This document shows, piece after piece, positions 1-64,000 of a DNA stretch of 64,000 nt. The position numbers and the translations under genes were made by a program. Origin of the DNA: Microvelia longipes (taxonomy: Eukaryota > Arthropoda > Insecta > Hemiptera > Veliidae); the NCBI GenBank assembly GCA_018340805.1, contig JACMZG010001911.1, positions 28,311,094 to 28,375,093 on the forward strand. Direction: 5' to 3'. The notes below the pieces were generated by a model. That model saw only the letters and a list, made by a program, of their open reading frames with translations, searched no databases and was not told the DNA's origin. How positions within the stretch are numbered: the first letter of the stretch is position 1; each line of letters opens with the position of its first letter.

Positions 1-282
1 GTCAGTTTAATGTATTGTCTTGATTGATTTATGCATAGTCATGACAATGACTAAAATACTTTTTTTGTAAATATTTTTGTCAAAAGGTATGCAAATCTAT
101 GTGATAAATCTGGAATTAAAATAAATATTATGTAAAGAAACTTGTCAGGTTTTCATTTTTTTAAATACTCTACAAGGCCACTAATAAATTTTGCTCACTT
201 TCTGGTCAGCTTATGGTACAAATAGCTTAAAATTCATAAATATCTGTTCAGAATATTTCTGATTGCTATTAAGGATTCTAAC
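1..282 (-). other. Kidins220 intron, no other feature
   Basis: AT-rich intron sequence downstream of coding exon 25. No acceptor followed by recognisable Kidins220 C-terminal coding sequence is visible. Confidence 0.7.
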
Positions 283-448
283 CTTGAGGCTGCTGTTGAA
301 ACCTCAAAGATGATCTGTTGAAAAGAGGTAGGGGAGGAGGTTTATCAGATGAAACACTCTGATTAGACCAACTAGTGTCCACCTGATTACGCAAACCTAA
401 GATTAACATCCTGAATAACTCCCAGTCTCCAAAACTCATATGCAGAAC
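283..448 (-). CDS. Kidins220: Kidins220 coding exon 25, end of SAM-like domain (residues 1259-1313)
   Basis: A 166-nt exon reading [20 protein letters not shown], then a linker with [11 protein letters not shown] and QQQPQ. Acceptor TTTTAG, donor CAAG|GTTAGA, ends in phase 1. There is no stop codon, so at least one more exon lies left of the window. Confidence 0.9.
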
Positions 449-3400
449 CTAAAATAAAAATAATAAATTTCATTCAAGTTATGATGGTATAACAAAGGAA
501 AGCCTACGCCAAATTACAATAATAGAGAAGTAAAAACAAAAACATGTAAAAAATTTTAACCATTAGAAACCTTCCATTTTGATAAATTTAGAGCTTTTGG
601 ACTGTTATGAATTACATCAGTCCAAAAATTCAGAAGAAAGCATTCAACATTTATTATTTTTTAAACTTTGGTTTAATCCTTAAACAATTTTATGAACTGA
701 CAAAGCTCAGGATCCCTGGGCGAAAGTTTTTCAACAATTTATTTTTAATACATTTTTTAAAGGACTGAAGTATTTATTAATAATTTAATTATTATAAGAA
801 ACCTTGGTTACAAATGAGTTGAAAAATACACATAAGATTTATAGAGTTTAACTAATATGTACTTTTTACAAGGAGTATTTAACTAAATGAATAAACCATT
901 TATTTGCACGTATACATAATAACACAATTAAGCATACAAAGATAAGTAAAAATTTGTGCAAAGTCGGCGCTAAGCCCGTATTTAACTAATTGACACTAAT
1001 TTATTAAGGACTAGTTGACACAACTTAGTTAATAAAATCATTACAATTATTGGTAACATTTATAGATAAAGCTAAACTACATATTCTGAGGAAAATAAGA
1101 TAGATACATTCATTTGTACTACTGGAAAGCAGAGAATTTGTTTTAAAGAAAGCTCTGGAACTAACCCCACCTTACATCGACATTCTTCCCATTTCTCTCA
1201 ATTTTTATTGTAATTTTAAGGACACAAGAATCTACTTGACATTGGTTATAACTATAAACAGAAAATATTTTGTTAAATTAGTGTTGTGCCTGGAGTAATT
1301 TGCTTAAAATAAGATGACGAGAGCGCATTCTCGTACTTGTCATGGTGAAACTACCAAAATACATACTATCACTCATTTTTATCTGGATACGAAATAATTA
1401 ATGCCAAGACCTCCTTTTAGCAAATTTTCTTTAATAAAAATCACTAATGAGATGGCTTGTGAGGTGGGGGGGGGGGGAGGCCAGGAATGTGTCAAAAATC
1501 CGTTTTAAAGATCCCTAATAGCAAAAAGTACGTATTGCAAATTTTTTCAAAACAATCATTTAAATTCAAGATTATTTTTCGCCAAAAAAATGGTTTATGT
1601 TTTTGGGGCACTAAATTGAATGAACCTGGCCCCAAGTTGAAAAAACCATGGAAAATAATAGAAAACCTAATTAAAGGTCAGTAAAAAATAATTCTCGAGA
1701 AGGGTGTCGTTTTCTATGTTTTTCGGGGTGCTGAATTCAATAAAACCAGTCTGGAATTGATAAGATTATTTAAAGCTAAGGTTCCTAGGTTCAAATCTTG
1801 GTACTGGTGCTAATTTTTAATATTTTTTTTTTACAGTATTTAAGTTTATAACTTCCAAATAATTCTGGTGCAGAGGTCAGCATGACGGATCTCCATTTAA
1901 TCTATGATGTAAATATGTGCATTTTCTTTGAAAATTTTGAAAAAATCAAATAACTAGTTGTGACCCTATTGTTCATGTTATTAAATACATACTAAAAAAT
2001 TCCGGCTTGCAGACCTCTGCCCTAGAATTTTTTTATTTACATATTTTTTTACTCATACTAACCAAAATAATCAAGTCACAAAGTTTGTTTACACTTAAAT
2101 AAATATTTTTATTCATGCTTTTAGGCTGGTTTGAACACAACAATAATATAACTGTATTGTACAATATAAGCTCAATAAACTTATTATTTATTTATATACT
2201 TTAAAACATAATAACAACAATAATAACAGCTTATATGAAATAAAATCTAACCTGTTTAAGTTCTTCTAGATTACAATACATTAAAACTCTTCCATTTATA
2301 TTATTAGTTTGAATAAGTTGAACATAGTTAGGTACCTGAAATAAGAAAAAAAATAATAACAAACAAAAAGTAAATTTGACCATGGATTATAACAGTTCAA
2401 GAGAGATACAACAATTACATAATGAAAATTATACAGGAAAAAATAAAAAAAAAAAATGTCTCTTGTAGTTTCCTCTTTGTTTAACATGTATTAAGCAAAA
2501 GAAAATCAAATTAAGATGCAAAAGATTGTGTGTTGCAAAATAAGGAAAGTTAAACAAATTATATATTCCAGTTCAGCAAAGAATTAATGAAAAACGATTA
2601 TATTTTGACTTTAATGTCATTACAGATTACCAATGGATTTAGACCTAAAATGTAATATATAAATATTGAAAAAGTATATTACCAGAGAAGGCTGAAGTTC
2701 AGTTAGCCTTTGAATTAAATTACTCACTCCATTGACATCAAGCGACTCTAGTCTTATATCAGCAAACTCACTCTGAAAAGTACAGGAGAGTTAAAAACCA
2801 ATCAAATTTTTACTTTTCCTCACCCATTTCCTTAGGTATAAGGAAAAGTGTTATTTTCCCTAAAAATCCGAAACCTAGGTTTCACCATATTTATCTGTTT
2901 CAGGCATGAGACAAGTTTTAAAGGAGGTACCAATCAGATACCTCACCATTATTTCTAATTTATGATATTGCACAATTTAAACAGATTTTATTTTAATTCT
3001 TACGTTACGTTAGAGTTACGTTAATGGCGGCGTTCGCGAATGTCATGCATTGCGTTACCTCTGCATAAAATCTTTTTTTTGTATGTGTTTTAAATATTTA
3101 AACTTGATAATTTTTTGTTTACTGGTTTCTAATAACTTAGTGTTTCTATTAAAGAACTTATAATTTTAAAGAAACGGAATTTCAAGTCAAAATCGAAGTA
3201 AAATAAATTGTTAGAATCGCTTTATTTCCATTTTCTATAAATTTTAACAATTTAGTCTACGGATTTTGCAACTGCGCAGGTCAGAGGCTAGTTAGCATGC
3301 CACTGGAAGGGGCAAGCCATTCATAACTACACCGCTGCAGTGATATCTCATTCATAATTTCCACAAGGTCCACAACCCCCTTCTACCAGTAACTGCAACG

Positions 3401-6400
3401 TAAATATTCGCCACTGAATCACAGACGATAAGAAATACACCTGTCATTTAGATAAGAAATCAGTTGGTAACAATAATATTTTATCATACAAATTTATAGA
3501 TAGTCAAATTTTCACCCAAGAAATGTCTATTACTTATAAAGATTTTGAAAAGCTTTTAGATAGTAAGTTAGAGACTAAATTAGACGAAAAGTAGCTAACA
3601 TTGCCACTAAATCTGATATAGATGCAATTCATTCAAAAATTGACGAATTGAAACTGGAAACAGTAAATTGAAAAACAAAATCGAAATGTTAGAAAAGAAA
3701 GATAAAGAATAAAGAACAACGTTTAGAGTTAAAAAGACAAAACACTTAGTCTTTAGAGGACTTAATCATGCAAATATAAAATCGAAGCAATAGAGATTGT
3801 AGAAAAGTTTTTGCCAGAGACCTTAAAATTTATACTGAATTGTGGATTAACAGAGCCAAACTTATACTGAGCAATAATAACAAACAGCTTATCATCGCTC
3901 ATTTTCCTCGCGATCATGACATGCCCTTGATCTTAAGCAATTGCTCCGAGCTCGCGAATACTGAGTTTAGTGTTCATAGAGATTATTCTCCTCAAGTTAC
4001 GATCAAACGATCTATATTATTTGCTATTAAGAAAGAGATAATAAAAGTTAATGAAAACATTAACATCTCGGTTGTAGACATCACATGTTTGTCAATAACT
4101 GTCGGTTTTATTTGAGTTATAACAACGAAATTTTTCATAAAAATCAACCGGGACTTCAAAAAACTAAACGAAATCAGTGGTGCCAATATACCATCGGATT
4201 TTTAACTAAACTGAAGGAGTTAAAGCTTGAAGCTCGCAACTCAAAGAAAAATCAACCGTCTCCGAGTTCATCAACTAAAAAAAAGAGTGATAAACAACTC
4301 AAAAAAAACGAGCAAGAACCGAAGAAACACCCTCGCCATCATAGCAATTAAATCACTATAGAATAATTTTGATGAGAACTCACCAAGACATACGAAACCA
4401 GCTCTTATCGCATTCTGGAATTGTTCTGGACTCAATAATTTTGTTGAATATAGCAACCAATTTAAGGAGTGTGATATTATATGCCTATGTGAAACTTGGC
4501 GTCTAAGTCAAATCTCTTACTTCATCATTCTTCTCGAAATATACTGTACACAGCTCTAATGCAATAAGAGATAAATCACGAGGTAGAGCCAGTGGCGGCT
4601 TGGCCATCATGACTACAAACTTTAAGTCTGTTATTGTCGAGTCAAACGAGTACTGGTTATTTATTCGACTTACATCTTCAAATGATCATTTTATTTTAGG
4701 AACTGTTTTTTTAAACCTACATTAAATCTTGAAATTATTTTAGAAATATTTATTGTAACTGTTTCTAACATTACTGAAAAATATCCAAATGATATGTTCT
4801 GGATTATAGGTGATTTTAATTGTAGGGGGGAGACTTAAATTTTGTATCCCTTTTGAATATAATGATACTAATTTACATAAGTATCGGAAAGTACTAGACA
4901 TAAAGGAAGACAAACGGGAAGATTGCTTGTTGATTCGTTAGAAGCACTCGGTTTTGTACTTATCAATGGCCGTTCACAATCTGATTACCCAGGTAGCTTT
5001 ACTAATTTCACCCAAAATGGTGCTAGTACTATCGACTTAGCTTGGTGTAAAATCTCGGACTACATAAGGTTCTTGATTTACATGTTAACACCTCCATACC
5101 TATTCATCATCACCTACCTTTAAATATTTATATAGATTTAAGCGTACCTTATTACATCAACTCAAATCATACCGAAACGGTTAGTTACGTTATTCAATGG
5201 AATCAAGACTTATCGTATCTATATTACGACATAATGTCATTTTCAAATTTGGTTGTGTTTAAACCAGATATGTCAATAAAAGATATGTATGGTAATTTTA
5301 CAAATGCTATCCTCACTGCTATAGACTCACTTGGTATGAGTAGAACTATAACTTATAAAAATAAATTCTTGATACTTGTAATAACAAACCTTGGTATGAT
5401 AATGAATGTAGACTAGCCCGACGAGAATACCGAAAATTAATCAGAAAGTGTAAAAAATATAAGTTTGCTGAACCTTTTAAAAGTGAATGCTACGCAGTTG
5501 CGAAATCATTAAGGAAAACTATGAAGCAGAAAAAAGAAAAGCTCACAATAGTAAAATTATAAAAGGTCTTAGTCTGGTTAAAAACACAAAAGAATTTTGG
5601 TCAACCTTTAATAAAAACAAGCGAAAACCCTGTCAAGGTTCTGTTAAAATTAATATCAAGGAATGGGAACAATACTATAAACTTTACTCCTGCCAACTAG
5701 ATACCAGTAATATGCCACATATTGATACCGACGCGTCGGACCCAGGCTTAGATTCACCTATCACTCTGTTCGAAGTTACCGAAGCGCTGGGGAAAGCCAA
5801 TAAGAACTCTAAGCCTGGTTCCGATGGCATTGGGTTTCAATTTTTGACAAATTTACCAGGTAATTGGTTGCTATATCTAACTAGCTTGTTCAATAAAAAT
5901 ATACGACACTAGTGATTTGCCGGAAGACTGGTCTGATATTGTAACTATTTTATTGTTTAAGAAAGGTGACAAAGAAATATGAACAACTACAGAGGGATTT
6001 CCTTAGTTAATTGTTGCTTAAAGATTTTTACTTCTATACTGAATACCCGACTTTCTTACTGGATGGAGAACAATAAAATGATACCAGATGTTCAGCTGGT
6101 TTCCGGAAAGGTAAAAGTTGCATTGATAATGTTTTTATTTTAAATTGCATTATACAAAACCATTTGAGGTTGCCTAGAAGGAAAATCATTGCAGCTTTTA
6201 TCGATTCCGGAAAGCGTTTGACACCATTATACATTATTTTTATTTAAAAAGCTTAAAAAATGAATTTAAGTAAAAAATGTTAACTTTATAAGAAATTGTA
6301 CGAAAACGCTAAAACTAAGATAAATATAATTGTGAAATGTCTGACCCAGTAGAAATTTTACGCGGGCTTTTACAAGGCGAAATTTCCTCGCCTAATCTTT

Positions 6401-9400
6401 TTAATTTGTTTATCGCAGATATAGAGGAGTTTTTTAAGGCTAAAGGCATTACAGGTATAAGCCTAAATGGGGTAATTGAAATAATACTATTACTTTTTTT
6501 GTGATGACTTGATCATATTAGCCGAATCTGTTGTTGACATGAATAGGAAATTAAGAATACTACAAGAATATTGTGAAATAAATGGCCTTGAGGTCAATCT
6601 AGATAAGTCTAAAGTCATGATATTTAGTAAGGGTCAGCTTAGTGCTAAAAGTAAAAACATTTACTACGGTAATAATGCTCTAGAAGTAGTGCCCAAATTT
6701 AATTATTTAGGAGTATGTTTCTCTCAAAAAGGCGTTTTTGAACAAGCTTTGAAACAGTCGGTTAGCCGTAGCAAGTCTGCTACAGCAGTTGTAAAAAAAC
6801 TCTTTAATTGTTGCCAAGAACTCCTCGTTTGAAGCTGTTCAAAAATATATCAAGCATGTATTGTTCCTACTCTAACTTATGGTGCAGCAGTGTGGGCCCT
6901 GAGATATTTAGGGACCTTGAAGTAGCCCAGAACTACTTTTTTAAAAACTTTTTGCCCTCAAAGAAAATGTGCCTCACTATATGGTAAGAGCTGAGTTTAA
7001 TATACAGCATATATCTATAATTGTTCTGAAACAAGCTCTTAACTGGGTCAACCACATACATCATTCGGACTCCAATAGTTTAATTAAAAACTGTTTTATC
7101 AGGCTTAAATACTTAGGACACCTTACATCCAATACCACGACTTATATTGGTACACTCAGCTCAAATTATTTTTAAACTGTTTAGATATTAATTCAGACAC
7201 CACTTTATCTCATTATATAGATAATATCGCCATAGAGAGAATTCTTACTAAATACCAAGTCCATCTACAGAAAATAGATCAGCAAAAAATAGCCAACTCC
7301 TCATTTTAATCCATTTTATAAAACCTTAAACGTGATAAGCAACTGTGACGAGGATTACCTTTATTGTGATATTCCGTATGGAGTAAAAAAATAATAGCTC
7401 AGTTAAGGACTTCAGGATACAACAGAATTAAAATAACGTTTAAAGGCATCATGTATAAGATCAACACGGATGAAATGTGCACCCTGTGCAATCTTCACCA
7501 GTTTGAAGATCTTTACCACTTATGTTTACATGCCCTATATATTTAGCTTTTAGAGATTATTATTTAGACCTGGAGTTTAACTGACCTAACGAACAATGTA
7601 ACAGCGTTAGCCTCAGTTCTCTGTATCCATTTTAAAAAACAAGGATTAAGTATATATAATTTCATGCTTAATTCGCTAAAATTAAGAGCTCAGCTTTTAA
7701 ATGAGTAGACTCTTTAACTAATTATTTTATTTAATAGTAGTTCTTTGATCACACTTTTTATTATTTTGATTGGAAAAGGTAGTTCAATATATACTTTTAA
7801 TTTTTATCTCTTTTTTTTTATTCTATGCTTTTTTCTTGTTTTTCCGATTAATAATGCTCATTATTACTTTATTATTGTCTTGAAGTTTCTTTTCTTTTGT
7901 TAGATAACTCTTTCTTTAATATGACATTTTTTCAGTTTATATATTTAAAGCAATGTAATTTATTTTTGTATAATTTCTGTTTTTCTATGTAACTCTAACT
8001 TTAGGTCACTGAAAATGTGAAAAATAAAGTTATTTTTGAATTGAATTGAATTGAATATAAGGAAAAGTGTTATGTTCACCCTAAAAATCCGAAACCTAGG
8101 TTTCACCATATTTATCTGTTTCAGGCATGAGACAAGTTTTAAAGGAGGTACCAATCAGATACCTCACCATTATTTCTAATTTATGATATTGCACAATTTA
8201 AACAGATTTTATTTTAATTCTTGAAAAGTAATACATTTAAAAATTCGCTAATATTCACAATATGCCACTTACAAAATTACTAAAATGACAAACTGCTACA
8301 GGACAACAATCATGTGGCTGTTTTGCAGCCACAAGGAGGTGTGGGCACCACAAAGCAGCCACTCTTGGAAGTGGCCAAGAGGCCATTAAGCAGCCACTTT
8401 TGGGAGTGACCAAGAGGCTTTTGGCCTCTTGTCTAAAATATTTTTGAATTTTTATTTCCATTAATTAGAACAATTAATATTGAATTCTAACAGAAAAAAA
8501 CCTTAACCTTAGTCAATTCTACAAATTGCAAACCAATTTAATTTGTTGATCCTAAGCTCAATTACAAAAATACGTGCACAATTTTACTTCTTAAATGGCA
8601 AACATATTTGAAGTCTTATAAGGATGGAGTAGAGCTTAAAATATAGATGGACAGAATTAGAAAAAAAAGTAAGGAGTCTCTCCACAGAAAACTTTGTTTA
8701 TTTACTATTTACTCAAAGCGCTTTCAACCCAACAAGAGGCCATCATAAGAAATAACAAAATTGAGATTTTGTATATTTACCTATAGTACAAGAGATAATT
8801 GGGAATAAAATAATTACTAAAATAAAATAACTATTTCAACTTAAACATAAATATAAAAATAAGTATTAAATTATGAAATGATAAACAAAAACAAAAGCTT
8901 TACTAACAGGAACAGGAGGAAGTGAATTATAAACAGATGATGGAGTGTCTTTAATATCGACCAATGTTTGATTGTGATGGGGTGAGTAGTGAGACTGCGA
9001 GTGGTAAGAATATCTAGGAGGCCCTGGGGTGTTGGGGGGCCAGTGTTGAGCTCCACTGCTCGGGCCCAGACTTCCTTCTCGACCAATAACACCAAGCTTC
9101 TTCTCAACAACACATTAAGCAAATATTTACCACACAGACAAAACATTACAAAATGCACATATTTATATTACAACCCCTATAAGAGTAAATGGTATACTGC
9201 ACCGACATTAGGTTATTATTCAAATAAATATTTACTTCATTTTATCATAAATAATTTTTTTTTAAATTGATCATTTATTTGAATATTAAAAAAAATGTCT
9301 AATTAGTTAATACCTAATCTAGTGGCATAATAGGTTTGTTCGGCACTAGAGTAACTTGGTGTAAGAACTATGTTCAGGCATATCCTCAATCCTACTGCCC

Positions 9401-12400
9401 TAAACTTTACTACACTGTGTTCCTTAACAAATATCGGGCACGAAGAATCTTACCCTAAACTGCACATTTTAATTATCCTAAAAGACAAAGTAAAGTAGAG
9501 CAAAATAAAGTTTTAGAGGGAAATCTCTCTTATCACAAGTGATAAAAATAATATATGGGTTATCGATGTATTTTAACAAAATTATAGAGCAAAATTATTT
9601 AACAAAATTAATTATAATTTTATTATAAATTAATAAAACAAAATATTAGTTGTAATATTTGTGTTTTAAAATGTTATGGGCTCTAAATGAACTATCAATG
9701 ATGAATTTTCAAGTGCTTGTTATTCTATTCTTATTGTTATTGTTGTTCAATGTTGTTCTATTCATATGTACTATCTTTAATAAAAGAAAGAATCAATATA
9801 CCTCTTGAAGTAGTGATCATATTGTCTTATATAGCCTGAAATCAGATTCACTAGTCTCAACAAAAAGCTAATAAATGTAGGTACTTAATTTGAACAAAAA
9901 TTATTTAAAACTAGCAATTGACCCACTTTACAATAGATGGAGTAGATTAATAAAATAATAAATATTTACTAAAACTTCATTTTTTCATGGAAATTTGAAC
10001 AGGTCTGTCTAAAACAATGTAGATTACATTAAATAACCACATTTTTAAACAAAATAACTCAATGAAACATTAAAGTGAGTCACAAATGTAATTATATTGA
10101 AAATTATTATTATTTATTTCATTCAGCTAAGAAGGTTATTTACACTCTACGTATTATAAGGAATGTTATTTACACTTTTTACCCTTTTTCTGTTAGCTCG
10201 CTCATCTAATCTAGAACTAACTAACTTTACCCTAGCTTACTCCAAAATGAACACTTTGAGTAAAAAGAAGAATAGTACAGAGTAGAGTAGTGTACTCCAG
10301 TTCATGTGCCGAACAAACCTAACAATGAATTAAATTTAAAATGATAAACTAAACATTATTTGTAATAAAAAATTATTTTCTCAACACTCTATACTTGATA
10401 TTTATAGTCTACTGTACATTACAGCCATGAAAATGTTTCTGACAGTGAAAAATAAATAAATGACAGTTCTACCTGATAATTTTAACTCTTCTGAGAATTT
10501 TGGAAAATAAAATTTAAAAAAAATCTCCAATAAAGTACTTATTTGGCAATTTTATTTTATCTTTATTAAAACTTAAAATAAATAAGAACTTTAAATCTAT
10601 TGGAGAAGTTCATTTTTAATTTAATTTTTTATTTCATAACCAAAGCCATGATCATGGTTACAACTACAGTATATAGCAAACAAAATGGTGAGGTTTTTAT
10701 CAAAATTATTTTGTGGAAAGTTATTTAACAAGTAACAATTAAATGGTTTCACAATGGTTAATAATGGTTTGAAAAAATACTTTCATATAAAACAAGCATA
10801 TGTTCATTATTTCACAAAAAAAGTTGTAAGTTGAAAGGAAAATTAATCCATAAGTATTAAACATAATCCCCAAGAACAAAACACGCTTTGTGAGGCTTCA
10901 CAATACAAAATATTAAGCTTGTTCCATAGATGAAAATAACAGTCCTAAATCCACAATCCAAAATATATTTCATTTCAACTTGAAACAATTTTCAAATTAA
11001 AAAAAAAGTCTTTATTTCCAAAACTAAACAATTTAACACATAGATAGAAATAGTTGACAATATAATATAAGCATATATTTTTACAACAGTGTATTACTAT
11101 TTAATTTACATTTAAATTACAATTTATTAACTGTATTATTCATATTTAACAACATTGAAAATTATTTCAACTTCCACTTAGAAATAATGCTATAAACAAA
11201 GTTCTAATCATGGCATCAACCAGTAACCTCATAGAATAAAATTCTACCATAGATACAACAGTTTAATACAGGGATTTAAAATTAAGATCATACAATGTGA
11301 CAATACACATTATGACTGGTTAGCTTGTTGATATTATCCTCCCCCCCTCTTCTTAGGAAGTTAGAATATATTGGGTATTACATCCCTTACGGTTCAAAAA
11401 CAAAATTAATAACATATTAACTAATACAATAGTAAATAAACTTTAAGAGATTGATATTTTTTAGCTAAGTCCAAATGAGTTGAAAAGAGTAGATGAGAAA
11501 AAAGGATGTTCAATAGCATCAGCAAAGGAGGTCTAGAAACCATATTCATCTAATTCTTGCAATATTATTGTTATTATCATTTGATACTACCGAGTTTTGG
11601 AAAATATGAATAGTCAACGAATCATTTATTAATATTCTGGTTTTATAATAGTGTCTAAAAATGATTAATCGTTTATCCAAAAAATAAACAGACAATAGTT
11701 CAAACCTGTCTACTGCGAATGTTAACATTAGGTTTCCTGGGAGTTGTCCAGGATAAATCATTATTAGCACTGAACTGAATTGGCCAACCTGTAGGACCAA
11801 ATGCTTCCTCTGCATTCTGTAGCTCTTCTACAATTACAGACATATTTTATCAGAAAAATAAATTTACAAAGAGTGTAAATTACAATTACGGGAAAATTAC
11901 AATTGTAACTTTCCTCTTGCAATTGCAAACAATATTGTAAGAAGTCAGAGAGGTTCTTTACACAATGCCTGACAATTATACCTGAAAATTCAGTTATAAA
12001 ACATATAAAAAAATAATATAAAATATAATGATAATAAAGAAAATAAAATATTTGGCATATCTTAATATGCCAAATTATTATTTTATTAAATACCATCTAT
12101 ATAAATTAAAGAAATGTGAAAAATATAAATTTTCTGAGGTATGAATCATCATATTTAACTGAGTTATAAATCATCATACATCACTGAATACAACCCATTT
12201 TTTCAAAACATGAATAGTTGACATAATATATCTCTAATATATTTATCGCGTTAAAAGATATTAGAACTATATAGATTAATTTTAGAAAGAAATGAAGAGA
12301 AATAATATATTAAAAGAGAGATTAATAAAATATGCAGTATAAAATAATAAATATAAATAATTTTTTCACCTTTGATAACTTTCTTTATATATGGATCTAA

Positions 12401-15400
12401 GTTTATAGTAAAAGGAAGAAATATCCTCATGTCCTGAACAAGTAAGCTGGACTTATGATAAGTAAGGAATACATCCAGTTTCTTTTCATCTCTGTCTAGT
12501 TCTAGTAGGGGGTCTACATCTTTAGACACAGGGATAAAACCACGGACTCTGAAATCAAGGAAAGAAACAGACGTAAAAAATAATAGAGCTCTTGTGAGGT
12601 ATGCAGTAGTTTCGAAATGTTTCTTAACAAATTTAATGGAAGATTCGTGTTGCCAAGACATTCATATCTACAACCTTCTTTAAACTCTAAACATATAAAA
12701 ATGTAGTTTCTTTGGAGTGACCTACTTAAATTGGATATAGTAAAAATAGGGTTTTAATTAGAGGTTTTAAAATCTTTAGAAAATTACAAGATATTTTTCC
12801 TCCTAAAATATTTGTGTAAGTTGCAAACTGTGGATTTATTATTTTTTTGAGACTAAAAACGTCGGAACCTTAACAAGTGATTGAACCTTAAATATTTACT
12901 TTAGGAAAATTATGAGGCATAAAATTAGCTCTAAATTAGCTAAACAACACATATCACTCATTAATTTTTCACTTTTTCCAAAATAGTTGTGATCGCTTAT
13001 CTAAGAAAGTCAAGATACTACCGTAACACAGTATACAGTAGTCACAGTACTTGTAGTAAATGAGAAATAAACAATAAAATAAATACACACTTGTCATATA
13101 GAGCTTTGAGAGATATAGCATCATCTATGGTCTCCTCAGCAGAATCATGATAGAGTATAATCCATGATGTTCTATAAGGCCACTGCTCTGTAATATTGAT
13201 CCAACTAGCCAAGTGATACCAATTGAAATCTATTTGAAATGCTTTCAGAAGTCGACCTACAAACCAAAATACTTAATTATTTTATTCAATAAATTAAAAA
13301 TATATCTGAAAAATATTAACTATCTATAGATCAACCAAACTCTACTCATATTTACTATACCTGTAGTTTTATCAAAGTTTAGTCTTTGATTTAAAAATCA
13401 TGAATTTTTAGTGTAAACACAATCTATATAACTATGGTGGTGATAGTGATAGTAATTAGGGAGAAGTGATAGATCACCTAACAAGTAGGCTCTTTCTGCT
13501 TACTACCTTAAATAAAAGACAGTTTACTCTATGCATCCTAGACAAGGAATTTTTCATCTAATACACTAAAGAGCCGTAACTTAATTATAAGTTTTAATAG
13601 ATTCAGCTAGAAACAATACATGCCCCACTGCTAGACTAAGCTTTCCTGCTTACAAAACCATAAGGCAGAAACATTTATTTTTAATGTAAGTTACTATTAA
13701 GCATAATAAATTTTGCATAAACCCAATTTAATTTGAGGTTAGGGATCTTTTACAAATATCTGACATTGTACAGGCTTAGAACCACGGGTTTAAAGTCCCT
13801 TTCAAAGAACGGCACTTGAAAGGATTTCATCAATTGCTTGTAAATCCTAGAGGCCCCAACCAGAATTAAATCCCAGGCCAGGTTGGATAATACTTACAAA
13901 TTGGGTAAATTTTAATTCCCCAGGGTCAATTTACAGAGAGGGGGGGCATTTCCAATAGTCCCAATTTAACCTTATTTTTAGGACTTAACATGTGAAATGC
14001 TAGAGCATATGAAATGTTTAAAATAAAACATTTGACCCAAGTATTCTGGGGATTTTTTAAATATTTCATATTTACAGCTTTTTACCTCAAGCTTATTGAC
14101 ATTTCGAGTAATATAAATACCTTTATTTAAATTTTCAAACAAATTAATATTATTAAATACAAACAGCAATAGGTTATAGATATAAAGAGATGGAAGGGTT
14201 AGGATATTTAATTTTTTTAAAGGAACCCTTACAGGTGTGAGTCTGTTCAAATCCTAACATGCTTCTAATGGCTCTTTTTTTTTAAAAAAACTTTTTCTAA
14301 TTTTGTTGAACCACCCCACTGTATTAAGGCATAACTCATGACAGAATTAAACTTGGCATAATAAATATTTGTCAATGATTTGAGGTCAATAAGTCTTCTA
14401 TAGTAAGATAGTAAGTAGCAAGATGATGAGAGTCTGGAGGTAAGGTTATCTATATGTTTAGTCCAGTCCAGTCTGGAGGTAAGGTTATCTATATGTTAGT
14501 CCAGTCCAGTCTGGAGGTAAGGTATCTATATGTTTAGTCCAGTCCAGTCTGGAGGTAAGGTTATCTATATGTTTAGTCCAGTCCAGTCTGGAGTAAGGTT
14601 GTCTATATGTTTAGTCCAGTCCAGTCTGGAGGTAAGGTTGTCTATATGTTTAGTCCAGTCCAGTCTGGAGGTAAGGTTGTCTATATGTTTAGTCCAGTCC
14701 AGTCTGGAGATAAGGTTATCTATATGTTTAGTCCAGTCCAGTCATCTAGTCCAGTCCAGTCTGGAGGTAAGGTTATCTATATGTTTAGTCCAGTCCAGGT
14801 TGTTCTGTATTGTAACTCCTAGAAGTGATAAGGACTCAACTATTTCTATACCCTCTATACTTTTCGGAAATTCATAATTAATTTTTTTTATTCTTATTAT
14901 TATTTTAGTTTTTGATTTATTCAACAATAGTTTGTTTTCAAGTAACCAGCTTTGTAATTTACTAATAACAATTTTAATGTTATTAATTAAATTTTCATAT
15001 GTATCAGATGATATGATTAAAGTGGAGTCATCAGCATAAAAAATGCACCTTGCACCGTCTTCAAACAAATCCGGTAAGTCATTAATGTAAATCAAAAACA
15101 GTAATGGCCCCAAAACAAACAAATCTTGGGGCACCCCAAGATTTGTTTCAAGAAATTTGGACTCAACTTTTTTGCCATTTTCCATAACTACCACTTTTTG
15201 TCTTCTTCCTGATAAAAAACATTTGATTAAATCGTTAGCTTTGCCACGGATGCCATATTTTTCAAGTTTATTTAAAAGAATTAGATGATTTACTAAATCA
15301 AAAGCTTTCTTTAAATCCGCACTGATGACGGAATAAAATATGAATAAAAGAATAATTTTAAAAAATCTTGTTTTTAATTTTACTTGGTTTAATATCATAA

Positions 15401-18400
15401 TATAATACAATTAATCAGACGCGTTTCGGGAAGTATCTCATCATCAGTGTATATCTAAACTAAACTTGAATTTATATTTATACTTTAAATTTTGACTAAT
15501 GGTGATTGCCTATTAAACCTAGTTTTATCATTGAAACATGAGGTATTATTACTTAGGCACTTGTTAATTCTTAGTACAGGTAAAGAAACCCCCCTTTTCA
15601 TTTGTTCCCTAGATATAATATGTCTCCCACCCTTCTAACTTTGCCACTTACACACAGCAATAATAAATTTAAGTTAAGTTTATATATATAATGATGATGG
15701 AATACTTCCCGAAGTGTCTGATTAAGTGTATTTTATTGTGATATCAGACCAAGTATAATTAAAAACAAGTTGGGGTACATCAAGTTGATAGTATAGTTTC
15801 CTACCTTGGACTACACATCAGAAAAAAAATAAAAAATAGACAATCATAGCTTACCAGTAACATAAACAACATTCATAAGTCTCCTCATACTCCTAGGGTT
15901 CACATCAGAGAAATAATCATCAGTTAGAAGCATCTTGGTCAGGTCAAACGGACCCCCAGCTCTGTTCAAATTTGACCCTAAGCTTGAAGCGATGGATTCA
16001 CTCAGTTTAAGCTTCCTAGATCCTCTTTGACTGGAACCTTTAATTTTTAATTTATCAGGTGGTAAAGAATTATTAGCCTCAGACAACTTTCTGATTGAAC
16101 CCTGAAATAAATTTTATCATAATATAAATAATTCAATATATAAAAAAATATATTAAGAACAAGTGAAGAGGCATAAGTAATAATTCTAGAAGACAACCGA
16201 GAATTAAAAAATATGTGAATGTGAGAAAAAAAAACAGTTTAGCCAGTTTTGAATGGAATGGTTTACCTGTTAAATTTTACTACATTATTTATTTTGTTTT
16301 TAAATCACACATCAGCTACAACTAATAAATGGTTACAACAAACTATATTGATTTTGGCTGTTGTTGGAATTACACTGAAAGCAAGAATATAAATGTTTCT
16401 TTAATGTTTACTTCTTGGTCAGGCTTTAGTATTGTGAAAAATCCTCAGTCAGTTCAGTCAGCGGGGATTAAAATATTTATTGTTTTATAATAGATGCAAT
16501 GGATAAAATTAAACATATAAACTTCATTAGAAACGGTGGTGCAAGAGGAGTTCATCATATAATGAGAAGTAACAAGTATTTTACTGAATTAGTTCCATGT
16601 CAAACAAAGTTGGCTTTCAACCCCATAAAGGTTATCATCAGTGCTTGTTCAGTCGCGTTGCTAAACTAGCAAACGCTAGTTTAGCCTATAAAAGTGCACA
16701 TGACTGAACAAGTTCTAATATTATTAGAATCAGTAGTGATTTTAATCTCTCCGCTGATTTTTAATCTCTTCATCATATAAAGTTGTTTCAGCTTTATAAT
16801 TTGTAAATTCAAATTAAAAGCTTAAGTGTCCTTATTATAATAATTAAATTATTTTTTTTACACAAACCTCTAAAACATTAAATAAAAACTTACAGATCTA
16901 GGAATTTGGGGTTCATCGAAAGGATACAACTGCTGCGACCCTGCAGACTGCATTTTCCTTGAAGCTGATTTCTGAGCTGATCTAACTTTACGTAACCCTG
17001 AATTCTGAAGATAAAACGGCAAATGAACCATATTCCGCAGATAATCGTGTCCACCTATGTTGGACTCACTGATCAACCTTCGACTGTTTACTTCGACAGC
17101 CTTTAATAAAACATGAAATAATAAAATAAATTACTATCACTTTCAAAATTAATTCAAGGTTACACAAAAAATGCACAACACAATAAAAATCATGCTAACA
17201 ATCTCATTAATTTAATTTTGGTAATGAAAGTTACCTTAAAATAAATTAGAAGATAAAGTCTAAAGAAGTAGTAACAGGAATACATAATAAGGATAATATT
17301 ATGTTAACAATAAAACCATGCACATCTAATAAATTCATAAATTGAGGGATATAATTTTACAGCATTTATAAATTTATTTTCAAATTAGTAATTGGTTAAA
17401 AATAAATGAGTTAGTAAACATTTTAATCTATGAATCAAGGAATTGTAAGTAGCAGGGTAGTAATGCAATTAGAGTAAGAAAATCAATAAGTTAAATGTTA
17501 TTTTAAGAAAAAAAAAATAAACAAAAATATTAAGACAGAAGATTTCTATTATAGCATTAAAATCGGGTACAGGGTACCTCGGGACTGTTCCTCAACACAT
17601 CAGATTTGTTACTCTCATCCTCCCACTCAGGAATCACTTTGTTTGTTCTCAGAATATGAAAATCACCTAATATACATTGCAGAACAGCTTCGGACTTGCT
17701 ACGCTCTTTCTCAGATAGTAAATATTCCTTTTAGCAGTCACCCATACAGGAACTGACCTTGCCCAATGATGTTAACGATAATGATCGAACTAATTCATAT
17801 ATATACTTACCATATAGAAATGAAAATTAGTAAACTTATTTAAAACATAAAGATATACACTGGAGCTAGATTTATTATTATTTTTTACCAATTTAAAAAA
17901 AAATGTGTACTAGTCATTTGATAAAAATTGAACTAATTCTGATAAAAAAAACGAAACTTGTCACATTTGATGGTCTTATATAGCAGGGATACCCAAAATT
18001 CAGAGTCCCGCAGACCCCTATTGTAGATCAATGATGTTTGGCAGACCCCTATCTTTCTGGTTAACCCCTCTCCCTCAATTAATAAATTCAATAACTTATA
18101 CTCATCGATATTTTTTACGTAATAAATTTAGGCATGCAAAGGAGCTCTAGAATTTTGAACACAAAAGCAAAGCAGGTAATTCATGTGGAATCCTGGTTTT
18201 TGATATTTTGTGCAAACACAATATTTTCCACATTACCGACGTTATAAATGAGTAAAAGTAAAAATGTGTCATGCATTAGTTAACAAAGATTACACAAATC
18301 ATGCACCCGCTCATGCCTTTTCCAAATTATGATTGGCTAAAAGTGGACCTGAACCCAAAATATTATTGAGTTATAGACAATAGACCTCACAGTTAAAATA

Positions 18401-21400
18401 ATTACATGAAGAGAATAGCAATAAAAACTGAAGTGAAATAAAAATTGCTAGCAAGTCATTACTATATTCTCAACATCTACCTTAGAGATGAGAATGCAAT
18501 ATTTTATGGTTCTAACAACACTCTGATTTAGTGAATCAAATACAATCACTAAACACAAAAAAATGCATCTTTTTGAACAATCAACACTTAAGTATGATTT
18601 AGGTTACAACAAAGTCAAAAACAAGTAATATAGTTTACAAGGAATAAATCCATACATATATTATTGATATTTAAAGAAAAAATAGTTTCTTTTAAGAATA
18701 ACCTGGAAATCAGATCATGTTAAATGGTTCTTATACCTTATGGGCAGAATGAAATGGTATCCAATCTCCTACGAGGTTGGAGATTGGATCTAATCTCTAA
18801 TTATACACAACTGAATCGGTACCCCCCACTTCCCTTCTCCCACCCTCAACTTCTGTCATTCAAACAACTGCTAAAACAGTGGGTAAAAAATAATTTTTGA
18901 GTAGAAAGTTGTTTCAATGTTTTTTAGGGCACAAAATCGAATGAACCTGTTATCAGCTTACCATCTAATAAGTAAACTGGACACCTTTAATTTATATATA
19001 ATCAAATAAACAGCAAAGAATTACAGTAATACTTGTAGAAAAACATTTATAATACAAAACACAAACAATGTATAAAAAGCCAACAACAAATGATTTATAA
19101 CAACCTTAGCTCACTCTTGGAGTAGGTTCTAATGGGGTCACACGGGGCCCCCGAGGGCCCCAAAAATAAATTTAAAGATTGAGATAGGATATGCACCCTC
19201 TAGTAATATATCTCTATGACCTTTCCTCCATAATAAACGGTCAAAAAGCTTTTTCAGAACATTGGGATGTGAGATAAAATCAGGACAATCCCAGAAAACT
19301 GGGACACCTGGCATTCCTAGTTCAGACCAAATGTGAGAACATAGTAATGTACAAAATCATTGACATTCAAAATATGCTATACCACAACACCAAAACTAAC
19401 ATTAAACTTGGTTTATAATAAATTGAATATATAGAAAATCTAAGACCAACATTACTTTTAAACTACATAGAAAAATTCAAAAGTCAGTCCATAAAAAATT
19501 TAAAATAAAATAAAACAAGAGGCCTTCGGCCTCTTAGCTGCTACGTGGCGTTGGCGAAGGGAGCCTCATTGTGACCACATGGTTGTTGTCTTATATCAGT
19601 TTGTCAAATGGCATTTTGCCACAATATAAGCAAATTTTCAAATGTATTAGTCAAAAAACCTCATTTGTTTACATTATGTTATATATGTCAATCAATAAAA
19701 TCGGAACTAATACTGATAATAAAATGTAACTGTAAATGGTAATAAATAATAAAAAATGTAAATAGTAGTAAATGTGTGAAAAATTCCAGCCTGATCTTAA
19801 CACTATTTGAAGATTATGTTTGTAGGGTCATTATTGTAGGCATATAACGTCACTCATGTGTCATAAACAATAAGGTTTGGACATTAACAAGGCTGATTTT
19901 TGCATTTCATTTTGATCCGAGAAAGTGTGGAAAAAAATCTATGTCATTAGAATGTTTCTAAGGACATAAAAAGTTTCTAAGTCCCATAGAAACATCTAGG
20001 AACAATTATCTTGTATATCTCGTACATACACACATAAAAACACATGTATTCTTGATTAGTGAGCCCCTCCCCTTCCAAAAAATCCATGACCCCAACCTCA
20101 TAAGCTCATTTTTTCTGTGAACATTCACTAAAAATAGTTTGGTTGTACTTTAAAAGAAGTAGACATTTTAAGGGACTCGAGAAAGTTATTTTACAAATCT
20201 TTGATCATTGCATAAAGCTAAATCTCAGGACCTTATGAGGTTGAGTATATTAATATTTATTGTACTCAATTTAATATAACCAAGCAAAGAACTACTAACC
20301 TGCTCTAGATAACACTTTGATAGCAATGAAATAATTTTAACATCTAGTTACTATCATAACTTATGATTATTTTTATAATTATTAACTTAATAATAATTTT
20401 AGCTTTTACAACTATGATTCATAAACTAAGCTAAAAGCAGTACTAAGAATACTGCTCCAATAAAAATAAATTAATACCTATCTTTAAGAAAAACTTATTG
20501 CAAGCTTTTCCTTAAAATAAGCAAAATTTTAATTCAAATGTAATTAAAAGCATATAATTCCTAACTTTTAGGTCTATTTAATTTTTTTAACAAGTTCTTT
20601 ATTGGCAAAATTAGATCAATAAATCACATAAATATCAGAGCACTACAATTCATTTTTCAAATTAGCAAGCCTATGATGCAGTTATAATTAAAATATTACT
20701 AAGGCACCAGAGACATTTGAATGTATTTTTTTAGTAAACACTACAAGTTTTTTCTACAGTTAGTTTACAAACATATTTAATGTGCCCAGTGTATTAAAAA
20801 AGACGGCATAAGTAATATATAATTTTGTGTTAAAGTGTAAAAAAATATTTAAAAAAAAAAAGTTTTTGATGTCATTAGAAGAACTAGACACAAGGGTACA
20901 TCCCATTACCTTTATTAGAATGCAGATTTTAAATACTGCATTTTTATTCATTTAGTCATTAATAAAGAAGAGCAAAGTTCATTGGATGAATCAGCTAAAT
21001 AACTGAATATGGACACAAATTATTTAATGATATAAAGATAAATCAAATAAGTAATAAAAACATTAGAGGCCATAGTGAATTCCATTGATCATCGTGATGC
21101 ATAATCCATCACATGACATGAACAATTCAATATTTATTAACAAGAATGTTTTAAAATATTCTTAATTTTTTTTTAATGTGTTAGAGTAAAAATTATAGTA
21201 TAATCTATCTCATGGACTTTGAAGTTTTTCAATTATAGACAGCATAACAGCAGGGAATGATAAAGCATCCTTTTTAGAGTTATGTGGAACTTTTTCATAG
21301 GCTACCTAATAAGATCAAATAAATTACACAAGGCTTTTAAATATAAGTGGCTGCATTTAAGTAATATAACATCAATACAAATTACCTTTGAAATAATATG

Positions 21401-21991
21401 AGGATCAATAGCTAGAAGGATAATGAAGGGAGTGTTAGCATCAGAAAATAAAACATGAACAGCATCTAAAACAAATAGTACTTTGTCTTGCTCGCAGCTG
21501 TCTAGTCCATCCACTACTACAACCAATCTAGTCTGCTGCTGAGTGAAAGCGTCTAAACATTTCACCTAAAACAGTCATAATTGATCTATAAGGGTGCTTT
21601 TTATAGCCTCTAGGAATAAACTAAATTTGCATGAAGGATTAAACTTGGAATTTAGTTAAAATTAAACACAACAAGGTCAAATTATTTTCTTAAAAACATT
21701 TTAACAGAATAAGGGTCATAAATTATTAAAAACAGTCTCTCCAATTATTAATAGTGTCCCTCAGCTGTATGCAAATTCTATGACTTTAATCCCTAAAATT
21801 ATTAACTTAAAAATTAATATACAACACCAGCAATTTAGATATGCATTGCGTCATAGTCTACGTTTGCAATTATTAGGAGTAACTATAAAATAATAATAAA
21901 AAATTACCATATAAAACTTGAGTAACAATGTGGATAATCAAATTAGGAATTGAACAATTTTTTTATAAATTTCTTTATGTTTAGTGTTATA

Positions 21992-22074
<83 letters not shown>

Positions 22075-25000
22075 CAAATAATATAATTTTACAATTTAAG
22101 TTATTTTGCCCACATTAAAAGAGAAAAACCCTTGAGCTATGTGGCCAAATACATTGAAACAAATTAATATTGTTTCAAGTCACAAATACAAATATTATCC
22201 ATTGTACAAATATGTATTGTACTTTGTACAATACAATGTATTATAATTTAACTGTTTCATAATAAATGTTTACAACTTTCCTTCCATCCAATAAGAGCTA
22301 TCATTTTTTACGACTACTAATTACATATGAACACTAAGAAAGTTTATAGAAACTTAGACACCTATGTAACCTAAAATGTTATGGAAACATTTTTTTACAC
22401 CTACTAACTTATGAACACTAATTTAAAAACTTCCATACTTAATACAATTAAAGATGACTAAATTACGTTGACCAAGAGCTAAGATTTAAATTAATAAAAA
22501 AATTAAGTATTAATACAAAGTACTTCATCCATAAATAACACTAACTCTCTTATAAGAAACAAAGATACAGGGAAAAAAGTGTAGTAATAAGCAACAATGA
22601 AAAAAATTATTTTAAATTTTTACTTTTCCTCATTGAGGTACATAAAAAAGTATTATGCATTTCACATGAATCATCCGTTTCAGGTATTTATAGACCTCCA
22701 GAGTGGTTTTCACAAAGTGTCTGTCTGTGTGTGTATGTAATCATTATACAGAATTTAAACTTGGTGCAAAAACCAATCTTTAGGTCTAGCAGTGCTATTC
22801 AGAAAATATGTTTTATGAAGTCATTACCCATAATAAAAATACCAAAAATTGAACAATGTTGCAATCGGTTTGAGATTTGGCACGCATGTAGTCATATAAG
22901 ACCAACATATTTGACAAGTTTCATCTCATTATCAGAATTAGTTCAATTCTAATTGAACAACTCGTAATCGTTTTTAACAAAAAATGTAAAAAATCGTAAT
23001 ATAGAAATAATACGATTTGTTCCATCACGCAAAATATATCTTGGAGTTTTGTTGGATCATTAAAGTCAAGCATCGAGTAAGGTCATTGCCTGGATTGGTG
23101 AACGCTGTGAATAAAAGTAATGCATTTACAATAATAGCTGTAGACGTGAGGATCAGCGAAGCGAATCCAAAGTGATGAGGAAAAGTTCTGAGATACCCTG
23201 TACTTGATTTTTCAAAATAAATGTCTCTTATGTTTCAAGACAAAAAAAAACAGCTGTGAGCCTAATCGATTATCCTTGAATTAATTGCTTAATTTGTTTT
23301 ACAAGTAAATCTTAGAATCAATAAAATTAATTTAATAAAAAAGTAATACTATAAATAGTGATCTCCGTCTTTTACAAGTATGTAATCCCGCATTACATGA
23401 CAAAATATACGTTGCTCGATTAAACTGGGTTACTAAAGAAGAATAAGAAAAACATAACGAATCCAGAAAATCGTATTTCTCGCGATTATTTTAATAAAAC
23501 GACTAAATTTAACACTTAATTAGAATATTAATTAAATTTAAAATCATATTTTACTTTATTTTCTTAGTTTAAAACACCAAGATTGCTTTAATGATCGATA
23601 TAAATGAAGAGTTATAAATTTGTTTAAGTATTACACAGGGACTCGCGTGAAAGAATCAAACGAAGGAAACCCGATTTAAGTAAGCCTTTTTAACAATTTA
23701 TTATTTACTTTAATATTAATTAGGGTTTTAATAAATTATAAACGTTACCCTAGACTTCACAATGCTTGAGTACGCTAGTTACGGCAGGCTTAAATAACGC
23801 TGCTATTAACACCTTGAGAGATATTTGAGAACGCCTGGTTTTAGTTGAATGAAAATAAAGTTCTGGAGTCCTAGATAGGAAAACTGTATGAATATATAAC
23901 ATGTTTTAGATGGATTTACTTTGTTCACACTAAATTAATTGTTTGGTCTTACTATTAAGAGTAGTTCTTTTCAAACAAGTAGAAATCCTATCAGATCAAA
24001 TCCAAGATCGGAGATCAATAGAATTGTTTCCCTTACAGAGTTATTCCATATTTTACAACGTAAAGATTGTAATTCATCCACTTGTTTAAGCATAGAGAGA
24101 GAATGTGTTTCCCAAAAGTGATGTAGAAAGTCATACAGTAGACGTGGGCGGTGCCGGACACAGTGTTCCAACTCCCTGGTTTGAGGTGGTCCTAAAAAAA
24201 GGGGCCAGTCGCATCAACTACTGCACTGAGCGCTAGCTCTCAGCTTGTACCGCTGTTATCAATATGGTTGTCTTTTTATTAAATTGAGACATCTATAAAT
24301 GTTTATAAAGAATGTAAACAAAACTTTTACTTATATTTGAACATTCTTAGTTGTTTATAAGATTATTTGTCTAGAAAATAAGATAAATTTTGCATCAAAA
24401 GCACAAATAAAGAACACAATGAACACGAAAAGTAATTTCCATTTCTGCACGTTATGGTTATCATGGTATCAGGTCTAGTTGAAAATAACACATCATTTTT
24501 TTATTATATTTTATATAAATTTAAAAAAAATTAAAATAATTATACAATTTTTAACAGTGTTACAAATCCTTTTAAATAAATTTAATCTTGGAAATGAAGA
24601 AATAATTATTTTATACATGTGGGACAAGGTGAACGACCTGCCTGTAGTGAAACGTCGTACTATACACAGGCCCATCTAAAGCAGCTTATTCCAGGGGAGT
24701 TGGACCACTGTGTCCCATGCCCCCACCCGTACAATATGATTTTCTTTATCACTTTATAATTACTATACGTTTTACAAGAGAAATGGAATGAAGCCTGCAG
24801 AGGGAATATAATCCCATACATTTTACAAGGGAAATGGAATGAAGCATGCTGAGGGAATATAATCCCATATGCTAAACAAGGAAAATGGAATCAATTCCGC
24901 TCAACCAATAACCAGGAAGAACTGTTTGTAATGCAACTGCCATGTCACGCCTATAAGCAAAATGACCTCTAAAGTATAAGCTTTTAGAGAATTCTTATCA

Positions 25001-28000
25001 TAAGAAAGACGATTATGAGGTTGTTTAGTTAGGTTGTTATTTGATGAAAGTAGAGGGGGGATTCGATGAAATGAAATGAATAAGATAATCCAAAAGGGGA
25101 TCAATCGGTAAAGTTACTAAATTATTACCAAAAAGTCATACATAAATCATTTAAACAAACCCTGCATAGCAGTGCTTATGGTTACTAACAATGGTTTTGT
25201 TTAATTTTTGGATTAATATTTTATAGTAGGTTTTTAAATGAAGGACAATTTTTTTATGCATGGTTTTTATAATTGATTGTTTCAGGTAAAAATGTTTGGA
25301 GGTGGTCAACAAACACAGCAGACTGGGTTCTCATTTGGAGCCCAAGCTGGAGGAACAGCAGCTCCTGCATTTGGTTCTACCACAACACCAGCATTTGGAG
25401 CTCCTGCTGCAACTCCAGCTCCAGCTTTTGGAGCAACATCAACACCTGCTTTCGGTGCTACAGCTACTCCAGCATTTGGAGCACCTGCTACTAATTCTAC
25501 CCCAGCATTTGGTGCTACAGCTGCACCAGCATTTGGAGCAACAGCTACCCCTGCTCCAAGTTTTGGAGCTACTACTCCAGCACCAGCATTTGGAACTTCT
25601 GCAGCCACTGCTACACCTTCATTTGGTGGATTTGGAACTGCTAGTACAACTACACAAGGAGGGCTAACATTTGGATCCCAGGCCCCTGCCCAAACAACAG
25701 GATTTGGTTTGGGAGCAACACCTCAAACCACTCAACCATCTTTATTTGGTCAAACTAGTGGAGGAGGGATTTCTTTTGGAAGTACTACAACAACCCAAGC
25801 TGCAACAACTTCATCTCAGCCAACATTAAGCTTTGGGTTACCAGCAGCAACCACTACTGCATCAACTACACAGTCAGGCTTTTCGTTTGGAAGTGCATCC
25901 ACTCCAGCTACTACACAAAGCACTCTCTCTTTCAACATGCCCACTACTTCAGCTCTTTCCTTGACTTTCAACACTACATCTACTCCTCAAACACCTGGGT
26001 TTTTCAGTGCAACAACATCAACACCAAGCCTTTTTTCATCCACTAAACCAGCTTTTGGATTAACTCCTACAACTACCACTCCTTTATTTGGAGCAAAAAC
26101 AGCAACATCAACGCCAAGTTCTGGTGGCAACCTGGGAGGAGAAGTAACACCACCTTCACTCATTAAGGCTGTTAAAGATAATCCTGTTCCTCCTGAAATG
26201 ATGCAACTGATTGAAGGTTTCAAAAATTTCACAAAACAACAAAAAAATTATTCATCAGAAGTTTCCCGCTCCAGTGTTAAACCTTTACAAAAAACTTCAG
26301 AAGACATTGAATCCGTCAAACACCTTTTAGCAAAACTTGAACGAGCTGTGAATTTAAATAAAAGCATGAATAACAAATTAAAAACAGACACTTTACGCTG
26401 TGTAACAGACTGCGAAATGGCACAAAGAACCATGGAAATATCCCCTGGATTTCAGTCTGATAATATGGCACCATTAGATTATTTTACGTTGTTAGCTGAG
26501 AGATTCCAAGAGCAAGTTATTCTTTTGAGAATTGAGATAGAAAATACTGAAAAGCACATACATTCGGCTCTGGATCCAACTGCCTTGTCACCTCAAGAAT
26601 TAAATGATTCTATGAAAAGACTCCATGAATGTTTTGTTGCTCTCGCAGGACGTTTACAGTTAGTCCACTCGAGTATGTCTACGCTCAAACAATCTCATCT
26701 CGAAATAAGGAGGAAGAAAACAAATGATTTTATTGATATTTTTGATAGGAAGCAAGTTGCATTAAAACAAAAGCCTGACATAACAACTCCTGCTGCACCT
26801 TTAACTGCTAATAGTCTTTATTCTAGTGTTGCAGCTCTTGTTCAATCCAAAATTGCACCAGATCAACAGAATTCTTCTCTAAACCAAACAACAGGTTTGC
26901 AAGGATTTGGCTTACTGCAGCAACCTAATGCTGCTTCAACTCCAGCTGCTCCAGGTAATGTTCAGCTGAAAACTCCCCCAGGTTCAAAACGTGGAAAGAG
27001 ATGAAACTTATTTAATCATTTTTGAACATTTTATATTTCAAAATGTTATGAGCAAAACCTATCATGGTAAAATTCAAGGAAAAATTATTTGCCTTTTAAT
27101 TATTTCTGTAACACTAATCTAACAATACTACGGCAAATATATTTGTTGAACTCTAAGGACTTAGTTAAAGAAGTTTTATGAAACACAATGTGCATTGCTG
27201 ACTAGAAGTTAGCAATATGAATATTGCAGGTACATTTAGAATAGAATAGTTATTTATGCAATAATCTATTACTTGATTTAACACAGATTGTTAATTTGTT
27301 AGGTGCCTTTGAAAATTAAATATTCTTTGAGATATTTTTTTTACTTTTCTTAAAATATACTGGAGACAATTAAATTTATGTATTTAATTCCAAGCTAAAC
27401 GTAAAATAATGTCTTCTGAATTATACCTGAGGCCTGAATTCATACCTTATCTTATTTATCTGTTAAGCCACCTCCGTGGTCTAGATCTTTGACATCATGG
27501 AGGTCTGCGGTTCGCATCCCAGGTTACGCTCTCATTTATATGATAGCGTTGTCATAAATTATTTACAACTTTAGAATACACTTTGAGTGTAACAGTTGCC
27601 TCTACCACCTAAGGTGGTTCCTGGAGGGTTTATTCCTATTGAGCCGCAAGGCTCTTAACGGGCATTATTATTTATCTGATTAATCTTTTAATCTGATAAA
27701 AGTTTACAGAGAAGGTACATAAATGTTTCAACATGGCTAGGCTTTACTTAAACAGGCATCTGAATTATAAAAAAAATCAAAGCTATATTTTTATAATGTT
27801 ATTAAAATAGTTATAAATTACTTATTAAGAGAAATATTAGACTTACTTTTTAAATTATTTGAAAATAAATTGTACATTTTTCTCAAAACTGTCAAAACTT
27901 TTCAAGTTTTTAATTCCAAATCTGAATTACATATATTTAAATCCATTTTTTATTATTCTTCATTTATTTATTTTTTCAAATATAAAATCAATTTATTTTA

Positions 28001-31000
28001 TATATTTTTAATTATAATTAAAAATTAAAACAATGTTTATGTTTTAATAATAAAAAAAATAAAAAAATATGATACAATTATAGTACCAATTTTGTTCACT
28101 CATTATTTATTTTCATACACCTGAAGGTTCAAATAAATTAAAGAATTATCACGTTTTTAATGAAAAAATTATTTTCCAATAAGTTTTTATATAATCATCA
28201 TTAAACATAAATAATTTTGTTGTACTATAGAAAAATAAAGTTAAAAATCTTTTTTAAAAATATAAGATTTTATTTTTCCATTGCTTTATTAATTAATTAA
28301 AGTTAAGGTGTGTCATAGAGCTTCATATTTAATAATTTAAGAAGTTCTCCAAAAATAATGATACTTTTATTACAGCTCTGTTCTTAGCATTTTGCTAACA
28401 CACTTAACCTAGACTGGGAATAGTTAGTTCTCATCTCGGTTCTTTCTACAAAAGACTAAGATCAAAGAAATAGCAGGTACCCAACGTTAGAAAAAAATGC
28501 CTATAGGGACTAAGTGACTTTGCTAAATGCATCTTACTTGGTATCAAACTTTGTATCAATTGCAGGGATACAAGTTGTTCTACTTTTTAACCTGTATCTG
28601 AAAAGAACCAAATTAGGTACAGGGTACCTCAGTGCTTTTCCTCACAACTTTGGACTCGCTTTTCTCTTTCTCAGAATTTCATGATTTTCCAAAGCTTAAG
28701 ATAATATTACTTCGGTCTTGCTATGCTTGACCTCAGAATCAAATATTCGTCATAAGTCTCCAGTGTCCCGACTAGCTTTTCTTATCTTCAGAGTGTCATA
28801 ATTATTAGGTAACTCTTTACTATATGTCTAAAAAATAATGTCTTAAAAATATCATCTAGGCAGCACAACAGACCTAAAGTCTGATTTTTGTGCCAAGGTT
28901 CAACTCTCTAGCATAATAACATTGGGACTTTTGCTTGACACACACACAGACAGATATCATGTAAAAACACTCAGAAAGTCATAAAAATGCCTGAAACGGA
29001 TAGTTATGATGAAACCTTTTTCTGTTTTCTGAAACCGGTCTCTGATTTTTATGGTGAACACAATAATTTTCCTATATACTTTCAGTAGTAGGTGAGGAAG
29101 GATAAAAAATAATTTTGGAGTATACAAGGTTTTAGAAACTACATTTTATTTCAAGAAACTTGATAACCATCCCGAGCTTAGTAAGACATACATCATGGTT
29201 TTTGTACAAAATATATATAAATCTGGATAAACTAATCTGGCAGGGACCTTAAAATTTTCCCCAAATTTCTGAGTTTGTTATAATGCTGCCTCACTAAAAT
29301 GATCAATAAACCTCACTAATAAGAAAACCATAACTGAAAATATGTGTAGTTTAAACAGGAACAGGGTACCTCAATACTTTTCCGCACAACTTCCCCTCAC
29401 TCTTCCTCAGAATATCATGATTATCCAAAGCTTAAGACAATATTACTTTGGTCTCGCTGTTCTCTACCTCAGAATTACCTGATGTTTAACATGGTATAAC
29501 TTCAGTCTCGCTACGCTCAACCTCAGAATTATTAGGAATCCAAATATCTAAGGTGGTATAGCATTAAGTCAATTAAAACTAAGAGAAGTAATATAATTAA
29601 TAGGCATTCAATCAAGTAATACGGATAATACTGCATTCAAGAATGCTGTAAAGGTCTGTGATTGTACTTGACAGTCTAGTTTTTTAAAGTATTGTTCTTC
29701 ATGAGAATATTAGCACAACTTTTTATCAAGGCATCATATTTATAAGCTGTATAGCAATGGAATTTCCACAAATAATTCATAGTACGTTTCGCCATGTGAC
29801 AATATATCGAACGTTGCAAATCAGTTAAAAAAAATCGGGTACGAGGTACCTTTGAACTTTTCCTCATTACATTGGATTTGCTACACTCATCCTCCCTATT
29901 TCGGACTTGCTTTGCTCATCCTCAGTAAATACGATTCACCAATTTTATACAGCAGCATGTCTTCTGACTCTCTGCGCTCGTCCTCAGATAGTAAATGCAT
30001 TCATTTCATTCCCAGCGGTCACCCATACAGCAAACACCACGATCAATGCTGCCTAACTTTAATGATTAATAATCATAATTTAAAATAATCATTAATTTAA
30101 TGATTCTGATTTTTTAAATTTTTTTAAAGACATGTAGTAAAGTCAGAGACAGTAGACAAGTCATTTGATAAATATTGAAGTAATGCTGATAGTGAGATGA
30201 AACTTGGCACATAAGTTAGTCTTATACATGGCTACTGATTCAACTTAAAATCTCTAAAAAATGTATTGATAGTCCACAATCAATTATTGTTGATATTTAA
30301 CAATAGGTGTTTCATATTTTACCTTTAAGTTAGAAAACATTATATGAGCATATTTCTGACTTCTGGTTGCAAGATGGACACAGGATCCATTAACATTCTT
30401 ATTACATTAGCAAAAAAGAAAACAAGTAACTTACCATTTGTGTCATAAGAGTTACTTCCGATCTAAGTGCCTGCAGAAACCCTTCTGACTTGACTGTATC
30501 TATCTTAGCTATAGATCTCTGAAGTTTTGTCCTCTGAGAGAATAGTAATGAACTAACAAGCCTAGATAGTGAATAACTGTTAGCTATTAAAGTTATCAGG
30601 ACTAATGCACCACAAACTCCAAATAGAATGTAACTTGTCATGTGTTTCAGAACAACTTCATTTCTAAAACAAAATACACAAAAATATCCCTATACAAACA
30701 ATTTAGTCAGTACATTGTTTTACACTAAATTGTTTTGAACACAATTGGGTTTCACACAGTAGGTAAATATTACATAAGTCCTTTATATAGAGTGTATTTT
30801 GTACACATATTGTTTGCCTGGTGATGACAAGCATCTTCAGTTAGGTATAGAATAAAAAGAACTTTAGAATTTTACCAAAGTGTTTACAAAAAAATTAAAT
30901 AGACTTTTCCTCATCCTTTAAATATATAAGTTGTTAAATTTACACTGCAAAACGTCTTCAGATTCGCTTCGCTTGTTCTCAAATGGTAAATACATTCGAT

Positions 31001-34000
31001 TTATTCCCAGCAGTGACCCATCCAGGCATTGACCACACTTGATGCTGCTTAACTTTTATGATCCATCAAAATTCATAGATATACTTGTCGTATTGAAACA
31101 AGACTTAGTGTACTCCTTTTATTATATAAAGGTAAACACTTGTACCAAATTTCTACTCAATTAGATTATTTTCTGATTTTTTTACAATTTTTCAAAAAAA
31201 CTGAAAAAACTAATACTGATGAAGAGATAAAACTTGACGTTTATGATTTTTCAAAAATTTGGCTGTGTCATTATTGCAGGTTAATGAAGTGATAATAGTT
31301 ATTTATGCCATAAGGCTGAGAAGTGTGTCTTTATGTCACGGCAATTAGATTTACCGACGAGCGAAGCCAGTCGGGAAAAATTGCCAAGACATAAAGACAT
31401 TCTCAGCCGGATGGCATACACTATTTTTTTTGAGGTAGCACTCATTAAATAAAGCACTCATTAAAAAAATCAAAAAATAGCCCTCATTAAACTGTGCTCC
31501 ATACTTAATTGAAAAAAACAAACGTCCAATTAACTCCATATTATCGTCGTCATTAAATTCATCCATAGCTTCACACTTTTACTCAAAAATGTAAAAGCTT
31601 TACAAATAAACACACAAAAATTGTCAATTAGAACACCTTTTAAAAACGAAAACAGAAACAAAATGAACGTTTTTAAAGAAAACTCATAAAGGTTTAACGC
31701 AGATTGTTTTTTGAACACACTACATTACAGTAATGGCGGCAACATATGAATTACTTTTACGTTCTAGGAGTTTTTTTACATTCATTATTGTCCTCGGAGG
31801 TGAAAAGTACTAAATAACCTCCTATAACAATAATGATTGTCTTCTCATCCTAAAAACGGTCCAATAAAGTGCTCAATTACGTACTACCTCAAAAAACCTA
31901 ATTATTTCCGGATAACACCACTAGACCTATAAGACTGATTTTTGCAGCAAGTTTCAACTCTCTAGCATAAATACACACACATACAAAACTTTGTGAAAAC
32001 CACTTAGGAAGCCTTAAAAAGACCTAAAACAACAATTTAGGAGACATCCTGATTTGGGATGTTATTTTTTTCGCAAACACAATACTTTTCCTGTATACCT
32101 ACAGTGTAAATGAGGAAACGTAAAAATATATTACAACGTAAGAATAATAATTAAAATATTAATTTTATTATTATAATCAGTTTTCATTAAATTTTAGAGT
32201 TTTTATGACATTAAAATATGCTTACTGTTGGTTTTTGAAAACACTTTGATGGTGTGTAAGTGTTTTGATTATTATAATGTTACTCTTTTTATTCACTAAA
32301 GGCATCTAACATGAACTTTTACCTTTAATAAAAAGTAAATTTAAAAAAATTTTATCACTTCTATTAATTCTTGAACCAGGGCCATGTTTTTGAATCTTTT
32401 GGGATCTCAAACGGTTACAACACCTATTTTCCACTTATTTCAAATGAAATAGAAACAGGTGTTACTCTAAAAGGTTTTAGAATCAGGCCCCAATAGAGGT
32501 ATAAAAATTTATAATAAAACAAGAATAGACCAGAATCTTAAGATCAGAAAAGAAGATCCAAAATCTTTCTGATTAAGCATTTATCATTTTTTTGTTGATA
32601 TTTTCTTCTTGAACCATACATCTCTGTTAATTATTTTTTTTTATCTATTTTCAATATGCACTATAGCTATAACTGTCATAAACAGTTAGGTATGTGACCC
32701 TGTCACATACCTAACAATATCAACCTCACCTAATAATATCACTCAGGTGCATATATCTGTAAGAGAGAATGAAGCTAGACTCAACCCCATGTCCATACCT
32801 AAAACCCCATTTATAAATAAATAATAGCTAATATATTGGCAGCAAAAATTTAAACTATATTCTAAAAAAAAATAAAGTTAAATTTATCCGACTACAAAAA
32901 GTATAGAAAATAGTTTAAATAATATTCTTACGGCTGTTTAGGAAGTTCAATAAGGTAAATAGTGAAGACTGCACAAATAAGAAGCATGCAGATAAACACA
33001 ATTTCAAATACCACTATACTTGGCAGGCAACATATCCTCCTGAATTTCCATGAACTAGCTGATTTAGCTGTAAACAAATTATACATAACACTAATTACAT
33101 ATAAAATAAAATTTTCTAATGAAAATTTGCCAATAACAGATGAAGAATAAAGAAAGACAAAAATATAAGCTCACAGTAAGAAATATTGTGCATTAACAAG
33201 GAAGCTGAAAATAGAGATAACTTATATATCCTTGGAGTTAAATTTTCAGATTAAAAAGAGATTTTGGTGTTCTAGCTTTTTTGTGGTGTAAGAATTCAAG
33301 CAGTTCAATTTAGGAAAAAATCAGTTACAGGGTACCACGGAACTTACCCTTTCACATCAGATTTGCTACCCTCATCCTCCATATTTCGGACTCGCTTAGC
33401 TCGTCTTAAAAATATACAAGTCATTAAAATTTAACTTAAAAAATTATTTTCCGAATAGTACAGCTAGACCTATAAACTGTTTTTGTACAAAGTTTCAACT
33501 CTCAAACATAAATACACTGGGAGCTACAATGATAACAGACACATACAGACAGACAACTTTGTGAAAACCACTTAGGAAGGCTTTAAATACTTAAAACAGA
33601 TAATTCAGGAAACATCCTGGGTTCAAAAATTCAAAACTTTTTCTATATAGCTATAATATAAATGAGAAAAGGTAAAAACTATATCTTTACAGTTCAAAGT
33701 GGCTTCCATAACAAATAACCATTTAAATTTAAGAAATATTTTGTCCTTGATTAGTTTCAGCTTTATATTTGCTCAAACTTGTAGGCGTCAAACAAACAAA
33801 ACTAAATATGAATTATACTAAAATGAATAATGTTGAAATGAATTTTTTAATTTAAGGATATTGAGTTTTACTTTTCCTCATTTTTTCCTTCATAGGTATA
33901 TTCCATGTACTATTCCTTTTCCTCATAGGTATATAGGACAAGTATTGTGTTTGCAAAAAATCCAAAACCGGGATGTCACCTGAATTGTTGTTTCAGGAGT

Positions 34001-37000
34001 TTTTAAGACCTTCTAAGTCATTTTCACAAAGTTGTATGTGTCTGTTATGTATACCTTTACGTAATAAATGAGTACACCAAGTTTATAATAATAATATATT
34101 TATCAATAATTACATAGTTGAAAAACAATGTTTTATCTTGTCAAGCTTTAATCAAACTACATTAGTACAAGAAACAATTAAATAGTCTGGAATATTAAAA
34201 AAAGAGAACTAAAAGTGATAAAGAAGAAGAATATAAAGATAATAATAAATAAATATTACAATCTGAGATAAAAGAAGAGTAAATTTAAAATGATTACAAT
34301 TTTTCTATAAATTCATTAATTGAATATATTATTTCGCATTGTAATAGTTTCTTCAATTCTTTATTGAATTTGTCATGTTTTAAATTTTTATTAACCTTAG
34401 TAAGAGCGTTATAAAGTTTGATGCCAACATAATAGGGTGAACGATGTGTTTTCATCAGACGGTGTTGAGGTAAGACTAAGTCATCTCTATTTCTAGTCTC
34501 ATACCTATGCTCAGCATGCTGAAGTTCATCTCTTTATGTGCATGTGTCCAACTTACTACATCCAGCATATAGAGAGAAGGTAATGGAAGAATTTTGAATT
34601 GTTTAAAATATTTTCGGCAGCTAGCTTGAGATCCAACTTTAGCTAAAACACGGATAGCTTTTCTTTTGAAGTATAAAAATAGAATTAGATTCTGCACTGT
34701 CACCCCATAGTCTGAGTCCATAGAGAAGCTTCGAATGGAAAAATGCATAGTATGCATTGATCATAGTTTTAGAGTCTAAGGACATACCCAGACGTTTAAG
34801 GAGATAGATGGCGGAAGAAAGACTGGATGATAAACTGTAGATATGATTGCACCAAGTTAGGCAAGGATCTAAATAAATACCAAGTATTTTTACCGGTTTA
34901 TCATTTTCACAGGGCCTTTTTAGGCTGAACAGCATCAATTGTGTTTTATCGTCATTAAGAGACAATCTGTTTGCAAGAAACCATTCCTTAGCTTCAGAAA
35001 GTGTCCACTCTAAGTCTGAATACAATTGCCTGCGGTCATTACCACTTATAGTAATTTTATCGTCAGCGTACCTGGCAGACTTTGATCTAAAATTAGGAAG
35101 ATCGAAACAATATATTAAAAAAAAGTAGAGGGCCTAACACAGATCCTTGTGGACACCAGCCAGAATATCTTCTAGACTCGAAATATCACCAAGTATAGAA
35201 ACAACTTGTTTTCTACCTGACAGGAAAGACGTCAATAACTCAAGAGGAATACCCCGAATACCAATATGTTCCAGTTTAAGCATTAAGATGGCATGAATTA
35301 AGCAATCAAAGGCCTTGGATAAATCACATGAAGCTAGAAGAACCTCTTTTCTTTCTTCAAAAGCTTTGTAAATTTCTTTTGTAACCTTTTCAAGAGCGTC
35401 AATAGTACATTTACCAGTTAAAAAACCATATTGATCAGGATGAATCAAGTTGTACTTGTTGAGGAATTCTAGGAGCCTTAAGTTAATTATCTTTTCTACG
35501 ATTTTTGAAAATACCGGAACCAAAGAGATAGGCCTATAGTTGTCAACATCAAGAGGCGATCCTTTGTTTTTGAAAAGTGGCGTAACTTTAGATAGTTTAA
35601 GGCATTGAGGAAAATAACCTAGCTGGAAAGAGCAGTTTATAAGATCAGCCAAGTGCTTTTTGATTAATGGGCCAATTTCCTTTATTAGATTATTATTCAA
35701 AGCATATTTGTCATTTGAGTTAAAAGATTTTAATGTACTGATAATTTTCAAAACTTCTTCAGGATCGGTAGGTTGCAGAAAGAAACATTTACTATTAGAC
35801 TGACTAGAAGGAAGATAATCTTGAGGCATCTTATCTGTATATCCCAGTTTAGAATTTATAGAAGAGGCCACACCGGTGAAAGCTTTATTCAGTTCGTCAG
35901 CAGATGGTTTATTATTATTTGATGATTTTTCAGTAAAACCACCTTCTTGCTTAATAAGTTTTCATACCTTACGAGGATTTTTCAGATTATTATTAACATA
36001 GTTCTTGCAAGCAGTTTGCCTAGCGGATTTAAGTTTTACTTTATAAGTTTTTCTTAAAGATCGGAGTTTTCCTCGTAAGTGATTGGAAGAGACATCTTTT
36101 AGTATTGAAGTTAAAGCAATCATTTCTTTTTATAAGCTGTTTAATTCGTCATTATGTAAAATAAATTTTATATCTTTATTGCTTACTTTTTTACTCTTGA
36201 CTGGACAAACTTGGCACACGGCATTTATAAATTGATTCCAATTAGCTTCACATTCCTCATTAGTGTTTGCAGAGATGCTTAGTTTTTTAATATTTTCCAT
36301 GAAAATCGGTGCCTCGTTCTCATTAAACTTTCGACAGGTAATATTAGTTTCTATATGATTATGTTTAATCATATTTATCTTAGGTAAATAGCTCCACAAA
36401 GCAATATGATCAGAAATTTGAAGAGTTTCATGTTTATAGCATTCTTTATTGTTTGACGAGCAAAACAAGTTGTCAATACATGTACCACTTTCAGGTCTGG
36501 TTACTGAGTCATATTGTTTATGGAGGCCAAAAGAAACCATTAAATTAATAAATTCTTGGGCTCTCCGGTCCAAGGTGTTTAAAAAGTCAATGTAAAATCA
36601 CCATATATATAAAGATGATTACTTAGTTTAGAGGAAAGAGACACAGCTTTACTAATAATAGATATAAAAGATTGGAAACACTGGTTTGGAGCTCGATAAA
36701 CGCTGAGTATAATAGATTTGCTTTCCACTAGTTTGATTGCAGCTATCTCACAGACAGATTGAACAGACAAAGTTTCAATAGAAGGCAGTGTCTCATAGTT
36801 ACAATAACCATCTCTCAAGTAGATAGCAGCACCCCCTCCATTTATATCAGTTCTATTATAACTAGAAGTTAAAGTAAATGATGGAAAAACATATAAAGTT
36901 GATTCTTCTGGTCTAAGCCAGGTTTCAGTGGCACAAAAGACCATGATGTCATGTTCATTGAGCAAAGTTTGTTCAACAAGTGCAAATTTATTTTTTATTG

Positions 37001-40000
37001 ATCTTACATTAGTGTATAAGATCTTGTCTTTCTTATTCACAAAAGTAGTTTTAGAGTTAGAAGAATTTATTACGACGGAAGCTTTACTGATCGAGGTTTC
37101 CGGAAAAAATAATCCTTAACAATGAGACCTTTGGGCCAAAAGTTAGGGTTAATAACTTCCCTATAAGTTGTTTCGTCAGTTTTTAAAGTGAACGCAGAAT
37201 AATCTGACCTCACAGGTACATTAGTAACTTTAAGAATGGATGGTTGTTGAGATAATTTTGATTCAATAAACTTAGAAATATCTTCTTCTTTAGTTTTTGA
37301 TGCGAATCTAGAGATAAAAACAAGTTTAGATGACTCAGCAGGATTAATCACTCCATCAGTGTCAAGTTGACCTGTTGTCATTATTCCTCTTCTCTTGTTA
37401 ACATTGTTTTTAATCTCAGATCTATGTAATGTTTTGAACAGGTTGAGTTTGAATTGCTGGAGTGAGTGGTGTGCAATTATTCAAGTTTAGTTTAATGATT
37501 TCCTCTATTTCATTAGATATTTTATTACTAGTTTGATTGACCTGTGCTAATAGTTTCACAGTTTTCAGTTGGTTAGCAGCAATCGAATTTAGTTCAGACA
37601 CAATGCTGGTATTCTTATTACTAAAGTCAGAAAATGAGTTTTTTTATTATATTTACATCATTTTTTATAGTAGTTAAGTTGGAGCTCATATCAAATAATA
37701 AGGAGCAGCATTCATCACAAAAGTATTTAAGTTTTCTCCTTGTTTTTAATTTAAAAACAGCCAGTTCAGTAGCTGTCATGTCAACACACTTAGTGTAAAA
37801 TACTTTAAAACAGTTATCACAATCAATTGTTGGATCAGAATCACTTGTAACACATTGAGGATCACAATTGCCACAGGGTATAGGCATTTTTACTAAAAAA
37901 GTCTTAAAAAAGCCAATAAAGTCTTGAAAAAATCAGAGAGTAAAATAAATTAGGTGTTATCACTTAAAGTTGAACTTTAGTTTAGTTTCAATACTACAAA
38001 TATATCTATGATTTTTGTTGGAACATAAAGTTAGGCAGCATCGAGAGTGATCAGTGGCTGGATGGATGATCGCTGTGAATGAAACATATGTATTGACTAT
38101 CTGAGGATGAGCGAAGTAAGTCTAAGGAAATTAATGTAGTGATGGTTATATTCTGAGGACGAGCGAAGCTCGTCCAAAGTAAGAAGGATGAGCATAGTGT
38201 GATGTGAATCCAATGTGATGAGAATAAGTTCCAAGGTACCCAGTACTTCATTTTTTTAATAATATTATAACCAATTTTTGATGCAATAAAAAGTGTAGTT
38301 ACCAATTTTTGGTCGAAATGCTCTATAAAGACGAGTAGATAAGGAGCCGAAATCAGCTTCTATAGAATCATACATAGAACCTATCATTTGTACTACTGCA
38401 TTCTCACCCGCAGCAGTACTACTCACTCGGGTCTGGTCAGTGAAGTAAAACCTGAAAAATACATAAAACTAATTCTTAAAACAATAAACATATTTTCAGA
38501 TACTAGTTTTTTTTTAATAAAAACAAGGAGCCAGAAAATATAACATGAATTTGGCAGAAATGTTTGGTGGCCAGCCAGACACATGGTTTGTAAATAGTAT
38601 TTAAGAAATTTAAATGGAGAGAGAAACATTTTATTGACAAATAAGGTCAATTACCTTAGAGATTAATTTTTGTGGGTCCATTTTAATGGACCCCATGAAG
38701 CTGCTAAGGTATGGTATCAAAATAAAATATTTAGGCTGAATGTTCTCGAGGCCATCGAAATTCTCAAAGATTTCAACAATTGTGCTTCCATTAATTTTAA
38801 AGAAGGCGGTTCATAAGGCTATAGCACCGAGATATGGGCTTATGAAGAGGGGAGTATGCCCTAACTGTGTAGGAATCCCTCGTTTGTCAGTGCACAATAA
38901 AGATTGGAAAGTGGCTGTTACTAACGATCGTTCTTAGCACTCCAGAGAATGGTACGTGTTTTTATCTTCTTGTCAATTTATTAATTTTAATTTTTTTCTT
39001 TACCTTTCCTCGTTGCCTACTCTTGGGGCATTGGCGATTGGTCGTAAATTAAATGAACATTTAGGGAAAACCGTCGCAGTTAAGCCGGAATTATTATTTA
39101 GTATAACTGATTTTGATATTTTATTATTTATATTTAAGATTATTAGTTATTTGTTTTATATATTTATAATAGTTTTCTCTTGTATTAGTTGTATATATTC
39201 ATATACTTATAAGTTAGTATGAACTTAGTAATGAACTTATAGTTCATATATATCATATACTTTATAAGTTATAGAAAATACAAATTTTAATTTTGTTATT
39301 GTTTAGTATTTTTCCTTTTGATTTATGTTAGAATTTTTGTATTTAGTTATTTTAAGTTTGTTGTATTTTAGTATGGCTTTTTGTATTTGATGATGGCCGA
39401 ATGCGACAGAAAGTTAACTCTCAAGTAAATTTATTATATACTATTTAGTGGAGAGACTGTTTATTTATCTATTATTGGATTACTCCACTGAGCAGTTATT
39501 TATATTATTTGATTGATAAGTTGAATTTAAAGGAAAGTATTAAGATTTGGTCCAAGTAGAAGAAAGTAGATAGGGTTGTGATTGTTAACACTCTTATTTT
39601 TTCTTAGACAGTATTTTCTCTACAGTTTCCTTACTAGCTTAAATTAACTTTTAATAAAACACAATATTTTCCTAACATAAGGTATAGTGGGTGAGAAAAA
39701 GTAAATATATACATTTTTTAAATACCTAAGAGGTTGAGCCGTCAGTGAATCAATTCCAGGAGTGCCTGGAGGATGGCAGAATATAACTTGTAGAACAATT
39801 TTAATAGAACTCATTTTCTGTTGCAGAGATATATTAAGACTATAGAGATAATTCCAGTTATATCTGAAATCATTAGAACAAGTAAAGCTATAAGTACAGC
39901 TATAATATTGCCAAGAATCATACTATGAACTACAAATAAAGACTTAAGAGTGCCTAGGTCTTAAGGCTGAGCAGAGCTCAATTATGAATTAAAGTTTGAA

Positions 40001-43000
40001 TACATTTAAATAGGTAAAAACAATATATATAAAAAATCAGGTGCAGGGTACTTCGGAACTTTTACTCATCACATCGGATTAACTACACTCATCCTCCCAC
40101 TTCAGTCTCGCTTCCTGAGAATATACAAAACTTAGTGTACTTATTTATAACGTAAAAGTATACACAAGTATCAAATTTCAACTTAATCGGATTATTTTTT
40201 TATTTTTTTCAATCTTTTAGCAAACGTACAAAAGTCATTTGATAAAAATTGAACTAATGCACATATGCTAGTCATATACATGGCTACAGGTGTGCCAAAT
40301 CCCAGTCTGATCGTAATATTTTTCTGCGTTTTAATTTTCCCTGAGTCATTATTGCGGGTTAATGACGTCATAAACACATTATTTTCCGAAGAGCACAACT
40401 TCACCAATAGACTGATTTTTGAACAAAGTCTCAATTCTAGCATAAATACACAGGGAGCTGTGATGATAACAGATACACACACACATCCAGACAAACAACT
40501 TTGTGAAAACTTATCAGGAGGTCTTAAAATCACCTGAAATGGATAATTCCGGGTACATACCGGTTTTTTTTTCATACATGTATGTAAGTATATTCTTCAT
40601 CAGTGAGCCCCCCTCCAAAAAATCCATCCCCCAGTGAGTTGCAACTTTTTTGCAACACAATAATTTTCCTATATAAATTTCTTTTGGTATATAGGAGGAA
40701 AAGAAAAATTATTTATAAGACTTCCTAACAAGTGTCAGTAAGTGTTATTAATTATTTTTTCTTCTGCGCTATTAGTTGTTAATGATTCATAAAGATTAAG
40801 CAGGATCGAGCGAGGTCATGCCTAGGTGGGTGATCACTGAGAACAAAGCTATTGAATTTACTCTCTAAGGACGAGCGAAGCAAGTCGAAAGATGTGTTGC
40901 AGTATAAATTTTGTGATTTTTATATTCTGACAAAACGAGTCCGAAGTAGTGAGGATGAACGTAGCAAATCTGATGTGGTTGAAGAAAAGTTCCGAGTTGC
41001 CCTGTACCCAAGTTTGGTTTTATAATTATGATGTGTAAGCCTGGAGATTATCTTTGTGTACAAATAGCTAAGGCTAGGCAGATTGTGTTTATGAAACTAA
41101 CCTATGACTGCCACACCAAAGCAGAATAAGAACAATATAAGTAAGCAAGATAATAGATACAGCAACAACTAATCCAGCTATCCAAGAAAAGCAAGCCAAT
41201 CCTATAATAACTCCTGTTATAAGAGCGATATGGCTGACTAAGGCAAGTAGTACCCATGAAAATCCAATGCCTGGCTCTAACCACTGACGAGCAAAGTTCT
41301 TCATCTCCTCTAGAAAAAGATAGCAGAAACTAATTAAAAAGCTAGACACAGAAAATAAGAAAACTAAGGGAAAATTTCACAGTTATAAAAGCGAAATGTC
41401 TTCAAGGTATGAGCCTTGAGTTAGGAGCTAATATCTCAACAAAGATACAGATAATGTCTCAAATTGAAGTATAGCCATTGGGATCAGGTAAAAGGCATTC
41501 CTAATCTAGAGGGTATTTGCATTATAATGATAGAATATAATGATAACACAGTATTCGGATCAAAAAGTCTAAACTAAACCAAAAAACTTTTTGTTGTTCA
41601 TCTTTTACTCTAAGTTCTTAGGTTTTGAGATATTTCAATGTATAAATATTTAAATATGCCATATACTTATACTGAAAATGATCAGTAATTTTAATAGTAA
41701 ATCAGTAATCAAGTAGTAGGTTTCATTCAAAAGTATATACATACATATACATGTATATACTTCTTGGTTTTCCCCTCTTTAAAAGACCCTTATTTTTTTT
41801 AAAAGTTAGGTAAATAGAATTACAACAGATTTTCTTTCCACATCATTGTTATAGAAACCATAACAAACATCATAAGTGTCAGTGAAATGTTCCTCTTGGC
41901 CAATTTCTCAGGCCACGGCTTTTTGGCAGACTAATTCGTTAATAAATGAACTTCAGTACACTCAATGGTTTCCCTACACCCTATTATAGAACAGAGAAAA
42001 CAACCTTACCTCTAAGCTTATTCAGAAGGAATGACTTGCCAGAACCCCACTTAGCAAACAAGCCCACAGTTATAGGCATAGATAAGGACGGTTCACTCAG
42101 TATATCAGCTAATGCACTGCTAAATAAATCATATCCTAATAAACTCTCATTGTCTTCATTCATATTAAGTCTTCCTGTTAAACAAAATGCATTTATATTA
42201 CCCAGAGAAATATAAAAAATAACAAAGGCCAAACTTAAAACTAATATAGCACTACAAGGTCAAACAGTACCAACAACCTAACACTAAAAATCGGGTACAG
42301 GGTACCTGGGAACTTTTCCTCATTACACCGAAAATCTACTTACTCGCTACGCTACTTTGGACTCGCTCATCCTCTCTACCTCGCTACGCTCATCCTCTAC
42401 TTTGGACTCGCACACTCATCCTTTCTACTTTGGACTCGCTACGCTTTCCTCTCTACTTTGGACTCGCTACGCTCATCCTCTCTACTTTGGACTCGCTACG
42501 CTCATCCTCTCTACTTTGGACTCGCTACGCTCATCCTCTGTACTTTGGACTCGCTACGCTCGTCCTCAGAATATACAAAGTCATTAAATTTATACTGCAA
42601 ATCATCTTGAAAAGTTCTGAGGTACCCCTTATCCGACTTTTTTACCTTTTTTACTTATAAACAAAAGATGTATAAAATTTCCTATTCTGCAAGAATAAAA
42701 AATTAAATTATCTTATAACATGTACCTCCTATTATCTAATAAAAGGAGCCATTAAGTTAATAAATTAAACTTAATCTTTTAGAACTTAATTAAATAAAAA
42801 TGAGAGGATATCAATGTATATATTTTTCTTCATAGGTTCATCCTCGCTACTTAGACTCGCTTTGCTCGTCTCAAAATAAGCAAGTCGTAAATTTAAACTC
42901 TAGTCTCCTTCGCTTGACCTCAGATATATTAAATATATAAGTAAATAAATAAATATATAGTAAATATATTCATTTGATTCCAAGCAGTCTCCTATACAGG

Positions 43001-46000
43001 CACTGACCATGCTCAATTCTACTTATTGCAGGTTAGTGACGTCATAAATAAAATATTTTTCCGATAGCACAATTACACCTATAGATTGATTTTTGTAGCA
43101 AGCTTCAACTCTCCAGCATAAATACACTGGAAGCTAAGATGATAACAGACACTCACACACAGATAAACATACAGACAACCACTTAGGAGGTCTTAAAAAT
43201 ACCTGTAATGGATGATTCAGGTGACATCCTGGTTATGATTTTTTTGCAAACACATTACTTTTTTTATATACCTATGGTATAAATGAGAAAAAGTAAAATT
43301 ACACAACTAAATTAGACATACACTAAGCAGGTTAGTATTTAAAAATAAGATGCTTAATATGTTTATGACAATAAAGCACAATAAAATCCAAATGGAAATG
43401 AATATTCACTTCAATCCTAACTGAACACTGTCATAAGATTGATGAATATTTTCGTAAATTAATCAATATATTTATTTAGTGCAGTACCTTTAATTGAAAA
43501 TAAAATACACATAAACTTACTAGAACCAAATATTTGACCAAGTATTGTTTTGGGATGAGACATGTCAATGTTGTAAGCAGTTTCGCCCGATCTATTAGGC
43601 CTGTACAGTAATTGTGAGTTTTTTGGATTCCTCAGTAATATTTCAACTATGGCTTTAGACCTTGCTCTCATGGCTATGTGAAGTGCTGTATCTCCCCATT
43701 TATCAGCAGCATTCACTTTAGCTTTGCGCTCAAGAAGAAGTTGAACTGCTTCAGCATTCTTACTCCTGACAGCCCTCAAAAGAGCAGTATCACCATCCTA
43801 CAATATAAAACACCTCAATTTAATTCAATTAATGATTCAATATTACAATCCTAAAATAAAAAACAATTCAATTCAATTGATAATTCAGCTTTACTTTCTC
43901 TTCTAAGTTCTCCCTGGTTCAACGATTTTAAAGTTTTCCATACATTATCAGGATGTATCTGAATACAGGTAATAAAATATTTAAATTAGAACTTACTTTT
44001 GTACAAATTTCTAAATCTGGATTAGCAGATAATAATAATTTTAAAATTGGAATGTTTCCTTTCTCCACAGCATTATAAGTAGCAGTCTTTCTCTCCTGCA
44101 AATTAACATTAAGGTCTTATAACAACAGTAAAATGTTAAAAAATTTGACATATTGAATTTTTTATTTCTTTGTCATCAATCAACAAAACAAAAAACCATC
44201 AATTTTCAATCATACCCTCTAATAATCTAAATTTGATAACATCAACATGTTATAATTAAAAGACCCTTAAAAGTGTAAATTTGATTTATTATTAATAATT
44301 AGAATATAACAAGATGAAATTGCATTATAATTCAGCAACAGAGAAGGTTCTACCTTTTCTCCAATTCAATGTATGAATGTTATATATAACATCCATAAGG
44401 GGGGGGGGGCTTTTTTCACAATGCTGCAGATTTATATTTCCTTATCAACATTGAAATTTGTGCCATTCTTGCAACAAATAATAATAATAATAATATGGAA
44501 ATTTAAGTTAGTTCTAAGATATGCAATAGTATTCTAATCTAAGCTATGCTGAAACCATCATTTAGTCGACCATAGTTTAGTCAACAATGCCTAGGAAATT
44601 ATGTCCTAAGGTTATCTGGCTGCTAGCTCCGGTGCACTGTCAGTGGAGTATCTTACTGCTAAAGGGGGGTTGGTTGAGTAAAGAAGTGGTTCTCAGCTCT
44701 CCTAAAGTTCTAATTATACTGTGGCTATTCCTTAGACTCTGCTAGAACACATATGTGTTAAGAGTGGACTATAAACAGCCACATAATATACAAACTTAAC
44801 TCTTTTAACAACTGTCTCTGGTTGTAACTTAAGATGTATGATTTCTTTGCCATTTGTCTAAAGCCATAAGTTCACACAAATGGTACCGAACAATAAACCT
44901 CTAGTCACAGCGCAAAGAGGGACCATCCTGAACCCCAAACCCACTTAATAGTAACACAAATGGTCCTTTAGATTAAAAAATGTGTAAGATATCCAAATGA
45001 ACCAATTCACTAATGCTAATTTTACAATCTAGTAACATGAGTAAGTATTACCATTTTTTGGCTTAAAATGGTTTTATAAATAATTGAAAGTGTGAACTTA
45101 CTTTACCCGGAATGTCTATGTCAGCATATTTTTTAATTAATGCTTCAACAACACTACGATGTCCTCCTTTCACAGCATGAATAAGACTAGTATCACCACT
45201 CCTGTCCTGTTAACATAAGAAAATTGTTTTAAAATCATGACTAATCACATCTTAGTTCTTTTTACCTCGGTTAAACAAACCAATTATATAATATGAGAGA
45301 CAAATTAATATATTTTGTATCCATACTCGCAATAACCAGTGTCATGCATATGCAACAGTTGAAATAATATCGAGACAATATTAGGACAACATACTAGTAT
45401 AAACTCCTGTAAAACATAAGGAAATTCATGGCCTCCCACAAATAATATACATTTACTTTTTAAAGATAATTTTCGGATCATATTCACTAAATTTATCAAT
45501 TCAATAGACTTTGAAAAATTAATTAATTCTTAAGACAGAATTTCTCAAGATTCTTTTTTTATACATCCAGTTTTATATAACTTTCAGAAAACTGATTATA
45601 GAATATTAGCAAAAAGAAGAAGAAAAGAAAAAAATATTAAAAACCATATGTTTCAAGAAAAATTAAAAACAAAATTAATTATAACATAAAATATAAGTTA
45701 TAATTAAATTATTTTAAAGAAATAAATAATTTTAAAAAATAGTATAAAATCAATCAACACATTACAGGTACGAACAACAGACCTGTATATTGACATATGC
45801 TCCAGAATTAAGAAGTGCAGTAGCTATTTCAGTGTATCCATCCTTGCAAGCAATAGTAAGAGCAGTGTAGCCATCTTTATCTACTGCATTAACATTAGGA
45901 CGACAAGGTAGTAAGAGTGACACAACGTCCACGTGGTTTCCTTTGGTGGCTACTATCAGAGCTGTCCAAGAGTACTGTAACAAGTAAAGGAAGAATCATA

Positions 46001-49000
46001 ATAATGTCTTAATCATAAATAAGGAAACAAAATAATTAATAAAATCGGGTACGGGGTACCTGGGAACTTTTCCACGGATTCCCTATGCTCATCGTCCCTA
46101 CTTCAGACTTGCTTCGCTTATCCTCAGATAGTGATTACATTACTTTTATTCCCAGTGGTCACTCATTTAGCCACTGACAACAATCAATGCTGCTAAACTA
46201 TTATGATCTAACACAAATCATGGATACACTTGTCCTATTGAAACCAAACTTTGTGTACTTATTTATTACTTAAAGGTAAATAGTTCTACCAAATTTCAAC
46301 GCAATTGGATTATTTTCCATTTATTTGTACAATTTAAAAAAATGTATACAAGTCATTCAAAAAAAATAACTAATGCTGATAATGAGATGAAACTTAGCAC
46401 ACTTGTTAGTCTTATACACAACAGAGATTGGCAACATGGGTACCAAATCTCAACCAGATGATTATCAAAATTTTAGCTGAGTCATTATTGCGGTTTAATG
46501 ACGTCATAAAAATTTTTTTTCAGGATTGCACAACTACACCTAGATTGATTTTTATAACACGTTTCACACTCTAGCATAAATATATGCTGGGAGCTACTAT
46601 GATAAATAAGACACACACATACAGACAGAAAAAATTGTAAAAACCACTGAGAATGCCTTAAAAACACTTGAAATGGATAATTCAGGTGACATCCCAGTTT
46701 TGGATTTTTTTGCAAAAACAATAATTTTCCTACATACTGACAGTATAAATAAGGAAAAGTAAAAAAAATAATTGAGAAAACAAACAAAGACACACTGGGT
46801 TCTAAAAATCCATCAACAAATTAAGCCTGTTTTGATTTTTAAAACTTTTAATATAATATAATAATAATAATAATAAATTGTTTGTTTCTACCAAAAAGAA
46901 AAATTTACAATATTATTAGTATACATAATATCCTAAAATGAACAAAAAATTGTATTTTTAATTGTATTTTTGTTAAATTTTGGCAAGAGCCCTCAGTAGA
47001 TGTACCTTACACCTAGAGCGAGGGCTCTGTCTCGAGCTTTATCTTTACGTAACTTCACTTTTTATAAATTCGTAATGTTTGAATTACAGAATGCATTTTA
47101 GTATTAAAGAACATCACCTGAGCACAAGCTCCGGTGATGTATATGCGTATTTGCTACTTAAAAATATATACATATATGAATCCACGCACATAGATACCTA
47201 CAAAAACACACCTTATTGCTATTTTTGTTTTTCATAAGTGTGTTTGAAAAGAAATAAGAAAAAAAGAAATATTTAAACATTGCACTTATACTTAATGCAT
47301 ATTTCAGTTTATGCTGAGTAAAAGAATAAATAAAATGATAATATAAAATCTAATAGATTCAACTTAAAAAAAGTTTTTAGTCAACATGTTGAAAATATAT
47401 TGTTAGTCATCTGAGTTAAGGTATTGGTCCAGTAAATATGTTTTAGTCAGTTTTTTAAATGAGTCAATGGTTTTACAAGTTTGAATAGAGATAGGTAATT
47501 GATTATAATATAGAGGTCCGAGATAAACAGCGTGTTTTTGTTTGTTATCTGTCCTACATAAAGGTGTCAGTACAAAGTTAGTCTGTTGTGTTCTTGTCGG
47601 GTAAGTATGGTGTAGTGTTTGTTTATTTTCCTCCAAGAAGTATTTTATTAGCACAGCTTTTTGAAATAATTGCTCAACAGGGAGCACAGAAAAGTCTTTA
47701 AATATTTCTTTTGATGAATATGTCATAGGTTTTTTAAAGCAATTTTTAAAATTGCTTTTAAATATTTAAATACTAAAGCAAACTAATTTATACTTTAAGT
47801 CTTAATCTATCTGGTAATTCACATTTTGGTTTTCACAAAATGGTTTACCAGAGAACGTCTCATAAAAATCAATTTATTTATTGACTTAATATTAATTAGT
47901 CAAATACACACACTTTAATTACTTACTTTAAAGAAATAACAGAACACTTATTGTCATTTATTGTTGTACAGGACAAATGTAATTACAATAATAAATATAA
48001 TGAAATAGTAATGAAGCTCTTTCTAACCTAAACTTAATTATGACAAATATAATAAATTAAGTAGATAATTAATTATAGATTTCAACAAAACTTTAAAAGA
48101 ATAAATTTACTGTGAAGAGGCAGCTTACCATGCCAGCTGTATCAACATTTGAATTAGCTGATAGTAAGGCATCAACTATCTCAGCATTTCCTTTCCTAGC
48201 AGCCCAGACTAAGGCTGTAGTTCCATACTGAAATATAAATCAATAACAATACTAATTAATCAAACTAAAATTAAAATAAACAAAAAATGGATTAGGAACT
48301 TTTCCTCTCCTCACCTCGATGGACTCGTTTGGCTCATTTTCAGGATATGAATATCACTTAAATTATAAAGCTGGAAATCTTTATGACCCGTTTCGTTCTT
48401 CATTAGAAAAAAACTATTCTAGATCTATGATATAGCCTGCACTCCTGATACTTTTTCATTAGGAAATAATGATTCTTGGCCCATGATATATCCAGAGATC
48501 TCCTTTTTAAGTACTGACTGCACTTAACAAAGTGATCTGACAAACTATAGGTATGCACAATTATATAAATAATATTACAAGGAAAATATGCAAGGAAGAT
48601 AAAAGGAGATAATCGGGCCAAATGTAAGAATACATGTCATTCTATAATAATTGAACTACTGCTGATAAGATAAAACTGTAAAATTTTGAAAAGTGCGCTG
48701 AATTATTATTGAGGGTTCATTATATTTATGAGATGACACAATTGAAGGTTGATTATTATATAATAAATGGACTAAAAAGGTACTATGCAAACAGAAACAC
48801 AAACATGAAGACACTGAAAGGAACACCATAACACTCACACATACACTGAGTATAAATCCTGTTATATGTATCCTATATATAACTTAGTATATATCCTGTG
48901 TACAAATCCTATTTACACACATAAACAGGATGGAAAAGACCATACAAGAGATGATAAAAACTCAAAAAAATATTTAAAAATAAAATCTTTTTTTCAGATT

Positions 49001-51454
49001 TTTAAAGCAAACAAGCAATTTTTTATGCACTTACAGGACGGAATAAGGAAAAGTAAGTGCTCATATATTATAAGGGTGTAAAGGTCTCACAACTAAGCAA
49101 TAGACAAGATTTTAATCAAAGGAGCATTTATTTTTCATCTCACAGCCAAGCCTGATGAGAACCACAATCTATCAGATAAAGTAGGTGCTGACTTTTAAGT
49201 CTAACAGCATTCATGACGACTTTACTAGCATTTTATGATGTCTACGGTCAGTATAAATACTGACACTTTAACGAACAATATCAAGTACATGTATCATGAT
49301 TACCTTATCTCCCATATTGACTTTGGCACCATGTTGTATAAGAAGCTGAGCTATCTCAGTGTATCCTCTACCAGATGCCCATATGAGAGAAGAAATATGG
49401 TAATTTCCATGTGCATTGACATCTGCACCTGCATCAAGCAGCATTCTAACAGTTTCAGTATGACCCTTGTATGAGGCCCACATCAACGCTGACCATCCAC
49501 CCTATAACAACGTTCATTATGTTATATTCTAACAAAAATAAATTAGATTATTACAGACATTGAAAAGATAAGGCGTAAATTAAATAAGAATAAAAATTAT
49601 ACCATAAATACTTTCTTAAAAGTTAGTAAATATCCTCAAAATAGGATGTATTTTACATAAAGATAAGCAGATTTAGCTAGCAAAAATTAATTATTTTGAT
49701 TAGGACTCTAATTCTTAATATCATTGGATACTAAACAGTTTTGCAAAACATGAATAGTTGAGACAATATAATTGGTGCAAAAGACACCTAAGAAATGTAA
49801 CAAGCAAAATGCAATGCTACATCTGGGAACTGTTCCATCATTTGACATTCGTCATCATTAACCACTCCAGTTATTCTCTTGATGTAAAAGACATAAAGGA
49901 TTAAAAGCAATTACTAAACACTAGAAAGCTGGTATAATACCGACAGCCAAACTTATACATTCATAATAATTAATATTACTTGAGATTGACATCATTTCAA
50001 TCAATTTATTTTCTTCCTATTCATATTTTTACTTCATGGTACCCACCTTTTACCTCAATATTAAAATAAACCCAAATTAGTTGTAGGTAACACAACAAAT
50101 ATTGGACACAACCTTTTGACAGAAATAGACAATTATAATAATAATTATAGAGAATTTTTAAGAATAAATTAATGCAAATTAAAATCAAATAGCCACAAAT
50201 ACATACCATATCCCGATGCTCAATATTAGCCTCTCTATCAAGTAATTCCTGACATATTTCAATGTAGCCTTCCTTAGCTGCACAAAGCAATGGAGTCCAA
50301 TTGTCCTACGACATACAAATATTACGGACATATTTGCATAGTTTATATTATATAAAGAAAGAAATAAGTACAGATAAAATGAAAATGGAGACTGCCAATA
50401 CTGTTAAGCTTGTCATATTAATTCAAGATAATTCAAAACATTAATGTTAGCAAAGTTTTAATTTATTTCCAAGTTCATATTTGCAACATGCAGTATTTAT
50501 CTTACCTAAGTTTATATTTCTAAAAGGCAATTTCAAAACTCAAGATAATTTCAATTCAATAGAGCTGTAAATCTTTTCAACCCTGCCCAATCAAATACCA
50601 TAAGAAAGGAGTATGAAAAACAAAAAATGTATAAAATTTAATTTTTCTGAAAGAACTTATGAGGTAAAAACAATCTTAATTAAAAAGTGATTGAAAATTA
50701 AAGCAATGATGATTACATTATCCTCAGCATTGACATCGGCACCATGGTGGACCAACTCCCGCACAAAATTGAGCTTCCCCTTCGATGCCGCAAAATGTAA
50801 TGCGGTGGCTCCATTCTGTAAAATTACAAACAAAAATGTATTGTGTTAAGACTTATTAGTTATAAATATCTTTAATGTTATTTTGATAAAACAACAACCA
50901 TATTCAGTTAACTTAAATGGATCAGATTTTCCCTGAAAAATTGTATCTTAACCCTCAGCAATTGAAAGGAAACAACACTACTACAATGTATGATTTGGTC
51001 AAATTTGACAAAGGATGACTAAGAACTAATTTTCAACTAGGAATGCAAACTCTAAGAGCAAATTCAAAGAATACTGAAAATTAATAGTTTGTCAAACCAG
51101 TAAAAATTTATTTAATCCTTTGAGCTGTATTACAAATTATTAAGAGTTTAATGTTTGGATTACACGAGGCATCACCCAGGTTCAATCACAATATCCAACA
51201 TGAGTTGAGCCCTAAAACCCTTAAATAATAAGGAATGAAATCCCCAACATTTTACAAAATTTTGGAAACTTTTAAGGCAATTTTATGAATACAAAAGGAC
51301 ATAAAGCTGATATTGAACAGCATTCAAACAAATATTGACAAACCTCGTCTCTGTCGTCAACAATAACACGTTTGTTCTCTAAAAAATTCTGCAGTCCTGG
51401 GAGGTCATCTTCGGCAATAAATGTCACCAGTGATCTGTGTGACAATGAGACCAT
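283..51454 (-). CDS. Kidins220: Kidins220/ARMS orthologue, 25 coding exons, 3' end outside window
   Basis: This is a membrane scaffold that in animals couples receptors such as Trk and ephrin receptors to MAPK signalling. Twenty-five exons with AG/GT borders and matching phases join into 1,313 codons without a stop. Residues 1-426 are ankyrin repeats ending in a conserved [15 protein letters not shown] linker. Residues 440-980 are a KAP-family P-loop NTPase domain, with Walker A GSGKS around K473, two membrane segments at about 500-550, two more at about 655-725, and Walker B VVVVDGLD around 783-790. Residues about 1136-1200 are proline-rich, and about 1205-1290 are a SAM-like domain with NNINGRVL and FGDWELF. 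The vertebrate protein is about 1,770 residues, so several hundred C-terminal residues lie left of position 283. The start was chosen because MVSLSHRSL aligns with the vertebrate N-terminus. The introns hold nearly all the mobile DNA of the window, and Nup58 lies antisense in one of them. Confidence 0.95.
449..2251. other. Kidins220 intron with a dispersed repeat at 1.58-1.77 kb
   Basis: Mostly unannotated AT-rich sequence. A G-run lies at 1468-1480. Two segments (tttttggggcactaaattga near 1603 and tttttcggggtgctgaattc near 1719) are related to each other and to 18.92, 59.43 and 59.58 kb. A weak B-box-like ggttcaaatct with a following T-run lies near 1790. Confidence 0.5.
2252..2335 (-). CDS. 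Kidins220: Kidins220 coding exon 24, SAM-like domain (residues 1231-1258)
   Basis: An 84-nt exon reading [20 protein letters not shown] then CNLEELKQ. It matches the NNINGRVL and DELKQ core of the vertebrate kinase D-interacting region. Acceptor TTTCAG, donor CAG|GTTAGA, phase 0. Confidence 0.9.
2683..2772 (-). CDS. Kidins220: Kidins220 coding exon 23, start of SAM-like domain (residues 1201-1230)
   Basis: A 90-nt exon reading [20 protein letters not shown] then [10 protein letters not shown]. Acceptor CTTTTCAG, donor CTG|GTAATA, phase 0. The left copy of a 165-bp direct repeat flanking a LINE begins only 64 bp upstream of its acceptor side. Confidence 0.88.
2837..3001. repeat. Left copy of ~165-bp direct repeat (LINE target-site duplication)
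   Basis: Nearly identical to 8056-8222. The last 143 bases or so match perfectly, and the first part differs by one substitution and a two-base indel. It ends exactly where the LINE starts. Confidence 0.9.
3002..8055 (+). mobile_element. Decayed CR1/Jockey-group LINE flanked by long direct repeats
   Basis: A 5-kb non-LTR retrotransposon in a Kidins220 intron, in the opposite orientation to the gene. In order: a 5' region with GTTACG repeats; ORF1 remnants at 3523-4350 (start [12 protein letters not shown], end lysine-rich); an endonuclease from about 4396 ([19 protein letters not shown] at 4809); and a reverse transcriptase at about 5400-6900 ([10 protein letters not shown], then FCDD at 6497-6508 in place of the usual YADD). 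A zinc-knuckle-like [16 protein letters not shown] lies near 7477. The element ends in a (GAATT)n tail. At least ten frameshifts or stops separate the fragments, so it is dead. It is bounded precisely by the two copies of a direct repeat. Confidence 0.9.
8056..8222. repeat. Right copy of ~165-bp direct repeat (LINE target-site duplication)
   Basis: Begins directly after the (GAATT)n tail of the LINE and repeats 2837-3001. Sequence beyond each copy is unrelated. The first part of the duplicated segment resembles the right end of the dispersed 0.8-kb family in reverse orientation. Confidence 0.9.
8236..8440 (-). repeat. Family with aagaggcc/ggcctctt hairpin, copy 1
   Basis: Reverse orientation. 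Related to 19507-19730 and 63752-63990 through acaagaggcc, ccacatgattgttgtcc, gtttgtca and gcgaatttttaaatgtatta. Internally it has a two- to three-fold repeat of a gtggctgc-ttggcc unit. Confidence 0.65.
8908..9102 (-). CDS. Kidins220: Kidins220 coding exon 22, proline-rich (residues 1136-1200)
   Basis: A 195-nt exon reading [18 protein letters not shown], then a P/H/Y/S-rich tract ([16 protein letters not shown]) to YNSLPPVP. It is exactly 65 codons in phase 0, fitting both neighbours. The acceptor is GTGTTGTTGAG, with other AGs 3 and 6 nt downstream. The donor is CCT|GTTAGT. It corresponds to the vertebrate proline-rich juxtamembrane region. Confidence 0.78.
9331..10321. mobile_element. 991-bp non-autonomous DNA transposon, TA target
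   Basis: TAGGTTTGTTCGGCAC at 9331-9346 is repeated in exact inverted form at 10306-10321. Read as a 14-bp terminal repeat (GGTTTGTTCGGCAC) with a duplicated TA on each side, it fits a Tc1/mariner-like deletion derivative. There is no transposase frame inside; the interior is AT-rich. Confidence 0.75.
10322..11705. other. Kidins220 intron, nothing recognised
   Basis: AT-rich sequence with a short pyrimidine tract near 11338. No convincing coding or repeat signal. Confidence 0.5.
11706..11827 (-). CDS. Kidins220: Kidins220 coding exon 21 (residues 1095-1135)
   Basis: A 122-nt exon reading [16 protein letters not shown] then [18 protein letters not shown]. It follows the KAP domain and has no stop in the phase imposed by exon 20, and it returns the frame to phase 0. 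Acceptor AATTGTAG, donor CAG|GTTTGA. Confidence 0.85.
12370..12548 (-). CDS. Kidins220: Kidins220 coding exon 20 (residues 1035-1094)
   Basis: A 179-nt exon reading [18 protein letters not shown] then [18 protein letters not shown]. This closes the KAP domain; the vertebrate protein has KDVEPLLEIDGD and VFLPCTVNLDP. Acceptor GATTTCAG, donor AAAG|GTGAAA. Confidence 0.94.
12549..13090. other. Kidins220 intron, nothing recognised
   Basis: Plain AT-rich intron between coding exons 20 and 19. The same holds for 11828-12369, which shares a short aaaacatgaatagttga motif with 49.75 kb. Confidence 0.5.
13091..13256 (-). CDS. Kidins220: Kidins220 coding exon 19 (residues 980-1034)
   Basis: A 166-nt exon reading [19 protein letters not shown] then [17 protein letters not shown], almost the same as the vertebrate [17 protein letters not shown] core. 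Acceptor TTTGTAG, donor GACAA|GTGTGT, phase 1 in and 2 out. Confidence 0.94.
13978..15340 (-). pseudogene. 5'-truncated CR1-type LINE, reverse transcriptase and C-terminus
   Basis: Minus-strand coding sequence for the palm and thumb of a non-LTR reverse transcriptase: [41 protein letters not shown], an intact YADD near 15030, LLLNKSKT and [19 protein letters not shown]. It passes through a minisatellite (14431-14796). It then continues with [17 protein letters not shown], a [15 protein letters not shown] segment and [12 protein letters not shown], ending in a stop at 13978. The endonuclease and RT N-terminus are missing. It is cut at about 15340, where a terminal-inverted-repeat element follows. 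Confidence 0.85.
14431..14796. repeat. 39-bp minisatellite made from reverse-transcriptase coding sequence
   Basis: Nine units of 38-39 bp plus one 18-bp partial unit. On the minus strand a full unit encodes the 13 residues [13 protein letters not shown], and 39 is divisible by three, so full units keep the LINE reading frame. Three units have lost a single base each. The unit is the segment just after LLGVTIQNN in the RT. Confidence 0.92.
15362..15775. mobile_element. ~415-bp element with ~75-bp terminal inverted repeats
   Basis: The left arm (about 15362-15450) and the right arm (about 15690-15775) are imperfect inverted copies. They share tcgggaagtat/atacttcccga, aatcagac/gtctgatt and cttgtttttaatt/aattaaaaacaag. 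It directly abuts the truncated LINE at 15340 and has no coding capacity. Confidence 0.7.
15855..16101 (-). CDS. Kidins220: Kidins220 coding exon 18 (residues 898-979)
   Basis: A 247-nt exon. The first half is a charged linker. The second half, [19 protein letters not shown] then [12 protein letters not shown], matches the SFDLTKLLVTEDWFSDISP region of vertebrates. Acceptor TATTTCAG, donor ACTG|GTAAGC, ends in phase 1. Confidence 0.94.
16450..16762. repeat. Small inverted-repeat element with internal hairpin
   Basis: cagcggggattaaaat near 16458 and attttaatctctccgctg near 16740 are inverted. Inside, at 16645-16714, cttgttcagtc with gctaaactagc pairs with gctagtttagc and gactgaacaag. It has no coding potential. 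Confidence 0.6.
16894..17100 (-). CDS. Kidins220: Kidins220 coding exon 17 (residues 829-897)
   Basis: A 207-nt exon reading [15 protein letters not shown] then [17 protein letters not shown], followed by a basic, serine-rich low-complexity stretch to PQIPRS. Acceptor TTAAAG, donor TCT|GTAAGT, phase 0. Confidence 0.93.
17561..17984 (+). repeat. Dispersed 0.8-kb family, copy with deletions
   Basis: Starts aatcgggtacagggtacctc, has the tcctcccactcagg and cttcggacttgctacgctc motifs, the cccatacagg segment, and the gtcatttgataaaaattgaa block, then stops near gcaggg. Confidence 0.8.
17985..18989. other. Kidins220 intron, mostly unrecognised
   Basis: AT-rich. Includes a member of the small family with cacaaaatcgaatgaacctg near 18930 and a cagacccctat direct repeat near 18012-18050. 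Confidence 0.4.
18990..19730 (+). repeat. Composite repeat also found at 62.93-63.99 kb
   Basis: The first part (acacaaacaatgtataaaa, ctcactcttggagtaggttc, ggggccc-rich, then taatatatctctatg) and the second part (acaagaggccttcggcctct, ccacatggttgttgtc, catttgtttacattatgtta) occur in the same order and orientation at 62930-63990. Confidence 0.65.
19731..21385. other. Kidins220 intron, nothing recognised
   Basis: AT-rich sequence with no supported gene, apart from short low-complexity tracts. Confidence 0.5.
21386..21565 (-). CDS. Kidins220: Kidins220 coding exon 16, Walker B (residues 769-828)
   Basis: A 180-nt exon with the Walker B region [16 protein letters not shown] and [14 protein letters not shown], both diagnostic of KAP NTPases. 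Acceptor GTTTTAG, donor AAG|GTAATT, phase 0. Confidence 0.95.
21991..22075. repeat. (TA)n microsatellite
   Basis: About 80 bases of alternating TA with one phase slip. Confidence 0.95.
22617..23212 (-). repeat. Dispersed 0.8-kb family, reverse copy
   Basis: Reverse orientation: begins ttttacttttcctcattgagg and ends gaggaaaagttctgagatac-cctgtac. Here the TGACGTCA site of other copies is mutated to tgaagtca. Confidence 0.8.
23213..24137. other. Kidins220 intron with a short unidentified minus-strand reading frame
   Basis: A frame at 23971-24171 on the minus strand encodes [17 protein letters not shown] and similar. I cannot assign it to a family. It may be a mobile-element remnant. Confidence 0.3.
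24138..24732. mobile_element. ~595-bp inverted-repeat element upstream of Nup58
   Basis: About 40 bases at 24138-24179 (ggacacagtgttccaactcc in the middle) return in inverted form at 24691-24732 (ggagttggaccactgtgtcc). The interior is AT-rich with no gene. It lies 0.55 kb upstream of the Nup58 start, so it may sit in or near the promoter or first intron. Confidence 0.6.
24771..24892. repeat. 51-bp tandem repeat, about 2.4 copies
   Basis: Units start near 24771, 24822 and 24872 and share caag.gaaatggaat and gagggaatataatcccata. It lies between the inverted-repeat element and Nup58. Confidence 0.8.
24901..25285 (+). promoter_or_regulatory. Nup58 upstream region (promoter, 5' UTR exon and first intron expected)
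   Basis: This 385-bp segment has no recognised repeat and precedes the splice acceptor of the coding exon. A first exon and transcription start may be here or further left. I see no clear TATA or initiator that I would commit to. Confidence 0.25.
25286..25291 (+). other. Nup58: Probable start of the second Nup58 exon (5' UTR end)
   Basis: A pyrimidine-rich tract ending TTGATTGTTTCAG lies seven bases before the start ATG, so six 5' UTR bases would be spliced on from an upstream exon. I could not identify the first exon; one possible donor is CG|GTAAAG near 25110. Confidence 0.55.
25292..27004 (+). CDS. Nup58: Nucleoporin Nup58 (p58/p45), FG-repeat nuclear pore protein
   Basis: A 570-residue FG nucleoporin, part of the central-channel complex with Nup62 and Nup54. 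Residues 1-275 are a low-complexity A/T/P/G/S region with many PAFG, SFG, LFG and FGA repeats that bind transport receptors. Residues about 300-500 form an alpha-helical coiled-coil region typical of Nup58: [47 protein letters not shown], and [20 protein letters not shown]. The tail ends [12 protein letters not shown], which is basic. I chose the ATG at 25292 because the upstream frame reads through a TTGTTTCAG splice-acceptor sequence (ends 25285). The gene has one coding exon and is antisense inside a Kidins220 intron. The intact frame and the acceptor argue for a working gene, not a dead retrocopy. Confidence 0.93.
   Translation: MFGGGQQTQQTGFSFGAQAGGTAAPAFGSTTTPAFGAPAATPAPAFGATSTPAFGATATPAFGAPATNSTPAFGATAAPAFGATATPAPSFGATTPAPAFGTSAATATPSFGGFGTASTTTQGGLTFGSQAPAQTTGFGLGATPQTTQPSLFGQTSGGGISFGSTTTTQAATTSSQPTLSFGLPAATTTASTTQSGFSFGSASTPATTQSTLSFNMPTTSALSLTFNTTSTPQTPGFFSATTSTPSLFSSTKPAFGLTPTTTTPLFGAKTATSTPSSGGNLGGEVTPPSLIKAVKDNPVPPEMMQLIEGFKNFTKQQKNYSSEVSRSSVKPLQKTSEDIESVKHLLAKLERAVNLNKSMNNKLKTDTLRCVTDCEMAQRTMEISPGFQSDNMAPLDYFTLLAERFQEQVILLRIEIENTEKHIHSALDPTALSPQELNDSMKRLHECFVALAGRLQLVHSSMSTLKQSHLEIRRKKTNDFIDIFDRKQVALKQKPDITTPAAPLTANSLYSSVAALVQSKIAPDQQNSSLNQTTGLQGFGLLQQPNAASTPAAPGNVQLKTPPGSKRGKR
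27005..27430 (+). other. Nup58 3' UTR and flank
   Basis: AT-rich sequence after the TGA. An ATTAAA hexamer near 27315 and another near 27368 are candidate polyadenylation signals. There is no canonical AATAAA close to the stop. Confidence 0.4.
27475..27672 (+). mobile_element. tRNA-derived SINE
   Basis: Begins CCACCTCCGTGGTCTAGAT, with an A-box-like TGGTCTAG, and has a B-box-like GGTTCGCATCC about 40 bases later. A tRNA-unrelated body follows, with ccaccta-aggtgg and a gagccgcaaggctc hairpin, ending near cttaacgggc. It is unlike the AT-rich surroundings in base composition. Confidence 0.6.
27673..28610. other. Very AT-rich intron segment
   Basis: Runs of A and T with no gene or clear repeat. 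Confidence 0.5.
28611..29110 (+). repeat. Dispersed family, subfamily B copy
   Basis: Starts aattaggtacagggtacctc, then has cttaagataatattacttcgg and gcttgacctcagaat typical of a second subfamily. It ends with the common cctatatact / gtgaggaaggataaaaa end. Confidence 0.75.
29357..29832 (+). repeat. Dispersed family, subfamily B copy
   Basis: Shares ccaaagcttaagacaatatt, gcattcaatcaagtaat and catgagaatattagcac with the copies at 28.6 and 52.5 kb. It runs directly into the next copy. Confidence 0.75.
29833..30240 (+). repeat. Dispersed 0.8-kb family, 3'-truncated copy
   Basis: Starts aaatcgggtacgaggtacct, has cggacttgctttgctcatcc and cccagcggtcacccatacag, and ends after gtcttatacatggctac. It abuts a subfamily B copy head to tail. 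Confidence 0.8.
30435..30663 (-). CDS. Kidins220: Kidins220 coding exon 15, fourth membrane segment (residues 692-768)
   Basis: A 229-nt exon with the helix [17 protein letters not shown] followed by [16 protein letters not shown] and [19 protein letters not shown]. Acceptor TTTTAG, donor ATG|GTAAGT, ends in phase 0. The next intron contains Nup58 on the opposite strand. Confidence 0.94.
30898..32122 (+). repeat. Dispersed 0.8-kb family copy split by an insertion
   Basis: The family sequence runs from agacttttcctcatcc (30900) to about 31295 and again from about 31910 to aatgaggaaacgtaaaaa (32122). The 31300-31909 element lies between. Confidence 0.75.
31300..31909. mobile_element. Insertion with hairpin and terminal inverted repeats inside a dispersed-family copy
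   Basis: At 31304-31412 two arms of about 40 bases form a hairpin (ggctgagaa and ttctcagcc, caatt and aattg). From 31423 a TTTTTTTGAGGTAGCAC terminus is matched in inverted form at about 31885-31908 (ctacctcaaaaaa). The surrounding 0.8-kb family sequence is interrupted here and resumes at about 31910 (cctaattatttccgg). There is no coding sequence inside. Confidence 0.65.
32932..33067 (-). CDS. Kidins220: Kidins220 coding exon 14, third membrane segment (residues 647-691)
   Basis: A 136-nt exon reading [19 protein letters not shown], then a hydrophobic helix to [10 protein letters not shown]. It matches KWKKTCCLPSFVIF of vertebrates. I chose the TTTGTTTACAG acceptor; a second AG 10-12 nt downstream would also keep phase but drops KSA and has a poorer pyrimidine tract. 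Donor CC|GTAAGA. Confidence 0.88.
33318..33680 (+). repeat. Dispersed 0.8-kb family copy with internal deletion
   Basis: Starts aaaatcagttacagggtacc, keeps the cggactcgcttagctcgtc motif and jumps to the right-hand half (aattattttccgaatag). It ends aatgagaaaaggtaaaaa. Confidence 0.8.
33868..38256 (-). repeat. Dispersed 0.8-kb family, reverse copy split by the CR1-type LINE
   Basis: The right-hand half of the family lies at 33868-34094 (ttacttttcctca to caccaagttta). The left-hand half lies at about 37990-38256 (gtttcaatac to aagttccaaggtacccagtac). The LINE lies between, so the LINE inserted after the family copy. Confidence 0.75.
34095..37985 (-). mobile_element. Near full-length CR1-type LINE with PHD-like ORF1
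   Basis: ORF1 starts at 37887 with a cysteine-rich PHD-type finger ([19 protein letters not shown]). Its C-terminal part is at 37070-37381 ([17 protein letters not shown]). The endonuclease runs from 37040 ([38 protein letters not shown], then SDHIALW near 36400). The reverse transcriptase covers about 35871 to 34294 ([34 protein letters not shown] at 35059-35070, [13 protein letters not shown]) and ends in NEFIEKL and a stop. A handful of frameshifts break it. It has a TTA-rich 3' tail and lies inside a copy of the dispersed 0.8-kb family. Confidence 0.88.
38303..38451 (-). CDS. Kidins220: Kidins220 coding exon 13 (residues 597-646)
   Basis: A 149-nt exon reading [17 protein letters not shown] to [15 protein letters not shown]. 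It matches the vertebrate RFLFTDYNRLSSVGGE and FGFLATRLFRVF segments. Acceptor TTTTTCAG, donor ATTG|GTAACT, phase 2 in and phase 1 out. Confidence 0.92.
38452..39725. other. Kidins220 intron with unidentified degenerate coding-like sequence
   Basis: On the plus strand 38730-38935 reads in part [19 protein letters not shown] before stops. On either strand near 39000-39100 short frames look protein-like (for example [15 protein letters not shown]). They may be remains of one old element. I cannot identify the family. Confidence 0.3.
39726..39863 (-). CDS. Kidins220: Kidins220 coding exon 12 (residues 551-596)
   Basis: A 138-nt exon. Entering in phase 2 from a GATTTCAG acceptor it reads [19 protein letters not shown] then [12 protein letters not shown]. 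This matches the WNW and LKLMFVNPPEL segments of the vertebrate protein. The donor is CTTAG|GTATTT. It is too short and poorly conserved to find without the neighbouring exons. Confidence 0.85.
40036..40711 (+). repeat. Dispersed 0.8-kb family, fairly complete copy with TGACGTCA
   Basis: From aatcaggtgcagggtacttc to ataggaggaaaagaaaaatt, with an intact TGACGTCA at 40363-40370 and the gtgatgataacagatacaca block. Confidence 0.85.
40778..41014 (-). repeat. Dispersed 0.8-kb family, reverse left-end fragment
   Basis: Contains aagattaagcaggatcgagc, aggacgagcgaagcaagtc and ends aaaagttccgagttgccctg. Only the left half of the family is present. Confidence 0.8.
41102..41309 (-). CDS. Kidins220: Kidins220 coding exon 11, first two membrane segments (residues 482-550)
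   Basis: A 208-nt exon. After [10 protein letters not shown] it encodes two hydrophobic helices, [19 protein letters not shown] and a second one ending VLILLWCG. These are the first membrane pair that KAP proteins carry inside the NTPase domain. Acceptor TTTCTAG, donor CATAG|GTTAGT, phase 2 at the end. Confidence 0.93.
42010..42174 (-). CDS. Kidins220: Kidins220 coding exon 10, Walker A (residues 427-481)
   Basis: A 165-nt exon opening the KAP NTPase domain: [18 protein letters not shown], then the P-loop [14 protein letters not shown] with the catalytic lysine at about residue 473. Acceptor TTTAACAG, donor AGAG|GTAAGG, phase 1 in and out. Confidence 0.95.
42289..42640 (+). repeat. Fold-back derivative of the dispersed family with 29-bp minisatellite
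   Basis: The left end tcgggtacagggtacctggg is mirrored at the right end (tctgaggtaccccttatccga). About eight units of a 29-bp repeat, tttggactcgctacgctcat plus cctctctac, fill 42333-42569. Confidence 0.85.
42836..43298 (+). repeat. Dispersed 0.8-kb family copy with TGACGTCA
   Basis: Lacks the left end; runs from gttcatcctcgctacttaga to aaatgagaaaaagtaaaat. TGACGTCA is intact at 43037-43044. Confidence 0.8.
43521..43797 (-). CDS. Kidins220: Kidins220 coding exon 9 (residues 335-426, split codon 427)
   Basis: A 277-nt exon with the last two ankyrin repeats ([14 protein letters not shown] and [14 protein letters not shown]) and the conserved linker [19 protein letters not shown] to GQIFGS. Acceptor ATTGTAG, donor TCTA|GTAAGT, ends in phase 1. 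Confidence 0.94.
43997..44095 (-). CDS. Kidins220: Kidins220 coding exon 8 (residues 302-334)
   Basis: A 99-nt exon ([14 protein letters not shown] to DLEICTK) with a TTTGCAG acceptor and an AAA|GTAAGT donor, phase 0. The matching vertebrate segment has ALYWAVEKGN; here the aromatic W is replaced by N. Confidence 0.9.
44096..45101. other. Kidins220 intron, nothing recognised
   Basis: Contains a G-run at 44400-44409 and an AATAATAATAAT stretch near 44480. No gene. Confidence 0.5.
45102..45206 (-). CDS. Kidins220: Kidins220 coding exon 7 (residues 267-301)
   Basis: A 105-nt exon ([16 protein letters not shown] to YADIDIPGK), acceptor TTAACAG, strong donor AAA|GTAAGT, phase 0. It encodes one ankyrin repeat and the start of the next. 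Confidence 0.9.
45783..45974 (-). CDS. Kidins220: Kidins220 coding exon 6 (residues 203-266)
   Basis: A 192-nt exon for two ankyrin repeats ([14 protein letters not shown] to GAYVNIQ). Acceptor GTTACAG, donor CAG|GTCTGT, phase 0. It continues into DRSGDT of the next exon exactly as in the vertebrate protein. Confidence 0.92.
46043..46765 (+). repeat. Dispersed 0.8-kb family, near-complete copy with TGACGTCA
   Basis: From aatcgggtacggggtacctg to aataaggaaaagtaaaaa, 0.72 kb, with TGACGTCA at 46499-46506. It is one of the best copies for building a consensus. Confidence 0.87.
47340..47726 (-). pseudogene. LINE 3' fragment, reverse-transcriptase C-terminal domain
   Basis: One open frame reading [19 protein letters not shown], the [11 protein letters not shown] turn, and [20 protein letters not shown] to [11 protein letters not shown]. 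This matches the C-terminal end of CR1/Jockey-group ORF2 proteins (a TR motif, then YN-LP). No RT palm remains, so it is a 5'-truncated insertion. Confidence 0.75.
48129..48227 (-). CDS. Kidins220: Kidins220 coding exon 5 (residues 170-202)
   Basis: A 99-nt exon for one ankyrin repeat ([14 protein letters not shown] to VDTAGM). Acceptor ATTTCAG, donor ATG|GTAAGC, phase 0 on both sides. The [13 protein letters not shown] stretch is nearly invariant in Kidins220. Confidence 0.92.
48286..48800 (+). repeat. Dispersed family, degenerate copy
   Basis: Weak left end (ggaacttttcctctcctcac), a gatggactcgtttggctcat motif, and later a diverged gctgaattattattgagggt segment. The middle is too diverged to align by eye. 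Confidence 0.5.
49304..49501 (-). CDS. Kidins220: Kidins220 coding exon 4 (residues 104-169)
   Basis: A 198-nt exon for two ankyrin repeats, starting [14 protein letters not shown] and ending GAKVNMGDK at AAG|GTAATC. The acceptor is TTATAG. The second repeat contains the family-typical variant [14 protein letters not shown]. Confidence 0.93.
50207..50305 (-). CDS. Kidins220: Kidins220 coding exon 3 (residues 71-103)
   Basis: A 99-nt exon for one ankyrin repeat ([14 protein letters not shown] to IEHRDM), with a CGTAG acceptor and an ATG|GTATGT donor, phase 0. The DNWTPL and EHRDM segments match vertebrate Kidins220 closely. Confidence 0.92.
50717..50815 (-). CDS. Kidins220: Kidins220 coding exon 2 (residues 38-70)
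   Basis: A 99-nt exon encoding one ankyrin repeat ([14 protein letters not shown] to VNAEDN). The acceptor is TTTTACAG, the donor is AAT|GTAATC, and both borders are phase 0. It is too short and has no start codon, so it is only found by homology. Confidence 0.9.
51344..51454 (-). CDS. Kidins220: Kidins220 coding exon 1 (residues 1-37)
   Basis: The reading frame starts [17 protein letters not shown] and ends DDRDE at a GAG|GTTTGT donor, phase 0. The frame stays open for seven codons upstream to a TATGTAG acceptor at 51476-51477, so 51455-51475 is 5' UTR unless an earlier coding exon exists. The first residues match the short helix that precedes ankyrin repeat 1 in Kidins220. Confidence 0.88.
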
Positions 51455-51746
51455 CGAGTCGGTCCTGTTGAGGGTCTACATAACAAACAAAATTAATACA
51501 TTATTAGTAAAAGCAGCAATTACAAGTGTTTAAAGTGATATGGATTGAGCTTTAGCGACATCTTACACATAAATAAGTATCATAGTTTTAAATATCTTAA
51601 ACAATAAAGGTAGACAACTATGAAGCTTTATCAGACATTTTCGGTGATTTAAAGAACTCATGATACATTTGAAAAATTATATGATTTGAATTTTCAACAG
51701 CAACATTTGTGATTTGATATTGAAGATAGTAATTTAATAACAGTAC

Positions 51747-51788
51747 CTGATGAGCAAAACCAAACGAGGGAAACAACAATGCATTAAC
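51747..51788 (-). other. candidate 42-nt exon upstream of the Kidins220 start exon
   Basis: On the minus strand a TCTTGTAG acceptor and a TCAG|GTACTG donor bracket 42 nt. These have no stop in the frame continuous with 51475-51455 and the start exon (VNALLFPSFGFAHQ then TLNRTDS). It could be a 5' UTR exon or a coding microexon of a longer isoform. It contains no ATG, so a coding role would need yet another exon upstream. Confidence 0.35.
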
Positions 51789-52532
51789 CTACAAGACACT
51801 ATAAAATTCTTAAATTCCAATTCAAATATTTAATTAATATAAGTTCATATAAATAACGTTACATATAGCCAATAACATCATGAAAATTTTCAAATCTTAA
51901 TAAGGCTTATCTAGTTTTAATTGTTTTAATCATTTAAATTAAAATAATGGAGTCAGTTATTTTTAGTTTACAGTACTTAAAGTTTGATAGCGGTTTCTGA
52001 TAAATCATTTAACACAAAAATGAAGTCCACAATTGTGAAACATAAAATCCAAATATTTTACAGAAAGAGCCTTTAGACTTTGAATTCTCAACAAGAGGAC
52101 TTGACACTTTTCTTCCCAAAAAATGACAGGCAATCATTTTAAGCAGAGATAAAACCTAAAAGGATGTCACACATCAAGTTTAACTAACAAATAAGGTTTG
52201 CTAGCTGAAAAAATAGCGACAAACAATCAAGACACAAAAATTCTGGTAAAAAATCACAAAAAGACACAATTTAATTGACCATTTTTACCTAAGAGATGAA
52301 TCTGTTTAAAAATATATATACTTGAAATTCATCGTACAAATTTCTAAAAAAATTCAATCCTTAAAATTACTTTATTTCAATATTCACAAAGATAAATTAT
52401 TAATACATACAAAATTGGAAAAATCATATAAAATAATCATTCATTTTTGTCAGTAACATAATACACTATGAAAAGATACTCATAGTAAAAAGAATAATTA
52501 TAATAAAAACATATAAAAGTTTTAAGAAGTCA
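51789..52532. other. Sequence upstream of the Kidins220 candidate 5' exon
   Basis: AT-rich, no recognised repeat. It is either a 5' intron or the promoter region of Kidins220; I see no decisive core promoter. Confidence 0.3.
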
Positions 52533-53469
52533 AAAATCAAGTCACGGGGTCCTCACAACTTTGAACTCGCTTTGCTCGTCCTCAGAAAGTCATGATTATC
52601 CATAGCCTAAGATGGCATTGCTTTGGTCTCACTGAGCTCGACCTCAGAATAAAGTAGTTATCTGAAGCCTTGGTTGTTATGACTATGAACTCGCTTTTCT
52701 TGTCCTCAGAATTATTAGGTAACCAAATATCTAGGGTGTTATAGCCTTTGGTTAGTAATACTTTAGAAAAATAATACGGTAGATAGGCATTCAATCAAAT
52801 AATAAGGGTTGTGCTTAAATATTATGATCACAAATGCATTAAAGACCTGTGATCATACTTGGCAGCCTAATTTTTTATTAGTTTAGTTCTTCATAAGAAT
52901 ATTAGCACTATATTTTATCAATACATCACATGATTTAATAATTTAAGTTTTATGTGGAAAACCTCATGATTTTGACAGATGTAAGCACACTTTTTCATAT
53001 ATTTTCAAGCGTTTTACAAAAAAATATTCATGTTTGGCAGTAACTTACGAACTAAAAGTTTAAAGCTATGGAATTTCCACAACTTATTTATTATCTGACG
53101 ATATGTCACAAGTTGAAAAGCAGTAAGAAAATTATAATTGATTGGCTGTTAAAATTTTAAAATGTAATAGTCAATATTTTCAAAATGTCAACTCGAATAG
53201 TCAAATTTTTTATTTTTAACTATTTTTTAAAATTTTTGATGACTTGGCAAGATAGGCTATTGTAGTCTGAAACATACTCTCTCCAAGCAGCACAATTGAC
53301 TTAAAGTCTGATTTTCGTGCTGAATTTTAACTCACTAGCATAAAAACAATGGGGAATTATGCATGACATGTACACATAGACATCATGATAAAAACCACTC
53401 AAAACGTCATGAGAATTCCTGAAACGGATAATTAAGTTGAAACCTTGGTTTCAGATTTATGGGGTAAAC

Positions 53470-54803
53470 CAGGGGGGGTTAACTTAAATGAGGAAAAGTT
53501 TGGATTCGATTATCGCAAGCTACTAAAAATAGCGCTGCGGCGGACCGGTGCGGACAACTCATGAACTAACCCCAATAGCTTTCCAAAAATGACTGATTAC
53601 ATTTTTATATTAAAATGTAAATACCATGGCAATTCTTGGTTATGACAGCTACATTTTTTATTATTATAAAATGATTGTTTTCTGTATGTATTTTACAAAA
53701 ACGGTTCTCCGTTGCATGTTCTGTATTTTAAAAAATCAGAAACTAAAAGTAAATAGAAACCTTTTTTAAACTTCCAGAGAACCTTACTGATGGCAGATAA
53801 GTAAATTTTATTTAATTAATTTATTAATTTAGTCGATTTTATCAGGTAATTACATTAAATTACATGTTCGCATCTGGCCGATGTAATTAAAATACAGGCT
53901 GCATTAAATGTCAAAATCTATCTTCTAGCACGTGTAAACTTTAGCCACTATTTTAACGAATTGTGTGCCCCGAGTGCACACAATGTTTTTCTATTGCAAA
54001 AAAAAGCCATTAGAATTATTACAAAGTCTAAATATGATGCGCATTGTGCAAAACTTTTCAAAGAAAATAAGATTCTAACACTTTATTCAGCATACATTTT
54101 TTCAGTTTTAGTATACATTAAAAATAGACACCATGAATTAGATAATAATAAAAATCATGGTTATTCCACTAGATTTTATACAAATATAAATTTGCCATTC
54201 TCCAGACTTAGTAAGTCAAGTCAATCTCCGATGGTGAATGGAATCAAATGTTTTAATAAGCTGCCTACAAGTATTGTAGACCTTCCTATGGATTCCTTTA
54301 AAAAGGTTATTAAAGAAATACTAATTGATAAAGCATATTACTGTGTCAATGACTTTTTAAATGACAGTATAGTGTATCCTGAAAAATTGTAAACTGGTAC
54401 CTTTTTAACTTAATAATATCTTACATAATTTTTATTTATTGTATTTTTTTACGTTTTAATTTGTATTCATGAATTGACTATTGTGAGGCCTTTGAATGTA
54501 AGGCAACCACAAGCTTATAATAAATAAATAAATTTCATTATTACCTGATTGAATCAATTAAAATAATAAATTATTTGAATGAAAAACTTAAAAATAATCA
54601 GAAGCGTTCTGGGTAAGATTAAAGTGGTAGGGTATAAACTATAAAAAATATAAAAATTTCAAACTGACTGTGGGCAAAAAGCGGGAAATCAAGACACGCC
54701 CACTCAATTGAAAGGTAGGTCCCTCGCCGCGCTAGTGTCGACCAGAATCCAAATTTTTCCACCATTGAGTCGACAGTCTTACTGTTTAAGTATCTATAGT
54801 CTC
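53470..54803. mobile_element. 1.33-kb insertion with 10-bp target duplication
   Basis: The dispersed family copy at 52533 breaks off at tggggtaaac (53460-53469) and resumes after a second tggggtaaac (54804-54813) with the expected acaatac sequence. The block between is therefore an insertion with a 10-bp direct repeat. Its outer parts are unusually GC-rich and share a gaatccaaa / tttggattc inverted pair. The middle is the LINE 3' fragment. Confidence 0.75.
53930..54535 (+). pseudogene. LINE 3' fragment, reverse-transcriptase C-terminus and 3' UTR
   Basis: An open frame to 54392 reads NVFLLQKKAIRIITKSKYDA, AKLFKENKILTLYSAYIFSV, NHGYSTRFYTNINLPFSRL and CFNKLPTSIVDLPMDSFKK. This is a typical CR1-type ORF2 C-terminus. 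The 3' UTR ends in an ATAA-rich tail near 54535. It lies within a larger inserted block (53470-54803). Confidence 0.82.
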
Positions 54804-54860
54804 TGGGGTAAACACAATACTTTTTCTTATACCTATGGTATAGGTAAAGAAAAAAAGGAA

Positions 54861-56019
54861 AAAAACAATTAGTTAAATATCACATAAAAATGATGCAAAA
54901 AAACTTAAAACAATAAGTTATTTGAAACATCTACATCAAGAAATAGTATTAAAAAAATTTAGAATTAAAAAAAGAGGTACACAAGCATTATGAGTTGACT
55001 TGAAGTATCAATATCATCAATATGACAGGCATAAAAATAAGAACTGTTATTATAACAATAAATGAAAAGGTAAGAAAATGAGATGTCAAACTTTAATGCA
55101 GTCATGATCTATAGTCAGGAATTAAAGCTCAGTATTATGTTTACTACTACTATAGACTTGCTCTGTTTGACAGAAATGATAATTTCTGAAATTATTATTT
55201 CTTTTAACTAAGAAGACACTTCCCTGCAATGCCTCACCAAAGGAAGCAATCCCTTACTGAGGTAAATAGATAAGTGTTTGATATAGTTCTTCATTTAATT
55301 GCTGAGTTAATCAACTTAACCATGAATTTTTTGCTTTTATTATAAAACGTACTTTTATTTCATTTCACCTTTACGGCATAGAAAATTTTAGACTTTACAG
55401 CAACTATCTCTAATAAAGTTCTAATCTGTAAAGTTTTTCGATATCAAAATGCAGTACACAATTATTGTTAATTATTTTGGGATATACTTTAAATCTGTGA
55501 AGCAACTATTTTACAGAAATAAATCTTAAAATGAAACATTTTCAATTTCAACATAGACTTGGAATTACAAAATCCTATGAAGTATAACTAGGAAAAATTA
55601 GCAAAACCACTATCAACCTTCCTAAAATTATAATAAAGAAGTAGTAGTTTTTCTCTCAATAATAAAATTACTCGGTCCATAATCAATAAAAATTGAGGTA
55701 CAAAAAGCATAATGCAATAATTGTTAAGTAAGTAAAAAGATCCTTTAAATTAAATAATGTTATATTAAGTAAAGACAACAAAATACATTTAACATATTTC
55801 ATCATGATAATTGAATAAGAAACAATCATTACTAGATTGACAAAGATAAAAATAAATAGTACAATTATATTTAAAATCTAAAAATTCTAAAATTAAAAGT
55901 ACCTACTATTTGCACATCAGCACTAAATATGGAATATCTATACAATTAAATCAATTATTTATTATGACATAACATAAGCATAATATAAATACAACTAGGC
56001 TGAAATGTGTCGATACACC
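54861..56019. other. AT-rich stretch, nothing recognised
   Basis: No open frame with family similarity and no clear repeat. Confidence 0.5.
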
Positions 56020-56550
56020 TTTTTAGAACATAAGGGGTTGAAAAGGCTAACTAAGCAAACAAAACAGCAAGTATTATCTTAGAGAGCATAGGTGTTGTGT
56101 CGAAAGAATTTGCTTAGAACATAGAGGGGTTGAAAAAAATCAATTATACAAAACAAAACCACAAGCATTCTGTTAGAGAGTGTAGGTGTCGTATTGAAAG
56201 CCCTTGCTTAGAAAATTGTGGGGTTGAAAAAGTCATTTATGCTAACAAAACAGGAAGGATTGTGTTAGAGAGTGTAGGAGTTGTGCCGATAGAACTTGCT
56301 TAGAACATAGAGGGGTTCAAAAGGTTAATTATGCTAACATAACCACAAGCATCCTGTTCATTGAAAGATCAAGTATGCCTAAAAAACAACAAGTGTCCTG
56401 ATAGAGAGTGTATGCGTTGTGTTGATTGCACTTGCTTAGAAAAAAGTGGGGTTGAAGGGGTCAATTATGCTAACAAAATAGCAAGCATTATGTTAGAAAG
56501 AGAGAAGGTACTTTGTTGATAGAAGTTAAGAACATAGAGGGCTTAAAACC
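56020..56550. repeat. ~92-bp degenerate satellite, about six units
   Basis: The motif cttgcttagaacatagaggg recurs near 56024, 56115, 56209, 56301, 56437 and 56527. Spacings are 91, 94, 92, 136 and 90, the fourth holding an extra partial unit. Each unit also has agagagtgtagg.gttgtg and atgctaacaaaac. Confidence 0.82.
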
Positions 56551-56977
56551 AGAAAAGGGGAATGGAGTGTGATTTTATCAATGGCGATTCATTTGATTAA
56601 CCCTAATATAAAAGAGTTTCAAGACATGATTCCTCAAAGTGTAACTGTTGCCCTAAATGTATAACCTAAGGAGACGATCATTTTAATAATTTGCCTAAAT
56701 AAACTGGTTGTACAACCAGGGATGCAATTACCGGCTTTAAGTGGTGTGAAACATGTAATAATAAAATAATGTTAACTCTTAAACTAAGTTGAAGAATACC
56801 AGCTAGAAATAATTTTGATTCGAACGCCTGAATATCAGGCACTGATGATATACAGGCACTCTAGTTTTGATTTAAGGGCTTACCTTACAGATTAACTTTA
56901 CTGAGTATTACATTGATGTAACAAAGCCCTTTATGTAAAGAGAGAGTTTGCAAAATTAATTGAATTTTCCAACCTTA

Positions 56978-57436
56978 TATAAGGCGCGGTCGAATATAAC
57001 GTTGGATCACCAACAAACTTTTTTTATAATTTTTTTCTAAATTTTCAGTAGTTAACCGGATTTGTGATAAATGAAGCCTATTTCCATAATCTGCACGCTC
57101 TTTTGGTTAATCTCAAAGAGTATTTACATTCACTCAACGATTTATTTTTAATCTAACTTGGTACATACATAACTACTGTTAGACGTCAATGTTGACATGT
57201 CAAAATATAACACAAAATATTGACGTCTAACAGTAGTTATGTATGTACCAAGTTAGATTAAAAATAAATCGTTGAGTGAATGTAAATACTCTTTGAGATT
57301 AACCAAAAGAGCGTGCAGATTATGGAAATAGGCTTCATTTATCACAAATCCGGCTAATTACTGAAAATTTTGAAAAAAAATTATAAAAAAAGTTTGTTGG
57401 TGATCCAACGTTCTAGATATTCGACCGCGCCTTATA
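56978..57436. mobile_element. Fold-back element, ~215-bp arms, 28-bp loop
   Basis: Left arm 56978-57190 and right arm 57219-57436 are almost perfect reverse complements; the clearest difference is a few bases near gttctagatattcg. The outer ends read TAAGGCGCGGTCGAAT and its complement, flanked by TA on both sides. This fits a snap-back MITE with a TA target. The near-perfect arms suggest recent insertion or frequent arm conversion. Confidence 0.85.
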
Positions 57437-57973
57437 GGCTTTGAACTCTATATATTTAAATCTACTTTATGAATTTAAATCCCAACAGTATTGGTTTCAA
57501 TACCAATAAACGAGAACAAAACATGCCTCTCCTCTAAATTAAGTGAATTGACGTGAGAGTGTGGAAGACCACAGCTCTATTTCAAGTCATGGTTTCATTA
57601 ACATTTACCATTAAGTTGAGTCTTATCTTGAATTAGATGAACAAAAATATTTTTTTATGACATTGATAATTTGTTTCTTGACACTCCGCCTCTCCTCGGC
57701 AATCCACAAAGTGTTGCGGAGAGCTACATAGAAAATTCATCGCAAAATAAAGTATCAGTTCAAAGACAAATATTTAGTAGTTCAACAAATGAACTAACAG
57801 TTGTTACTAAACAAAATGATGCTATTCCAAGACCAAGCAAAACTAAGTCTCATATAAATAAAAACACCACGATAACAATATAAATAATGAAAGTATTTTA
57901 CAAAATTGTAATAATTGCACGTTTAATTTCTATTAAATTCTCAAAATACTTGTTTTTTGCTACATTTAAAAAA
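57437..57973 (+). other. Stretch with an unidentified 70-codon frame
   Basis: A frame ending at 57883 encodes LDTPPLLGNPQSVAESY and a polar S/T/Q/N-rich tail. The composition is protein-like but there is no ATG, no recognised domain, and frames break just upstream. It could be a fragment of a mobile element. Confidence 0.2.
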
Positions 57974-58730
57974 AATCGGGTACAGGTACTTCGGAATTTT
58001 TCCTCATCACATCGGATTCGCTACGCTCATCCTCCTGCTTTGGACTCGCTTCGCTCGTTCTCAGAATATACAATTTGCCACATTTATACTGCAACACGTC
58101 TTCGGACTCAGATAATAAATGCATTTGTTTGATTCTGCTAATTTATTTCATGCTGATAATGAAATGAAACTTGTCACATATGTTAGTCTTATACTATACA
58201 TGGCTAAAAGCGTGCCAAATCTCAATCCGATCGCATAATTTTTCAGCGTTTTAAAATTATTCGAAATTATAGCTGAGTCATTATTACGGGTTTATGACGT
58301 CATAAAGAAATTATTTTCCGAACAGCACAACTTCACCTATAGACTGGTTTTTGATCAAAGTTTCAACTTTCTAGCATAAATACACTAGCTCCCTATGATG
58401 ATAATAGACACACTCATACAGACAGACAACTTTGTGAAAACTACTCAGGACAGGAGGTCTTAAAAACACCTGAAACAGAATTCCGGTGACATCCCGTTTT
58501 TTTTACATATGTATGTATATATATATATTCGGCGGTAGACTGACTTTAGACTGAACTACGATGATAACAGACAGACACACACACATACAGACAGGCAACC
58601 TTGCAAAAACCACTCAGGAGGCCTTAAAAACACCTGAAATGGATAATTTCGGTGACATATCGGTTTTGGATTTTTTTTGCAAACACAATACTTGTTCTAT
58701 ATACCTACGGTATATATGAGGGAAAGCAAA
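57974..58730 (+). repeat. Dispersed 0.8-kb family, near-complete copy with TGACGTCA
   Basis: From aatcgggtacaggtacttcg to tatatgagggaaagcaaaaa. TGACGTCA at 58295-58302. Part of its right half (gatgataacagacagacaca) is duplicated around a short AT-rich segment at 58510-58560. Confidence 0.87.
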
Positions 58731-59134
58731 AATAATACAAAATTATATCTTTCATTTGTTGATTAAATTTAATTTGTTATAAAAAGTTTTAATCTTTTCC
58801 TTTGGAGATAAAATTTTGTATGCACCACAGAAGTGAATGGCTCTTTTGCCTCACATTAAATTTTATTCCTCGCCTACTCCTCGGGAACAATTTTGCATTA
58901 TATCTATCGGCATCATGATGATGTATAAAGTTATAATGTAAGAGTTTTAAGCTCCCTCGGCTGCGCCTAGGGATTTATAAACCTTATTTCCTTCAGCTCT
59001 GGCTTATTTTACTCCCTTGATTCATAAATAACGTAGTGCATTTTCTTTGGAAAATCCATGATGTGTTTAAAAAATCCAAACACATCGCCACACTTAATTT
59101 GTAGTTATAAACTTATGAAATGAAAATATACCAA

Positions 59135-59235
59135 TAAAAAAATTCCGGAATTAATATTCGAACCCGAGCACCTAAGTTTGAGTACTCGGATTGACTCCTG
59201 ACTAGTTTTACTCTACACAGAGCCCTATCAAAGAA
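59135..59235 (-). repeat. tRNA-like remnant with B-box and T-run, minus strand
   Basis: On the minus strand GGGCTCTGTGTAGAG leads to CTCGGGTTCGAATATTAA (B-box-like GGTTCGAAT) and then a run of T after CCGGAA, as in a Pol III terminator. The spacing suggests a long variable arm or a SINE head. Folding as a real tRNA is not convincing. Confidence 0.3.
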
Positions 59236-59694
59236 AACGATACTCTATTCGAAATTAGTTGTGCATCTACCGTACTTTTAAATTAATATAAATTAATATA
59301 AAATTATTGACCAAACTATTTAAACTATATACTTTTATGAGGAAGTGGTCAATGTACTTTTAAATATCATGTTATCTACAACTGGTTTGTCGACTTGGCC
59401 ACTTTGGTTAGTTATATCAAATCCGGACAGGGTGTATTCGATTTTGCATCCCAAAAACATTAAAAACGTCCTTACTCAAAACAATTTTTACAGACATCTT
59501 TTAGATTTCCTATAATTTACCACAGTTTTTCCGACTTTTTGTACACTTAGAGTGGTCGTATCGACAACGGACCGGGTTCATTCGATTTAGCGCTCCAAAA
59601 GACAAAAATTAATCTTGAATTTAAACGATTTTTTAGAAAAGTCTGAAAACCAAGTTAATAACGTCACAAAACCAAGATAGCGTGTTTACATATA

Positions 59695-59695
59695 T

Positions 59696-59764
<69 letters not shown>

Positions 59765-59803
59765 GTATATGTATGTGTGTGTGTGTGTGTGTTTGTGTGT
59801 GTA
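59695..59803. repeat. (TA)n followed by (GT)n microsatellite
   Basis: TA dinucleotides to about 59762, then TATG and GT dinucleotides to about 59803. Confidence 0.95.
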
Positions 59804-61186
59804 TATAAATATTTGCGAAAAGAACTTTATTGCGTTAGGGGCCTTTAAAATGGATTTTAGTTGTTTTTTACTCCCAATAGCGTATTTTTTCAAAGGACAT
59901 TCCCAAAAAAAAGGGGGTTGAGTTTCTGGGCTGAGCCCTGTAATCAATCCCTATAAACGACAGCTGCCGTAGGGGTGTAACCCCCTGCCAAACACTGCGT
60001 GTGAATGAAGTAAATTACCACTCTAGATTTATCATGCTGGAAAGATAGTTGCGTTTTGTAAGTATTTGGTATTTGTTACAGACATTACAGTTATACAGTC
60101 CCATAAAAATTAACTAGACTATACTAACTGAAAAAGATCTGATAAGTTTAATAGACATTTATGCGACAGCTTGCAGCACTAAATATACCGCTTATGATCA
60201 CAACAATTAAATACAAATCTATACTTAAATCATAACTATATAAAAATATATTTCACAAATTTATTTCTATCAAAAGACTGCATAAAAATTCAGTAACGAG
60301 TTAACTTATAAACGAACTGTGAACAAACTACTAAATAAATAAATTGATATACTATATAATATCCACTCGCGTCAAATCGTTTAGTTGCAATATTAGTACT
60401 ATTTAAAAATTTTAATCATACTAGAGGGGATGTTAAAAATCTTTAAGAAAATAAATAGCACTATTAAAATGACACCTGACGAAACATATAAATCGTCAAA
60501 ATAAAAGAAATTAAAACTGAGCACATACAGAGATGGAAGAATGTTTTAATGTTTTGATCATATCTTGTGACCAATGTATGCATACAAAATTATATTATAT
60601 AATACACATATAAAATAATTTGAATGCAATCGTTTTTATGATTTGTTTGATTCTACTAAAATCGTTTTATTTTAACACACATAATATTTATAACATACAT
60701 ATATCTATAAGAACACACATTTATGTGTTGAAGAAGGTAGATAAAAAAAATAGAACACAAATTCTATTCATCATAGAAAGTGACAGTTGTTTCATTCTAT
60801 AAATATAATCTAATTGAACGGATAATTTAAATTCATAAGATGTATTATAAGATTATCTTTGATAATATTTCATGTATTTAATTGAACCGGAAATTGGTCA
60901 ACACTGAAATTGAATAAATATTATTTTAGCTTGAAACTAAAAATAGACTTACAAATATTTATGAAAATAAATTATTTTAAGAGTAGTAGACGTTGTCAAC
61001 TTGTTTGGAAACATGTTTACTAGACATGAAAGTGAGTTATCTAGTTAAATTTGGCATGTTCCTTTATTCATTTTCACACTAATCACGAAATAGAGTGAAG
61101 TTCACACTACTCACCCGATGATCAGGCATTTGAAGTTGTAAGAGCGGATAAATTCTCACCTAATGTTGGTTGAACTAATAGCAGTA

Positions 61187-61309
<123 letters not shown>

Positions 61310-61484
61310 AGCTTGTACAAGTATTTAATATACCAGCACTTTTGTATCAGTAGAATGTTTAAGTATATTTGAAGCAGACTGAACTGGAGGAAAAGACTGT
61401 ATGAAGAAAAAGAACTGAACTGAGTAAATAGAAAACATCTTGGTCTTGGTATATTATAATTGTGCGAGAGACACCTAGGTGCGT

Positions 61485-61630
61485 AAGAAGCAATGCTACA
61501 TCCGGGAACTGCTCAATCATTTGACATTCATTAATGTCAACACATAGACCATCAACATATTAGTGGCTGTTGTTGTATACTGCCGTCAATAATGACGATT
61601 GATGGAACAGTTCCCAAATGTAACATGGCA
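61485..61630. repeat. Inverted-repeat element, partial copy also at 49.78-49.86 kb
   Basis: About 38-base arms (gctacatccgggaactg and cagttcccaaatgtaac as the clearest parts) with a loop of about 60 bases. The left arm and its flank recur at 49785-49860 (caatgctacatctgggaact). Confidence 0.65.
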
Positions 61631-62096
61631 TATTAACAATGTTGTGTAATATAAAAAACCCAGTAGGGAAATTCCTGTACTAAAGTAATATATAAACCCA
61701 GTAGGGAGTTGGCTCAAATTATCCTTTGGGCGCAAGTAATTGTAATTTCAAGTTATATTTCAGGCATTACACTGTCGTCTGTAAGTTCTTAATAAAAACA
61801 AAATCTTAATAAAAACATGTGGTTTACCTTTACTACAGTTTCTCTTTTCCTTTAACTAAGTTATTGTAACAATTATATCATAGATTTTAAAAAAAAATCA
61901 TTAAATTGGCTCGAACATAATTATCAAAGTACGAAAACGCGATAAAAAGTAAAACTCACCGAATATTATCAGTGTTGCCAATGAAATTAAATAAAAACCC
62001 TAAATCCTAAAAGAGTCACGCGCAGTTATTCCAATCTTAGTTATTTTTTTTTTTATTTTTTGAGCCACCTATCAGCTGATCACGCATGTCTGAATT

Positions 62097-62770
62097 TTTA
62101 CTTTTCCTCATTTATACCGTAGGTTTATAAGAAAAGTATTGTTTTAAAAAAATTCAAAACCGTGATGTCACCGGAATCATCCGTTTCAGGCCTCTGAGTA
62201 GTTTTCGCAAAGTTGTCAGACTGTATGTGTGTGTGTATGTGCGTGTCTCTGTCTGCTCCCAGTGTACTTATGCTAGAAAGTTGAAATTTTGTACAAAAAT
62301 CAGTCTACCGCTGCAGTTGTACTATTCGGAAAATAATTTTTTATGACGTCACTAACCCGCAATAATGAATCAGCAAAAATTTCGAAAAATTAATCACGGA
62401 AAAACGATGCGATCCGATTGAAATTTGCCATATATAATACTAACATATGTGCTAAGTTTCATCTCATTACTAACATTAGTTAAATTTTTATCGAAATGAT
62501 TTGTATACGTTTTTTTAAAAAATTGTAAAATATCAGAAAATAATCGAATTGAGTTGAAATTTGGTACAAGTGTATCCCTTGATGTAATAAATAAGTGTAC
62601 TAAGTTTCATTATAATACAAGTCTATCCATGATTTTTGGTGGATCATAAAAATTAAGCAGCATCGAGCGTGGTCAATGCCTGGATATATGACCACTGGAA
62701 ATGAAACGAATGTATTTACTATCATAGGACGAGTGAAGCGAGCCCGAAGCTGGAAGGATGAGCGAAGTGT
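62097..62770 (-). repeat. Dispersed 0.8-kb family, reverse copy with TGACGTCA
   Basis: From tttacttttcctcatttata to gaaggatgagcgaagtg, with TGACGTCA at 62344-62351. It contains taaaaattaagcagcatcga and gacgagtgaagcgagcccga. Confidence 0.87.
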
Positions 62771-62929
62771 CAATATATGCTAGTCATATATATGACTAGA
62801 AATTGAAAAATTGAAAAAGAATCCAATTGTTGAAATTTGATACATAGATATACTTTTACTTTACATCTGTTAAATTGTGAAACATCGAAAGAGTAACCTG
62901 ACCATCTTCGATTATAAATACAATCAAAT

Positions 62930-63990
62930 AATCAATAACTTTAAAGGATGTTGTTAAAAATACAAAACAAAACACAAACAATGTGCGGGAAGCCAAAATC
63001 ACTCGATTTATCATACCTCAACTCACTCTTGAAGGAGGTTTCAATGAGGTTACACAGAGCCCCAAAAAGATGTTTCAGGCCTCCCAATGTATTTAGATAG
63101 ACTATGTCCCCTCTAGTACGAGTATATATCTCTATGGGTTAGTATAAGAGTTTCCCCACTTGGTTTATACATTACTTTAGTTCTTACCAAGGATCATGGA
63201 ATTCTTGGTGAGAACATTCGCATAGCCAGTTCTCCTTTAAACTGATGCGTGAGTTATGAAATTCACACATTAGTTTGCTACTACAAATGTCAATTTCCAA
63301 ACATGTTGTAGAAACTTTCATCCAGAAATGTACCTGAGATTCTTTTGGTAGAGCTTAAGTCTTGCCCATAGTGAATTTTTATACCAAAACTCGCTATAAG
63401 AGTCAAAATAAACGAAACAAGTTAAGGATAAATAAGATATGAAGATGAATGAAACCGTTAAGATAATATTAAGTGCTGAAGTGCAAATTAGATTCAAAAG
63501 TGAACATGGAAAAAATCAGAAATAATTAAAAAATTGCAGGGGAAAACTATTCCTACTATAGGGTGTTTTTTACTTCCATTATTTACAATTACTGAAACGG
63601 GTTGGAGGTCTGTAATATTGAACAAAAATTGTATAATTTCTGTACAAGTCAAAAAAGCTATATAGCAACGGCACAGCAACTGGACAATGTTGATACATTT
63701 TAAGCATCACTGCTGAATTAGCAAGGCATTTACAAATAAGTGTATAATTGACAACGTAGAAAGAGGCCTCTTTGTCGCTACACGGTGTCATCGCTGGGGG
63801 CCGCTTCGCGGCAACATGGTCGTTGTCCAATATAAGTTCGTCATATTATTAGTTGATATAAGTAATACTGGCACGATATAAGCGAATTTCCATATGTATT
63901 AGTCAAAAAACGTGATTTGTATACATTATGTTATATATGTCAATCAATAAAACCAGAAGTGATACTTAGAATTAAAACCTTATTTTTACC
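62930..63990 (+). repeat. Composite repeat also found at 18.99-19.73 kb
   Basis: Contains acacaaacaatgtgcgggaa and ctcactcttgaaggaggttt near 63000, then agaggcctctttgtcgctac, gcggcaacatggtcgttgtcc and acattatgttatatatgtca near 63750-63990. No protein-coding frame of interest. Confidence 0.6.
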
Positions 63991-64000
63991 CATTGGTATA

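What the first reader, a model, noticed from the sequence alone, without database searches (positions are those of the whole stretch)
17561..62770. High-density burst of an uncharacterised ~0.8-kb repeat family
At least 15 full or partial copies in about 45 kb, in both orientations, some abutting, some split by later insertions. Shared landmarks in order are: tcgggtacagggtacctcgg; aacttttcctcatcacat; two or more gactcgcttcgctcgtcctc motifs; tcacccatccaggcattgac; aagtcatttgataaaaattg; ttaatgacgtcataaa; gataacagacacacac; cacctgaaacggataattc; and a right end atgaggaaaagtaaaaa. The inner left aacttttcctcat is the inverse of the right atgaggaaaagt, suggesting a subterminal inverted repeat. No coding frame is shared, so it must be moved by something else. 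I do not recognise it as a described family.
Basis: partly seen in the sequence, partly recalled or inferred. Interest (0 to 1): 0.75.

Follow-up and report, generated by a model that had tools for sequence, protein, structure and literature searches.

The report
Rolling-circle transposon carrying 5S rRNA piece
The repeats are copies of an old, very abundant parasitic DNA element of an already known rolling-circle type (a non-autonomous Helentron) in an insect genome, and this particular family has picked up a piece of the host's 5S ribosomal RNA gene.

Summary
In detail: a real ~0.77-kb family, 17 full or partial copies in the stated span by my hand merging (3 weak), none in shuffled and reversed controls. 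It is genome-wide: two searches gave 13,615 and 17,175 first-look candidates, the best 40 of each scored and all matching. Read on the opposite strand it has the anatomy of a HINE (DINE-1-like non-autonomous Helentron): T-rich 5' end, subterminal repeat ACTTTTCCTCAT, complementary repeat inside it, microsatellite, core tandem motifs, 3' subterminal repeat ATGAGGAAAAGT, palindrome GGTACCCCGTACC, end CGATTTT. One filled site against three paralogous empty sites shows insertion into a T-run without a non-T duplication. The landmark tcacccatccaggcattgac is part of a captured 5S rRNA fragment: the majority sequence matches the genome's own 5S gene at 47 of 54 nt. One intact Helentron-type gene lacks these ends in the flanks read; the wider partner search did not complete. 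New member of a known kind, with a gene capture I did not find in print.

The parts
46042..46765 (-). near-full-length HINE copy (5' end at 46765, 3' end at 46042)
   Evidence: profile positions 3-769, 633 bits
46749..46760 (-). 5' subterminal repeat of this copy, one mismatch to ACTTTTCCTCAT
46148..46208 (-). captured 5S rRNA-derived segment in this copy
   Evidence: consensus columns 574-634
46605..46629 (-). microsatellite segment (GT/GTCT-rich)
46048..46060 (-). 3' palindrome GGTACCCCGTACC, followed by the CGATTTT end
62094..62769 (+). HINE copy without its last ~50 nt; 5S segment at 62642-62702
22616..23211 (+). HINE copy with both ends; 5' subTIR 22622-22633, 3' subTIR 23175-23186, 5S segment 23055-23112
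17560..18265 (-). HINE copy; 5S segment 17732-17786
28610..29108 (-). HINE copy with internal loss; divergent 3' end
29354..29473 (-). weak 3' fragment
   Evidence: 24.9 bits
29831..30235 (-). HINE 3' part; 5S segment 30008-30067
30910..31295 (-). 3' piece of a HINE copy split by a 593-bp insert; 5S segment 31003-31063
31889..32126 (-). 5' piece of the same split copy
   Evidence: profile 3-265, continuing at 260 in the other piece
33317..33678 (-). internally deleted HINE copy with both ends
33911..34084 (+). 5' piece of a HINE copy split by a ~3.9-kb insert
   Evidence: profile ends at 537
37979..38254 (+). 3' piece of the same copy (continues at profile 533); 5S segment 38021-38080
40033..40708 (-). 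HINE copy with both ends in which no 5S segment aligns
40782..41014 (+). HINE 3' fragment, 73 bp from the previous copy and in opposite orientation; 5S segment 40785-40844
42287..43298 (-). HINE copy with expanded core tandem motifs (GGACTCGCTACGCTCATCCTC on +); 5S segment 42977-43025
52534..53499 (-). divergent HINE copy; 5S columns fall in 52702-52829
57972..58733 (-). HINE copy with a second partial 5' end in tandem (58553-58733 next to 58038-58500); hardly any 5S column aligns
19681..19904 (-). weak internal fragment
   Evidence: 26.3 bits
48626..49057 (-). weak fragment
   Evidence: 30.4 bits
2806..2923 (+).
   Evidence: 45.7 bits
   Evidence: 31.0 bits

Best explanation
The repeats are copies of one family of HINE, i.e. 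a non-autonomous Helentron (DINE-1-like rolling-circle DNA transposon), in what is most likely a hemipteran insect genome. Shown: ends, subterminal repeats, 5' complementary repeat, 3' palindrome, microsatellite, insertion into a T-run without a non-T duplication (one site), and a captured fragment of the host's 5S rRNA gene. Inferred from the literature on the group: a Rep/helicase/endonuclease protein of an autonomous Helentron recognises the ends in trans, copies one strand by rolling-circle replication and pastes it between Ts. The 5S piece was probably picked up as filler during such replication and then amplified with the element.
For: 5' consensus TTTTT-ACTTTTCCTCAT...TATACCGTAGGTATA...AGGAAAAGTA folds as one hairpin, z -5.65; the 3' hairpin is weaker, z -2.55, 3 of 200 shuffles as good. 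Of 113 profile hits, 55 cover the 5' subTIR and 54 of these keep it within 2 mismatches; 40 cover the 3' one and 35 keep it. 3' subTIR, palindrome and CGATTTT end lie at consensus columns 733-770. The base after the 3' end is T in 41 of 49; of 58 5' ends, 43 have an exact ACTTTT and 30 of those 43 are preceded by at least 4 T. Filled L007 against empty paralogues L004(-), L004(+) and L049: ATG|TTTTTACTTT...CCTAATTTT|CCTTTATTATT against ATGCTTTTCCTTCATAATT (twice) and ATGTTTTTTCTTCATAATT. Head-to-tail junction in L067. 5S: consensus against the genome's own 5S gene scores 75, best of 1000 shuffles 28; the family profile by itself hits true 5S genes in 3 of the 6 5S loci fetched. An intact Helentron-type gene exists in the genome: Helitron_like_N, PIF1, Exo_endo_phos, UCH. 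Defining features as given in PMC4067079 and PMC7492417.
Against: No autonomous element with these very ends was found: the one Helentron gene examined has only loose matches (3-4 mismatches, no proper context) within 4.1 kb upstream and 3.0 kb downstream, and the search for more did not complete. Only one filled site has empty-site support; its flanks are only about 69-79% identical to the empty copy compared, with small gaps near the junction, and it holds two 5' ends. The upstream piece at the L067 junction is weak (15 bits). 5S segments in single copies are not seen by Rfam: 0 hits for 5S in the window and in 18 loci at E<=1, and the profile missed 3 of the 6 true 5S loci. At least one copy with both ends (40033-40708) lacks the 5S piece.
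Confidence: 0.92

Rival explanations
1. A cut-and-paste MITE (DDE transposase) with subterminal inverted repeats.
For: Short, non-coding, abundant, has inverted repeats; DINE-1 was once called a MITE (PMC2374699, search listing).
Against: Inverted repeats are subterminal and asymmetric (5' T5 then subTIR; 3' subTIR about 38 nt inside with a palindrome between). No target duplication beyond Ts at the one filled/empty set examined. Head-to-tail fusion.
Confidence: 0.03
2. A SINE3-like retroposon: a 5S-derived Pol III promoter drives an RNA that is copied by a LINE.
For: A 5S-derived segment with the internal promoter region is present in 36 of 36 hits of at least 500 columns; the only T4 run downstream of it in the majority sequence is the element's end.
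Against: The 5S piece lies at columns 574-634 of 770, not at the 5' head; a T5 run at 565 lies inside any 5S-like transcript upstream of the aligned part. No A-rich tail in the ends seen; likeness of the 3' end to a LINE was not tested. One copy with both ends lacks the 5S piece. Conserved features on both sides that RNA copying does not need (subTIRs, palindrome).
Confidence: 0.03
3. A canonical Helitron (A^T insertion, 5' TC, 3' CTRR; features recalled).
For: 30 Helitron_like_N matches in this genome, many of which look canonical by eye; also rolling-circle.
Against: Element begins TTTTTACT and ends CGATTTT, inserts in T-runs, and has paired subTIRs.
Confidence: 0.02

Closest known systems
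HINE / DINE-1 (non-autonomous Helentrons; Thomas et al. 2014, PMC4067079, passages and section 8 read)
   Same: 5' subTIR near a T-rich end, inverted repeat just inside it (complementary to it in DINE-1), microsatellite, central repeats, 3' subTIR then palindrome, insertion in T-rich sequence
   Different: Carries a 5S rRNA fragment; partner not identified; its end sequences could not be compared with theirs, which are in figures and supplements not held here
Cg_HINE elements of Crassostrea gigas (PMC7492417, passages read)
   Same: Left module with subTIR, complementary IR and microsatellite; central tandem repeats; right module with subTIR and palindrome; partner also not identified there
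   Different: Their central repeats are satellite-like arrays; here short GAGGACGAGCGAAGCGAGTC-type units vary in number and a 5S fragment is present
Culex Helentron-Cq-32A with histone gene fragments (PMC4067079, passage read)
   Same: Helentron that captured a fragment of a host multigene family
   Different: That is a coding Helentron, eight copies with the fragments, protein-gene pieces; here a non-autonomous, genome-wide family with an RNA-gene fragment

Membership tests
HINE / non-autonomous Helentron | Subterminal inverted repeats of 11 bp or more, near the 5' end and about 38-60 bp from the 3' end | tested here: met
   12 nt perfect in the majority sequence; 3' copy starts about 38 nt from the end
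HINE / non-autonomous Helentron | Palindrome/stem-loop near the 3' end | tested here: met
   GGTACCCCGTACC 7-8 nt from the end; fold z -2.55, modest
HINE / non-autonomous Helentron | 5' inverted repeat complementary to the subTIR (DINE-1 and Cg_HINE type) | tested here: met
   TACTTTTCCT...AGGAAAAGTA, fold z -5.65
HINE / non-autonomous Helentron | Insertion between Ts, T-string at the boundaries, no target duplication | tested here: met
   one filled against three empty paralogues; 41 of 49 3' ends followed by T
HINE / non-autonomous Helentron | No coding capacity | tested here: met
   the 4 ORFs of 150 aa or more in the window lie outside the copies; shorter ORFs not examined
HINE / non-autonomous Helentron | Autonomous Helentron with the same ends in the genome | tested here: inconclusive
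   one intact Helentron gene found, ends not matching in flanks read; wider search unanswered
Canonical Helitron | 5' TC, 3' CTRR, A^T insertion (recalled) | tested here: not met
MITE (DDE) | Terminal inverted repeats flanked by target duplications | tested here: not met
SINE3 | 5S-derived 5' head (recalled) | tested here: not met
   5S piece at columns 574-634 of 770
SINE3 | LINE-like 3' tail (recalled) | not tested
   no LINE library compared

The most novel reading that the evidence does not exclude
The captured 5S piece is more than filler: it keeps the Pol III/TFIIIA internal control region, so the family scatters thousands of TFIIIA/Pol III sites whose transcripts would run through the 3' subTIR and hairpin and stop at the element's own terminal T-run, and this helped the family spread.
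Probability: 0.05. Interest if true: 0.65.

Novelty: new member of a known kind. Interest (0 to 1): 0.35.

Why it matters
It explains an abundant interspersed repeat of this genome and gives its ends for masking. It also adds an example of an RNA-gene fragment captured and amplified by a non-autonomous Helentron: in the passages of the Helentron paper that I read the captures were protein-gene fragments (histones, a membrane protein). Scattered 5S-derived segments may also confuse 5S surveys of such genomes.

Tried and rejected
Rejected: cut-and-paste MITE, canonical Helitron and SINE3 (see rivals). Rfam on the window at gathering score (nothing) and at E<=1 on the window and on 18 of the 70 loci then held: no 5S; matches were nearly all microRNA families below their cut-offs, on palindromes and simple repeats, plus two small-RNA families near chance. 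tRNA scan: nothing. A search of papers for the palindrome letters gave one unrelated paper. Papers searched for Helentron/HINE structure and for 5S with Helitron/Helentron/DINE-1/rolling-circle: listings read; in PMC8268682 the 5S passages concern a FISH probe. No report of a 5S-bearing HINE was seen, within a library that lacks most subscription papers and in which Repbase is not held; the two papers were not opened. Looked for this family's ends around the Helentron gene at C518: not there beyond loose matches. Looked for empty sites by joining 70-nt flanks of 39 element ends paired by script: no clean empty-site match, only self-alignments, the L067 junction itself and short partial matches; 200-nt flanks of the same kind (39 again), kept separate, led to L007/L004, and one search added L049. 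A count of 5S mismatches inside against outside the internal promoter boxes (2 of 39 against 11 of 31, Fisher p 0.0016) was made by eye from the alignment, is post hoc, and uses box positions recalled from memory; I give it little weight.

Full report
Host. The window is C562:28311094-28375093 of an unnamed assembly of 664.6 Mb in 1470 contigs. The ORF at 25277-27004, the longest of the four listed at 150 aa or more, is a Nup58-type FG nucleoporin. Its best named relatives are Halyomorpha halys and Nezara viridula at 43% identity; one unnamed sequence is 75% identical. The host is therefore most likely a hemipteran insect; the species is not identified.

Observation. De novo repeat finding, landmark scans and profile scans agree that the repeats belong to one family. 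Searches of the genome with two different copies scored only the best 40 candidates each, and 40 of 40 matched both times, out of 13,615 and 17,175 unconfirmed first-look candidates; with the first query most matches cover only its 5' part. The family is thus genome-wide. Local density is patchy: 22 further chained hits, some of them pieces of one copy, in the flanks of 29 loci that were chosen because they hold a copy, against 1 hit in L009-L040, which were chosen for Helitron genes or adjoin one (older profile). Requests for an unbiased sample did not complete.

Anatomy. Of 112 profile hits, 35 spanned at least 600 profile positions and were aligned to a 770-position consensus. The 5' 58 nt fold far better than shuffles (z -5.65, 0 of 200 as good); the 3' hairpin is weaker (z -2.55, 3 of 200). 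The 12-nt inverted match between the two ends was reached by 1 of 3000 shuffles.

Insertion. 41 of 49 3' ends are followed by T. Of 58 5' ends, 43 contain an exact ACTTTT and 30 of these 43 have at least four Ts before it. The L007 locus (copies at 1051-1441 and 1499-2455, same strand) sits in a repeat of which three uninterrupted paralogues were in hand: L004 minus strand, L004 plus strand and L049 790-915. The empty sites read ATGTTTTTTCTTCAT or ATGCTTTTCCTTCAT; the filled site reads ATG-TTTTTACTTT...CCTAATTTT-CCTTTATT. The insertion lies in the T-run and nothing but Ts could have been duplicated. This is one filled site only, its flanks are about 69-79% identical to the L004 minus-strand empty copy, and it holds two 5' ends, i.e. 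a partial tandem. L067 shows a head-to-tail fusion of a 3' end with the next 5' end across a shared T-run, though the upstream piece is weak (15 bits). All 12 neighbouring hits within 60 bp were in the same orientation, but many of these are overlapping tandem units within one element, and one pair 73 bp apart in the window is in opposite orientation (40033-40708 and 40782-41014).

5S capture. Consensus positions 574-634 match the genome's own 5S rRNA gene (found with RF00001): 47 of 54 ungapped, local score 75 against a best of 28 in 1000 shuffles (47 of 54 repeated). All 36 hits of at least 500 columns, and 50 of 113 hits in total, carry at least 40 of the 54 columns; mean identity of the 50 is 77% to the host 5S and 86% to the family majority. 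Most of the 36 were fetched as best matches to a copy that has the segment, so this is not a random sample; the window copy 40033-40708, which has both ends, lacks it, and 57972-58733 has hardly any of it. Independently, the family profile reports true 5S genes in 3 of the 6 5S loci fetched, about 31-33 bits, and misses the other 3. In the window 10 copies carry the segment. Rfam's 5S model does not report single copies.

Age. Hits with at least 500 aligned columns (36) lie a median 12.2% from the majority sequence, 11.7% by Kimura distance outside CpG. Most were chosen as best matches, so the family is probably older still; this is not a fresh burst.

Machinery. PF14214 gives 30 matches from 44 candidates in the genome. 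One (C518, L028/L039/L040) lies in an uninterrupted 2640-residue frame; the 2301 residues scanned hold Helitron_like_N, PIF1 helicase, an Exo_endo_phos endonuclease and a UCH domain: a Helentron by domain order. Its flanks as read do not carry this family's ends, so it is evidence that Helentron machinery exists, not that it is the partner.

Comparison. Thomas et al. 2014 (PMC4067079; passages and section 8 read) describe Helentrons/HINEs by subterminal inverted repeats, a 3' palindrome, T-rich boundaries and TT insertion; DINE-1 also has an inverted repeat by the 5' subTIR and a microsatellite. Vojvoda Zeljko et al. 2020 (PMC7492417; passages read) describe the same set in oyster elements. 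Each structural feature tested here is met; the partner criterion is inconclusive. Gene-fragment capture by Helentrons is also described in the first paper (histone fragments in Culex), so the 5S capture is a new instance of a known behaviour.

Function of the 5S part. Most likely passive cargo. A transcript starting where 5S normally starts would meet a T5 run at column 565 before the promoter region, which speaks against Pol III use; downstream the only T4 run is the element's end. The promoter-box comparison is post hoc and rests on recalled box coordinates.

Noticed in passing
57019-57390: Near-perfect palindrome, two 175-nt arms 95% complementary with a 22-nt loop; looks like a foldback/MITE, matches a microRNA family below its cut-off, and a piece about 96% identical over 143 nt lies in the flank of the HINE in L049.
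   Followed up: partly
31296-31888: 593-bp insert that splits a HINE copy and seems to begin with its own short imperfect inverted arms (by eye); the longest word shared by its two edges was 6 nt.
   Followed up: partly
34085-37978: About 3.9 kb with a reverse-transcriptase ORF at 35134-35871 on - splits another HINE copy.
   Followed up: partly
14742-15410: Second reverse-transcriptase ORF on - (RVT_1).
   Followed up: no
L039:2997 to L040 (G000:C518): Helentron-type frame of 2640 residues with an endonuclease followed by a ubiquitin-hydrolase (UCH) domain; the Helentron paper mentions OTU proteases, not UCH, in the passages I read.
   Followed up: partly
G000:C559: Seven Helitron_like_N matches within about 220 kb of one contig, none with a stop inside the match.
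   Followed up: no
L039/L040 upstream of the ORF: Head-to-tail array with units of roughly 110-130 bp (AAGGTTTTACTTTAAATGAAGGGTGGGTCCCTTATC...) upstream of the Helentron gene (seen output; unit length by eye).
   Followed up: no
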